NCBI GenBank assembly: GCA_022113835.1
Contig: JAILWY010000024.1
Location: 4,902,501-4,966,500, forward strand
Direction of reading: 5' to 3'
Source: Atopsyche davidsoni
Taxonomy: Eukaryota; Arthropoda; Insecta; Trichoptera; Hydrobiosidae
DNA length: 64,000 bases
Shown here piece after piece: positions 1-64,000 of this stretch; within the stretch, counting starts at the first letter, position 1, and each line of letters starts with the position of its first letter. Position numbers and translations under genes: made by a program. A model generated the notes under the pieces. The model saw only the letters and a list, made by a program, of their open reading frames with translations, did not search any database and was not told where the DNA came from.

Positions 1-272
1 GATTGTAGAAGAATGTGCTCTGAAAGAACCTTGTCGAGGTGGTAAGAGTATCAGATCTAAACGCCAGAGCTTTGTAAGGAAAGGATTTATAAAAATGCTA
101 TTGGGCAGCAGCAATACGCAGACTTTTCTTTCCAATATAAAACTGCAGTGTAGAAGGACTCGGAGACACACTACACTATTTTCCTCTTAGAAAACCATGA
201 ACACTGAGTATATGCTCAGTGAAATGGTCTCCATCCTCCTCTGAGGAGAGGCACTTGATGAAGAAGTCTACG
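1..272 (+). repeat. SINE-like dispersed repeat with GAA-rich 3' end, copy 1 (cut by window start)
   Basis: It matches the copies at 15463-15785 and 18137-18363 in order: GTAGAAG.ATGTGCTCT, TATCAGATCTAAACG, CAGAGCTTTG, TTGGGCAGCAGCAATA, then TATGCTCAGTG.GATGGTC, a palindromic CCTCCTCTGAGGAGAGGCAC and GAAGAAG. The internal coordinates are collinear and the copies differ by small indels, as old retroposed copies do. There is no ORF. The simple GAA-type 3' end suggests a SINE or the 3' end of a LINE that terminates in a short microsatellite. The 5' end lies outside the window. Confidence 0.65.
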
Positions 273-1146
273 TATAAGTTAAGTGGTAACGTATTAAGAA
301 GGCTTTAAGTTTATAAATACTTATGTGAATATCGGCGATATCTCACAAAAATTACTGGATATGGCTAGACGCCAATTTTTGCAACGTCTGTGGAACACTG
401 CATCAAATATTTTGGTTATTTTTTAATTAAACAAATACCAATTTCATACTTTTTTTATATGCTTCATTTATTATATCCAACTTTAAAATGTACACATTTT
501 ATTTTCAGCGGTATTTTTTTTTTTTATTAAAAAAAACTCGAATGTGCCGTTTGAAAGAGAAATAAACATTAAATAGTTAGTACAACAAAACACATACTTC
601 AAGATATAAACATAAAAAAAAGTAATTCTTCAAACATAAAGACCTCCCTTAGCCCAAAACAGCGCGAACAAAAACAAAATAAAAAAAACACACGCCATTT
701 CATGTTTTTACTTTCATAACAGAAATACTACCAGAATTGTTTCGCGAATCCTGAAAGATACAACGCCGTTCGGGTCTTGAAATACAGCTCAGATAAATTG
801 GAGACATTTTCGGAATTTTTCGTATGCACGAAAGTAAAACGTTACGCAAAACGGTACGGATTATACGTACGAGGCGAGTGCGATCTGCCAACGTTTCGTT
901 TTCAAAATATACGCCATGCTAAACGTCTGATATTATGTGGAAAAATATGCGAAAGAAACGTTTACTTTCTAAAAATTTATATTCAAGGGTTTAAACAGCT
1001 TTTTCAAGAGAAATATCAAATACTTTGGTATACAAGACCACTGAAAAATTTCATTGAAAAACTTAGATATATTTCGTTCTGAATTTATCACATCTTGGTA
1101 TTCTTATTTGACGTGTACAATAAGCACAAAAAAGGACCGTTTTAAC

Positions 1147-1603
1147 TGGCGAAATCGTGTCATTTAATTCATTTAATTGTCACCTTATTTTTCTATGTCG
1201 ATAGCTGATTTTTTTATAAAGTATTGAAAAAACTATAAATCATATTAATATATTTTTTAATATTTAATTTACATCCATTTTCAGGGTAAAATAAAATCTT
1301 GAATATGTTGAAAAATTCGATAAATTGACGACTTTTTTTTTTAATTTTTAAAATAATTAATCGCACAGGGTATATATTTAATATTTTATTTCCAATTGAA
1401 TAAAAGACTTTTAAATGCTTAGGACTCATAGAAAAGAGACATGACGAATCTCCAAATTCCTAGAAATAAAAATATATTCTGATCGGAATAAGGGATGTAT
1501 CTAACTTTAATAATAACTTTTTTTGATTGGTGCAGTCGATTTTTCGCAAAACGGATCAGAAAATGATGAAAAAAAATCGAGTATGGAACTTAGACCCTTG
1601 ATG
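1147..1603 (+). repeat. TTAA-type dispersed repeat, copy A
   Basis: About 457 bp, starting CTGGCGAAATCGTGTCATTT and ending GGAACTTAGACCCTTGATGG. The same ordered landmarks occur in copy B (12060-12556) and, inverted, in copy C (16537-17157): CTATGTCGA.AGCTGATTT, ATTTTCAGGGT.AAATAAAATCTTGAA, a ..TTGACGACTTTT block, TCGCACAGGG, GACATGACGAATCTCC, and GTGCAGTCGATTTTTCGCAA (A and C). There is no usable ORF. In this copy the terminal TTAA seen at the end of copy B has become TTGA. Confidence 0.6.
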
Positions 1604-2388
1604 GCTTATATCAGGTACATCTTCCCGTTCCATGATTATTCATCACTTTGTATATAAACACGTACAGCTTTCGCGTGTATCACACACAAGAGTTGTCATC
1701 GCACACTTCGTCGCTCCCTAAATTTGCTAAGTGCCACCCCTAAACAGGCTTATTTGGACGCTCTTTGATTTAAAATTAGGCTAAGTGCTTCTAACGGCGG
1801 AATTTGTGCAAATTGCCCTCGTCTATGAACGGTAAATGTGTTAATTACAAAGTGTTACAAATTTTAGGGGTGGAACATAAATTGCAGTAATTTCATTTGC
1901 TCACACATATATTAAGCAATATCCCACCAAAACATACTGTTTCCATGGCTCATTCATTACACGGTTTAAAATCAAAGCGATAGATATCTCTGTTCGTGTT
2001 ATTTAAACAAATCACTTTAAAATACTGGAATTTGTTTTAGTCACTATAAATTATATTATATATGACAAAAACATATAGATTTTAGTAGTTTCTGTGATAT
2101 ATTTAATCAAAGCTGTAGATATCTCAGCTAAGATAATATGAACCAGATCTTATAATATTGACTCAAATATAAAGCATATAGGTTTTATTTTAATATTAAA
2201 GCAATTCAGAAACTCAGATAATCATTAAACATTATATGTTTTTTATAAATTCACTAAATCAACGATAAAATAATCTAATATGAAAATTTATGCTTGTTGA
2301 CAGTATTTAAATTATTTTGTTATTAGAAGTTGCTATATATGACCGTAACAACAAGATTTGTATTATAAATATAAATGGTAAATTTCAA

Positions 2389-2796
2389 TATAAATGATAA
2401 GGGTAACTTTGTATTCTTTCTTCACTTTGAGTTTATTATACAATAGTTTTTGAATAACTAGTTTCGACCAACAGACTTGTTATCATCAGATTCAGAATAA
2501 AACTATCAAAATATACAAATAACATATGCTTAAATACAACCAACATGATACTGGCAACAATAAAAATTTTGACAAAATTAGATGAGGGTTATACAATTAG
2601 TTATGTTTATGGACTAAAATTTTGTGTTTACCGTTTAAATAAAAATAAAATAATAAAGATTAATAATCAAAAATAATAGTAAACTAGTCATGAAAAAACT
2701 ATAATAAACTCAAAGTTAAGAAAGAATACAAAATTACCCTTATCTTTAATAAAAAAATGGATCTTCACCAATCAAATGCCTTGTCTCTAAACAAGA
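2389..2796 (+). mobile_element. Family-a foldback element (Penelope-like, non-autonomous), copy 1
   Basis: A 408-bp insertion flanked by identical 11-bp repeats GTAAATTTCAA (2378-2388 and 2797-2807). Its arms are inverted: GATAAGGGTAACTTTGTATT at about 2396 and the complementary AATACAAAATTACCCTTATC near 2725-2745. A non-palindromic tail follows, containing ATGGATCTTCACCAATC, which is also present in copy 2. The left arm, read on the minus strand, has a hammerhead-like core (2461-2489): CTGATGA, a spacer able to form a short stem, then GAAAC. Inferred to be a short Penelope-like retroelement because the target duplication is long and the tail is single-sided. It carries no ORF. Confidence 0.6.
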
Positions 2797-2976
2797 GTAA
2801 ATTTCAAGTTTTTTTAATACTGAGACCCAAACTTTAGATAAGAGAAAGCATCAAACATTTCAATACCTCAAAAACCGCAAAAGCATCGAGTAATATTTCT
2901 TGTATTGTTTTGCGTTTGTACCGTTGATTTTTATTTTTAGGAAGGTTGTGATCTTATCAAACTAAAAAACCCTTAC

Positions 2977-3095
2977 CTATTTCCAGATACTTCTGATGAA
3001 CGGAATCGTACTCATCCCACGTGATTGTTCTGAAACGGTTTCTCTCCCTCGATGCCGCCAGCAAAGTCTCTTGCCGGAAGTGTTCGTTTGGATTC
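2977..3095 (-). CDS. Neuroligin internal exon (end of esterase-like domain)
   Basis: This 119-nt exon on the minus strand has the acceptor tttaaattgtttcag above 3095 and the donor GTAAGG below 2977. After one leading base it encodes 39 residues beginning NPNEHFRQETLLAASRERNR and ending with WDEYDSVHQKYLEI, then leaves one base (phase 1) for the next exon. The RERNRFRTITWDEYD...HQKYLEIG pattern is characteristic of insect neuroligins near the end of the esterase-like domain, before the segment usually starting MKPK that leads to the membrane-proximal stalk. It follows the exon at 19847-19998 in frame. The remaining C-terminal exons (end of the domain, transmembrane helix, PDZ-binding tail) were not found below 2977 and probably lie outside the window. 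Confidence 0.88.
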
Positions 3096-4004
3096 CTGAA
3101 ACAATTTAAAATTAAACACAATCAGTTAAAAGTTTTTCATAAAATTATCAGTTACCATCTTGCAAATATACAAAATCTATCTAGGGTTATTTTTTTTTTG
3201 TGAAATTATTTTATCACTACGTAAATAAATTTTTTAATAAAAAGCAGAAACCCTGTTTTGCACAATTTGTGTATTTGTTATAAAATATTTTTAAAATTAT
3301 TTCAATCTTCATTGTTTACAATCGTCATGTCTCGATTTCTTTGTTGCTTGTGTTTTACCATTTTTTTGATTATTGAAATCATCTTATGAAAACATTTAAA
3401 TATATATATTCAAATATTATCAAAATATTATTCACTATTCACAAAAGACCGAAAGTCTCACATCGTTTAAAAAAAATCGCAAGAATAGCTCCCCTTAAAA
3501 ATTCAACAAAATTAATTCAGAATTTTTCTCACAACAATACAGGATACGCAAAGCATAAAAAAATAATACACAAATTCACTTCTCGTGTACCGGAAGCGGG
3601 CGGGAGCTCAAGTTTCCTCCGAACACGCCAACTTCCGGCTCCGGGCTATCCGGTGCATAATTTTAATTTTGTCTTTTCCCATACAACTCGCTGAAATATT
3701 CAGAAACTTTGCAAGTTTTCCAAAAGTTCGGACATGGCGGACAAATGGAGCGACCGTCGACCCGCTTTACGTTTGTTGCCATTTTTTTTTAAATGGCGAA
3801 AAATTTTTACCACACGTCATGCAAAAAGGGAGAACTTATTGTTACTCTATTTTTTAATGATCATTTATATCGTACCATTTTAATTTAATTTTAGTACCAT
3901 TTTTTATGTCTTGGAGGATGACCTCTAAAATCATACAAGTGTATGTTTATTTTAATAATAAAATTAATATTTGTTGTTTAGTAAGACAAAAATAAGTTGT
4001 TAAT

Positions 4005-4024
4005 GGGTTAGGTTAGGTTAGGTT
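4005..4024 (+). repeat. Interstitial telomere-like TTAGG tract
   Basis: Three perfect TTAGG units in a row (4008-4022), preceded by GGG and followed by TT. TTAGG is the common insect telomere repeat and short internal tracts are frequent, so this supports an insect origin but is not evidence of a telomere. Confidence 0.6.
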
Positions 4025-4300
4025 TCATTTTCCATGTAATCATTATCAGGAATGCTTAGAATAAACTTTCAATCTCAAATACCTGCTCTCAATTATGTGA
4101 ACTCAATAGGTAGTCAAAACGATTAAATTTTTCTTCTAAAACTTGTGAGATACTAAATAAAGTAATTTTTAAAAATTTATTAGTACAACTAGAACAATTT
4201 CTTTAAAAAAAATATTATATATGCGATGCAAATACAGAATTTCTATGCTACTGGAATAGGCCGGATAATTTGGAACAAACCTACAGGGTAGAAAGTTTAA

Positions 4301-4344
4301 TTAATGGAACTGGTATTTATATTGTAATACTCCATTTTATTATA
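4301..4344 (-). mobile_element. Solo 44-bp tail of a family-c foldback element
   Basis: The block from TTAATGGAACTGGTATTTAT to CCATTTTATTATAA equals the outer tail of the family-c copies at 42265 and 53451. It is flanked by TAGAAAG followed by TTTA on one side and ATTA on the other, a probable 11-bp target duplication with one change. If real, this is an insertion consisting of the tail alone, as expected from severe 5' truncation during target-primed reverse transcription. Confidence 0.5.
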
Positions 4345-4818
4345 ATAGAAAGATTACGGTTATTTTTTAGCCTACACGAATTTCATAACCACTGAATCAA
4401 CAACCCAAAATTATATTCAATACAACAAAAGACCATATAAATCTTTATTGGTCCGAAGCATTCGTTTAGTATCGCGAAATTCTCGATACCACCTTAAATG
4501 TAGTCCGATAAATATCATTTTACAATGTGCAGTCAGTATTGCTTATTACATAAATCTCCGGGCATAAATATTATGGCCCGTTGGAAACACAATTCATTTT
4601 TATTATTTTGTTTATACAGTGTAATGCCCGGGAGTTATGTGAGTTTTACTCGCAGCCGGATGGGGGTCAGCACGGTTATTATCTACTTTGCGATTATATG
4701 CGCCCCCGGCTCAGAGCCGCAGCACTGTAACTCTATTTGTTTTTATTTGTTATGGCTGTATCGCCATACAACAGCGCCCAATGGCTTGTCTCTTTATTGC
4801 CTCTTGTGAAGCACCGTT

Positions 4819-6012
4819 GTCTACTTAATTGAATATGATTAGGGTTTAACAAATATAGAAATTAAAGACATGTATAAAAGCAACATCTACGTATGGAATC
4901 ATGTGTAAAGGATGCTGAAAGCGTCCTATTGCTAGTTAATTTTTCTTTTGTTGATTTCACTCAAGGTCATCGAGTATAAACATGCCTTTCAGGGCTTAAA
5001 AATGCAGCCTGAAAAACCTGCAAACTCATCCGTTTTACTACTGAAACAAGCAAGCATTGATGAGAATCGCCAAGCGTTAAAAATCATATAATTGTTTATT
5101 TCTACTGTCTCCAAACGCAACAATTATGACATACCTTTTAAGTAAATCTCAACTGGATTTATATTCTTCGCAAATATTTTCCATTAATATACTGCCTTTT
5201 GATAAGCACTGATATCTACTTAATTGAATATGATTAGGGTTTAACAAATATAGAAATTAAAGACATGTATAGAAGCAACATCTACGTATGGAATCATGTG
5301 TAAAGGATGCTGAAAGCGTCCTATTGCTAGTTAATATTTCTTTTGTTGATTTCACTCAAGGTCATCGAGTATAAACATGCCTTTCAGGGCTTAAAAATGC
5401 AGCCTGAAAAACCTGCAAACTCGTCAGTTTTACTACTGAAACGAGCAAGCTTTGAAAGATTTATTCGTTGGTCAAGTATTAAAAATGATATATTTGTTTG
5501 TTTCTACTGTCTCCAAAAACAATAATGATGACATACCTTTGAAGTAAATCTCAACTGGACTTATATCCTTTGCAATTATTTTTCATTAATATACTGCCTC
5601 TTGATAAGCACTGATGTCTACTTAATTGAATATGATTAGGGTTTAACAAATATAGAAATTGAACACATGTATAGAAGCAACATCTACGTATGGAATCATG
5701 TGTAAGGGATGCTAAAAGCGTCCTATTGCTAGTAAATATAGCTAATGTTGATTTCACTCAAGGTCATCGAATATAGACATGACTTTCATGGCTTAAAAAT
5801 GCTGCCTTAAAAACCTGCAAACTCGTCAGTTTTACTACTGAAACGAGCAAGCATTGAAAGAATTATTCATTAGTCTTAACATGAGAATCGCCAAGCGTTA
5901 AAAATTATATAATTGTTTATTTCTGCTGTCTCCAAACGCAATAATGATGACATACCTTTTAAGTAAATCCCTACTGGATTTATATCCTTTGCAATTATTT
6001 TCCATTAATATA
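4819..6012 (+). repeat. Tandem array, three units of about 396-401 bp
   Basis: The landmark CTACTTAATTGAATATGATT starts at 4821, 5217 and 5618 (spacing 396 and 401). Each unit continues with AGGGTTTAACAAATATAGAA, ATCTACGTATGGAATCATGT, GATTTCACTCAAGGTCATCG, AAAACCTGCAAACTC, CTGTCTCCAAA and a final ATTTTCCATTAATATAC-like segment. The units differ by scattered substitutions and by an indel around GAAAGATTTATTCGTTGGTC, which is absent from the first. The reading frames differ between units, so this is not coding. It is a short satellite-like local array, with no sign of a transposon end. Confidence 0.85.
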
Positions 6013-7062
6013 CCGAGTCCTTTGAAAATCTGTTATATCTTTCTTTGTGATTGGGAAAAGCAGGCAACAAAAGGAAGACTTGAGTGTGAGTAAAACGTTT
6101 TACATCGAAAAACTTTTGATCGAAAAATAAATAATAAGTGTCTTATTAGTCATTTTCATTTAGGCGCTTAAAATTAAAATTCAATGATTTATTTTGTTGT
6201 GTTTATTTTGTAGTAATTTTTACCTTAACAAAGTCAGAATCGACAACTTTGTGGCAATCTTCTAACGCTCTAGTAAATATCTTAAATATTGTATAGCATT
6301 TATTAATTAACGTTTTTTTTTTAAATTACTTGGTAAATATTTAAAATGTACCAAATCATCATAAATTGATGCAATAAAGCATATTTTCGATTAACTTCAA
6401 TTCGATAAATTATCGTGTGTTGAATGTTTTCACAACCCTCTGTAATTCCACCCCCGTGTGGAATACTTTTTTATTTTTACTCAGTGGTCACATTTTCACG
6501 TAACACTGCTGAACTTAAACCGCCGGGACGGACGTAGGATTAAGTCTTTTTGTTTTTTTTTTATATAGTTTTATTTATTGTGTCTTCTAATTAAAAATGG
6601 TAGCCGGTTCTATCTCCTGTAGTTTATTCGTCCCTTTTGTTTCCACCGCGATAAAGAAGACAAGATACTCTTTGTTGGGAAAAATTTACAATCGGTTTAA
6701 AGTGAAATTAAGGCTTTTTTTAAAAAAACTCAAGAAACTTTTTTACAATAGTGATATTAAAGCAAACCAATGCTGAAAATTATTTTTTTTCACTATTTTT
6801 CCATGATGCAAAAATTAAGTGCAATAATGATTCAAAAATATTACGTGAAACATAAAAAGGGCGTTCGAGGCCTGTTCAAATAGTATCGCAAATTTTAAAT
6901 TTTCACGAGTTACGTGTATTCAATTTACGTTTTTTTTTTTGGCATCATGTTGTTACTCATGTTTCTCATTTATACCGACAATTTCAGCCATTGTTCAGTT
7001 AATTATTGACAGCTGCTTTTCTTGCACGTATTTTGACTCGTCTTCGATCTTTGCCCATTCCA

Positions 7063-7919
7063 AAAAATGGAACAATGAATCTGTACAAAATTTTGTGTGA
7101 AAAACAAAATTAATTCCGAATGTTGACTGTAGCATATGGTGAAGCCACTTTGTGTCGAAACAACGTTTATCAGTAGTACAAAATTTTCTCAGAGAACTGA
7201 GAAGATGTGAACGACGAAGAGCGTGCCAGACGCCCGAGCACGCCAACAACTTACGAAAACATTGATGAAGTAAAGAAAATAGTATTGGCCAACCGTTGAA
7301 TTACTCTTAGAGAAGTTGCTGAGGACTTAAACATATCGATTGGCTCTTGCCATTCGATTTTAACCAATGATTTGGGCATGAGACGGGTCGCCGCGAAATT
7401 CGTACCAATATTGCTCAATTTCGACCAAAAACAGTTAAGGAGCTGTTTGACTCTGTCTGCGACGATTCAAATTTGCTCCAGAGAATTATAACTGGTGACA
7501 AAATATGAGTTTATGATTTTTACATGGAAACTAAAGCTCAATCATCCCAATGGAAGCTGCCGCACGAGCCAAGACCAAAAAAGGCGCGCCAAGTTCGCTC
7601 GAATGTGAAGGTTTTGGTGACAGTTTTCTTCGATTTCAGGGGCGTAGTGCATCATGAGTTCTTGCCACAGGGTAGAACGGTTAAAAAACAACACATTAAT
7701 AGTGCCGCAGCCACTGTATTCCCTAGATCTGGCCCCCTGTGACTTTTTCTTGTTCCCAAAACTGAAGAGACACATGAAAGGACGTAGCTACGCTATGATT
7801 AAGGAGATAAAGACGACATCGAAGATGGAGCTGAACAAGATCACAAAAAACGATTTTTTGAAGTGCTTCGACGATTGGAAAATTCGTTGGAACAAGTGTA
7901 TAATATCTAGTAGGGAATA
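7063..7919 (+). pseudogene. Mariner transposase relic, internally deleted and frameshifted
   Basis: Three stretches in different frames make up a mariner DD34D-type transposase. The helix-turn-helix part is near 7215-7400, with STPTTYENIDEVKKIVLANR, then an in-frame stop, then ITLREVAEDLNISIGSCHSI. The middle is at 7524-7690, with ETKAQSSQWKLPHEPRPKKA and VFFDFRGVVHHEFLPQGRTV. The end is at 7690-7919, with YSLDLAPCDFFLFPKLKRH and NDFLKCFDDWKIRWNKCIIS. Right after LPQGRTV (about 7683) the sequence jumps to the NNTLI.PQP segment before the last acidic residue, so the part normally holding the HHDNAPAH-like aspartate motif is deleted. It cannot encode an active enzyme. Confidence 0.85.
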
Positions 7920-8474
7920 ATATTTTTGAATAAAATACTTGTGAGTGAGTGATTTTCCACATTATTATTTTTATTAGTGACCGGTTTCGCCAACCTTTCG
8001 CGTTGGCATTATCAAACAGAGTGAAAAAATTCAAAAATATTAAAATGGAATTCCACCAAGTTCTCTCTGTCAAAAATATTGAATATATACTTATCTAATT
8101 TTTATTATTTTTATTACCGTTCTATTTCAAGGTCAAACAAAGTCTTGAAGATGTTGAAACATTTGATAAAATGACGACTTTTCAAAAAAAACTTTGCTCA
8201 AGTTTTTTTTATTTTTAACCCACGTCGAGGGTTTATATGGAATCTTTTAATTCCAATTTAAAAAAGGACACCTAAGTGCTTAGGGTTGTAGATCTGGGGA
8301 AAGGATCGATCTCCAATTCTTAAGCCTCAATCAGGAAAACGTATGCCAACGGGAAAGGTTGGCGAAACCGGTCACTAATAAAAATAAAAATGTGGAAAAT
8401 CACTCAAGTATTTTATTCAAAAATATTAAAATGGAATTCCACCAAGTACTCTCTGTCAAAAATATTGAATTTCT
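7920..8474 (+). mobile_element. Family-b foldback element inserted in the mariner 3' end
   Basis: A 555-bp insertion with an identical 12-bp target duplication TAGTAGGGAATA (7908-7919 and 8475-8486). The arms are inverted copies of CACTCAAGTATTTTATTC, AAAATGGAATTCCACCAAGT and CTCTCTGTCAAAAATATTGA. The left arm (minus strand, 7984-8015) holds the core TTGATAA, stem GCCAAC/GTTGGC, GAAACCGGTC. In the right arm the GAAACCGGTC part is at 8364-8373, with its 5' half cut away. The interior (8105-8340) resembles the TTAA-type repeat (AAGTCTTGAAGATGTTGAAA, TGACGACTTTTCAAAA), so the two families share a body. There is no ORF. Confidence 0.65.
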
Positions 8475-8522
8475 TAGTAGGGAATAGATAAATAATTTTA
8501 TATTATATACTTTTTGAACAGA

Positions 8523-9321
8523 CAAAAAAAAAACTATAAATCATGATGTATTCATGCATTATAAATAAAATTATAGTAATATAATATTTTAAAATCATTT
8601 CACATACACACTGGAATGTACACAGAGAATAACAACGCCATTAGCAGACGTGTTTACTAATCACCCCGCGTATTGAAGAGGGGGCAGTCATGCAACGGAG
8701 GCTTTTGTTATGCACAAAGAACAGCGTGAGAGCCTTCCGGAGGCTGCAGGTGTTTCCGGGGGTTTACCGTCGGAGAAGTTACGATTGAAGCGGATATTGC
8801 CTGAAATGTAGCCTTTTTTGTACACGCTCCGGGTTTATGCTGCAACGTGAATAACAAAACATGCTTATGGTGTTTAAACTTCTACTGCTTTGTACATTCG
8901 TTGAAAGAAATTGGTATTTTATTTATAACTGTGCTTGTACCTCAATACGTAAAAAAAAAAAAAAAACATGCACAGCAGGCGCAAAAATTAATATAAAAAG
9001 ACGGATAATAAAAAAAAATACCAATTGGAACCATCAAGCCAATTCAGTTACAATATTGTATGATAATTTATTTTAAGATATTGTATTCATGTAAATCCCA
9101 TAATGAATTATTTTAAAGTGTTATTTTAAAAAAACTTCACGATCTCTGAGAAGAATTGTGAGAAAAAGCATAATATTTCTAGGGAAAAAAAAGAATTCTC
9201 CGCGGTTATAAGAGAAAACACTCTGTTTTTTTTTTCAATGTCTAAATGTTCAAACGCTATAGATTCAGAGCTAAAATTTATCACAAATAAACGTATCAGA
9301 TTAATATTAAAATGAAATTAC
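8523..9321. other. No recognised gene; GC-richer patch 8640-8850
   Basis: The patch has more C and G than its surroundings, but no conserved protein and no repeat shared with the rest of the window. The remainder is A/T-rich with homopolymer runs. Confidence 0.4.
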
Positions 9322-9419
9322 CTAGTGTAAAACTGAAAGCGTGCCTTGTATCTCCTTTTGCTTTAACATAAGTTATACTGTGGCTATCATTCAAATTCAA
9401 GCCAATCATGGACCAAACC
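9322..9419 (-). other. Possible unassigned exon (98 nt) within the neuroligin intron
   Basis: On the minus strand a 98-nt open segment lies between an acceptor-like TTTAATGCTCTTTAG and a donor-like GTAATT. One frame is open throughout: VWSMIGLNLNDSHSI, then TYVKAKGDTRHAFSFTL. I do not recognise the protein. It cannot be a neuroligin cassette: it would join in phase to the exon at 19847 but throws the exon at 2977 out of frame into a stop. It could be an exon of a nested gene, an old exon, or chance. The adjoining plus-strand ORF at 9510-9710 is also unrecognised. Confidence 0.2.
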
Positions 9420-11549
9420 CTAAAGAGCATTAAAATTATTCAATAATAACAAAAGAAATAGATGAATCGTGAAATAATAATAGAACTTATTTGTTTCTAT
9501 GACAAATAAATGATAAATGAACAGAATGGCAATACACGACGCATAGAAACTAAAAATCACGATGCTTGTAGTGACTTTCATATTTCACTCAAGGTCATGA
9601 AAAAACATTGGAGGCTTTTAAAGAAATCATTTGAGATTTCTTATGAAATACTAGATTTGTGGAAAAGTCTTTGCAAAGAAGGCTCTGTGTTGACAAACCC
9701 TCAGTTATGAAAGAAAAACTGAAAAAATATTTTTCTAGCAGAAAGAAATTGGAGGGACTGAGTGTTTTTGGGTCTTCAAAGTAAATATATTGTCTCCTTG
9801 AGTGCATCGAGGCATTCGAGTATTTATTTTTTATCATACCAAATATTAATGAAATGTTGATTTTTTTAATGAAAAAACCTTTTTATGCATTGAATAAAAT
9901 GAAATAATAAAGCAATAGAAATCGTTTGTATTGTAAAGGAATCAGAATAAAGTTTAAATATATTTTTTTATATTTTATCACATGCGTTGCAAAAAACACT
10001 CTATACGTAAAAATTAAACATTTTAATAAATTTATACATAAAAGTAATATTCTTTAAATATATTTCTGCTTGTACACAAAAAATAAGGAAAAGCAATATT
10101 TGAAAAATCAAAGTTGAAATGCTGACACAAAAATATATTAAGAAAGTGTAGAGAGCTTTTATCCCATTGATGGTATATTATTTTAGACGTCATATAAACT
10201 CTTCTTTTTGTGATATCTCAAATAAAAATGTTCACTATTGTAAACAACACTCGGAGGGGAGAGACATGCTTGTGTTGGTTGTTTCAATAAAAGATTTGAA
10301 GCAGCTTTGTTGTACAAGCAGGTAAAAAAAAACGCCTTTACAAAGAGTACTTTTATATTGTAAAATTACGTAGTATTTTTTAAAAGTTATTTTAAAGAAA
10401 TAAAAAATGTAATTCTTAATAAAGCGTCTTGAGAAGTATTTAGCAATAAAATATATTAAAACACTTTGCTCATCTAAGGAATGTTTTTTTTTTATCTGTT
10501 TTGTGAAATTAATAAGTTAAATCATAAATTGACGACCCCTTAATCAAGGCTCAAAGATCTTACAATTGAAAATATTTTTTTTAATATACAACACGTAATC
10601 AATGCAAAAAATAAATATATTATTTAGTATATTAACGTTTTAATTTCAACTCTCCGCATGTTTAAACGTTGAAGTCATCCAAACTATTATTTTAATAAAA
10701 AAAAACAAGACCTTTTCGAAGTCTGTTTTTTTACATTGGCATGCAATGAAGATTTACATTGTATGAAAAATATTTTGATATTTAATGCTTTTGCTCTAAT
10801 ATTAATAATAAAAATACTGCTTTCATCGACTTTGCTCAAAACACATAAAACTAATACAATAATAAAGTAATTGATGTAATATGCAGGATACTTCACAATA
10901 TCAACATAAATATTATATAAAAACAACCTTTTTTTAATAAAAGTTACGTTCACATATTTACTTGCTCAAAATCTTTAATCTATCTTTAATTATGCCAGTT
11001 TATTGCAGGATATACACAGCTTATCCGTTAATCGAAAATAGTAATCAATCTAATCCCAGATGTAACTGCTTCAATCAATGTCGTTGATTAGAATTAATTA
11101 TAAGGTTTAAAGAGACATTGGACCGATTCACTCGAGATGATCCACAGATGATTGCTTTGGTAAGTGGTCCCTCGTTAAATGGATTTGCCCAGATGTGGAC
11201 GTGTACACGTGAAATAGTTATACCTAACTCGGGCGAAATTACCAATTACTACGTGTACAGTAGATGTTTGTGATAAATCAATATTTATTATAAGAAATAG
11301 GCGTTTTCAGCTATGTATGATATAAATTTATTATTTTTACAGTAAATACGATTCAGATTTTGGTTTAAAAAGTATTGTATGATTTCAGTCATAATCGATG
11401 GCATTTTATTTTTGATATCGAAAAATACACTTCAAGAATACTCCAATCAAATTTGTAATCTCGATATCAATCTAAATTATTAAAAATATTTTAAAATACA
11501 GTAGAAATCCGAATCGCGAAACCCTCAATATTTAAATACATACATATAT
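9420..11549. other. No recognised gene
   Basis: AT-rich intron sequence. A mildly GC-richer patch at 11090-11280, containing GTGTACACGTG, has no ORF. Nothing here matches the repeat families of the window. Confidence 0.4.
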
Positions 11550-11602
11550 ACTTTCTTCACTTTGAGTTTATTATAGTTTTAGCATGACTAGTTTGACAAT
11601 AA
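11550..11602 (+). repeat. Family-a foldback end fragment
   Basis: CTTTCTTCACTTTGAGTTTATTATAG, then ATGACTAGTTTGAC, matches the left arm of the family-a element at 2415-2465. The sequence diverges at the GAAAC motif (TAGTTTGAC instead of TAGTTTCGACC), and no partner arm or target duplication was found. Confidence 0.5.
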
Positions 11603-11869
11603 CAATTTTAACATAACAATTTTGTTCAATAACAATATTTATATTTTATGTTGTTGATCGAATAGTGATATCCCGATATAGACATGATGTATTATTAACA
11701 TATTTAAATATTTAAAAAATAACTTTAAGTAATAAAAATAGGATGAATTTAACAAGCTCTCATTGATAAACAAAGATTTTCTTAAGTAAACATTTTATTT
11801 TGTCTTCTACTTTGGGTACCCACTGAGCCAATTTTCATGGTATTCTTATAGAGAATAGTGTAGTCTTCA

Positions 11870-12016
11870 GTTTCATTATATGATCCTATCCTGATTCCTC
11901 TTCTGCAGCAGGCTGCACAAACAATACCAAACCTCTACAAAATACTTCCAAAGCTCATTCTTCCACGATCATTCCATGTCCACTACTCCATTAAGGCAGT
12001 TGCTTCCAGCCTTTTA
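11870..12016 (-). repeat. SINE-like repeat, inverted 5'-half copy
   Basis: The minus strand reads GGAGTAGTGGACATGGAATG, then GTGGAAGAATGAGCTTTGGA, then AGTATTTTGTAGAGGTTTGG, then GCAGCCTGCTGCAGAAG. These match in order the 5' half of the copies at 15463-15785 and 49625-49832. The GAA-tailed 3' half is missing. Confidence 0.6.
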
Positions 12017-12018
12017 AT

Positions 12019-12050
12019 TGCCTCTGGTGTCCAACCGGACACCAGAGGCA
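12019..12050. repeat. Perfect 14-bp-arm hairpin with AACC loop
   Basis: TGCCTCTGGTGTCC and its exact complement GGACACCAGAGGCA are separated by AACC. It lies between the inverted SINE-like copy and TTAA-type copy B, so it may be the scar or end of one of them. There is no U-run, so I do not call it a terminator. Confidence 0.6.
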
Positions 12051-12059
12051 GTCCATTAC

Positions 12060-12556
12060 CTGGCGAAATCGTGTCATTGAATTAATTTAATTGTCACTTT
12101 ATTTTTCTATGTCGAAAGCTGATTTTTTTAAAAAGTATTGAAAAAACTATAAATCATATTTACATATTTTTTATTATTTAACTAACGTCCATTTTCAGGG
12201 TTAAATAAAATCTTGAAGATGTTGAAAAATTTGGTAAAATAACGACTTTTCAAAACCAAAGTTTGTTAAAGATTTTTTTTTTTAATTTTTAAAGTAATAA
12301 ATCGCACAGGGTTTATATTCAATATTTTAATTTTAATTAAAAAAAATTTTTTTTAATGTTTAGGACTCTTGGAAAAGGGACATGACGAATCTCCAAATTC
12401 CTATACTTTAATCGGAAAAACACATATTTATCATATTAATAGTAAATTTATAAGAAATATAAATATATTCTGTTCGGAAAAAGGGATGTATCAAACTTTT
12501 TGCATTTAAATTTTTTTAAATGATCAAAAAAACTCGATTACGGAACCTAGACCCTT
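12060..12556 (+). repeat. TTAA-type dispersed repeat, copy B
   Basis: About 497 bp, collinear with copy A, from CTGGCGAAATCGTGTCATT to GGAACCTAGACCC followed by TTAA (12555-12558). The interior contains TCCATTTTCAGGGTTAAATA, TAACGACTTTTC and TCGCACAGGGTTTATATTC. There is no ORF. Confidence 0.6.
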
Positions 12557-15462
12557 AAGCAACATCATAGCGAGCGCGTCGAGTACAAATTAAAATATGT
12601 TATTTGTGTTGTTGTTAAAACGGTTAACTGATACAAAACGGTTACTCGATACAAATGAGTCAATCGGCGTAAGTAAAAAATTAAAAGTTTTAATTGAACT
12701 TGTCGAAATTAAAAAGGGCCGTTATCGTTTCGCGCGCTCCAATTAGCCCGTATTCAGCTGCGAGTGCCGGATTAGGCGATGCACCCTTTCCATTCGCCGG
12801 GATTTTCAGTCGTCCCTCAAACATTTGTGAAATGAAGCATTTGGGATTTAATTGAGTGAAACCCGAAGAGGGGAATCGGGAAATTGAGCGTGTTATGTTA
12901 GTGTCGCGCCGCCAAACTTGGGAAGCACTGGAGACCCCGCCCCGCTCACGCATTTTTGAAACAGAAAATCTATTCACTCAATCCTCACAGCGTTTAAATA
13001 AACTTCTTAAAAATATTTAAAAAACATCTGATAATACAATCAGCGAGAAATAAAAAGCAACGAAAATCGTTTTATATACAGTGAGCGCCATATTTTATTC
13101 ATGTGTGTGAATAATAAATAACTTTTAAAAAACGTAACCGATTTCTATATATGATATATTTTTATTTAATTTAGTATTTTACAATTTATTTAAATTAAAT
13201 TTAAAAATCAACATTAATCAATAACAAAACAAAATGTGCTCTTTTACATATGTAAATGCCGTGCGGTCCATGCGAATATTTGCCTAGCACGCTTGAAGCT
13301 ATCCAACAGGAAGAAACTTATTCTGTCGTTAAACCCTTAATGGTGGACATGAATCACCACAATGATAAAACATAGAACATAATGCAGGCCTTAATATATT
13401 TATATTTCTTTTATATAACCGGGACTTTATTATCTTCGATCGAAGCGCATCGCGTATACATATCAGCGGATTAGTCTAACAATGTTCGTGGTTTATTGAT
13501 GGTCTCCTTTCAGAGCGGCATCGAATCGATTTCTCATAAACCATACAACCTCCCATACATTATGTTACTATCAATAAAAAAGCGATATAATAGTTTTGTA
13601 AGGAATCAACCATATGATTTTATATCAAAAATGTAACTACATCAATATTTATATATTTTCTTTTCATAAAATTGTTACACTCTAGGCAAACTAGTTATTT
13701 TTTTTTTTTTCAATACTGTTAATATTTATCATTGATAAATGATTTCCGATCATAATGAGGACTAACAAATAAAAATACTTATACAGAATTTGCTATAATT
13801 TAATAGCTACTATAAAAAGTAACAACGTAATCGATTTATTTAATGTACCATTGTGTGTTGATCACTTGCTAGAAATATATATTTTTTTATTTAACAATAG
13901 TATTATAATTGGTTTCTGATACTAAAATATAACTACTTATTCTAAATAAAATGTGAGAATTACACTTCATTGACTCTAAAATAACATTTTGGCGTAAATA
14001 ATATTTTATAGAAGTTTTTGTGGAAAACGTGAATTTTTTCAGGCAAATCAATTTCAAAGTTATTATCAAAAAAAACCAAAAGGTTAAATGTGTTTAACAA
14101 ATCCGTTTTTTTTTTTTTTTCAAATTCTACGATCGTTATTTGTTTGGGAGGCACGTTGGGGCAATATTTTACATCCGCTGTGCTTTTTATTGCTTTCAAA
14201 TAACTTTCCGAATTCATTTTTCATCCCCGCGAATCGAAACTTCTGCAGCGCATGGCTAATTGCTGGAGAGAAAAATCCTGAAAAAATTTACTTCCGGTCA
14301 GCTTGCAGTACGCTTCAGTTTGAACAGTCTTGGTAATACCATACTGTAGGCAATCGATTCACTCGTGAAACGACGAGAAAATCCGTGAATTTTAGAACGT
14401 TTCATAGCAAGATTTTTTAAAAATATTTAATCACATACCTAAACAAACAAAATGCGCTTTTGCAGAATCTTTTTACTTATACCGTGTACAATACAATTAC
14501 TACGGATGTGCAGCCTACTTTACGATTTCTGGCAGGAATTTGCATATAAAGCCCGCACTACAGTGGCCGCAGCTTCATAATAAAAAATGTTTAAAAAATC
14601 ACGTTTTATGTTAGTATAAACATGACTTATGCTATGCATGCCGTAGATGAAAAATTTGAATTTATTAAATAATTTATGATTATGACAGAAAGTAAATAAT
14701 TTATTATTTGCATCAAAAATATCAAGTAGGAATATTATATTAATGAAAATATTTTACATTGATCATGAACATGCTAGTGTATATTTATTGAAATGTCTTA
14801 TAAATATTCAAACAAATTACTAATAAACTTTAAATCTTATTGCATATACGAAGCTGTTTTTATTTATACTGTAGATTTTATATAAATCATTCAACAAATA
14901 AGAGACACGTCATCTCAAAGCTTCTTAATTGTCTTTAAAAGATTAATAGTGTATGGGAAACTTACATCTTATATTAAAATAAAATAAAAAAATTTGAAAC
15001 TGTTTATGATGAATAATAGTTTTATTAAAAATGTTTAAAAAAATCTAGATGAATACTCTGCAGGAAAAAATTTAATTCTCTGAAAGAATTGAGAATTTAT
15101 TGAGCATGAGATATTGCGAACAAAAAAATCTCATTTTATAGAGCCTTAGCTTCTGTTGCATGGTGTAATATGTTGTTTTTATGGGATTTACTGAAGTACT
15201 TGGAATTAATAGTCCATGTGGAATTTGTATGTGGATATTGCATCGCACTCTTGGCAATTGAACAGTTTGAGTAACCTAACATATAATATAAGACATTTCA
15301 CTTTTTTTTTATATGGGTGGGCAATTTATCATTTACACATATTATATATTTTAATATATTCTGAAAGTATATTTAAGACATCAAAAACCTGCGGCAAAAG
15401 ATTTAAATTATATCTTCCTTTACATTAGAAATAATCTATATATTTATACCTCCCCGCTCTCC
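12557..15462. other. No recognised gene; three GC-richer unique patches
   Basis: Patches at 12700-12960, 13230-13560 and 14130-14340 are richer in C and G and contain ORFs of 80-95 codons that match no protein I recognise. They look like single-copy intron sequence, possibly conserved non-coding DNA. The rest is AT-rich. Confidence 0.4.
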
Positions 15463-15785
15463 CCTTTCTGTTGCTTGTGCATGGCTGCCATTATGTGCCC
15501 TGGACGTGTGTAAAGGATCAGTAATAGAGTAATGGACTTGGAATTATTGTAGAAGGATGTGCTCCTGAAGTGCTTTGTCTAGGTGGGGGTGTTTCTACTA
15601 TTTTTTCTGCAGTCTGCTCCCAAGGAGTATCAGATCTAAACGACAGAGCTTTGAAAAGAAATGATCATTTAATAATGATATTGGGCAGCAGCAATATGCA
15701 GATTTTCATTATATTATATTTATATTATATGCTCAGTGGGATTGTCGCCCACCTCCTCTGAGGAGAGGCACCAGAAGAAGAAGAT
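15463..15785 (+). repeat. SINE-like dispersed repeat, most complete copy
   Basis: It runs from TGTTGCTTGTGCATGGCTGC through GTGTAAAGGATCAGTAATAG, ATGGACTTGGAATTATTGTA, TCTGCAGTCTGCTC, GGAGTATCAGATCTAAACG and GGGCAGCAGCAATATGCAG to ATGCTCAGTGGGATTGTCGC, CTCCTCTGAGGAGAGGCACC and GAAGAAGAAG. There is no ORF, and the 3' end is a short GAA microsatellite. The 5' boundary is uncertain because only this copy extends that far. Confidence 0.65.
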
Positions 15786-16536
15786 ATTTTTTTTTTCAAT
15801 AAAAACTTTAGGCTTAGATTAGTCGCAAAATTCTCAAAATAAAACGAACCAATGGTATTATTTCAATTGTGACACAATTCATTTAATCATGCATTTTTTT
15901 GATGAATATTACTTTTCAACGAGCAAAAAACATTTTGAAAAGTTATATTAAAAATGTCCTTAGCTGTATTACACATACATTATATATCGACAAATAAACA
16001 AAACGGTGTAATAGATATTTTTTTCTGATTTATTGATCTGAAGTAGAGTGCATAAACTCGAAGGCAATGATAGTAGTAATATAACATTTTTCATATTTTT
16101 TTTGAACTATTGACTTTGAGGTCAGTTAGAAATACATACAATAAATATAAAGGGGTGAATCAAAAAAAAAAAAAAACAACAAACGCACCTATAGTAGACG
16201 GGCATAAATATAAAGCCTGTGCTCGGCGGACCCGGACATCAATATTCTCCACACGTTCCTCCTATATTGTTTGTATTATACCTCGCTTACTTACGGATCG
16301 GAGTAACGCACGCCTCTCTCTGAATAATGAACATTCCCACCGACAGATTTTAACAGCCACTGTACTACCGGCTTTATCCACTCAAAATATATAGCTGTGA
16401 TTTTGAATAGTAACTCTTTGGGTGTTTAAAAAAATATGACGCGAAAGTACGCTTGTTGGCTGGACGGGAAAACAATGGGCTTTTGATTGAAAGGTCGCAC
16501 GTGTGATCTGTTTCTTATAAGTCTATAACGATTAGT

Positions 16537-17157
16537 TAAGAGCTGTGATACCATATTCGAGTTTTTTAAAAAAAAATTTAATGCAGAAAGGTAGACACAT
16601 CCTTTCTTCTACTACGATTTTTTTTTTATTTCTTATAATTTACTTTTAATATGATAAATATGTGTGTTTTCCGATTGAAGTTTCGGGATTGGAGTTTCGC
16701 GATGTTCCTGTTCCAAGAATCCTAAACATTTATGACTCTTTTTTTCAATTGGAATTAAAAGATTAGTTATAAACCTTCCTGCTGGGATTAGTTTGAAAAT
16801 TAAAAAAAAAAAAAAATCTTTAAAAATCATTCGTTTTGAAAGTCGTCGTTTTATAAAATTTTTCAACATCTTCAAGATTTTATTTAACCCAGTAAATGGA
16901 CGTTAATTAAATAATAAAAAATAGATAAATATAATTTATAGTTTTTTCAATACTCTGTAAATAAATCAACTTTTGACATAGCAAAATAAAGTGACAATTA
17001 AATTAATTAAATGACACGATTTCGCCAGGTAATCGTGTCATTTAATTACGTAGAAGTAGAAGAAAGGATGTATGGTTTTTTTTATTGGTGCAGTCGATTT
17101 TTCGCAATAGGTACAAGCAAATGGTCAAAAAACTCGAATATGGTATCACGGCTCTTA
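16537..17157 (-). repeat. TTAA-type repeat, copy C, a foldback of inverted copies
   Basis: A 621-bp element with matching ends: TAAGAGCTGTGATACCATAT followed by TCGAGTTTTTT on the left and the complementary AAAAAACTCGAATATGGTAT then CACGGCTCTTA on the right. TTAA flanks both ends. The left 490 bp are a full inverted version of copies A and B, ending ACGATTTCGCCAG at about 17030. It then turns around into an internally deleted direct copy (TCGTGTCATTTAATTACG, then GTGCAGTCGATTTTTCGC). TTAA target sites are typical of piggyBac, but the terminal bases do not follow the usual CCC/GGG start, so I leave the class open. Confidence 0.6.
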
Positions 17158-18136
17158 AAGCATTGCATACTATCTAAAAAAAATGTGTAATGTGTAAATA
17201 AATAAATCTGAAACATACGACTCGAGAATTATTTTCAGGAAGGTAAACAGGTCACCTGCGAGAATTTCCATCTTAGCGCAGGGCTCAGCTGGCTGGAGAA
17301 CTTGGCTCCGTATCATCACAGGGTCCTCCAAGATAACAAAGAGGGGGAATCCACGTCTGCAGCAGCCTGAGGACCCTCGAGGGCCACTGCAGCAGAGCGT
17401 CCAGGGAATTCCGGAGTCCAGTGAAAATACGCAAGTTACAAGCAGCGTTTCAATTGCTAGACTGCATACTTTGTGCAACTTCATACTCACACAGAGCAAT
17501 GTTTGAACGAGGAAAGGTATTATAACGCTAACAGCCTTTTCAAATGAAAAATATATTCTTAATCATAGATATTATACAACTCTTATCTAAAGCCCAATTG
17601 GCTTGTAAAATACAGATATTTCCGGTTGGTTTGTTTCGCGTCTTGAAAATTGAACTCTCCAGTTTCTCTAAGGATTTCGCATTAATCCGTGATTAAATAT
17701 AATTTATTGCTTCAAAATTAAACTGATACGTATACTTGAGTCGATTGTTATTTTAAATGCGTTAAATTAAATAAATATTTGGAAATGAGTTTGGAGGCAG
17801 CTTATTTCGTGTACTCCCATACAACGCGTGTATTTTTTATGTGAAGATATGTAAAAACGTGGTTTTCTTGAATTTTTTATTTTCATACTTGCATTTTACG
17901 GTAGAGAGACTTGGGGACGTATTCAGTTTTATTTCTGAAACAACGTACCGCGCGTATGAATATATAATGAAATTATCATACCTAAGATAAAAATAAACTT
18001 TTTTGGAGCACAAGACCGCAGCATATTCCAACTTTTTAAATGAACATTTTGGAACAGAATAAAATCTCTTATATTAGCTCTCGGGCCATCTTAATTCTGT
18101 GTGAACTATTGTTTAAGTAATTTTATAATAAAACTT
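17158..18136. other. GC-richer segment 17240-17500, unassigned
   Basis: On the plus strand an acceptor-like TTATTTTCAG (17230-17239) precedes an open stretch reading SAGLSWLENLAPYHHRVLQD and ending at a stop near 17370. On the minus strand a 109-codon ORF spans 17170-17499. Neither resembles a protein I know. It could be an old exon or transposon piece. The rest is AT-rich. Confidence 0.3.
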
Positions 18137-18363
18137 ACGTAAAGGATCGGTAATCTACATGTAGTGGACTTTAATGATAGAAGAGGGATATATTTTGGAA
18201 CTACCTTGTACATGGCTCTGAAGATTGCTCCAGAAGGAATATTAGATCTTGGTGTCAGAGCTTTGCAAAAAAGGAATGTTTATTAATGTTTTTGAGCAGC
18301 AGCAATAAAACAACGGTATAGGCCTCTTAAAAATATATGAAAAAACATCTGAAGAAGAAGAAT
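18137..18363 (+). repeat. SINE-like dispersed repeat, diverged copy
   Basis: CGTAAAGGATCGGTAATC, GTGGACTTTAATGATAGAAG, GCTCCAGAAGGAATATTAGA, CAGAGCTTTGCAAAAAAGGA and GAGCAGCAGCAATA follow the order of the copy at 15463-15785. It ends in GAAGAAGAAGAA. The region just before the tail is shortened. Confidence 0.6.
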
Positions 18364-19846
18364 TTTTTTTTTATTACAGCATGATTTGAGCATTCAAGTC
18401 AAAGGAGCAAACGAATGTGAAATCGAATATCACATATCATTAAATATCTTCACATTTCCTGGGTAAGGGATCTCGGAAAACTTCAATATAAAGCGCATTT
18501 CTCCGATGCACATCCCGTCGCTGTAATATGCATTCTGTACGGAACACCATTAGCTTCATATTTATGCTCGAAGCCTTCTCCGAGTCGCACACATAAAATG
18601 CAACGCCTGTGATATCAAGCAGAGGTATCGGCTAACATTTGTTTGATTTTAAGGGAAAATATTTGAGTGGAAATAAATACGGTTTAGAAAAAATTGTCGA
18701 AACATATCTGAACGATTTTGAGGTTTCATGGGGTTTTGGTATAACGATGTTTCAGTGGGTTTCAGGAATTGCAGGGAACGTCGGAAATTAAAATCTTAAA
18801 TCACCAAAATCTGCTTCAGTATTTAAAAAAATATATATTTTCAAATACCATACCTGTAATCATTGTTTTCATGTTTGTAATCACATTTCTGTTGAATATT
18901 TTGATGAAAATAACAGACACAGTAGCAATTTGAACGCTCGGTATAATCCGCTAAAATTATTTTGAGACCTTATTTTAAATCAATCAATGCATCACTTCAA
19001 TACTGACAAAAATCTTTTATATATAAACGGAATACTTTAACACGAGATGCTAAAATTAGTCAATTTTGAAAATGAAGATGTCTTGTAGAATTAAGAAGTG
19101 CTTTCCGTCGAAGTGTCTGCAAAAGTTATCGGAACGAAAATGTTTACTTCTTCTGCTTAAAGTTGAAATATGATTTTTATTTGCACAATTGCAAAGTATA
19201 TTGCAGGCAATTTGCCTATGGCAGGTTTCTCGCAACTTCAAGACACGTAAATACACTTTTCTATATAACCTAATTCGGCGTAAGTAGTTCCAAGGGGCTG
19301 CAGATTTCGTATTAGAAGCTGCAGGAGTTTCTTTTTTTTAACATCTCAATTTGAGTTTAATAGAAAAATATTTTCAGATCCGATGTCTAGTTTTCATTTC
19401 ATAGTTTACTATTCTCCTTAGCCTTACCTTGCAGTGTATTAAAGCAATAAATTGCTAGCAAACTTTTATTGGCTTAGATTTTATTTTGTACTCTATGTTA
19501 TTAACTTTTTTGTTTTCATAAAAAAATACTGCACAATGAAAACACGTGTATTTTTATTAAAAAACTTTTTTTAATAAATATAAGAAACCATAGCTGATTG
19601 ATGCTATCGAGGAGAATGAAAAATAAATACGTAAAAAATCTTACAGCCATAATAACAACCCCAAGTATGATTCTTTGATATTTGTTATAATGGACAATTT
19701 TATGAAGCAATTTTTTGGTTTAAGCACAAATACGTTTTCAGTCTTTCATAATATTGTATTAAAAAACCCTTTTTTTAATCAGTTTAGTGCAGTAGCATTA
19801 TGTACTAATTTTATTATTGCGGTTGTGAGCTTTTGGTAATGCTTAC

Positions 19847-19998
19847 CCAGTTCTGGCGAAATTCGCAATGTAAAGTATGAAAGCCTCCGACAGAGCCACT
19901 TCCGACTTGGTGTAGTTCTTGGGGAAGTGGCTGAAGCCTTCAACAAGGGGGGCTCCAAAAAGATAAGGCAGCTCTTCTCCGTGGACTGTTCCCATCCT
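19847..19998 (-). CDS. Neuroligin internal exon (C-terminal esterase-like domain, HGEELPYLFG segment)
   Basis: This 152-nt exon on the minus strand has a strong acceptor (T-rich tract then CAG) just above 19998 and a GTAAGC donor just below 19847. It encodes 50 residues plus two bases, starting RMGTVHGEELPYLFGAPL and ending NYTKSEVALSEAF...NFART. Neuroligins are catalytically dead members of the cholinesterase fold that bind neurexin across the synapse. The VHGEELPYLFG stretch is the neuroligin version of the region holding the catalytic histidine in acetylcholinesterase, and the histidine is still present. GFSHFPKNYTKSEVALSEA followed by NFARTGNPNE is typical of insect neuroligins. The exon ends in phase 2 (GG), and the leading G of the exon at 2977-3095 completes a glycine codon (RTG-NPNEHF), so the two exons splice in frame. 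Which insect neuroligin paralogue this is cannot be told. Seen: ORF and splice sites. Known: the family motif. A gliotactin-like relative is less likely. Confidence 0.88.
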
Positions 19999-22900
19999 CT
20001 GAAAAGAAAAAAAGACGAATAATTAGTAATTATAAAAATAAAATACATATTAATTGGATTTTATATAATATTTTGAGTGTAAAAATCTTATGGGAATCAA
20101 TGTACGTCAACGTTTAATTTTTAACAGGTCTTTCTTCAAGAGTCAAGATAATAACATAATATTACTTTTGAATAAGCTTTTAATACCATCTTGAAGCCTA
20201 GATGTGAAAAGAATATAAGTATATGTATTTTTATCTGACTGAAATTTTTACATGCTTTTTAATTTACGAAAGCATTGAACTCATAAGTACATTTCATTTA
20301 TTTTTAAATAAAAGTTGATATCAGTAGTAAAAGGTAAAAAATCTAAGGGATTGTGACATTTCAAAATTGTTAGCATTTTACATAAATAATAACATTTGAT
20401 AATTAATTTTAAAATCATTTTTTGAAGCCTGATTTTTATTCAAAGTAACTTTTAACAAAATTGAACATAAAAATTTAAGAACACAAATCTAAAAAAAACA
20501 CTAAAAATTTTCAGTGAAAGAACCTTTTTACGCTCAAGAGGCATTGTCAAACTAGGCTTGAAAAGTTGAACATCATCTTTGTACAGCAAAATAACTCCGT
20601 TTTATATTAAAATGGAAGAGCAATTACTTATACTTATATTTCAGATTTTTTTTTAGAAAAATATTAAAACTGTATTGAATAATCTTCTTCAGCTCTCAGT
20701 ACAAATATTGTACTGAGCAAAATAGTAATTCTCAAAACTAATTTAGAAAAATAGCAAGTCTGTACTTTTCCCGGAACATGAATCGAAACAGAACCGCCAT
20801 TTAAGCACAAAAATAAACAAGAGCTTCCAAAACTTTAAGGCTTGGTCGCCAAAGCTTTATCGAGTTTCGAGAGAATTGTTGCTCTCCAGTAGTTTGTCCT
20901 GACGCCAGAGTTTCTCAAACTTTGTCCGCGCCGCACCGCTACCGTATGCTCCGATTTCACGCCGGTTTACGTCAGCGAAAGCACAGTTCTGCGGTTATTG
21001 AATCGAGAATTCAATATTCTTCATCGGAATAAAAAAAAAATGTATGCAATCAAGTTCTCTGACAAATGAACAAACATCCGATTTCCAGAAAGAAGAGTAT
21101 TTCATCGCAAGCTTAATGTAACTTACTCGACAGCATGCCTCTGGTATTAATCAGTATATCGTTAATCAGAGCTTTCATCGAAATAAGCTGTTAGTCGCAT
21201 TTGGCAATGTCTGGTAATTTGCATAAGAAACGTTGGATAAAAACAAACAAATATCACATAATTGTAACAGAGTGTTTTCATAACTCGCATACACACAGGC
21301 CTTACTTCTAATTTTCTTCACAAGAAGACAAGAGACATATAAGCCGGCAAGCGTAATGACTTTGTTATAAAAGTACTTTGCGTATATCTTCCCAAACACT
21401 AGGATGTAGTACATGGGACAGACCGTTCAGATGTCTCGGGTAAGAAAAATGCGCCCATATTTTTAACACTGCTACGTGCCTGGAGTGGGCAAAATTATGT
21501 TCTTACAGGGAAGTATTATTCCTTGTGTTTTAAAGGCATTTTTTTACATAAACAGAATTATCAAATCATAGGAGCTCTCAGAAAAAAATAGATTTGTTTT
21601 TTTTTTACATCGAGACAGATGTCTCTATCATAAATAAAAAATAAGCGCATAGGTAGTTTCTCAATGATCGAGTAAAATTTAGTAGGAAATGCGATATTTC
21701 AGATATGCCAGAACAAGAATTGATTACCTCAGTTTTGTCTTGTACTCTAAAATCAGAAAATTGTTTATAAGGAATGTACAATAACAATCACAGGAGGTAG
21801 ATTCTATACTTTTTTATACGCACCCTTTAATGCTTTCTTCTAATAATAAAGAGTTGTTGGAGTTTGAGAATTTTGAGTGATAAGGGATGATTAATGCTCC
21901 AGAGGTAGTTTGACGCGGGATTTTCATAAAAATGTGAGATTATCGGATCTTATCATCGAAATTTTACAATGAAATCCGCCTGTAATGGATTTTCGAAATT
22001 GATATATCTGAAAATAATTTTTCAGTATTTCCATTAAAAATACATCAACCATATTTTTAATATCTGCACATTATTGGTGATTCTTACGTTATATAATATC
22101 TAAATGGCTCTATGTACTAAAGAAAAAATCTTTCAAATAAAATTTGTACATACAATAAGGATAAAATATATACACACAATTCAAGATAGATCTCTTGCAA
22201 CTATTTTTTCTTCAGCGGCGACTTTTTTTTTTTTTAATGAAACACAAAAGCAGGCAATTAAACGGTCACATTTTTTTACAGGACGAAAGTTTGGCTGCGA
22301 ACTTTCCTGCGCTGCCTTTTCAAAAAGTAAATTGGAAGTGCATGCATTTGTAACAAGTTTCCTGAAACTAACTTCAGTTTCCCCCAAGACTCTCCACGGG
22401 ATTTTTGAATAAAAGCTTAGACGAAGATCTACGCGGTAGACCATCCGAACAGTGCTTTTGAAAAAAAAAAAGCTCTCCCTTACGTTTTCAAGCTTTTAAG
22501 CAACCCCTGCCCGACGTCGTCTTTCTCGCATGATGAATCTAATCTAATTTGGGTTTAAGTATGATGGAATGGAGTTTTGTGTTTTGCTTCGTAGTTTATT
22601 GTTGTTTAAATTCTGAATGCGCACTTATCAGAATAAAATATATTGTGTCATATTTAGATACAACAAAAAATACACAACTTAACGCAAATAAAAATATTTT
22701 TTTTTTTTTGTGTATATTTTCTTTTTTTCCTTTTTTGCGTTACAAACAATAAATATTTTGTGCTTACAAAACGATTCACTAGTTTTTATATATGTTAAAA
22801 TTTTCAATTTTATAATAAGGTAGATCTATTTTTTCTCATAGTTTTGTAAAAAATAGGTACATTTTTATTTCACTCGCAGGAGATATTCTATTTTATCAGA

Positions 22901-23213
22901 AACAACTATTTTAATAGAGAACCTGTGGCCAAGCTTTTAGGGCAATCAGCTACATCTCAAGTATTTATATAAGATGATTACGTAAAACATATATTATATA
23001 AATGAAATTTTTCTAAAAACAAATTATTAGATATAAAAAATTAAATATTTTTATAGGACCCCAAAGTTGGAAAATAAGCAAGTGTGTTCAAAAATATTAT
23101 AAAAGGCCCATAAAAATATTAATATAAGTCCTGATTTCACACTTGAAAATTAAATATGTATTATATATAAAATATGTATAAAGAATTTTTCCTAGAATAG
23201 GCAATTGTTAAGA
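19999..23213. other. No recognised gene
   Basis: AT-rich, with GC-richer patches at 20810-21000 and 22200-22530. At 20906 a CAGAGTTTCTCAAACTTTG stretch resembles the start of a hAT inverted repeat, followed by a CG-rich run, but no partner end was found. Nothing else here is assignable. Confidence 0.35.
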
Positions 23214-23475
23214 CAGTGGTCCCCAACCTTATGCCCGCGGGCACCATGGCGCCCGCCGACCGTTTTACGTGTGCCCGCCGCTGTGCGACCGCGATAAAAA
23301 GATCTCTAAGCTTACAATAAAATGTTATGAAAAAAATATATATTTAGTAATTAAACAGATAAATAACAGCGAAAACAGTTATATTGTCTTATTTTACAAA
23401 AAATAATTTCTTTTAAAAAAATAAATGGTGCCTAAAATGTGCTCTTGGGTGCAAAAAGGTTGGGGACCTCGGGGA
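23214..23475. mobile_element. Short hAT-type MITE
   Basis: About 262 bp with inverted ends CAGTGGTCCCCAACC and GGTTGGGGACCTCGG. The left part is CG-rich (GCCCGCGGGCACCATGGCGC) and the right contains GTGCTCTTGGGTGC. CAGTGGTCCCCAACC is a typical hAT terminal repeat. No 8-bp target duplication is clear. It is too short to code. Confidence 0.65.
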
Positions 23476-23956
23476 TTCGTAAATTGATCTCCTTGTTAAT
23501 AAAAATACTCACAATATTTTTTTCTACGCATACATTTTAACAAACATCATTTCAGGATCGTTTCGTAGAATGAAGATCAAACGAAAATGTTGTCTCAACA
23601 ACGTTAATTGAATTTCACAAATATTACAAAACAGTTTTTTCTGAGTTGTTTATTTTTATTAAATTATATACGGTTGTCTGCGGGAGCCTTTTGCGATCTG
23701 CGCAGCGGAGCACACGGGGTATTCCCCTTCGCCGGCACTCGCATTTATGGGGTTTCCCACCGGAAGGAATGCTGGATTTATTTTAAGCGGCAACACACCC
23801 CCTGGCAACCACGTCAGTCGCGATCTTCCGTGAAGTTAATGTCTCTATTTACGCTAATGTGCAAGGGTTGTCTTTGTACCGAGTGCAAAAGAGAAGACAG
23901 GCTACATTCTGCATTGAGAAAATATTAAAAAAACTACATGAATAAAATCAATTCTA
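23476..23956. other. GC-richer unique patch 23680-23900, no gene assigned
   Basis: A 106-codon plus-strand ORF (23608-23928) covers the patch but matches no protein I know and lacks splice sites that would define an exon. Confidence 0.35.
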
Positions 23957-24022
23957 TAAGATTTAATATATGCTCAGTGAGATGGTCGCCAACCTACTCT
24001 GATGAAAAATACACGAAGAAAA
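23957..24022 (+). repeat. SINE-like repeat, 3' end only
   Basis: TATGCTCAGTGAGATGGTCG, CCAACCTACTCTGATG and GAAGAAAATAAT match the 3' end of the family seen at 1-272 and 15463-15785. It is strongly 5'-truncated, as expected for a retroposed copy. Confidence 0.55.
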
Positions 24023-24094
24023 TAATATATTTTTTTATTGCGTTTAAAGTATGTGTATGTACAAGCTTGAATCTTCTTCTGAATAAATTTATAT

Positions 24095-24308
24095 AATGAT
24101 AAAAGTAACCTTTTATTCTGTCTTTACTTTGAGTTTAGTTTCGACCAATAAAAGTTTAGTTATGCATCTGATGATGACCTAGTCTATTTGGTTGAAACTA
24201 GTGATGCAAAAAAAAATGCAATAAACTCAAAGTGAAGACAGAATACAAAGTTACTTTTATCATTATAATAATGGATCTTCACCAATCAAATGCCTTGTCC
24301 CTCAACAA
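24095..24308 (+). mobile_element. Family-a foldback element, copy 2
   Basis: A 214-bp insertion flanked by an identical 14-bp duplication GAATAAATTTATAT (24081-24094 and 24309-24322). The arms are GATAAAAGTAACCTTTTATT and the complementary AATACAAAGTTACTTTTATC. The tail ATGGATCTTCACCAATCAAA matches copy 1. The right arm has the hammerhead-like core at 24168-24198: TGCAT before CTGATGA, GACC/GGTT stem, GAAAC, then TAGTGATGCA, so TGCAT/ATGCA can form stem I. The presumed cleavage triplet reads GTG, not GTC, which argues against self-cleavage in this copy. Confidence 0.65.
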
Positions 24309-24399
24309 GAATAAATTTATATCCTGAACCAGGCTCATTAGTTCGGCTGTACTTCCAACTTTCAGCTAATGGTGAAATTTTGGCATCCACGTAAGTTTT

Positions 24400-24650
24400 T
24401 TCCTTACAATGATCTTTTTTTCTTGGAGAATCAGCTGTAGAATGCTTATTTATTGTTTCAAGACCTTACGATTTTTACCATCGTCGAGACTTGTACTTCT
24501 TTGCGCATTCTGTGCAAGACTCTCATTCGTGACGCGGTCAACCCATGGTGTTTTAAGGATTCTCCTATAAAGCTACATTTCAAACGCCTTTACTCTTCGC
24601 ATTGCAGCTGTTTTATGTGTCCAGGCTTCAATGTTGATTTGTAAGTTGTC
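24400..24650 (-). pseudogene. LINE reverse-transcriptase ORF fragment (C-terminal part)
   Basis: The minus strand reads INIEAWTHKTAAMRRVKAFE, M, stop, LYRRILKTPWVDRVTNESLA, QNAQR. The EAW(T).K....RR..AFEM W.YRR.LKI.W.D.VTNE pattern is the familiar C-terminal stretch after the reverse-transcriptase domain of insect LINEs. Here the expected tryptophan codon TGG has become TAG. It continues as diverged sequence towards 24400. It is a dead fragment with no 3' tail seen. Confidence 0.7.
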
Positions 24651-25228
24651 GATCAACTCTTTACTGGCGACCAATTTTTTTAAAAATATATATTCACGGA
24701 GAGGCCATCGTTAACTTTGCTGACTTAACAAGTTATAAAATAATTAAAAATCACAAAAAATAGAATAAACACAATTGTTCTTACTTATTTCAACGTTTTT
24801 CTTGCTTCTCTTCTGTTATTTGGTTGATCTGTAAAAACATGATATCTTTATATAATCCATGTGATAATAATGTCTAAATAAAAGTGTTTTATTTCAATTG
24901 ATTAAACTAAGTTTTAGTTCGGATAGATTCAATATTTCATACGATATAAATGATATGACATCGCACCGAGGCTCGTGGTCTTCCAACGTGACTCGGTCGA
25001 TGCGCCAAATGCAATAACTTCGATTCGTGTCATCAATTCTAATTTATCTCCGGGACTCGAACCCCTCTCACCCGAAAACAGAAAGCGGCCAAGACTACGG
25101 GGAAGAGCTTAAGAAGGTGATGTATTGCCTACTTATAAGGAACGGTAAGGGTTTTGTTTCTTTTCGAGATAGTTCTAGTTATAAATAACTCGTTGGGGTC
25201 AGTTGATGCGATTTGTGTTGCTTTATGG

Positions 25229-25739
25229 CAGAGGTTCCCAAAGTGGTCAATATCGACCCCCGGGGATCGATTTTGCCCTGCAAGGGGTCGATGACAGCGA
25301 AATATAAAATTGGGGGTCCATGATCTGTAAATGGGGGTCTACGAGAGTGAATCCCATTTAAGCAGGTCATCACCAAAAATATAGACATTTCGTAAATATC
25401 ATAATGCTCCGAACACAGATTGTACCGATGTACTTTGTGACGAATCGAAGCCCTGAAGCGTAGAAGTATTTTGTATGTTTTTAATTAATGTATTTTATTA
25501 TATTTAAATGTAATTCTACCTAGTATTCTCTGTCAAAAATATTGATTATCTGAATGTTATAATTAACTTTACATGTATTTTAACTTTTTCATTTTTAAAC
25601 CCACTGTACAGTAAACCCTATGAAAGTGAGTTGTTTTATATAGGATGTCAAAAATATGTTTGAACATGATGAATTCTTCGACGAAAAACAGGAAAACTCG
25701 ACAAGGGGTCGACGGGACAAAATAGTTTGAGAAACTATG
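25229..25739 (-). mobile_element. hAT deletion derivative with 8-bp target duplication
   Basis: A 511-bp element starting CAGAGGTTCCCAAAGTGG and ending AATAGTTTGAGAAACTATG. Perfect 8-bp duplications CTTTATGG lie at 25221-25228 and 25740-25747. The left part has GGGGATCGATTTTGCCCTGC, AAGGGGTCGATGACAGCGAA and GGGGGTCTACGAGAG, shared with copies at 42992 and 57388. The right part has GATGTCAAAAATATGTTTGA and AGGGGTCGACGGGA. No ORF remains. A family-b end remnant (CTCTGTCAAAAATATTGA, about 25528) is embedded. Confidence 0.8.
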
Positions 25740-26468
25740 CTTTATGGGGATACTTTTATCTATTGCGGCTGCAATTCGCAGACTTTTTCAAAATAATAAA
25801 AACCTCGGTGTAGAAAAAAAGAAAGACTCACTCACTCATGAGATATATGAGATTCCGCATATTTAATGCTTAGCTTTATTCAAAAATAGGTTTCGAATAA
25901 GATCCTTAGCTGCTGTAAAGTAATTCAATAAAAAATACCAAGAAACGCAATTCACATTTCTTGCTCGTGTGTGCCGCAGAGTTATGCAAATATATACAAA
26001 CAAAAATATGCAAAAGTGACTATTTAAATTTTAAGCTCCTCGGCGTCATCAGTTGGGTTTCTCATTAAAAATAATTGCACCAGAAGAGAGCGGCAGGTGC
26101 TCGCGGGATGCTCTTTCCCTTTCTGCCTCATTAAGCGGCCATTGTCCCGCCAGTCGCTCCGTCTCACCTGGCCCGGGGAAAGTAGAGTGCACCCGAGCGC
26201 ACAAGTATCTCGAAAAAGAAATGAAGATTTACGCGAATACGTATTTTTGAATATAAAAGTTTGATCTTTGATGCGTGAAGCTATTCGTGTTCAGATGAAT
26301 GAGATTGCAAGTGGGTGACACATTTTATTTACTGTCTATTTTATATTTTTTTATTCAATATATTTTCTATTTTCAGAGCACCGAAAACATATTTGTTTAG
26401 AGACAGCTTACGATATTTTATATATATTTAACATCCATGCAACAATAATCTGTTGATCACGAATTAAC

Positions 26469-26643
26469 TTATATTTACTAATATGATTAATCACATTAGT
26501 TCATATATAGAAGATGATTTAAAGAAACTCTCAGAAAAATATCATCGTGAGATATTGTGGGATCACGATGATATTTTTCTGAGAGTTTCTTTAAATCATC
26601 ATATATATATGAACTAATGTGCCTAATCATATTAGTAAATATA
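26469..26643. repeat. Near-perfect 175-bp palindrome, collapsed tRNA-like foldback element
   Basis: The left arm TTACTAATATGATTAATCAC ... AGAAAAATATCATCGTGA (to 26550) is complementary to the right arm from 26563 (TCACGATGATATTTTTCTGA ... CTAATCATATTAGTAAATAT), with a 12-nt loop GATATTGTGGGA. The arms equal the flank that follows the tRNA-like core in the elements at 33, 42 and 61 kb, and the loop keeps only TGTGGGA of the T-arm. The core has been lost and two ends joined head to head. An outer end AATGGGTAATAAATACGCAT follows at about 26653. Confidence 0.8.
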
Positions 26644-26652
26644 ATAAGCCCG

Positions 26653-27324
26653 TAATGGGTAATAAATACGCATGTGATTGACTGATCCATAACATAGATA
26701 TAAATTAATTTATAGTTAAAAGCACAAATAAATTACAGTAAACTAAAAATTCCGCTGACTTAAAAACCGCGATTTAAAAATAAAACCTTCTGTAAAATTT
26801 TACATAAATTAAATAAAATACAAATAAAGCTTTTTTTTAAGTAAGGCCTATTTGCTTTCAATTATATCAATGTTCCGCAAATTCAAATCAAATCAAATCA
26901 ATCAATATCAAATTATACCAAATTTAAGTTCTTTCAATCTTTAAAATATTGTATAATAAAAATAAATTAAAATTTTAATATTATTTCGCTCAATTGGAAA
27001 TTAAGTTGATTTCGCTTTCATTCTTCCTAAATTTTTTTAGTGAAAATCAGGTTATTAAATAATTTTTACTACACTTTTAACTGTAATGAAAATATATGAA
27101 ATATTATTTTGCACATGTTTTTATTATTGATTTAGAAAGGGCAACATTATTTCAGGCAATTCCGTTACAAATCCATGCCGACCTACCAAAGTTTGAATGT
27201 TAATTGATAAGCCAATCATATTTCACAATATTGCCGGCGTATTCTAAAGGCAAACAGCATTCTCAAACTTCCTGCCAACTATCCCAGATGGAGATTACTA
27301 CGCGACGGACGGGATGGTCCCGAG
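26653..27324. other. No recognised gene
   Basis: AT-rich sequence with a small (AATC)-rich tract near 26886-26915. No repeat family or ORF could be assigned. Confidence 0.35.
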
Positions 27325-28274
27325 CAGTGATTCTCAAACTGTGGGGAGCGCGTCGTTATAGGCATTCAATATTGAATGTGTGGAATATTAATGAGAAAAA
27401 ATTATTTTAATTATAAATACATATTTTTCAAGCAAACAAACTAGGCTAAAACTAAGAGACATGAATATTGATTAAATGTGTTCGTAGGTTAAGGCAGTCG
27501 TACTGAAATTTAATATCCAAGAACACAGCACAACTAATAAATAATATATTTGATAAAAAAAACACACAATGTTGTACATTTTTTCTACACAGTAAATAGA
27601 AAGAATTTCAATAAAAGTATAGGGTGTCCAAAAAGCGTATCGGGTATTTGTTTTAGTGACCGTTATTGCGATATGCTGCGAAGATTTTTGGGCCCAAAGT
27701 TGCAGAAATTTCAAGGTTTCAACTCAAAAACGTGGTTCCAACAACATTTCCCTTACATCCAATCAATCAACTGAAGCTGTTTACGAATTATTCCCTAATA
27801 AGGTAATTTCACGTAGAGGTAACATCAACTGGCCTCCCAGAAGTCCCGACCTTAGCCCTCTTGACTATTTTGTATGGGGATACCTTAAAAGTAGGGTTTG
27901 TGAGAATAATCCGACGAACTTAACGGAATTGAAATAAAACATCAGGTTGGAAATGGCAGCAATATCGAGGGCTTTGTGTCAGAGTGTTATCAGCAATCTT
28001 CGTTCCTGATTAGACGAGTGCCAGCAGCGTAACGGTCACCTTTTGGATAACATCATCTTTATGTAATAATTTTCCATTTTGTATTCTTATAATCAACAAT
28101 AAAAAAAATTACTTGATTACTAATAGTTTTTGTTTTATGTAACTAACAAATACCCGATACTCTTTTTGGACACACTGTAGCTGCTACTATAAAAATTTCA
28201 ATATGTAGTACGATTTTTTTTTAAATTATGACATTGGCAGTGGCTCAAGAGGTGTAGAAGTTTGACAACCACTG
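27325..28274. mobile_element. hAT-type element carrying a nested Tc1/mariner
   Basis: Left end CAGTGATTCTCAAACTGTGG and right end GTTTGACAACCACTG are inverted versions of the common hAT end CAGTGGTTCTCAAAC. About 560 bp of the interior is a later Tc1/mariner insertion (27620-28177), leaving about 390 bp of hAT sequence. No clear 8-bp target duplication is visible, so the outer boundaries are less certain than those of the other hAT copies. Confidence 0.55.
27620..28177 (+). mobile_element. Tc1/mariner-type element, internally deleted, TA target duplication
   Basis: Left TAGGGTGTCCAAAAAGCGTA then TCGGGTATTTGTT, right AACAAATACCCGATACTC then TTTTTGGACACACTG, flanked by TA (27618-27619 and 28178-28179). 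The coding remnant at about 27780-27937 reads TEAVYELFPNKVISRRGNIN, WPPRSPDLSPLDYFVWGYLK, SRVCENN, then CQSVISNLRSRLDECQQRNG with frame breaks. It is the end of an IS630/Tc1-type transposase around the second catalytic aspartate (SPDLSPLDYF). The N-terminal DNA-binding part and first aspartate are deleted. It is mobile only if an enzyme is supplied elsewhere. Confidence 0.8.
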
Positions 28275-28676
28275 GAATGCACGACCGAGGGGACAAAACC
28301 GCAGGCAAGCGTCGTGAGCCCGGGCCCGGCGACCGTAAAACTGCCAATAATGTGTGTATAATGCGCACTTAGCACGGGCGTCGTCTCCGACTGCTTGTGT
28401 TTATACTAATGTGCAGTTTATGAGCGAAACAGACACGGGATTAGCCGCTGTAAGAGTTTCAGGCTTCAGCGCGTTGGGCATGAGTGGATTATATTTTCAG
28501 GCTGTCGATTCAGCAATGAAACTATGATGTCTCAATTTTTTTTTTTTGCCGTGAGTTTGGGTTAAAATTTACAGTAATCAAACAAAATTCATCCGTATAC
28601 AAAAAAAGCGTAATTATTCTTGTTGAGATCAAAGCGGAATTTATATAAATAAATAATCAATTTATACGTGAAACAA

Positions 28677-28817
28677 CGAGATAAATCTCGGAACTATATG
28701 TTTATTAGTTTATGTTTTCAAGCAATCGATTCAGTAATGAAACGAGAAAGAGAATTTAAAGAAAATCGTAAGAATAATCCTACGATTTTCTTTAACGATG
28801 AGAATAATCTCATCGTT
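28677..28817. repeat. Cluster of three small hairpins
   Basis: CGAGA-TAAA-TCTCG (28677-28690), a 13-bp-arm hairpin AAAGAAAATCGTA/TACGATTTTCTTT (28758-28793) and a 10-bp-arm hairpin AACGATGAGA/TCTCATCGTT (28794-28817). The last two are adjacent and share an AGAATAATC core. No repeat family was recognised. Confidence 0.55.
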
Positions 28818-30831
28818 TTAGATCAGATTTTCATAACTTGTATACAAACTATTTTTTAATCAAATTACTTATAGACATATTAGCGTTTTTCAAAATAAAT
28901 ATCACTAAAAAACATTTTCTTCATAATAGAAATAGTCTTGTGCTTTTATATTTGTGTAGATTTTTTGTTTATATTGAGAGCCTGATTTTAGAATGGGGTT
29001 GAAATTTATTTTAATCAAGCTTTTTTTTTGTTCGTTTGAGAATGATTTTTTAGAATGTAAATTTTTCTGTATATTTTTATTCCACCCCCTCGGGTGGTTT
29101 CCGAGACACCCCAATGCTAATTCACCCTGTTGAAGTTTTGAATTTATGTAAAGAGTTGGATTTTCTGAGATTTTCAAGAAAAATCGTAGTAAACACACGA
29201 TTAGCATGCCGGGAATCCCCGTTTAATTGAATATAATTAAGTGCGGTCTGTCAAGGAGAAAAATTGCATCCTATAAATATTCAGTGGGAAAGAAGGAAAG
29301 CTGAGAGTTGGGGGAAAGTTGTCTGTTGCATAAAAAAAAAAAAATTCAATAAAATATGGATGAGACGTCTTTTAAAAAACACTGAACTATGTATTTTTTA
29401 ATTATGCACCACTTTGTATAAAAAAAAAACATAATTTTATTTAAATTGAATATTTTAAATATTTTTAAGTAATAATATTTCAAGAATTCTTTTAATACTT
29501 TATAATTTCATTACTCGACGTTTGCGGTATGTAAACGAAAATCCAAAAACTATTTTCTTCGTATTTTAAAGTAATTAAATTTAACTTAATTATTTTGAAT
29601 AGTATAGAATAGAGCTTTAAAATAAACCTGTCGTATAAAAAATTTATTTTTGTTTACATCAACTGGAATTTTTTTATAGTTTATAAACCATAAAATATTA
29701 TTCTGGTTATATTTTAATCGATAATTCATAAGTTAATAAGCAAATGTATTTTCCATTGGACCTCAATATGGTCATAAAGGTTTACTGATATTGAAATTGT
29801 AGCAATTTAAATAAAATATGGAAATTTCAATCTACTAACTACTTCTATCACTACTAAACTTGCGTGAGTATGTGTGTACATGTACATCTACGCAATAAAC
29901 CTAATTCTGTTGTAGGCAATTCCAAAATCGATAAGTCATTTCACGCCTTGATAAACACCTTCTCTTTTTTTCAAAGTTTTCGATTTAATAAGTGTCAAGA
30001 TTTATTAAAAATCTCACCGAAAAACCCCAAAAATAAGAAGAACTTGAAAATCTTGCGTGAAAGTTTGACAAATAATATTTAGCAAATAATACACGTTAAG
30101 TACGAATATTTTTATGTTGTGAAGATGTTACTTAAGTCAATTTAAAAAATTGATAAAGAATGATTATTTCTAAGCTGGTAAATATATCACGAATTTATGT
30201 ATGAATTAATTTTATTAGTTGAATATTATAAAAGGTGAAACAAAATTTTACTTATAATTACACATTCGCCATCGAATTTTTCTAAGTATGACGATCAATT
30301 AGAAGACGCATAAAAGCCTATTTTCGCATCAAGACGTTTCTTGTTTATAATAAAATATTTTAAATAGATTTTTACATAAATAAATAACTTCTATTAAGTT
30401 ATGAGTTTTGTCATCAAATGTTTAATAATGTTGCAACGGAAAAAAGCACAAGTCACATTTAATACAGCCATAATTTTTCACTCAAAAAGCCACAATTTAC
30501 ACTTCATCGTCAATTATTAAGCTCTTTTAGTTTGCACAAAGGCAATATGTCCTGGCAATCTAGAGCATTTTTACAATCCTGGTGATGCACCAATCGCTAA
30601 AAGGAGCGATGTACGGAGAGGGTGATCAATAAAAGGCTTGGTCACGAGAAAAGCAATTTGTCCCATTGAAAAATAAACCTAACAAATGAAACCAAATTGA
30701 CATTGCTTAATATTTTCTTCGTATTTATTTTCATTGCCTTCGAGATAAATTTTTCCTTTCTTGTATTTGGTTTGAAAGTAACGATTACGCGAAAATTATT
30801 TCAGGCCTGAAAAATTGAGTGAGTAAAAAGC
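28818..30831. other. No recognised gene
   Basis: AT-rich sequence with ORFs of 72-100 codons (28905-29207 minus, 29864-30082 plus) that match nothing I know. No repeats shared with other parts of the window were seen. Confidence 0.4.
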
Positions 30832-31377
30832 TTATCAATATTGACTATATTTTTTTGGAAAAAATTTTTGTTTGATATTTGTATACAAATATTAAATCTG
30901 CTTGAAGTGTTTACAAAATAAGAAAGCGATATTTTTAATGAAGCTATATAACAAATTGAATTCATCTATTGCACCGCGAGAGGGTAGCTTCTCAAGCGTA
31001 AAAGCTTACTTATAGATGTTATCAATATTTACTATATTTTTAGGGAAAAAAAATTTGTTTGATATTTGTATATAAATATTAAATCTGCTTGAAGCGTTTA
31101 TACAATAAGAAAGCGATATTTTTAATGAAGCTATATGATAAATTAAATTCATATATTGCACCGCGAGGGGGTAGCTTCTCAAGCGTAAAAGCTTACTTAT
31201 AGATGTTATCAATATTTACTATATTTTTAGGGAAAAAAAATTTGTTTGATATTTGTATATAAATATTAAATCTGCTTGAAGTGTTTATACAATAAGAAAG
31301 CACTCTTTTAAATGAAGCTATATAACAAATTGAATTCATCTATTGCACCGCGAGAGGGTAGCTTCTCGAGCGTCATA
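30832..31377 (+). repeat. Tandem array, three units of 187 bp
   Basis: TTATCAATATT starts at 30832, 31019 and 31206, spaced exactly 187 bp. Each unit contains TTTGTTTGATATTTGTATA, AAATATTAAATCTGCTTGAA, AATAAGAAAGC, TTAATGAAGCTATAT and ATTGCACCGCGAG.GGGTAGC, TTCTC.AGCG. Units two and three are nearly identical, and the third ends at AGCGTCATAAAT. It is a short satellite-like array. Confidence 0.9.
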
Positions 31378-31808
31378 AATCGTAAAAACCAATTATTTCT
31401 CAGCTGGAAATATACCGACTTTTTCCGTTAAGAGAGCGTTGCATCGAAATAAAACGTACAAAAATACTGTAGCGTGTCTCGCCAAGGGTTAGAGTACACA
31501 TCCAATTAGTTGAGAAATAAAATGTCGAAATTCTTTAATTGAGAGAACGAACTTTGGCACGTACTCAAAAAAGCTTAAGGGGCGCTTTGCAATATCGCTA
31601 ATGCGCAATTCGTTAAATTGTTTTAGACGTTAAAAAAAAATAAGTACTCTGACATAACATTATTGTAGTGAAGGTACAAAAGACTCAACTTTTCACTAAA
31701 CGGGCGTACTAAAATATTTTGCTCGTGAATTGTATTGTATTGAATAAAAAACTTGCTATCTGAATTTTTTGCAGACTTTACCAAAGCTACAAAAATATAG
31801 GTCTAAGT

Positions 31809-32375
31809 CATAGGTTCTCAACGAGGGCGGTACCACCCCTAGTGGGCGCTGGAGCTTTCCAAGGGGGCGGTGGCGGGTCCAAGGGAAAATGGGGGGCGTT
31901 TTAAAGTTAATGGGGGGCGAAAAAAATATTTTATCTAGCTGTCAAAAATGTGTTTATCGTATTATTATGGCCTAAATTTCAACTGTTAAAATTTCAACCT
32001 AGTTTTATAATTAACAGTATAGGGATCTAGAATGTTTTTCAATCATATTTATTAGGTTTAATTAAAGCCTGCACAGATATTGCTTTAGATGCCGCAAATA
32101 AACAAGTACAGTGTGTCCAAAGAAAGTATCGGGTATTTGTTAGTTCAGCAAAACAAAAACTACTAGTAATCGAATATTTTTTTAATTGTTAATTATAAGT
32201 ATACAAAATGTAAAATTATTTCAAAAAGATGATGTTATCCAAATGGTGACCGTTACGCTGCTGACACTCTTCTAATCTGGAACGAAAATTGCTGATAACA
32301 CGCTAACAGGGTGTCCAAAAAGGGTGTTTTTTCTTGTCAAGAGGGCGGTGGTCAATAAAAGGTTGAGAATCTCTG
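31809..32375. mobile_element. hAT MITE with perfect 8-bp target duplication and nested Tc1 copy
   Basis: Ends CATAGGTTCTCAACGAGGGC and GGTTGAGAATCTCTG, flanked by GTCTAAGT at 31801-31808 and 32376-32383. The left interior is G-rich (GGGGGCGGTGGCGGGTCC, ATGGGGGGCGTTTTAAAG). A Tc1/mariner copy sits at 32109-32326. No transposase coding was seen. Confidence 0.8.
32109..32326 (-). mobile_element. Short Tc1/mariner copy nested in the hAT element
   Basis: Left end CAGTGTGTCCAAAGAAAGTA then TCGGGTATTTGTTAG preceded by TA. Read on the minus strand the body is the C-terminal end of the family's transposase (GTTATCCAAATGGTGACC is the complement of the GGTCACC..TTGGATAAC block). The right boundary is odd: AACAGGGTGTCCAAAAAGGG is in the same orientation as the left end, not inverted. 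Confidence 0.65.
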
Positions 32376-32383
32376 GTCTAAGT

Positions 32384-33092
32384 CTTAGAATTGTAAGAAT
32401 GTAAATAAACGCAGACTTTGTCTAGACAGTGTTCAAATACTATGATATTTTTTCACTTGCAGTATATCAATAATAGAACGGATAACAATAGAATGAAAAA
32501 AAAAAAAAATTAAATTTGAGTACAAAAAAATTAATCGCTGTTCATCGAACTTTACGCACGCACAAATGGATTTTTTTTTTAAATGAGAGACTGGGAAAAA
32601 AAACAAGAAAGTTTCAACTTCACCTGGGGCGGCCCAATATGTATATGGGTATTGTATAATACAGGAACTCGCGATAAGAGGCCGACGCGCGGTGAATACG
32701 GAGAGATTCTGATTACTGGGTGCCCCCCTCGCCTCTCCGCGCCACTGTGATAAGCCACTTTTGTGCGTGTTTTTGTATGGCCCGCCGCGGCAAGGGCGGC
32801 TCGCGGAGGGGGGGGATTTTTTTTATTTTTTCTTATTAAGTATTTTGTATGCGATTGGTGCCGTTATTGGAACGCGTTCACTGTCGCCGAGCGTCCATAT
32901 TCGGAATTGTTAAATTAAACATTGCAATCAGCGCTCTGCGTCAAGTGTAAATATTTTCCGTTTTGTATTTTCAAATTTATATTTTTTAAATGGAAAAAAC
33001 CTTGAAGTAATAACATTTTTTTCTAAATAAGTAATTATTTTATCACTGTTGGCGACAGCATCTTTATTTTTGTAACCGAACGATTTTATTAT
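32384..33092. other. GC-richer unique patch 32630-32950
   Basis: Contains CGACGCGCGGTGAATACGG, CGCCTCTCCGCGCCACTG and GGCAAGGGCGGCTCGCGGA, followed by a G-run and T-run at about 32805-32830. No ORF of interest and no repeat partner in the window. Confidence 0.35.
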
Positions 33093-33360
33093 TACTAATA
33101 TTTAAAGAAACTCTTAGAAAAATATAATCGTGATTTGCGTGGGATTTGAACCCACATCCCCTGGTTTACATGACCGGTGTACTAACCCTTGTACTAACGA
33201 ATCACTTTCGTTTATCGAGAATTTTTAACAGTCATACTCTAGATATGTACCAATGTGCCCAGGCCAACCAATATTAATAGTAATAATATAATAAACCCGT
33301 AATGCGTAATAAATACGCATCTCATCAAAAAATAGACATACGCTTTTATTATTAAAAACA
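33093..33360 (-). mobile_element. Inverted-repeat element with tRNA-Thr-like core, copy 1
   Basis: On the minus strand: outer segment GATGCGTATTTATTACGCAT..GGGTTTATT, then GGGCACATTGGTACATAT, TTAAAAATTCTCGAT, the tRNA-like core (33131-33203) and a short AATATAATCG..TTTCTAAGAGTTTCTTTAAA flank. The far end lacks the outermost segment. It is the same design as copies at 35561, 42040 and 61240. No ORF. Confidence 0.7.
33131..33203 (-). pseudogene. tRNA-Thr(UGU)-like cloverleaf in a repeat
   Basis: The minus strand folds as GATTCGT / GCAAATC (acceptor, imperfect), D-stem GTAC/GTAC, loop CATGTAA giving anticodon TGT, T-arm GTGGG TTCAAAT CCCAC. A box TAGTACAAGGG and B box GGTTCAAATCC fit polymerase III promoter consensus. 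ACCGGTCATGTAAACCAGG closely resembles the anticodon arm of animal tRNA-Thr. Since it recurs inside a repeat, I treat it as tRNA-derived, not as a working tRNA gene. Confidence 0.6.
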
Positions 33361-34370
33361 ACCTTGTTTTATTATGCGCATTTACAAAATTACGATACAT
33401 CTATGCTTTACAAAAATATTAAAATATTAAATATAAATACCCAAGTGGCTAGCAGCAGATAACTTCAATTTAATCAAGGCTTTTTAAGACGAAAGGTTCT
33501 TCAAATAAAAAATATTATAATCGCTCAGGAATTTGGATTTTCAAATTTGTTTTGATGGTATTCAGAATAATCCAGTCTGTCGTGGATAAAGTTTAATTAA
33601 AATGTATTCTACGAAAGCTTCGTAGAAATATTATTTATTTCAACGGTACGCTTTTGAAACCTGCTTTGGCTTTATAACAACGTTATTATCTATTTGTGGA
33701 AGTGTAAATTGGCGTTTTTTCAAGGAAAAAAATTATGGCTCTGCTGTTTTGGTCGCGTGTCCTCTTATTATTTTTCTGTTTCTGGAATGAATAAAGCACT
33801 CGAGTTGAATCACAATATACCGTATTTTTTCTTAAATATCAATAAAAATATTTTTGTTACGCAAGAACTGAATTGTATACAGTGCTATATTTTAGCAATA
33901 CGGTTTTTCAGAACACATCTGAAAGATAGAAATTAAATATTTGCTTAAGAGAAACTTACCGATTAGCAAGTGAGTTTTGAGAAATCTTCATAATTTTATA
34001 ATTACAATAATCCATTTACACAAAACAAAATTATATATATATACAATTATACTTTAATTATTAATCTCAAAGGCGTGGCTCGGGTAGCATACCTATATTG
34101 TATAAATACAGTACCGAATTTCCAAACCGCAGAATATCCATCTAAATCTCCTTTCATTGGTTGTACTACATCAGAGAAGAGCAGAATATGGCTGATGGAA
34201 ATCCAAAATCACCGATATTTGAACTCAAAATAATAAAACCGCTTTCAGTTAATCATTTCGATGGCTCGACCGGATATACTAGGATGTATACATTACTCTT
34301 ATTATGGTAACTGAACATTCGGTATCTAAATGAACGGTCGGGAAGAAATATTGCAAGGTATTATTTTTTA

Positions 34371-35455
34371 TTACCCTTTCGAACTTTTAAATTGGGGTGT
34401 TATTTCACAAATAACCCTAATTTTAATAAACATTCTTGAACCGTACGCATTTTTTGTCGAAAATATCACTTTAGCACTTTTGGAAACTCTGAGCTGAAAA
34501 ATTCCTTTTTCGGATACCATCTCGAAAAAACGACGTGTCTTTTGATGCAATCCATGAGTCGATCCAATTTTAGACTTCTTTAAAAGAGCGAAGTGTTGTC
34601 CCTTAAGAGCTTGCGTCATCGACGAAAACAAATGGTAGTTGGAAGGAGCAATGTCTGGGCTATATGGCAGGTGAGAAAGGACTTCCCATTTCAGCGTTTC
34701 AAGGTATGTTTTGACCGTCATGTTGCAAAATTACCTTGTCGTGCCTCTCTATCAAACACATCAATTGGGTTTGATAAAGTTACCCTGTGATGATTTTACT
34801 TGGTGGTAGCAGGTCATAGTGCACCACGTCCAATTTGTTTTACCAAATACAGATCATGACCTTTCCACCGTGAATATTCGACTTTGGCATCAATTTTGGC
34901 GTATGGCCAGGCATTTCCCATGATTTTTTGCGCTTAGGGTTATCGTGTTGGATTCATAGTTTGGCACCAGTTGCAATACGATGCAAAAACCCTTACTTTT
35001 TTAAAGCAGCTGTACACAAGTGAAAAAACGTCTCTCGTCTTCATGTCATACGGCTCCCAATATCCTACGTTTTGGACCATTCCGATGGAATTTAAGCAAA
35101 CGGATATGGCTTTTTGAGTTACTCCCAATATTTTTACGAGTTCTTCTTGCGTTTGGCAACATGGCCTCCAATTTGGCATCCTCAAACTTTTCTGGCCGCC
35201 TTTCACGCTCTTTATCATTGGTATTAAAATCACCACTTCTAAAACGTTTATACCAAAATTTACACATGAAAATCAATAAAACATGTTTCCGTAAGCTTCT
35301 CGCAGCATTTGATGGCCTTCAGCTGCACTTTTCTTCAAATGGAAGCAGAAAAGTAAGCTTTACCGCAAATTGTGTTTTGTTGGCACAAAAGTTGATATAT
35401 TCGGAGCACACAAAATATAAGTTGTTTCCTTTTCAGCGAAATTACTCATAATGAA
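34371..35455 (-). mobile_element. Mariner element remnant, nearly full length with frameshifts
   Basis: Read on the minus strand: a degenerate start near 35450; FGINVLEVVI / FWYKRFRSGDFNTNDKERER in shifted frames; CCQTQEELVKILGVTQKAIS (helix-turn-helix); GMVQNVGYWEPYDMKTRDV; a GHTPKLMPKSNIHGGKVMI-like middle; and MTVKTYLETLKWEVLSHLPY, SPDIAPSNYHLFSSMTQALK, GQHFALLKKSKIGS at the end. This is an irritans-type mariner transposase. The last aspartate region SPDIAPSNYHLF is altered (N where D is usual). Several frameshifts and stops mean no active product. Terminal inverted repeats could not be placed. Confidence 0.8.
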
Positions 35456-35560
35456 AAAGAAATCCTAATGATGGAATTATAAAATGAAGTTAGTAGCAGC
35501 ACTGTCCGTTTCGATTTTATACTAGTAACGTCATCTTTAGAAAATCCTTTAAAACCCAAT

Positions 35561-35803
35561 ATATATATGTCTATTACGGATTGGTCAATCAGATGCGTAT
35601 TTATTACCCATTGCGGGTTTATGGGCACATTGATTCATATGTAGAGTATGACTGTTAAAAATTCTCGATAAACGGAAATGATTCGTTAGTACGAGGCTTC
35701 GTACACTTCGTGGGTTCAAATCCCACACAAATCACGATTATATTTTTCTGAAAGTTTCTTTAAGTCATCTTCTATATATGAACTAATGTGCCTAATCATA
35801 TTC
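35561..35803 (+). mobile_element. Inverted-repeat element with tRNA-Thr-like core, copy 2
   Basis: It starts with the outer segment TATATGTCTATTACGGATTG, GTCAATCAGATGCGTATTTA, TTACCCATTGCGGGTTTAT, then GGGCACATTGATTCATAT, the core at 35678-35735 and TTTTTCTGAAAGTTTCTTTA, AGTCATCTTCTATATATGAA, CTAATGTGCCTAATCATATT. The core has lost the anticodon arm (GTACGAGGCTTCGTACACTT directly precedes GTGGGTTCAAATCCCACAC) but keeps the B box. This copy shows that the 5' outer segment is the inverse of the 3' segment at 61461-61520. Confidence 0.7.
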
Positions 35804-36202
35804 CTCATATATATATATATATATATACACGTACATATTATTTTAAATAAAAAATGAATTCAATGAGAATACTACGTAAGTTGGATTATTATTCCGTAGA
35901 TCTCATATGAGCAGAGAGACAAATTCGCCGAGCTCTCACCCATATATCGATTAACCCTAAAACACGACGGCAATCAAACACACCCCCGCCGCCGAGCTCC
36001 TCACGATTTTCATTAGAATCCTGAGACTTACACAATCTAATAAAACAATGGAAAACTCGAGCCAGAATTGTGGCGATAAATAACTCCGGGGTACAAAAGA
36101 ACCGGCGAGCGGGGCACCGGCACCCCCGGGACTCGGAGGGTTCGAGTCCAACTCGGGCAAAGTGCTTAAACTTCTATGAAATTTCAATTATGTTTAATTA
36201 CG

Positions 36203-36233
<31 letters not shown>

Positions 36234-39200
36234 TTCCGCTCGCCAACCGGGAACCGAGGGAATCCGGGATCAATAGGAAAGCCGACGTAATTTTTTTAAT
36301 TAACCCTAAATTGGAAATAAGACTAATTTTTAATGGATCCCTTTCTTTTGTAGCTCGGTTTTGATGTTATTAATTGGTGATCTCGTTCGTTTCGAAGCGA
36401 TGGTATTCTTTTCGTTTTAATATTTTATGTGAACGGTCGCAACTCACTTGATAATAAAACATTTTTCTCATGATTTCATGTAATATAAAATTATAATAAC
36501 GCCTAAATTTTTATTTTAAAATATATTTACGGTAAGATATGCTTTATTGCTTGGGGTGCTCCAATTACATATTTATTAATAGTCGAACAGTGATTAATGC
36601 AATTCACAAAACAGCACTAATCTTCGCACCCTTCAAAGATTATGTTTGCCATAAGTAGCAGCATCTGCTGTAGCACAAGAAGCGTTAGTTCTTAGCAGCA
36701 ATTTATTATCGCCTTGTTTCCTTAGATACCGAGTCCTGGGCCACACATTGTGCGCAACCTCTTTACTATCTGAAATGCTTTCTGAACAAATCTCCACGCC
36801 TCGTGCGAGCACTCCCGTGTGCTTAGATATTTTATGAACGAATGTACAGGGTGGCCTCTATATATTTCTAAGAAGTATCTAAATATATATTTTTGTCAAA
36901 AAGATGTGTCTAATACCCAAATTTTTATTTTTTTAATCAAACATCATTTTACAGATATTTTTGACAAAAACTACTTGTACGAATCCCATTTTATTATATA
37001 AGTAATAAAAAATTGTTGTTACAACCATTGTTTTAAGTTTCACCAATAACCTTGGTTGGCATTTTCAGGCCTTTTAAGCTATATAAAGATCGATAAGAGA
37101 CAAAACTAAAAATGTTATTTAAAAGCTGGGTTGCCTTGCTGTAATCAGCATATAAAATATTATTTCAACTACTCAAAAGTAAAAGTAAAAAGTAAAAGAT
37201 TTCATTTTTATATCAAAAAAAATTTTGAAAACTTTTCTATATTCATTTCGTTTAATGAAATAATCACATATATATTATATATTTAATAATATGTATTGGG
37301 CACAAGTTTTATAAAAAAAAATTGTTGTAAATGACCTTGGACATTTTGCAAAATATCATGTGAGTATTCTTAATGTCGCGTGGGATAAATTTTGAGATAT
37401 CTTCCATTTTGTAGTTGTAATATCCGCCTTTGTGGGGGAAACAGAACATATAATAAACCTTGTCTCTCCGCCAGAAGCCTCTGTGGATATCTTATTATAA
37501 TAAATATTACAGCCACGCACGCATACGTAAGAAACACAACGTTACAACAAACGCGAATAGCCAAACGGCTAGGTGATCACGAATCGTTTTATTTGTGAGC
37601 GCATTTGTCTTTGAGTACTTTTTCGGCAGCCGGTAAATATTTGATATACGCTTATAAATTTAAAATAATTTGTAAACTATTTAATGTGACCTTTATGATT
37701 TACATTTTTTTTTTAGATAAATAAGATTTTTTTTATATGCTTGAAGATGCCAATCCAGCATGTTGGAAAAACTGCTTTAAGAAGGATAACACTTAAAATA
37801 TTTATTTGGTAGAGAAGGTATTGTGAAAAGACTCAAGCCAAATAAATAGTATTGTAAACTATATAAGAGAGCAATATCTTGTTGATAAACATTGTATTAG
37901 ATTGTATAGAAAAACATATTTCCAAACGTTTTATCTTTGACTTTAAATAACTTGTGACGATACTAAAAACGTAACAGCATATGGCAGATCGAACAAAACT
38001 CATAACTGTACAACTATTTTATTTTATACTCAGCATTGTGGACATTGAAAAGCTTTGGCAAAAAAACAAAACAAGTAGAACTTGGCAAACAAAGCCGGAG
38101 ATCGTAGTCAACAAGCGCCCTTAGGTGGGATCGGTCCTCCCCTATTAGAGATGAATGACCGGAGGGTGGAAATCTGTATTTCAGCGAATAATATAACGGT
38201 CATTGAAAACTCACTTTGCCTGAAAAAATACCGAGAACGTGGGCAAGTGACTGAAACCAAAACCCCCAGGACTTTTTGTTTAATACAATCAAGACTATTT
38301 CATGGAATTCAGACAACAGATTTAGTGCAAAAAAAACCTTTTTCAAAATCATAAAAATTATATGAGAATAAAAATAATTTAATACTAACCCAATTTTTTT
38401 TCGAGATGAAGTATATCATAATGTAAGGGTAGAAAGTTGTGATATGCATTAAAAGTAGGCTTGATCCGAATCTCCATTCCTTTAATATCTTACCTGGAAA
38501 ATTATATTAATAATGACACCGGTGGGATCAAAAAACTTTTTAGAGATTACTTAAGCATTGTTTATTTTGTTTTTTTTTCTACTTCATCAATTTACGAACT
38601 TGAGTTTCTACTGTACATCGGTTATAATTATATAATTCCTTCTAGAAATAACTTCAGTCTATATTTTCGATGTTTCTTACGCGAAAGAAAGAAAACGAAA
38701 AACAGGCGATATTATCTTCTACCCGATACTTGTGGGTTTTAGGAGAAGGCATTGATGAAAACACAGGGGAAAACCACCCTTATTAAATGACGCACTGGAG
38801 GCCCCTTTGTCTTGGATGTTACATCTTACAGTAGTATAAATAATGGAAAGTTCTTCTAATTTATATGGCTAGGTTCTTCTCAATTTTTTTTCAAGGGTTT
38901 ATTGGTATACCAGTTGCAATTATCTAATGAAAAAACGTTATTTATTATTTAAGAATCCAAAAAAATATATCAATTATTTACGTAGTATTCTATGTACTTT
39001 GATTATTCATATTATTTACTTAAAAAAATATTATTGCTTTCAACAGCATTTGAAGACATCTGATATAATGGTATATTAATTGTTATTTAAAATTAATATT
39101 TTGAGTTATTCTGAGAACGTGAAATTATTCAAGCTTTGAATATTCATTTTCGCGTAAATTGACAAGTCTTTCTCGGCTATTTTCATTTTGATATTAATTG

Positions 39201-40156
39201 TTGTTTTGGGAATATTTAATTTTCAAGTAACTACGCTGTTAACGCTTCTCTCTTTAATTGTATGTCTTAATATCTCCGCCGAGTTCACCGATGCTTGCTC
39301 TGAAACACTTTCAAAACACAAACTTATTGAATTGTAACAAACATCGTAAGTTCCCAGAGGGACTGACGAGAAGTTACAATTATATTTATTAAAATATTTC
39401 TGCCTTAAATTTGACTGTGAAATATTCAATTTAGGACTAAATAAAAATATGAATCAAAAAATGATATAAGGATACAAGATTTGATCCCAAGCTTGTTAAT
39501 AAAAATATCAGTAAACACGTTAGTAAAAGCTTAATTTAAAAGTTGATCTCTTTGGTATTGTGTGACGCTTTTTTAATTTTGAAGAAAGCCCAAAAAAATG
39601 AGGCGAATAGAGATAAAATAATACATTTTTTTATGATGTCCTATATGTTTATGTTTGTATTGATAGTTCTGGGTACAAATTGCTTTGATACATTTGATTT
39701 TGCGATAACTTCCGGTGGCGTTTTACAAACGTAAATACCGCTCTCGAGGGGAGTTGTTTCAAAGCTCAACTTTTTAATCAGAAAAAACTTGAAGCAAAAC
39801 TGCAATGATAAGTAAAGAGGCTATTTATCACCAGGGGTGGCGGAGAATCGAAATTACTCCGCTGAAAGGTTCTATCGATTTCCATTCAATTCGCAGGACG
39901 CTTTCTTTCGAAAGGTCTGAACCAAATTAAACTTACAACACCGACTGGAGCGACACTGCCTGACAGATGAGCCTTTGTGTAAATTCACTGCAGGGAATGC
40001 CGGGAAGGAGACACGCGACTGGGGGTGAGATTTGTGATTGAAAATACTTATATAGCCTTGGGGAAGTATAAATAACGCATGATCTACTTGTCATAGATTT
40101 TTCGTTTATTTGGTATTAAGTACACATATGCAAAAAAGCATTATTTGCCCTAATAT
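35804..40156. other. No recognised gene; GC-richer patches and a long T-run
   Basis: An AT dinucleotide run (35812-35827), a GC-rich patch at 35940-36160 (with CCCCCGGGACTCGGAGGGTT then CGAGTCC, a stray B-box-like match), a T-run of more than 20 at 36205-36228, and unique patches at 36640-36830 and 39840-40010. No protein was recognised in ORFs of 60-93 codons. Confidence 0.4.
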
Positions 40157-40884
40157 AGGGTGTCCAAAAAGTTTTCAAGGATTTAACTCAAGAACGTGGT
40201 TCTAACAAGACTACTTACAATACATCCAATTAATCAATTGAAGCTGTTAACGAATTATTCCCTAGTTAGGTAATTTCACGTAGAGGCAACATCGACTGGC
40301 CTTCTCTACAAACATTGATCCACCTTGTGGGTTCATACCCAATCTTTGGCCTTCAGAGACACCAATTGGAGAGCCAATGCCGACAGGAAGACCTGAAGTC
40401 AGTGGCGAGACACCCACAGTTGATGAAGTCACTGGATGGCTTCTTGAAGCATTTTATCGGAACCAGGTGGTGTAGCTTCAGTCACTCCCATATATAGCAC
40501 AATTTCGATTGACAGGTTTGAAAAGTTTCCTCAAATTCTGATGACAAACCTTGTACATAACAAACAAGGTACCAAACCTATAAAATTAAAAAAAAAACAT
40601 CAACTGGCCTCCTAGAAGCCCCGACCTTAGCCCTCTTGACTATTTTGTATGGGGATACCTTAAAAGTAGGCTTTATGAAGAATTGAAACTAGACATCAGG
40701 TCAGAAATGGCAGCATATGTGTCAGCGTGTTATCAGCAATCTTCATTCCAGATTAGAAGAGTCCCAGCAGCGTAACGATCGCCATTTGGATAACATCATC
40801 TTTTCGAAATAATTTTCACAACAATTAAAAAAATTCTTGACTTACTGTACTAACAAATACCCAATACTCTATTTGGACACACTG
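40157..40884 (+). mobile_element. Tc1/mariner copy interrupted by a retroposed insert
   Basis: Left TAGGGTGTCCAAAAAG and right CTATTTGGACACACTG, flanked by TA. It contains the same transposase end as 27620-28177 (GAAGCTGTTAACGAATTATT, TTTCACGTAGAGGCAACATC; then SPDLSPLDYFVWGYLK from about 40617). The coding remnant is split at AACATC.ACTGGCCT by the insert at 40303-40595. Without the insert it would be about 420 bp. Confidence 0.75.
40303..40595 (+). pseudogene. Probable 5'-truncated retrocopy with poly(A) and 15-bp target duplication
   Basis: A 293-bp insert ends in an A-run (40588-40597, with ATTAAA just before) and is flanked by AACATCGACTGGCCT (40288-40302) and AACATCAACTGGCCT (40596-40610), one mismatch in 15. 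This is the signature of LINE-mediated retroposition. One frame is open from the insert start to a TAG at 40473: TNIDPPCGFIPNLWPSETPI, GEPMPTGRPEVSGETPTVDE, VTGWLLEAFYRNQVV, followed by about 115 nt of 3'-UTR-like sequence. I do not recognise the protein. Another frame is also open for 60 codons, so coding origin is inferred, not shown. A SINE is the alternative. Confidence 0.55.
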
Positions 40885-41039
40885 TATATATATATGACAA
40901 GCGATTTATTTACAGATCTACAGAACAATCTGAAATTTCTAACTTTATTGTGTTGACTGAATGTGTGTATCTTGAATGGGCTACATATAAATATGAGTCA
41001 AAATTTGCGACAAACGAAGCGAAATATCTCCGACGGATC

Positions 41040-41430
41040 GCAAAATACGTGTACGTCAAGCTTTGCAGGCAGACCGCAGCTCTTGCCGGGGGGGTGGGGG
41101 TTGAAGGGGGGGTGTTTGAATATCGCAGAAGCTACTGATCGCCGCCATCTTGCAGCCGCCATGTTGCTCGCGATGCTCCCCGCGCGCCCGTTCCAGCCGG
41201 TCCCATTTGCGCGACAGCGCCCGTTATCGGTCCGCGCGGGGATCGGCGACGTTCCGCTGCCAGAGCGTTACAACTTACACATTGTGTGAGAACGATGTGT
41301 GGAATACTCGCGGCTACTATCTCTGTTCCTTCCTTGCACTGCGATTTAGCTCACGATCGGCACAAGTGAATGCGGAGACCGCCGCGCGTCCGGTGACAAG
41401 CGAGTTTGCCACACAAACGCGGAGTCCGGG
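41040..41430. promoter_or_regulatory. CpG-rich island with tandem YY1/Pho-like motifs (candidate promoter or regulatory element)
   Basis: This is the densest CpG stretch in the window. It includes CCGCGCGCCCG-like runs (CCCCGCGCGCCCGTTCCAG), GGTCCGCGCGGGGATCGGCG and GACCGCCGCGCGTCCGGTG. GATCGCCGCCATCTTGCAGC followed by CGCCATGTTGCTCG gives two close GCCGCCAT cores, the YY1/Pleiohomeotic consensus. Several ORFs cross it (two of 108 codons) but none resembles a known protein. It could be a promoter, an untranslated first exon or an old GC-rich insertion. No TATA box or initiator can be assigned. Confidence 0.35.
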
Positions 41431-41544
41431 ATTTGGTTGTTTAAATCTATTCAAACACAAATTATCTGTAATTTAAAAAAAAAAAAGCAACATTTATTGT
41501 TAAACATAAAATACCGGATATATATTAACTTTGTTCAAGAAGAG

Positions 41545-41993
41545 TACAGGACCGTTATTGCGACCCAGAGTTGCAGGAGCTTTAAGGTTTCAACTCAAGA
41601 ACGTGGTTCATACATCCAATCAATCAATTGAAGCTGTTACCGAATTATTCCCTAATAAGGTCATTTCACGTAGAGGTAACATCAGAAGCCCCGGCCTTAG
41701 CCCTCTTGACTATTTTGTATGGGTATACCTTAAAAGTAGAGTTTGTGAGAATTAACCGATGAATCTAACGGAATTGAAACAAAACATCAGGTCGGAAATG
41801 GCAGCAATATCGAGGGCTATGTGTCAGTGTGTTATCAGCAATCTTCATTCCAGATTAGAAGAATGCCAGCAGCATAAAGATAACATTATCTTTTTGAAAT
41901 AATTTTCCATTTTGTATTAAAATAAAACTTGATTACTAGTAGCTTTTATTTTACTGAACTAACAAATACCCGATACTCTCTTTGGACACCCTA
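41545..41993 (+). mobile_element. Tc1/mariner copy, left end truncated
   Basis: It begins inside the element (GACCGTTATTGCGACCCAGA), contains the transposase end (TEAVTELFPNKVISRRGN, LSPLDYFVWVYLKSRVCEN) and finishes with the intact right end AACAAATACCCGATACTC, TCTTTGGACACCCTATA. Compared with 27620-28177 it lacks about 12 bp (AACTGGCCTCC) just before SPDLSPLDYF. Confidence 0.7.
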
Positions 41994-42039
41994 TATAAGT
42001 ATAAAATATAATAAACGTTGATTTATTGCTTGTTTAGTT

Positions 42040-42215
42040 AAAACCTGACTATCCAAAAACGATTAATGGAAGTGATTCGTTAGTACAAGGGTTAGTACAC
42101 CAGCCATGTAAGCCTGGGGATGTGGCTTCAAATCCCACAAAAATCACGATGATATTTTTCTGAGAATTTCTTTATGTGTGAACTAATGTGCCTAATCATA
42201 TAAGTAATAATCCAA
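42040..42215 (+). mobile_element. Inverted-repeat element with tRNA-Thr-like core, copy 3 (short)
   Basis: The core is at 42074-42146 (GATTCGT, TAGTACAAGGG A box, CATGTAA anticodon loop with TGT, T-arm with GCTTCAAATCCC), then CACGATGATATTTTTCTGAG, AACTAATGTGCCTAATCATA. The B box has G-to-C at GGCTTC. The outer segments are missing on both sides. Confidence 0.6.
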
Positions 42216-42264
42216 AAAACTTCAAAGTTTGAAAGCACATAAAATTCGTATATAATAGTTTTGA

Positions 42265-42485
42265 TTAATGGAACTGGTATTTATTTTGTAATACTCCATT
42301 TTACTATAATAAAATTAATCCAAATGGTTTTGAAGACTACGTTAATTTCACTATTAGCGAGAGCTCTTTCGCCGAACACGGCATCTTCAAGTCATATTCA
42401 GTCTTGAAGATGCCGTGTTCGGCGAAAGAGCTCTCGCTAATAGTGAAACTAACGTAGTCTCCAAAACCATTTGGTTTTATTATAT
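42265..42485 (-). mobile_element. Family-c foldback element, copy with short arms
   Basis: A 221-bp insertion flanked by an identical 14-bp duplication TATAATAGTTTTGA (42251-42264 and 42486-42499). The arms around 42330-42395 and 42400-42475 are near-perfect complements: ACTACGTTAATTTCAC, AGCGAGAGCTCTTTCGCCGA, ACACGGCATCTTCAAG. Each arm carries TTGAAGA, stem GCCG/CGGC, GAAAG, a hammerhead-like core with GAAAG in place of GAAAC. The single-copy tail (minus strand) is AATAAAATGGAGTATTAC-like, at the left end. No ORF. Confidence 0.65.
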
Positions 42486-42591
42486 TATAATAGTTTTGAG
42501 TTACAATTTTTTTTTTAAATTATTTAATCGCCGGTGCTCACTTCTGGACTGTATAACGACAAGGCACGCGATGTTGTATTTCATTTTCTAA

Positions 42592-42850
42592 AAATATATT
42601 ACAAGACTCGGAGATGGGGCGGCCGCACAGTGGTGCACTTTTTTCCCTGCTCGGGACACAATGCCATTGGCTCGAAGCGGCCATCTCTGGGATACTCGTA
42701 AATAAAGTCCCCGATGAAACTTCTCCAGTGCATTGTGCAGTTTGAGAAATCGTCCGCGCGCATTGGCATCCCCGAGTTTTCCCATCGCGGACATGTTGCT
42801 ATGCAAGACTTGGTGCTCCACATCGCAGGACTGCCGTCTGTCATGTGGGA
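42592..42850. other. GC-rich unique segment, no gene assigned
   Basis: CpG-rich (GGGGCGGCCGCACAG, CGTCCGCGCGCATTGGCATC). Both minus-strand frames are open (42588-42905 and 42599-42844), as is a plus frame (42733-43146). None resembles a protein I know and there are no clear splice sites. It could be an exon of an unrecognised gene, but overlapping ORFs are expected in GC-rich sequence. Confidence 0.3.
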
Positions 42851-42991
42851 ATTCAGTTTTCAATCTAATATATCGCAAGGCAGATACAGCATTAATATTA
42901 ATCACAAGTGCTGCGTTCGTTGAATTCCAGATAGTTTACGAATTTGATATTAACGCTGAGATTGACACGTCGACGAAACGAGGCCTTACAC

Positions 42992-43496
42992 CACTGGTTC
43001 TCAAAATTGTCAATATCGACCCCCAGGGGTCGATTTTGCCCTACAAGGGGTCGATGATAGCGAAAAATTTAATTGGGGGTCCACGAACTGTAATTGGGGG
43101 TCTACGAGAGTGGATCTCATTTAAGCAGATCATCACCAAAATTTAGGAATTCCGTAAAAGTCATAATTGAACACAGATTGAATCTATGTACTTGCATAAT
43201 AATGCTGTTAATCCTGCATCATTTACTATTGCAAGAAGGTTTTGAGACAGTTTTTCCATCTTCATACTACATGGAGAAGGTTTTCAGTGCAGTTGTCAAC
43301 CTTCTTACAAAAAAAAGAAATAATTATTCAATGTTTACATACCGACGTAAAATATGGCGCACCTGTATATCAGATGTCAAAAATATGTTTGAAGATGATG
43401 AATTTGCAAAAAATCAATATTAGCAAGGCAGGGGTCTACGAAAAACAGGAAAACTCGACAAGGGGTCGACGGGATAAAATAGTTTGGGAACCTTTG
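42992..43496 (+). mobile_element. hAT deletion derivative with transposase C-terminal remnant
   Basis: A 505-bp element from CACTGGTTCTCAAAATTG to ATAGTTTGGGAACCTTTG, flanked by perfect CCTTACAC at 42984-42991 and 43497-43504. The left end shares GGGGTCGATTTTGCCCTAC and GGGGGTCTACGAGAG with the 25229 copy. The right half keeps coding-like EGFETVFPSSYYMEKVFSAV, VNLLTKKRN, then a shifted frame, resembling the C-terminal dimerisation part of ZBED/SPIN-type hAT transposases (..FSAV..LLTKKRN). Too short to be active. Confidence 0.8.
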
Positions 43497-43504
43497 CCTT
43501 ACAC

Positions 43505-45521
43505 TGTAACTTGTCGTGTGGATTTTACTGTATTTTCTTAGTCAAATAAAATGAGAACATTAGCCTAAAATACGTATTTTATCACATATAATACTGCCTT
43601 TATTTTCTTCACTTAATATCCGATACAAAATTTTAACGTTGTTTTATGATCTAATTCAATAAAAACACTAGTTAGTGAAAATAAATATTTTTATCAATTA
43701 TCGTAGTAATTGAACTAAAATACTGTGAAAAAATATTCAAATTATTATTTTCCGAAAACGTCATATCAGAAGCTGTTCATAAAAATATTTTTGATATCCA
43801 AAAGACAGTCGAAAATGTATATCACAAAAAAATCAGTAAGAAAAAACGATAAATTTAAAATTCTCTAACAAATTTACCATCTGTCATTCACGCGAAAACA
43901 ACCCTTAAAGTAACTCAATAAGGTTCTGGCTTCCCTAACGGCATCCCCACAGCTAAGGGTGTATTTTGCTTAATCAAACAGGCGACCCGATCGGAGGTCT
44001 TGTTTTCATAGCGTTCAGTTTCAGATGCTCACTTTCACAGACCCTCCAAGGGTATAAAAATAAAATGGAGTTAAAATGAGTGATGATACTGTGATACATT
44101 TTAAAACATCAGCTTTGAACATAGTTTACATCACACACACATAATTATCGGTATATCAAAAATCGGTAATACAAAAAAATAGCTGTACACTGTAACTGAG
44201 ATTGAATGCTCATGCAATAAAAAGTTTTTTTTCTCAATATTTGAAGAAAGTTTTTTTGAAATAAATACCTACTTATAAAAATCACTTTCGAAAGTTTAAA
44301 TATAAAAAAAAATATTATCTCAAAAACGAATCAAATTTCTGAGTGAAATATTGATTATAATTAAATAATATTTAAAAATAAATATAAAAATTATATTCTT
44401 TTAGTAATCTTATCAGCCTATCTAACCGAGCGATATTTGACAATTTTTATTATACTAATAAATATTTATATCACGGTGCACTCAAATAATACATCTTGCA
44501 CATGGTGCGATACAAACGTCAAATTGAGATACTGGTATCGATGAAAATAATATGAATTGTTAAGATGTCAATGCCTCCGTCCATTAAGGGATGCTGCGAC
44601 TGTGAGGGGAGGGGGATGAAAGGAAGAATATGAAACGCTTGATAACGGCACCCGTTTTGAATGTGATAATAAAGTAGGAATCTTTATTATATTTTGATGC
44701 AGAATTTGTAGGGTGATATAAATTTATTGGGACTCGGTGGCAGTTAAATATTGGAAATTGTTTATTTTTATCTGAAATGAGATTGGGGTTGTAAAAAATA
44801 GCGCTTGACAATTCGGAATAAAATTATCTTGAAATTGCTCTTTATTTTCAAATTTACCGTCACATAAAGAGGTTTAAATAATTTTAAAGACGTCTACGGT
44901 TTTGGGGTTAACATTTTTCATATTTTCAGATTTCAAGCTGCATTACGTGTTTTTTTTCTATTGTAAGTGGAATTTTATTTTCATGTGACCCTTTACTTTA
45001 GATTATAAGAATAGTACGCTGTTAAAAAAAAAAATTTGTAATAGTTAAATAATATTAAAATATAAATAAAATCATCAAATAGTGTTTAGTCACAGAAAAC
45101 ACACATAATGGTTTTGAATTTTCAAAAATATTCATAACAAAAGAGGATTTTAATGAACGAACGTGACCCGAATAATTAAAATGCAATATAATACCGAGGA
45201 TGTTTCATAAAATTAAATTATAATTTTAATTAATGCATAAACCGTGCAAAAGATAAACTGTTGTATATTTTTATCTAGATAATTTTTATCATATCATGCC
45301 GTTATTTATTGTTATATAAAGCGTTATTTTATGCGTTTTTTTTTATTTAAACTTTTATCTGCGTGGTTTTTTTTTTATTAAGTGTAATTAAATTATTCTA
45401 ATTGTGTTGTAAATTTTATACACTTAACTTACTTGAGTAATTCAAAATACACTGAAACCTTTTTTTACTCATGAGTGCTGTGCTGCGTGGTTGTTAGTTG
45501 GATTTTTTGGGGGGACTAACA
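43505..45521. other. No recognised gene
   Basis: AT-rich, with slightly GC-richer unique stretches at 43905-44065 and 44570-44740. No repeats shared with the rest of the window. Confidence 0.4.
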
Positions 45522-45560
45522 CTTGAAGATGGTTTCGGTACCGGAAACGAAACGTCGGTA
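45522..45560 (+). repeat. Hammerhead-like motif (stray copy of a foldback-type end)
   Basis: CTTGAAGATGGTTTCGGTAC followed by CGGAAACGAAACGTCGGTA. It consists of a CTGAAGA-like box (with one extra T), a strong hairpin GTTTCGGTACCGGAAAC, then GAAACGTC. It has the layout of the motif in families a-c but a different stem, and no inverted partner or target duplication was found. Confidence 0.45.
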
Positions 45561-45664
45561 CAATATTTCTCACAACAGTGGTTTTCTGAGACGTGAACCG
45601 TGCAGGTAGCTTGGTTGAATTCTGTTCTTACCATGATTTGACAATGTTCTTACGTCCTACTAGC

Positions 45665-45813
45665 TTCTCGCAGAACTTTCCTAATATGAGAGTACAGTAG
45701 AACTACAAGCATTGTTGGTTCTTGGCAAGCGACGCTGCAGCTTGGCCCGCGAGCCGAATTTTGGCCCTAAGATATTCAGCAGAACATTCTGCGGGGGTCC
45801 ATTCCCACCCCTG
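45665..45813 (-). mobile_element. hAT-type end fragment
   Basis: Read on the minus strand it begins CAGGGGTGGGAATGGACCCC and continues with a CCGCAGAATG, GGCCAAAATTCGGCTCGCGG, GCCAAGCTGCAG segment. CAGGGGTGGG with GGCTCGCGGGCC is typical of hAT ends. The other end is not recognisable. Confidence 0.45.
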
Positions 45814-48470
45814 TTGTAGGCTTCTTCCTTGACGTCATATATTTGCGGAATTCAACCCTACGCTAAACCTAAAGCCTCAAAAATAACGCGATGTTCATTT
45901 TTACTCCTCACGACAGACTACTAAAAAAAATATTTTCTCATAACGCATATTTTGATTTTTGACTTTGTCTTGTAGAAAGATCAAAAGCGCTTTCAAACAA
46001 AAACAAGAAATATGCTTATATAAATAATAAAAATATATTGAATTATTTATCATACATTTTGCATATTTTTAAAAAAAAAGTTTTTTCATTTTTCTAAAAT
46101 TGACTTTTTTTAAATTTAAAATTTAAAAGCATTAAAAGAAGTTATACTTTTTTTGCGCTATAGCCTCCAAGCACCCCCGGAGCAGTTAAGTCGTTTCAAA
46201 AATCTAAAATGTATGCTGGGTTAAAAAACCTACCCCTACAAAGTCTTTGTAAGAAGTTTTAAGCTATACACTGTAATGTACTTAGGATGTATAATTAGAA
46301 GAATTTGCGTTCATTTTTTAATTAAAAATGAGTTGGGTTTGTAGCTTTTTATATTTTTATTTGTATAATTTTCTTCATCACAGAGGGAGAGAGAGAAAAA
46401 AAAAACTTATGAATAATCTTATAATAGAAAAATTTATTTAAAATCTGAACAGAATTTTCTTTTGCTGAAATTTATAATTGTAATGCGGGTAATTAAAAAT
46501 TGTAGACACGCTTAAATTTTTTTATGAAAAAAATTTATTAATAATATGAATCTTCGCCAAGTATAAATAAACCGTTTTTGGGCAACGAATAAGGAATTAC
46601 GGCGGCCAGTTCATAAATTTTAATTATTCCCAGAGTAACGTTACTTAATAACTTATCACTGTTCTTCCGAGACTATCTTAACGGTAACGTTTCTATCGAA
46701 CACACGTTAAGGCCTCACTTACACCAGAACCTGCAATAGAATTCTACCCTATCGCAGAGCTGAAATTCTTTCAGTATGAGAGACTAATGACCCCCGAGAA
46801 TTATTTGGCTTTGTTCTCAGGCGATTTTTCGCCTTGTGCCTTGTTTTATGGGCGGGCCAAGGGCGAATTTGGCTTATCGTTGCCCATTGTGGGTATTGGA
46901 CACGTGTTTTTGTGTAATGCTCGCCTATTGAGGTTTTTGCACAGAAAGATGCGTGAGAGAAGATAAATTGCGCCGAGAAGAATTACGAATGTATTAAGTG
47001 AATATTATGATAACGTTTTTTTTGTGGAAATTAGCTGGTTTCTTTGATCCAGTTATTAGAGAACGATTAGGAGAGATACAAAACATTAACATACTTTTGA
47101 TTTAATGCTAGAAAATAATCAACGAGAGTTATCGTTTAAAGGAAGGGAATTTGATCCCACACCTCTACAAAATAATGAATATTTTTATGACACAGACTCT
47201 ATCTGTAGTGAGTGATTCTTATGTTGTAATAAATAACTTGAATGTTTAATAAAATATAAACTGTGTTTGAACATTTTTGATATAAATAATTATAACATAA
47301 GCATTTTCAAAGCAAATGTTTGGAAACGAATAAAAATTACGTAATATTTAGAAAGTATGAATTAATGTCTTTGATAATATGTAGTGTAGTTTTTTTGAAT
47401 AAATATAATGTGTTGTTAAATAATGTAATAATAATATTAAAACTTTAAACCAACAAAATATAACCTTATGACATTAATGTTTTACTGCGCAGTCATAAAT
47501 TTTTCACTTATTTCACAAAGCGATTACTTTTAAAACTAATTCTGCTTTATTGAGTATATGCAGATTTTTAATATTTATAAAAATTCTAGTTAAAAAGGTG
47601 GTCCAGATTATAATTTTAAAAGCCTCTCTTACATAATGCTAGTATTGGAATTGTCCAAAAGCAACTGAGTACGAATAATGTTCATTATCTACGGTCACTG
47701 CGTATTTAGATTCGATCGAACATTGGATAAAAGAACGTAAAGGCTTCGCGGGCACCAGGCAGATTAATCGACCAAGCCTTTGATGTGAAAAATGACGTGA
47801 AACGAACGCGTTAATTAATTAACAACTTGTGGAAGGGTTGATTGAAAACTCGCAAGTCATTGAGGCCGCCAAGGGGATGATTTTACCCCGAAATAAAAAT
47901 ATTAATACGCCTTTCAGCCTGGCTTTTTTTTGCTACAAGGAAATTTTAAATACATTTTCGCCGTTTATGATTATGATTAAATTATGAATAGATTTTGACA
48001 TGAGAATTTTTTAACATTTTTAATACCAGATTTTTTTTTTTGTAATTAAAACATCATAGACACTGACTTTTGATTTGACTTAATATTTACTCCTATTTGC
48101 TAAAATCAAAAGGTTTTTTATAATTTTTTAACAAAGATTTTTTTTTTCGCTGTTTTATGTTGTCAAAGAGGAAATATTATTTTGCGTAAATATAAAATTA
48201 TCTAGTTAAAATATTAGGATTATTTAATATCGTGAAGTTTAAACATCACCGTTGACGAGCTCGAGGTAAATATTTGTGCCGAAATCTCGAAATACCGCTC
48301 GAAAAAGTGATGAAAAACGCAGCAAAAAGGATACATTTTGCTATGGACAATAAAGGCAGCCATTTGATTGATTTTGTGTTTAAAAACTTGTTTAAATAAA
48401 TTTAAAAAAACCAAATTTAATAAAAATATATCAAACATATATATATCATATTTTTTAAAAATGTTATTTA
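45814..48470. other. No recognised gene; GC-richer patch 46680-46950
   Basis: The patch reads GGCGATTTTTCGCCTTGTGC and GGGCGGGCCAAGGGCGAATT without a matching protein. The rest is AT-rich. Confidence 0.35.
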
Positions 48471-48968
48471 GTATTCACATACCGACATAAAATATGGCGC
48501 ACCCTGTAATATGTATATTTGTATATGAAACTGCATTTCTACTAGATCTAGAAAACAATAGAAATCGGTTGTTTTTTTTAAAATTTATTTATTATTCACA
48601 CACCGACATAAAATGTGGCGCACCCTGTAATATGTATATTTGTGTATGAAACTGCATTTCTACTAGATCTAGAAAACAATAGAAATCGGTTGTTTTTTTT
48701 TTTTCATTTATTTATTATTCACACACCGACATAAAATGTGGCGCACCCTGTTATATGTATATTTGTATATGAAACTACATTTCTACTAGATCTAGAAAAC
48801 AATAGAAATCGGTTGTTTTTTTTTTCATTTATTTATTATTCACACACCGACATAAAATTTTTTTAAAATGTTATTTAGTATTCACATACCGACATAAAAT
48901 GTGGCGCACCCTGTTATATGTATATTTGTGTATGAAACTGCATTTCTACTAGATGTAGAAAACAAGAT
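48471..48968 (+). repeat. Tandem array, five partly truncated units of about 121 bp
   Basis: ACCGACATAAAAT occurs at 48481, 48602, 48725, 48846 and 48888 (spacing 121, 123, 121, then a truncated 42). Units contain TGTGGCGCACCCTGTAATAT, GTATATTTGTATATGAAACT, GCATTTCTACTAGATCTAGA and AAACAATAGAAATCGGTTGT, a T-run and TTATTATTCACAC. The fourth unit breaks off after TAAAATTT and restarts with sequence seen before the first unit (TTAAAATGTTATTTAGTATT), suggesting unequal exchange or replication slippage. A related CATACCGACGTAAAATATGG, CGCACCTG lies in the hAT copy at 43340. Confidence 0.9.
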
Positions 48969-49079
48969 CACAGCTGGACAATTGCGACCGTATTCCTTCG
49001 AAAGCTCGAGCACACGGCATCGATAAATCTCACTCACCCAATTTCTAATATGAGGAGCAGAGGATAAATCATTGGCGTG

Positions 49080-49345
49080 AAGGCTCGGGATGGCGACTTA
49101 CATTTACGAATAATTCGCGTGGTCGCCAGTGCCCCCGGCAGCGGAGACCGGCGTCACATTACCACGCCCTGTCGCGCATTATCTGGGACTACCCCGGCCT
49201 CCCCTGCCACCCCAGCCTCCCCACCCACCCCCGAGCACTACCGGGGTGTTATCGCGTATAAGGGATGCCTAGAAAGTGTGCGCACTGGATGTTGCTGTCG
49301 ATCTCGACTTTTACACCCTTACATTCCGCCACAGCTGCCGAGTCC
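49080..49345. other. GC-rich unique segment, no gene assigned
   Basis: Rich in C (CCCCTGCCACCCCAGCCTCC, CCACCCACCCCCGAGCAC). A 93-codon ORF (49077-49358) has low-complexity proline/threonine/alanine composition from the C-runs and is probably not a protein. Confidence 0.35.
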
Positions 49346-49624
49346 GTCCGTTGGATGATTTTTCAGTATCACATCGTCACACCGTCTTTGTATTATTGTA
49401 TTTGGATTGGATTTACTCCTTGATTTTGCAGATATGCAGAAAATTTTTGTGGCATATTAAAAAGCAGACTTACTTCCTTGCTGCACTAGTGTAAAAGATT
49501 ATACGGAGTTATAGCGACATCTCCACGTATCAAAAATCTAAACATATCCATCAACTCAAACATGAAAAAGGGTTTTTGACACATGTTTTTTCATACGCAA
49601 ACTCAATATCAAAAAAAAGTCCAA

Positions 49625-49832
49625 GTACGCTACCACCTAAACCACACCTTGTAAGCCTCACAACCTGCTCGCGGAATCAATTGATTGTGCTCTGGAAGTA
49701 ACTTGTCGATATGGAGTATTGTTTCTGCAGCCTGCTGCACAAGTAGTAACAGATCTATACTTCAGAGTTTAGGCAGCAGTATAACGAACACTGGCTCAGC
49801 ATAAATATATGCTCAGTGAGATTGTCACAAAA
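49625..49832 (+). repeat. SINE-like dispersed repeat, diverged copy
   Basis: TTGATTGTGCTCTGGAAGTA, ACTTGTCGATATGGAGTATT, GTTTCTGCAGCCTGCTGCAC, AAGTAGTAACAGATCTATAC, GGCAGCAGTATA and TATGCTCAGTGAGATTGTCA follow the family order. The GAA tail is replaced by an A-run. A GC-richer unique patch follows at 49900-50045. Confidence 0.6.
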
Positions 49833-50139
49833 AAAATATATAAAATATTCTATAACATACTGTAGAAGTGAACATAAGTACATGCCTTCCACAGATTCAA
49901 TATGCATTACCATTTTCGCACCAGGGAGTTATTTAGTTCGGGCAAGGGTTGCGCTGGTCACGTACCCCCGTGATGGCGGGGGTGTGCCTACTTATCAAAT
50001 GAGCAGAGAGGTCTCGCCCTATCTGCGGCTGTGGCACCTCTAAAATGTTATGTGGTACCATAGCAGCCTTGGAGCTTAAAACGATTCTTTCAAATGTACT
50101 GTTTCTCTGATTTTATTTATTGTATTCGCTGAGAATATA

Positions 50140-50678
50140 CATATTATTGAGTAAAATACTTGAGTGATTTTCCACATGTTTGTTTTTATTTGTGACCGGA
50201 TTATCAAACAGGGTGAGATTTTATATAATAATAAGCAATTAGGTAAACAATAGTTACAGGGAGAGGTAATTGGAAAGAGAGAGCGTGATTGTCAGGTGGT
50301 AAAAACTAATGTGATTTTAATGTACTTGACAAGAAACACTACTTTAGATAATTACCCCATTAATATAAAAAAACATTTGTTCACAAAATTTGCAATTATA
50401 TAGAATCCTCCACTTGTCAGGTACATTAAAATCACATTAGCTCTTACCACCTGACAATCACTCTCTCTCTCTTTCCAACAACCTCTCCCTCTAACTATTG
50501 TTTACGTAATTGCTTATTATTATATAAAATCTCACTCTGTTTGATAATGCCAACGTGAAAGGTTGGCGAAACCGGTCACAAATAAAAACGAACATGTGGA
50601 AAATCACTCAAGTATTTTACTCTAAAATATTAAAATGGAATTCCACCAAGTACTCTCTGTCAAAAATATTGAATTTCT
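50140..50678 (+). mobile_element. Family-b foldback element with asymmetric arms
   Basis: A 539-bp insertion flanked by TGAGAATATA (50130-50139 and 50679-50688). The arms are long inverted repeats: GAGTAAAATACTTGAGTGAT, AAACAATAGTTA and GTGATTGTCAGGTGGTAA on the left have complements on the right. The right arm carries the core TTGATAA, GCCAAC/GTTGGC, GAAACCGGTC (50541-50575). In the left arm exactly 23 nt are missing at 50199/50200, from the T of the GAAAC complement through the hairpin. The tail AAAATGGAATTCCACCAAGT follows only on the right. No ORF. Confidence 0.7.
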
Positions 50679-50688
50679 TGAGAATATA

Positions 50689-53440
50689 AATATTTACCGA
50701 ATAGTACAAATATTGCAAATGATACATTTAAAAAAATATGTATTTAAATGTATAGTTGTATTTTTAAGTTTCCAGCTATGACGTATCTATCTATTCGGTC
50801 TTTTTACGGTATAGCAGTAAAAAAAATACAATGCAAGAGGGTGCATATGGCTATTTCTAAGCTGGTAGAATACGACTTCCGGTAGATAAGACAGCCCCTG
50901 GGCCCTTTAGTCACGAGGGAGGAACTGATTGCGCTAAAGCCTCCAATTTCAGAAATTTTTCAGTTTATTTTCCATTGCTGTTATATCCAAAAAATTTAAA
51001 GCTTACTTTAAAACTGCATTTTTATATTTATTTGAACAAGCACAGGGAGTCAAGAAATATATTTTTTGAAATGAATATTTAAAATTAGTGATTTTATTTA
51101 ATACTAACTATAAATATAATCACAAATATTTGCACATTTGACTTAAAAGAAGTTTATTTATTTATTATTTTATTTTCAACAAAATAATTAACGATTGTAC
51201 GAGTTGACTGATGAAAGTCGAAGATAGATAAAGATGTGTAGTTTATACAAATATTAAAACTATATACAAGTATGCATCATAACAATAAATTTTTATTTTT
51301 ATTTATATATAAGGTTGGGTTATTTAACAATTAAAACGTTCATCTTTTTCAAAAGCCAGATGCCAGGCGAAATTGACCAGTGATTCCGATTAAACTGGCA
51401 GAGCACATAAACACAGAAAGGGAGAAGCAAACCTTCTCAAGCGGAACCTGAATTGTTGACAATACTTTTATCAGAGAACATTGAAATGTATAACACGTTT
51501 TCTCGATTTTATATCTTTGATACACAACCGGGATACATCGAGGCTCAAATAATCTACAGACAAGGTTCAATAGAATATTTTTATCAAACTAACTTTAAGT
51601 GTTTATAGACAAGCGGCCGAAAGCTTTTAAGAACAATATCGCTGTATTTTTTTTAACAAATAAATAGATCTTATCTTGTGCCAATCATTTATTGATTTGT
51701 AAAGTTTTGAGTCTTCTGGCGTTTTGGTCTCGGTACTGGAATCACTTTCATGATTTTCACAGGATTTTTTTCAGGGAACGTGGGAAGACTCAGACATAAA
51801 CATAATAGAGTTTATCTCTAAGGTATTTAGAGATAGCTACTATAGGTACTTGAATCACAATTCGCCTCCCTTTGTGCAGTCAATTTTCATTTTTGCCAGA
51901 CCTGTGTGCACAGTGAGCCGGCGGCGACTGAGCGAGGCCATTATTTTTAACACCTCACGGATTCAAATGAGTGCCCGGATGGCCATTTTTCCGAGTCAGC
52001 CGAGCACTTGCGGTGTGTCTGAATATCGAATGCTTAGCTGGCAGTCCGATAAGGGGTTGAAAAGCTTGATTTATTTTAATTTATACTTTGCAGGATGTTA
52101 CTGAAAAAAAAAACACTGTTTATTTTTTCATGATTTTTGCATGGGAGTTAACGTAAATAAGACAAATCATAGGTGACTTTTTTCTTTTACAAAACGAAGA
52201 TACAACTCTTATAAAATATATTATTTTAGAGATTAAGTTTGAATAGTAAAATTGTGGACTTTTTTACTTAAAGACTAAGCTTCATGGCCACATTTATAAA
52301 ATACTTAATATCACCAATCTATACAAAGAAATCTTTACTGTCACTTACGGGACCACGAATGAAATGCCAATGCATTCTGACAAGTGCATGAATAATTAAC
52401 AATATGCAACAATATTACAGTGATGACTCGTCGACGTAATACCCGTACTCACAGTTATTCAAAGTAACACTTGCTTGAACACTAACTTGAACACTGAACA
52501 TGATACGATACCTTGTGAGACCGCTAATTCGCATACGAGTACCCAGTGTACCCCAAACTTCCACTATTAGTTAAAATTACATCTAATTTAGTCATATTCT
52601 ATAATTTTTAATCACGTATTAACCCTTAAATGCATAATTTTTTTTTTCACATTTGCCAAATGCTATCTTCTAATGCGGTTTGTGTCTATTCTAGAGCTGT
52701 TAGTGGTAAAAAGTTGATTTAAATTAGTTAAACAGGTCCAACATAACGGTCACAAAACGAAACTGTTAATCCTATTAGTTTTTTTATGGGGATTAATGGT
52801 TTGTTACCGATCCGTCATTATATGCAGATTCATTGATAATGATGAAATAAACTATTCAATATATCGAATTCAATAAATATAGACACGCTTGTTGGCCCAG
52901 TTGTTAAATAGCTAGACATCAGTAATAAGACTATTTGGTTTAAATCAAATTAACAAATACTTTGAAACAAATTTATCGTATTGCGAATAAACAAATTATG
53001 ATATAGCCGAACTCAATTTTTAACTTCATAAAACACGGAAGCAGCTCACAACAATGCAAAGTTTGGAAAACTTTTAGCAAAGTATAAACTAAATGGACAT
53101 CTGTCAGTTAACTGTCGGTTTACTCCCCCTGCGGGAAGTTGGTCCCCTGATCGGGTTAGGGTGACTCGCGGTGGAATAGACCAAGTTCCATCGAGCCGAA
53201 CCCACCCCTTAATGTATTCACTTCGCCTCTTGCCAGAGTGGTGGCATTCCAACTAGTGATTTGCTTATTCTAAAGTCACTTTCGTACTTTGCACAAGTTA
53301 TGAAGTACTTTAATGTTTTTCAGGACAAGAAAAACTCCTTGTGCTTAACGCAAGTTATGATATACTCATGCACGCTACTCAAGTATATTTACATTTTAAA
53401 AAATCGTACACGTACAAAAGCGGATCATTGAGTACAAAAT
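50689..53440. other. No recognised gene; GC-richer patches 51870-52060 and 53095-53250
   Basis: The second patch (CTCCCCCTGCGGGAAGTTGG, GATCGGGTTAGGGTGACTCG) has one 68-codon minus ORF with no known match. The rest is AT-rich. Confidence 0.35.
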
Positions 53441-53450
53441 TATGATTTAC

Positions 53451-54001
53451 TTAATGGAACTGTTATTTATTTTGTAATACTCCATTTTATTATAATAAAA
53501 TAAAACCAAATGGTTTTGGAGACTACGTTAATTTCACTTGTAGCGAGAGCTCTTTCGCCGAACACGGCATCTTCAAGACTGAGTCTATACAGAAAAAAGC
53601 GAGCTTATACATAAAAAATTCAACAAAAATACATGAATCATAGATTATACTACAAACAATTACAAAATCTGGAAAAATGCTACTAAAAATAGTACTTAAA
53701 TAAACTAGTTTGTGATTAAATAAACCTGAGGACAGCCAGGAATCATCACTACTTAGTATTAAAATTATTGCTGTTAATATCATTTTAATGGGGTTTTACA
53801 GCACTCAATAGAAGCATTTTTCCACATTTTGTAATTGTTTGTAGTATAATCTACGATTCATGTATTTCTTTTGAATTTTTTATGTATAAGCTCGCTTTTT
53901 TCTGTATAGACTCAGTCTTGAAGATGCCGTGTTCGACGAAAAAGCTCTCGCTACAAGTGACATTAACGTAGTCTCCAAAACCATTTGGTTTTATTTTATT
54001 A
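53451..54001 (-). mobile_element. Family-c foldback element, copy with long arms
   Basis: A 551-bp insertion flanked by TATGATTTAC (53441-53450 and 54002-54011). Arms of about 200 bp (53505-53690 and 53808-53995) are inverted: CCAAATGGTTTTGGAGACTA, CGTTAATTTCACTTGTAGCG, GGCATCTTCAAGACTGAGTC, TATACAGAAAAAAGCGAGCT. The intervening region is about 115 bp and unique. Both arms have TTGAAGA, GCCG/CGGC hairpin (CGAC in the right arm), GAAAG (GAAAA in the right arm). The tail on the left equals that of 42265 and 4301. No coding function. Confidence 0.7.
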
Positions 54002-54011
54002 TATGATTTAC

Positions 54012-55714
54012 TCATTTGTTCTGGGTACACATAACTTAAATATTTAAAACTAAAGGCTTCATCAGACACAATTCAAAGAAACATAAATATTGATCTGAAT
54101 AACACAATTTCAAAAACCAATTTCAAACCTAATCGAAACTAAAAGCGTTCAAACTCCGCCCCAAAAGCTCTCGAATCTGTGACACGGCCTTATTAAGCTA
54201 TATTTAAAAATGTGTCGAAAAAATATGTCAGGCTTAGATCTCCACCGTAAGTCCATACATAAATTATTCTCGAATTATGCAAAGCGTAGCCTTCGCGGAA
54301 CATCTCGAGGGGGTTATTTACACGTAAATTGAAATACTGCTCAAAAGTCACTGTATAAGACGGAAAAACTTCTTCCGGTCGGAAACGACTTGCGCCGAGG
54401 CTCTGCGACACACCCCGAGAGCCTCCGAGCAGGGGCGGCAACCAGCCCCGGCAATTTTGAATTTCCGGTAATATCAGCCACTTCGGTTATTGTGTTCTGT
54501 CTTTGAGATGGGCCCGGATGTACCCTCGAAGGGGTGTCATATATTCCGCTTTATTTTGCGCCTTACTGCGTTTTATTTTTATCAAGCTGAATAATATGGT
54601 TTTGGTTTAAAAAAGGGACTTATAATTAATAATATACGACACACACTTAAGCTCGTTAGTTGTGTAATTTAGACTGCTGGATGAGGGTAGTTGTCCACAT
54701 ACTTTAAATGTCGGAGAACTGAAAAACTTTAAACAGCACAACATGCATAAAAAACCAAATACCACAACTTATAAAACTTTTCTACGTCTCTTAAAATACT
54801 TTGTTTATTCAAACCAAAGGTTTTGAATAAATTATGAAAAAATTCTTACCTCAAAAAAATATATATATATGCATACTAGTTACTGAAATAAATATATAAA
54901 TGTAAAAATGTCTTGCTGGCCAACAAATAACAATTCATTACTCGATAATAGAATTTTAGGAATTCAAAGTGTCATTTTTATATTTTTACTTATATGAGTC
55001 GTTATATTTTTCTATTATACTTCGATTAATTCTGCAATACTACACTTAAAAATGTATAATGCAACGCATTAAAATTAAATTGAAAACATTGGCTTGTGAT
55101 TTATCTAGATAATTCGTGAATAAAAGAGTTAAGTAAATATTTAACATTCTGCTCACATTTTTCTTAGAATAAAAAGTTCAAAAATGTATAAATAAACTAC
55201 TTATTTTGAGCTTAATGCTTTGCTACGAAATATTTTACGTTAATGTTATTTAAGGGTGTAAATGAGATAAATCGTATCACAACATTATTTATTTATTTTA
55301 TAATATTGTACCTTAATGACCCAATCAATACAATGTTTCTTTATTTAGATATTAGTTTAAAAAAATACCTAAATGTGTTTGTCAAGTATAAACAAGATAT
55401 AGTATGGAATAAAAATTATATTTCCGTTTCACTATGAAATATTGGGAGATATATTTTACTAGGCAGCCCTAGTATGAGCTGAGCAGAATTTGCATACGCT
55501 AGGCCACTTTAGAAAATCCCATATGCAGAGGCTGTTAACATAGTAATCTGCCCCCTCTAGATGGTACCTGTACAGTGCACAAGTATACGTGCAAAAACTT
55601 GCACTTACACCTGCACAATCTAGGATGATGAAGATAATGTATGAAATAATTACCTCCCTGAACCGTTTAACCTTAATAATTTTCAGGAAAAAAATCGCTG
55701 AAACTATTTTTATT
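54012..55714. other. No recognised gene; GC-richer patch 54250-54550
   Basis: One 82-codon minus ORF (54193-54441) covers the patch and resembles nothing I know. The rest is AT-rich with short homopolymers. Confidence 0.35.
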
Positions 55715-55790
55715 TGTAACCATTTATTTTTTTACCTCTAAACGTTTCGATTTTGGTAGTAATATCATCATTAGATATTCGATAATACAT
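55715..55790 (-). mobile_element. Family-d end: hammerhead-like core plus ATGG tail
   Basis: On the minus strand CTAATGATGATATTACTACC, AAAATC, GAAACGTTTAGAGG (55744-55774), then TAAAAAAATAAATGGTTACA, AATAAAAATAG. The layout (CTRATGA, weak stem, GAAAC, A-rich run, ATGG, tail) matches families a-c, but the stem is weak and there is no second arm. Confidence 0.4.
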
Positions 55791-57309
55791 AATTCATGAA
55801 AATTGTCTTAATAGCAGGACCAAAACGTTGGAAGACACAAACCACCATTTTCATACGTATTATATATTTCAAATCAGCAAGTGTTTTTTTAAACATGTTT
55901 TATTTAATCAACGCGTATTATTTTACTTACTTTTTTGTGGATATATATATAGACGAATTTCATATGAAACGTTTTTTGAAACACACAAGATAAGCGACTA
56001 GTGATATACTTAGTAATTCTTTGACTTACATATCAATACAGCAGGTCGAGTTGCTCTTTACTTTATAACTTTAAATTCGACTGTTATATTAATCGTCTAC
56101 ATTATGTTGAGAGTTAATAGCTTAGAATAATATTTATGAAATAGCAAATAAATAACCAACTCCACCTGAGAGCAAATCCCAAATGACGTTTTGTCAAAAA
56201 ATGATTTATTAAACAAGTTAGCCGTATTCTGTATTTTGTTTGCCTGCGAAGAAATTTCAAGCAATTTATGACAGTGGAATCCTAAGTTGTGATATGACAA
56301 AGTTCCACAAAATTATAATTCTGACATATGAGCAGATGAAAGTTTGCTCTTATAACGTAGGCGTAAAGCAAGGCTTAGAATACTGACTTTCCAACGAAGG
56401 AAATATTATTTACCACAGTAATTTATACGAATTTTACCTTAAATAAACTAATTTGATTTGTTTGTTCGTGTAATGTTTGATAATAAATTATTTCAGATTA
56501 ATATATATAATTTTTGTTTCTAACCTCATTAATCAAAGATGTATTAAGTCTTGTGTCTATTCTGTTTTTTCAATAAAGTAATCGATTAACATATGAAATA
56601 AGAACTGTAAGATCTTAACTGTGGTTTGAAAAAAATTCGTACCGATGTTTTTCATAGAATTTTCTTAAAGTTTTCTGTAAACCTTGCAAATTCATTCACG
56701 TATGAGAATATTCAAACCGTGAAATAATCTTTTGTCTTACCTGTGCGTAATTTCATGTAAGAATTGATAATATAAGCGGAAATATGCTGATAAAAAATAA
56801 CATTATATAAACGCTGAAATGATTCAATATAATATTTTTAATTTTTTTATATAAGAGGTCGTGATTTTGATTTTGTAAAGTAATGGTTCTAAGCACTCTC
56901 TGCGTGTTAACGTATATTGTAAAAATAATCTTTTTTTTTGTAGTTATCGAATACTGCAATATATAATAAGCACTCCATACACGTTTCCCAAACTTAGTTA
57001 CTCTGAGTCTACGTCAAGTATACATTCCACACTACCGAGACCTCAGGAATACCCTTGGGTGGGCATTAGCGTATATCTGCACTTCCGCGGTTGCATTTTC
57101 AGGGAATTTCCGGCTGCGGAGAAGCCTTCCAATCGCTCTTGGAACTGCGCAGTGGCTGCGGCGGAAGCGAACAAGCAGATTTATTAGATCTATAATGTTT
57201 TCTGCACTACAATATCAATATGCAATATGTTATTACTTATATAAATACGGTGAATTTTGATTTCATGTGAAACGAAATACATTTTTAATCGCTTTTGAGA
57301 TGTATCATT
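55791..57309. other. No recognised gene
   Basis: AT-rich with a GC-richer patch at 57030-57170. ORFs of 65-68 codons match nothing I know. Confidence 0.35.
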
Positions 57310-57663
57310 TTTATAATATTTTTGACTGAGAGTATTTGGTTGAATTCCATTTTAATATCTTGAATAGAATAAATACTTCTTTGCTTCAGGGCTTCGATTC
57401 GTCACAAAGTACATAGGTAAAATCTGTGTTCGGTGCATTGTGACATTTACGAAATGTCTAAATTTTGGTGATGACCTGCTTAAATGGAATATACTCTCGT
57501 AGACCCCCATTTACAGTTCATGGACCCCCGATTTTATTTTTCGCTGCCATCGACCCCTTGCAGGGCAAAATCAACCCCTGCGGGTCTATATTGACCACTT
57601 TGGGAACCTCTGCCATAAAGCAACACAAATCGCATCAACTGACCCCAACGAGTTATTTATAAC
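57310..57663 (-). repeat. Inverted duplicate of the 25.2-kb hAT block including its flank
   Basis: Read on the minus strand it repeats 25179-25470: AATAACTCGTTGGGGTCAGT, TGATGCGATTTGTGTTGCTT, TATGGCAGAGGTTCCCAAAG, then the hAT left part and CGAATCGAAGCCCTGAAGC. It includes about 42 bp outside the hAT element together with the target sequence CTTTATGG. It ends in a family-b end piece (AAAATGGAATTCAACCAAAT, CTCTCAGTCAAAAATATT) at 57310-57365. The hAT right end is absent. Confidence 0.7.
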
Positions 57664-57749
57664 AGAGTTATTAACAGAGTCATATTTTTTTGCATTTGTT
57701 TATAAAACACACAAAAAATAATTTAATACTGTATTTAAGTATCCATAAT

Positions 57750-57841
57750 CGTTCTGTTTGATAATGCCAACGTGAAAGGTTGGCGAAACCGGTCACAAAT
57801 AAAAACGAACATGAGGAAAATCACTCAAGTATTTTACTCAT
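57750..57841 (+). mobile_element. Family-b fragment with intact hammerhead-like core
   Basis: GTTCTGTTTGATAATGCCAA, CGTGAAAGGTTGGCGAAACC, GGTCACAAATAAAAACGAAC, then GAAAATCACTCAAGTATTTT. The core spans 57758-57791. The tail after ACTC is missing. With the family-b end at 57310-57365 in inverted orientation it may bracket one composite insertion of about 530 bp. Confidence 0.55.
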
Positions 57842-60077
57842 AAATAAAAATATGTGTATCATTTTGACAACTAAGCTTTATCTGGGATCAAAATACTCCA
57901 CTGCAAAATATATTATAATTTTCTCAAAAATACATCTCGTCAATAACCTGCCAAGGACTTGATTTATGTGAACTATTATTACAACCATTTTTACATATAT
58001 ATTATTCCGGTAATTTAATCTGAGTGCAAATATAAATATCGCAGTTCTCGAGACAATTCCAGTTCGAATGCAATAAATTGTACAAATGTCTCCGCCAGTG
58101 GTAATATCATATAAATATTCGGATTTAAATATTTCCGTGGGGTATGTGTAGGGGAGGTTTTTTTTTTGTTTTCAGAACAGAGGCACGATAAAGGCTTCTT
58201 TTACCTATGTCAGGCTGTTCCCGCCACCGACACGCGCGGGTTTTCGTAACTAATGATACTGTCGTGTATTATACACTCAGACGTTTAACAGAAAAAACTT
58301 TGCTTAGGAAGGACCTGAAGCAAAAAGACATTCGCGTGTACCCCATAATGCTTTTTTGCTCAGTGATATAGAAGGGTTATCTACGTAAGTGCTTTGAATT
58401 TCATAGTTTATATAATTTTAATGAATTTCAATGCACATTCAAATATAAAATAAAGCATTCAACTATGTTTTTTTTTTTCAGTAAAAACCTCTATTGATTG
58501 TGGGTGAATATTTGATCAACTGTATGCGAGCATGTGTCGGGTTTATATACAATGTATGAAATAATGTTATTCCAACAAATGAATCGGTCATCGAAATTCA
58601 GGCTTCACCATTTTGAAAATAAAAATAACGTTCATTTTGTCTTTATTGTATAATAAAAAAGGCACACGAAACTTTCAGTCGAGAATTATTCACTACAAGC
58701 TCCAAATTAAATTGTCATACCGCAAAACTACAGTGACTGCAAAATGTTTTCCATAACAAATTGATTCAATCAAAACCGCACTGTACCGATGCATATTAAT
58801 TTACTTACTTTTTTTAGTGGTGCTTCTATTACTTGCAAATAAATAATTTATATTTCGCACTCAATCCTTTGACCGTAACAAAAACATGTTTTTTAAACAA
58901 TAAAAAGTGTTTTTATTTAAAATAAAATAATGTCGGTAAACTGACATAAATAAAAGTTTTTTTAAGTAGTAGTTTAAGTATAATTCCATTGAACTTTTTT
59001 AACATGGTTTAACAAATATTTTATATTTTTTCATTCGTTAATCAATTATATACAAATATATCAAACCCGTTATTATTTCACAAAAATTTGGCAAATACTG
59101 GTACAAAATAATGGAATTAAAAAATGTATACTCGCAAATAATAGTTCTGGTAGTTTTTTTGTATAAATAATAAAATAACCTGCCGGGGGTTAAAACGCGT
59201 AATAATTTAAAACTGTCATAGACTCGACGTGCTTTATGTCATCCGTAAACGTGGAATTTTTTAATTTTTATTGAACACGATTAAGGTAAGTTATTTAAAG
59301 CCACGAAACAGTAGAAACCTTAGAGTTTGATTTTATTAAAAATATATATATTTAAGCTATTATTTAAGCTGACTATTAACATGCGAAACGATGAAAACAA
59401 TATATTTTATTAATTTTTCTTACTCAAAGTATGCATCTGTCACATAGTATGAAAAAAAAATCTGCGATATTTCAACTGATGCATATATTAATTAAGACCT
59501 TTTTATATATATTTTTGTTTATCTTTATTAGTAAAGGGATGGCCATCAATTAGACATTTTTAATTTGAATTTTATTAATATCAATTAAGTTGATATTAAA
59601 TTTACCCGAGATAATAATTATAATGAATTTATTATGACTATGTTGTAAAATCTATATTTTCACCGGGGGCACTTGTCTTTGATAACGTATTCAAAACACG
59701 CCATCTCCATGTATATAAACTGCCATAATAATTTCAACCCTTAGCGGTCTATAGGTCAACAAGATTCTTAGGACGAGGGCCCTTTTCGGGCCTCCAATTT
59801 GCATGGCCCCTAGTTTCAGGATCATGTTGCGCATTCTACCTTTTGCGCTGAAAAGGTTAAAAATATAACGATTCAGGAGCTGTTATGATTTTAGGATAAT
59901 AAGCCAATTTTTTTTCTCATAGACAAAGCAATATACGTTGATATTTTCGAGTTCTTTACATAATAGTAATAGAGGTTCCATACATTTTTTTTTTAATTGT
60001 TGCTTAATGAAAAGACTTGGAATACGTACAAAAAACAGTTTTTTTTATTATAGAATAATCAATTTATACTTTTTATT
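57842..60077. other. No recognised gene
   Basis: Mostly AT-rich. A GC-richer stretch at 58140-58340 and a short one at 59700-59850 (ACGAGGGCCCTTTTCGGGCC hairpin-like) carry no protein that I recognise. Confidence 0.35.
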
Positions 60078-60505
60078 GGTGTAGATTTCCAGTTATTTGT
60101 TGTTTACTTGGTGACATGTTAAAAATTGTTTAAAAAAATATTCGATTTTTAGACGTTTACTCAAAAAATCTGAGAGAAATATTAACTACCTTGCGTTTAC
60201 TAGAACTTGCAAATAAAGTATTTTAACAATACAGTTATTTTTTAAATCACCAATTGCGATATATAAGGTTAAAAAAATGCATAAATCGCTGATGTACTGT
60301 TCACAAATACAACATTGCATTTTTTTAACCTCATATATCGCAATTGACGATTTAAAAAATAACTGTATTGTTAAAATACTTCTAGTGAACGTAAGGCAGT
60401 TCATATTTCTCTCAGATTTTTTGACTAAACGTCTGAAAATCAAATATTTTTCCATCAATTTTCAACAAGTCACCAGGTAAAGAACAAATATCCGGAAATC
60501 ACCAC
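60078..60505. mobile_element. Long palindromic foldback element (428 bp)
   Basis: The left arm TGGTGTAGATTTCCAGTTAT, TTGTTGTTTACTTGGTGACA ... AACCTTATATATCGCAATTG complement pairs with the right arm ending GTCACCAGGTAAAGAACAAA, TATCCGGAAATCACCA. The arms are about 195 bp with few mismatches, around a 34-nt loop TAAATCGCTGATGTACTGTT, CACAAATACAACAT. The match ends abruptly on both sides. No target duplication was identified. It is not related to families a-c by sequence. Confidence 0.8.
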
Positions 60506-60975
60506 GCTCGAAGATGTCCCATCAAATAACCCAAACAGCACAATGCAAATGAGAAATTTTCTCCCGAGCCAAATTACCATCACCTTAACGGGGGGGGGGG
60601 AAGTATCAATTCTATAGGCGTAAAATTGCAAGGTTCTTATATGATGAGATTGGCGTTTCAAAATCGTTAGTATTATCCCCTATCCCATCGCGGGGGTGGG
60701 ATTCCACCCCTAACTTTGTAATGCCTCACCTACCTCAGGAATTTAAGTAGCGCAGAGGCCCTAACGCCTCGACCGAATTAATTGGCCGATTGTTACTTAA
60801 TTGAAAACGCCGGGCGTGAAGGCTGCCAAGGTATGGCGGATTCAGTGTGGGGAAGAGTTACCACTTTGCGTATAGTTTGAGTTAACTTGCGGTACGTTAT
60901 TTACACCTGTGCCTGGCAGGTGATGTGTAACACAATGATTGAATATTATATTAAAAAAAAAACATTTTAAAAAAT
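60506..60975. other. G-run and GC-richer patch, no gene
   Basis: A run of ten G at 60591-60600 and a patch at 60670-60860 (CTATCCCATCGCGGGGGTGG, AAAACGCCGGGCGTGAAGGC). No ORF of note. Confidence 0.4.
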
Positions 60976-61110
60976 TACTAATATGATTAAGCACATCAGT
61001 TCATATATAGATGATGATTTCAAAGAAAATCTCAGAAAAATATAATCGTGATTTGTGTGGGATTTGAACCCACATCTCCTGGTTTCCACTTCCTTGAATA
61101 ACGAATCATA
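60976..61110 (-). mobile_element. tRNA-Thr-like element, truncated inverted copy
   Basis: TTACTAATATGATTAAGCAC, ATCAGTTCATATATAGATGA, CTCAGAAAAATATAATCGTG, then the T-arm complement GTGGGATTTGAACCCAC. The D-arm side is disrupted (CACTTCCTTGAATAACGAATC). It lies inverted to the copy at 61240-61523, about 130 bp away. Confidence 0.65.
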
Positions 61111-61239
61111 AATAGATATAAATATGAGGTGCGCGTCTTGGCTAAATCAATAGATTTTAAAAATAATGTCCAGACGGGACTAAAATCGCTTCACTTGTTA
61201 CTTTGATCAAAAAGTCCAGTGCTTGCAAATCACTAAATA

Positions 61240-61523
61240 TTGATTGGCCTGGGCACATTGATTCATATGTAGAGTATGATTGTTAAAAATTCTCGATAAA
61301 ACGAAGTGATTCGTTAGTACAAAGGCTAGTACACCGGTCATGTAAACCAGGAGATGTGGGTTCAAATCCCACACAAATCATGATGATATTTTTCTGAGAG
61401 TTTCTTTGAAATCATCTTCTATATATGAACTAATGTGCCTAATCATATTAGTAATAATATAATAAACCCGTAATGGGTAATCAATACGCATCTGATTGAC
61501 CAATCCATAAATAGATATAAACA
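61240..61523 (+). mobile_element. Inverted-repeat element with tRNA-Thr-like core, best copy
   Basis: ATTGGCCTGGGCACATTGAT, TCATATGTAGAGTATGATTG, TTAAAAATTCTCGATAAAAC, core (61308-61380), GATGATATTTTTCTGAGAGT, ATATATGAACTAATGTGCCT, AATCATATTAGTAATAATAT, AATAAACCCGTAATGGGTAA, GCATCTGATTGACCAATCCA, TAAATAGATATA. The 3' outer segment is the inverse of the 5' outer segment of the copy at 35561. The inner segments (GCACATTGATTCATAT and ATATGAACTAATGTGC) are also mutual inverses. The whole is therefore a foldback with the tRNA-like core at its centre. Confidence 0.75.
61308..61380 (+). pseudogene. tRNA-Thr(UGU)-like cloverleaf in a repeat
   Basis: Acceptor GATTCGT / ACAAATC with one mismatch, TA at positions 8-9, A box TAGTACAAAGG, anticodon arm CCGGT CATGTAA ACCAG with anticodon TGT, T-arm GTGGG TTCAAAT CCCAC, discriminator A, total 73 nt. 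No intron. A tRNA finder might report it as a threonine tRNA or pseudogene. Recurrence in repeats at 33131 and 42074 argues for a derived element. Confidence 0.6.
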
Positions 61524-62589
61524 TTTTAAAAAACTTAACAATTTTCAAATTCAGTGAGTTCAATACAAAATATATATTTTTTATGTAATTGAGTAATAAA
61601 CATTGTATATTTTGTTATTCAAATTGAAAATATTGCTCCGTCTTTTAATTAAAAGGATAAAGAGTGCTGCGTATTTTTTTAAGTAGATTACTTTTGAAGC
61701 ATCCTGTGTTCAAGAACAATCCATTAACTAAAAATCGCTAAAAGCATGAGAGGTCTTGGAAAAAGATTTCATGCTTTATTTTGCCAGGGAAGAAATCAGG
61801 AAAATCAACAAGAAGCCATGTTTGCTTCCGTGTAATAGGAAACAAAAGGTTTTTAAAATTAATAAAACCTGGCAGTACATCCCAGCAAGGCTGTGTTAAT
61901 ATTTGATAAATACATTTTAATAAATTTGATTTCTCTATTATTCAATCTCGGTTTTGAAATTGATGATAAAAGCAAGTTTTATCTCATCAAATAAATTTTA
62001 ATGATGGACTTATTTTTGATGGAAGATTTATTTTTTTGTTTAAATAGGGTCAAGAGTATTTAACTAAGACGCAAAGTATTAAGTAAGAGTTGTATTTTTT
62101 TTAGTTGTTTGGTTCATCAAAAACAGTAATATTAGTTTGTGAATCCTTTACCTTTTTAATAGTTTTTTGATCTTCAAAAAGCATGGCGCTCACAGACTAT
62201 TCATATGTTTATTAATATTTATTTTTTTTACAACGCATTATTAAAGCCTAAAAGGTTGTAAACGCCTATGGGTGAGAAAACGACATGAAATCCATAAATT
62301 TTATACGGCAATCGCGACGAGTTTGACGGTCATTAGGGGTGTAGATGAACGCCCAATAATCCTTTGTGTATTATTTGGTCTAGACGAGGGGGCGGATAAC
62401 AGCGCAAAGCTTGTAAATTATCAACTCTCATTTATCTTCCACGTCGCGCTTACTTTCAAATTTCAGTAAAAGGGGTTAAAATAAAAATAATACAATTTTT
62501 TTTAATACTGCATGTCTTTCTGGATATTAATATACGGTGTGTGCATTATTTTTTTCGGATTTACTAGTATTGAATCGCATCAGGCTATA
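61524..62589. other. No recognised gene
   Basis: AT-rich, with a slightly GC-richer stretch at 62270-62470 carrying a 65-codon ORF of unknown nature. No repeats shared with the rest of the window. Confidence 0.35.
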
Positions 62590-63145
62590 CTTTAACATTT
62601 CATTGTGAAGCGTCATTATTGCGCTTTGGTTTTCTGTATGTGTCATATCGCTGAAGTGTATACAACATTTTTTGTACCAAAAAAACGCAATTTGCGGGAA
62701 GCTTTACTTTTCTGTTTCAATTCGAAGAAAAAACCAGCTGAAAGTCACCGATTGCTGTGTGAAGTTTACGGTGAACATGCTCCATCGCAAAAAAACGTGT
62801 GAGAACTGGTTTCGACGCTTTATCAATGGTGATTTCGATGTGGATAACAAAGAATATAATTAGAATAATTTTCCATCATGACAATGCTCAGCCACATGTT
62901 GCTAAATCGGTTAAAACCTATTTGGAAAACAGTGAATGGGAAGTTCTGTCTTACCTGCCTTATAGCCCAGACCTTGCCCCTTCCGACTACCACTTATTTC
63001 AATCGATGCAGAATGCCCTTTCTGGAATACGCTTCACTTCTGAATAGGGTATCAAAAAATTGGCTTGATTCTTTCTTGGCTTCAAAAGACGAACAGTTCT
63101 TTTGGGAGGGAATCCATAATTTGCCCGAAATATGAGAAAAAGTAG
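62590..63145 (+). mobile_element. Mariner remnant with internal deletion
   Basis: Same lineage as 34371-35455. The N-terminal part reads KKRNLREALLFCFNSKKKPA, ESHRLLCEVYGEHAPS, then shifts frame into CENWFRRFINGDFDVDNKE, after which most of the catalytic middle is missing. It resumes with IIFHHDNAQPHVAKSVKTYL, ENSEWEVLSYLPYSPDLAPS, DYHLFQSM and ends WLDSFLASKDEQFFWEGIHN, LPE. HHDNAQPH and SPDLAPSDYH (second and third catalytic aspartates) are intact. The first aspartate region lies in the deletion. Ends were not resolved. Confidence 0.8.
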
Positions 63146-64000
63146 TGGAATAGAATTTTTGGAACCAATTTTTTATAAAAAAGCTCCAATTTCACGAAAA
63201 AATCTGAAAAAATTAATGCACTCACCGTATAATTTACCTGTGAGACTTCAGAAGTGTTTCCTGGCATTCTCTATATTGCTGACTGATGACCAGGTGGGAA
63301 TTTTGTTTAACCGTATATTTTTTACACAGACAATAATACAATATGGGAAGCATTGCTTTGCCTTTGACATTTTTCATTCCACAGCGGAAGGACCGTTTCT
63401 TTGCTTAACAAATAATCCGATGTCATAATTTAGCATCGCCAGCTCTGGCACAGGAAATCGAGCGCACGTCGCAGAGATTCTTCGATATCCGACGGGAATG
63501 TCTGTCCGCTCTGTGGATGGAGTTCGTGTAATATTTTTGCCCACCAAACTCGTAAATTCAGCCATTTCAGCGGAATTAAATGCGAAATATACCTAACTAT
63601 GTTTTAAGTTCACTTCAAACTAACCATACAGTAAATATATTTATTGTATATACAAAATTTGATCGACGATAAAAGTCATGAAATTTTTTTCACGACTCCG
63701 ATCCAAACCGTCACTTTCTAAGCATGCAGGTAAAATAATATAATAAAAAAAGCAAAGTATTATTATAATTGCGCTTAAGCGTGATAAGTCTCTTAAAAAA
63801 GTTAACAGAGTTGTTTAACATAACATTTGTATGAAAGCACAGTGGAAGCATTCACCCTTTATAGCAATTCATCGTAACAATTCTCATTATCTTTCTTATA
63901 AGTTGTGCCATCCGTTTAACAAACATTTTGCAGAAATATGCGAAAATTAAAGAAATAAATAGAACTCTTCCTTATAATATTTCACATAGTTTTCGGTGAC
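63146..64000. other. Unassigned; GC-richer patch 63380-63560
   Basis: The patch has ORFs on both strands (minus 63374-63565, 63 codons) and an acceptor-like TTTTTCATTCCACAG at 63368-63382 on the plus strand. I recognise no protein, so I do not call an exon. The rest is AT-rich. Confidence 0.3.

Follow-up and report, generated by a model that had tools for sequence, protein, structure and literature searches.

The window, by which we mean the whole 64,000-nucleotide stretch of Atopsyche davidsoni DNA under analysis, contains six short foldback repeats of three families (a, b and c), along with lone, partial and degenerate copies. Each foldback sits between target duplications that match exactly at its borders. 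In the list below, L is an end beside an ATG and R is an end inside the open reading frame (ORF) that starts there.

2389..2796, + strand: family a foldback (a1); tail 2757-2796; inverted hammerhead-like core starting at 2489 (- strand), with stem II damaged; target duplications GTAAATTTCAA at 2378-2388 and 2797-2807
4296..4345, - strand: isolated family c tail, approximately the L-to-R stretch only; TAGAAAG at 4289-4295 and 4346-4352
7920..8474, + strand: family b foldback (b1); tail 8431-8474; inverted core starting at 8015 (- strand); direct tail inside the copy at 8045, and part of repeat e captured at about 8087-8342; target duplications at 7908-7919 and 8475-8486
11547..11594, - strand: family a fragment without a tail
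24095..24308, + strand: family a foldback (a2); hammerhead-like core 24163-24208; tail 24271-24308; target duplications at 24081-24094 and 24309-24322
25500..25551, + strand: diverged b-type tail whose second codon is a stop, ending repeat f (25178-25471)
36955..37010, - strand: diverged b-type tail MGFVQVVFVKNI; a degenerate core lies upstream
42265..42485, - strand: family c foldback (c1); tail 42265-42299; one core per arm (42404, +; 42390, -); target duplications at 42251-42264 and 42486-42499
50140..50678, + strand: family b foldback (b2); core 50538-50580; ATG at 50635; tail 50635-50678; left arm without the stem II hairpin; target duplications at 50130-50139 and 50679-50688
53452..54001, - strand: family c foldback (c2); tail 53452-53485; core starting at 53576 (- strand); target duplications at 53441-53451 and 54002-54012
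55690..55780, - strand: degenerate single hammerhead-like core (family d), starting at 55774 (- strand); ATGG at 55723
57315..57371, - strand: diverged b-type tail MEFNQILSVKNI, ending repeat f (57371-57663, - strand)
57753..57851, + strand: lone family b arm (core and pLTR); no tail and no duplication of at least 8 bp

The target duplications are 11 bp in a1, 14 in a2, 12 in b1, 10 in b2, 14 in c1 and 11 in c2. The initial annotation had the first five right and read the last as 10 bp. By chance, a match of at least 10 bp occurs in 35 of 2,000 (1.75%) pairs of random stretches from the window. Two of the copies claimed earlier shrink on inspection. What was called a family c copy at 4301 is the lone tail at 4296-4345, and its 7-bp duplication is weak since chance often yields such lengths. 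What was called a family b copy at 57750 is the single arm listed above. Four families had been proposed; a, b and c stand, and d is a doubtful member of the clan. It has no inverted arm and no duplication of at least 8 bp, its ATG comes just 25 nt past GAAA, and it is matched solely by a looser pattern that also picks up 4 unrelated sites. The fragment at 11547..11594 and the three b-like tails are additions to the earlier list. Read by eye, the degenerate core upstream of the tail at 36955..37010 is CTGAAAAT-GCCAACC...GGTGAAAC. The junction of repeat f with a b-type tail is seen twice in the window, with different flanks. The window was translated with X at stops and scanned with Pfam in 26 of 30 frame stretches (all except the three - strand frames at 15-30 kb and the third - strand frame at 1-15 kb). 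The scan found no reverse transcriptase or GIY-YIG domain there; its matches were limited to pieces of mariner and a single weak helix-turn-helix.

A pattern scan confirms the shared order that had been claimed for families a, b and c: a CTGANGA-like box, a T, a stem, GAAA, a palindrome, an A-rich run and ATGG. The ATG lies 67-77 nt past GAAA in all three. The core pattern was devised post hoc from the copies themselves, and with that in mind its strict form has 3 matches in the window against a mean of 0.08 and a maximum of 1 in 100 shuffles. The relaxed form has 7 matches, every one of them inside an a, b or c copy and every one with an extra T. As an outside check, the pattern also matches the published Anolis ribozyme. 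Copy a1 is missed because its stem II is damaged; the CTGANGA-like box and the T are still there. The parts of a minimal type I hammerhead are all present, namely CUGANGA, stem I, stem II, GAAA, a near-absent or palindromic helix III and H17. Each family has a palindrome after GAA, which fits the need of a dimeric helix III. A 2017 study reportedly described type I hammerheads with almost no helix III, in which a palindrome permits dimer pairing. Compared with those, family b has U3/A8 in place of C3/G8 and family c U3/G8; in both the hammerhead shape is kept and core positions are changed. U3/A8 is a good candidate for a compensatory change. Family a was sampled in 12 copies (stretches of about 340 bp, picked for having two arms and read with an error-tolerant pattern). 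Their 24 arms have CTGATGA in 21 cases, GAAA in 22 and ACTAGT in 23. In stem I, TGCAT/ATGCA predominates; the paired variants are TGAAT/ATTCA, which is found in a1, and TGTAT/ATGCA, found in other copies.

The initial annotation had called for a scan with hammerhead covariance models, and the Rfam models match none of the window copies and nothing in L074, a long open copy described below. Single-strand folding energies are the same as in shuffles (z -0.69, 0.00 and -0.05), and we dropped them as support for the core. In the predicted single-strand fold the extra U of family b pairs with the G of GAAA. A motif scan of IMG/VR matched two viral contigs with no Penelope element among their long ORFs, and the family b motif had no match there. 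The extra T had also been given as a ground for doubting self-cleavage, which on its own it does not justify. All 7 pattern matches carry it and so does the Anolis ribozyme, which cleaves in the presence of its protein (PMC11167929). The extra T or U is therefore not a sign of decay in these putative ribozymes.

The so-called ATGG tail of family b is an ORF start. It corresponds to roughly the first twelve codons of a Penelope-like gene. The genome contains tandem Penelope-like elements with open frames of 839 codons (counted between stops; about 810 when counted from the ATG), carrying reverse transcriptase and GIY-YIG, and the ORF opens with the b tail. A tail joined to a GIY-YIG reverse transcriptase is the link that the initial annotation proposed to look for. 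L074, a copy with the 839-codon frame, and the tandem junctions L054 and L067 read MEFHQVLSVKNIEFLNS..., and LYGLPKIHKANSPLRPVVSY is present in L054 and L067. L063 is also tandem-like, with a frame that ends early. The pLTR continues into the next ORF in L054, L063 and L067, giving the tandem units with pLTR known from Penelope-like elements. Homologues of the ORF have RVT_1 (PF00078) and some also have GIY-YIG (PF01541). Its C-terminal part contains GIYKLNCDSCDATYIGQTGRSFNTR, though the Pfam GIY-YIG match is just E 0.033 and below the cut-off. The canonical Penelope-like arrangement of reverse transcriptase with C-terminal GIY-YIG is found in L074, L054 and L067. The PDB gave no relative; four rows listed there have E above 0.5. 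A fragment of the b endonuclease has 151 matches in the genome (150 of 716 candidates scored), and nine 839-codon frames ending in this endonuclease are among the matches listed. At C2 and C13, endonuclease matches on the same strand are spaced by 2,801 and 2,809 bp. The b hammerhead follows about 275 bp past the stop in all 30 endonuclease loci fetched from the 151 matches. Because this genome holds long open tandem elements that include its pLTR and tail, family b is, judging from sequence, part of an autonomous Penelope-like element and not a separate non-autonomous family. It had been called both Penelope-like and non-autonomous, and only the former fits.

A first look at the 370.7-Mb genome gave 204 candidates for b, 1,037 for c and 2,084 for a, and 40 were scored per family, each set containing the window's own copy. 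Duplications of at least 10 bp flank 26 of 39 family b copies and 2 of 39 controls; the other 13 copies have none of that length. The 26 range from 10 to 20 bp and are mostly 12-14 bp. L027 and L028 share one duplication and may be a single event counted twice. An inverted left arm is present in 23 of the 26, and 18 of these 23 end at -11 to +1 (L). The R end is at +39 to +45. Across the copies fetched, R lies 34-45 nt inside the ORF and the L end of the inverted arm usually falls within a few nt of the ATG. Inverted copies with a one-sided tail had been noted earlier, and nearly all two-armed b copies are of this kind. The exceptions are L038, which has a tail at each end and no duplication of at least 8 bp, and L030, which has a partial second tail. 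One-sided tails with short variable duplications are what Penelope-like elements leave. We make no claim of microhomology at R, where the outcome hinges on which template letters are assumed.

The other side of the b copies is also clustered. Right arms begin at -96 to -103 in 30 of 40 copies, and 20 of 31 left arms turn at -92 to -102. Because the b query spanned -99 to +45, a copy beginning at the would-be cut site would come low in the ranking, which leaves the left arms as the only fair test. None of the 31 turns at -55 to -60, near that site, and 11 turn elsewhere than the main cluster. The left arms of L008, L010 and L020 begin inside or beyond the core. The subfamily letter is identical in both arms of all 22 readable copies.

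Families a and c look much the same. The inverted arm is listed in 19 of 40 family a copies; it ends at -9 to +1 in 16 of these and past +1 in none. Eight of 12 family c copies have duplications of at least 10 bp, and all 8 have an L-type left end. Right arms begin at -196 to -200, far from the core, in 8 of the 12, so a 5' end directly before the hammerhead is not general. The tails of a (MDLHQSNALSLNK), b and c (MEYYKINTSSIN) can all be read as ORF starts. No master was seen for c in the 12 loci fetched (40 scored, 1,037 candidates). A pattern search in three frames and 1.5 kb around these loci gave no endonuclease motif, and no frame runs more than 68 codons past the ATG. From their anatomy, families a and c are likely of the same kind as b, that is 5' pieces of Penelope-like elements.

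We argue that the foldbacks of b are copies of a Penelope-like element's pLTR and ORF start, that those of a and c are likely of this kind too, and that each foldback was probably made when both target strands were cut and copying began at the internal sites R and L. The element's protein would cut both target strands. The RNA would then be copied from R, inside the ORF, onto one strand and from L, beside the ATG, onto the other. Both copies would run to the RNA 5' end, which we deduce from genomic copies and which in a and b would lie just before the hammerhead. With the cDNA ends joined, the duplications would enclose the reverse complement of the stretch from the 5' end to L, followed by the stretch from the 5' end to R. 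On this view the autonomous element would give rise to most b foldbacks as short, strong-stop-like products. This two-start scenario is supported by the b tail being an ORF start, the reverse transcriptase/GIY-YIG ORF, the one-sided tails, the clustered L and R ends and the duplications. Since most b copies contain the whole core, their templates would have been uncut there before copying. One can go further, with rather less than an even chance of being right, and see the foldbacks as fossils of a Penelope integration intermediate. A dimeric enzyme would let both strands prime one RNA at L and R, and the cDNAs would reach the cap. A strong-stop foldback of about 250 bp would then be normal from last-unit transcripts, and longer copies would need read-through of a tandem array. 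The hammerhead (in b with U3-A8 for C3-G8) would be kept in the RNA 5' end and be uncut in the copied RNA.

Other origins have to be weighed. The copies are near-palindromic and have target duplications, which is what foldback DNA transposons (MITEs) with terminal inverted repeats would give. The initial annotation named fixed duplications and symmetric termini as the signs of such a transposon. The ends are instead asymmetric with the tail on one side, the duplications vary in length and b is linked to a reverse-transcriptase ORF, so a MITE origin is extremely improbable. Animal retrozymes, small circular RNAs excised by hammerheads and then copied back, resemble the copies in their length of about 170-400 nt and in containing hammerheads (PMC7229834). 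However, the copies here are inverted and not head-to-tail, not one of the 31 left arms of b turns at the would-be cut site, and the tail of b belongs to the coding sequence of an autonomous element. We consider retrozymes very improbable.

Another possibility is that the foldbacks form non-autonomous families of their own, moved in trans by an autonomous Penelope-like master. The first-look candidates, of which 40 each were scored, suggest that families a and c may have many copies. None of the 12 c loci has an endonuclease motif or a long frame past the tail, and the repeat f junction with its differing flanks looks like a mobilised chimera. Against this, b has long open elements of its own that share its pLTR and tail, and tails that look like ORF starts in a, b and c are expected of 5' fragments of coding elements. 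We think mobilisation in trans unlikely. The inversion itself could also arise if one cDNA, or an antisense template, primed its own copying (snap-back), a route put forward for rotifer Penelope elements (PMC3846280). Having the same subfamily variant in both arms agrees with this, and so does the fixed turning point of most b arms, as expected of a one-molecule hairpin. However, snap-back gives no clear reason to halt at L beside the ATG, where most inverted arms of a, b and c do, and the Anolis enzyme in vitro uses two start sites and extends both strands (PMC11167929). Snap-back is thus a possible route, though a rather unlikely one, and we favor two initiations.

With ends that cluster at two sites, one per arm, these copies give a genomic test of the two-start Penelope model in large numbers. 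Short palindromic repeats of this kind, possibly thousands of them, could be misfiled as MITEs, non-autonomous elements or microRNA precursors. Such repeats can arise from an element that the genome still carries as long open copies.

One of the closest known systems is Poseidon (PAc) of Anolis carolinensis. According to the available text of PMC11167929, both strands are extended and the tail lies between two internal start sites, and the L and R ends of b fit these two internal starts. That in vitro work goes as far as copying from both internal sites; the steps after that are left for validation (PMC11167929). PAc and family b have in common tandem pLTR-ORF units and GIY-YIG with reverse transcriptase (PMC11167929). 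The PAc hammerhead, CUGAGGA-U-GCC...GGC-GAA-ACGU-C, has the extra U and the palindrome after GAA seen here. Its ORF starts inside the hammerhead, whereas in Atopsyche the ATG comes well past GAAA, and its copying mostly starts 111-118 nt into the ORF, far deeper than L or R (PMC11167929). No short foldbacks are described for PAc in the available text of PMC11167929.

Metazoan retrozymes likewise have a type I hammerhead, low GC and a length of a few hundred bp, but they are head-to-tail non-autonomous repeats (PMC7229834). The present copies are inverted instead, and b belongs to an autonomous element. A limited literature search found no published description of strong-stop or twin-primed Penelope foldbacks. 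The foldback architecture is already known from rotifers. As far as the available text of PMC3846280 goes, Adineta vaga Pen2a and its relatives have an inverted pLTR at the 5' side, a tail on one inverted pLTR, pLTR and tail that hold the ORF's first codons, and unrelated sequence captured between pLTRs, all as here, with duplications of 9-10 bp. Pen2a and relatives are mostly longer and have ORFs, whereas many copies here are the inverted pLTR pair alone (PMC3846280). What sets the Atopsyche foldbacks apart from Pen2a is that their ends cluster at L and R and that, in a and b, the arms meet before the core (PMC3846280).

The six longer foldback copies that the initial annotation had read as inserts are real. 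Target duplications of 10-14 bp stand at all six exact borders: 11 and 14 bp for the family a copies a1 and a2, 12 and 10 bp for b1 and b2, and 14 and 11 bp for c1 and c2. Matches of at least 10 bp occur in 35 of 2,000 random stretch pairs. A core pattern fitted to these copies asks in turn for stem I, a CTGANGA-like box, at most one extra base, stem II, GAA and a palindrome. Its strict form has 3 matches versus 0.08 per shuffle. The relaxed form has 7, every one in a, b or c copies and all with an extra T; it misses a1 because stem II is damaged there. Since these copies themselves shaped the pattern, a better test is that it also picks up the hammerhead of the Anolis element Poseidon (template printed in PMC11167929), again with an extra U. 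The proposal that family d belongs to the same clan is weak. Its single core is matched by a looser pattern only, alongside 4 unrelated matches, and neither an inverted arm nor a duplication of at least 8 bp was found at its window locus.

The left arm of b2 (window about 50196-50205) lacks the stem II hairpin and GAAA that its right arm has, as though reverse transcription had jumped over both. Foldback b1 has captured a piece of repeat e at 8087-8342. Two copies of repeat f (about 290 bp) finish with a b-type pLTR end plus tail, the pLTR being the repeat that carries the core. These two have 7-bp candidate duplications; they may descend from a chimera that arose through template switching and was later mobilised in trans. 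The other repeats include tRNA-related ones that are probably a SINE family, some forming inverted pairs.

Other repeats in the window
1131-1462, 12055-12403, 16804-17043: further copies of repeat e
25178-25551: repeat f with b-type pLTR end and tail, one of two such copies with differing flanks
57315-57663, minus strand: second such copy
42983-43167: third copy of repeat f, without tail
about 7.5-7.7 kb (plus), 34.8-35.4 kb (minus), 62.7 kb (plus): mariner transposase remnants (Transposase_1, HTH_48)
33101-33275, 35622-35706, 42060-42174, 60967-61088, 61236-61462: repeats overlapping tRNA matches or resembling such repeats
4798-6013, 30832-31373, 48464-48858: tandem arrays, unit lengths 402, 187 and 121 bp

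The palindrome after GAA differs by family: ACTAGT in a, ACCGGT in b, AGAGCTCT in c, and ACGT in d and Anolis. Such a palindrome is what a helix III formed by two paired hammerhead copies needs, and Penelope hammerheads were reportedly found in 2017 to cleave as dimers. Stem I of family a changes in step (TGAAT/ATTCA in a1, TGCAT/ATGCA in a2 and most copies, also TGTAT/ATGCA). Stem I of c is poor, with one pair only. In 12 further a copies, picked for having two arms, the core is in both arms, with CTGATGA in 21 of 24 arms, GAAA in 22 and ACTAGT in 23. Most of these have C at H17, which makes the G in a2 appear peculiar to that copy. The b core is UUGAUAA, that is U3/A8 versus the standard C3/G8, a variant shared by 39 of 40 copies and by the unit whose 839-codon frame is described below. 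Among deviants, L015 has G8, and L013 keeps U3/A8 with A9 lost. According to PMC11167929, C3G or G8C abolishes cleavage and the double change restores it partly, so by analogy U3/A8 may be a natural paired change.

On foldbacks of c (window 42354-42440) and b (L074 43-199), Rfam has sub-threshold matches to microRNA families, among them mir-9261, MIR9560 and MIR8007; these seem to be caused by hairpin shape alone. A phage-like contig (L001, 13740-13810, minus strand) has CTGACGA-T-GCC...GGC-GAA-ACG...CGT-C, in which CCTT/AAGG could form stem I and a hairpin stem III, as judged by eye. It resembles a type I hammerhead and shares the extra U, but is not called by Rfam.

The tails, which run from an ATG, read open: MDLHQSNALSLNK in a, MEFHQVLSVKNIEF in b, MEYYKINTSSIN in c and, by eye, MVTNKNSF in d. 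Since the chance of four such short frames all being open is about 2%, this alone proves little, and the frame of one old b-type tail, at 25.5 kb, is broken by a stop. It is the genome copies that decide that the b tail is a gene start. On contig C13, the core of a b copy (L032, L033) is preceded at about 275 bp by a 149-aa frame that contains GIYKLNCDSCDATYIGQTGRSFNTR and in which Pfam finds GIY-YIG at E 0.033 only. A genome search with this frame (150 of 716 candidates scored) gave 151 matches. At least 9 have 839-codon frames (stop to stop; about 810 from ATG), some 2.8 kb apart on one strand, and the b core lies about 275 bp past the stop in 30/30 fetched loci. At L074 the tail ATG is inside the long frame, which continues from it. 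At the tandem junctions L054, L063 and L067 the pLTR leads by way of the tail into the next ORF; in L063 this ORF ends early. The first 677 ORF residues gave 481 protein matches among 7,990 candidates scored; most of the 120 listed have RVT_1, some have GIY-YIG, and most of those with a named source come from insects. The predicted joining of a tail to a reverse transcriptase with GIY-YIG is thus borne out for b by the L074, L054 and L067 frames and these homologues. Families a and c may be mobilised in trans by a separate master, as the initial annotation suggested; for c no master was seen in 12 loci fetched of 40 scored (1,037 candidates).

The ends of the copies are regular. Positions are counted from the tail ATG, L is the end of the tailless inverted arm beside it, and R is the end of the tailed arm inside the ORF. 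For b, 40 loci were taken (30 from the first search, the window's own copy included, plus 10), and 39 counted, the tail of L016 being unreadable. Duplications of at least 10 bp stand at 26/39, mode 12, versus 2/39 with left flanks of other loci; L027 and L028 have an identical duplication and may be one event. R is at +39 to +45. An inverted left arm is present in 23 of the 26, and 18 of these end at -11 to +1 (14 at -6 to -2). Of the remaining five, three have their end at -23 or beyond it upstream. The other two, scored +35 and +36, begin with L-type letters and were apparently misplaced in the alignment. L038 has a tail at both ends and no duplication of at least 8 bp; L030 has a partial second tail. 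By eye, the word TCAAAAATATT precedes both start sites (about -14 to -4 and +25 to +35) in most b copies. Family c has duplications of at least 10 bp at 8/12 loci, the window's own included, and in all eight the left end is inverted, lacks a tail and lies at L. In family a, where 40 matches from 2,084 candidates were scored, an inverted arm is listed for 19; of these, 16 end at -9 to +1, three stop within the arm and none passes +1. Duplications of at least 10 bp stand at 5/12 two-armed a copies, with R at +38 to +40. A sixth 10-bp match, at +68, was left out as a simple AT repeat. Two more a copies fit by eye (L005, 10 bp; L025, 10 bp with one mismatch).

The b right arms start at -96 to -103 in 30/40, and the inverted arms turn at -92 to -102 in 20/31, at the core (which starts at -94) or at most 9 nt before it. 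The other 11 turn elsewhere, none at -55 to -60, the site of a would-be cut after C17 (-58). TCACTC, with its A at -101, resembles an initiator; counted from that A, GGTTG occupies +28 to +32 and fits the downstream promoter element. We infer that the b RNA would start at -101. Arms of family a meet about as near the core (gaps -2 to 30 nt, with a query beginning 8 nt before it). However, a 5' end just before the core is not a general rule, since 8/12 c right arms start at -196 to -200; one starts at -110. Both arms of a b copy have the same subfamily letter in 22/22 readable copies, so they are from one RNA or sister RNAs.

Matching arms would likewise result from self-priming, the origin of inverted arms preferred in the rotifer paper (PMC3846280), but self-priming leaves their stop at L without a reason, and we think it rather unlikely here. 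We argue instead that foldbacks look like the product of a two-site reaction of the Anolis type. PMC11167929 shows the Anolis enzyme cutting and extending both strands. Copying begins at two adjacent internal sites of the RNA, alike for either strand, and the tail is the stretch between these sites. In a foldback each strand would have had a single start, and both cDNAs would have been extended to the 5' end of the RNA and then joined. This model accounts for why the tail is one-sided, why the ends fall at L and R and why the order is inverted, and for how large many a and b copies are. By itself it gives no reason for one strand to take L and the other R, a preference that the Anolis strands do not have; an enzyme dimer sharing one RNA would be a guess.

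For Adineta vaga, PMC3846280 already describes inverted pLTRs, short duplications and one-sided tails with first codons. As far as the papers compared go, what is new is the families themselves, the abundance of pLTR-only foldbacks, the clustering of tailless-arm L ends in three families, the extra U common to these cores and the Anolis ribozyme, and the U3/A8 core.
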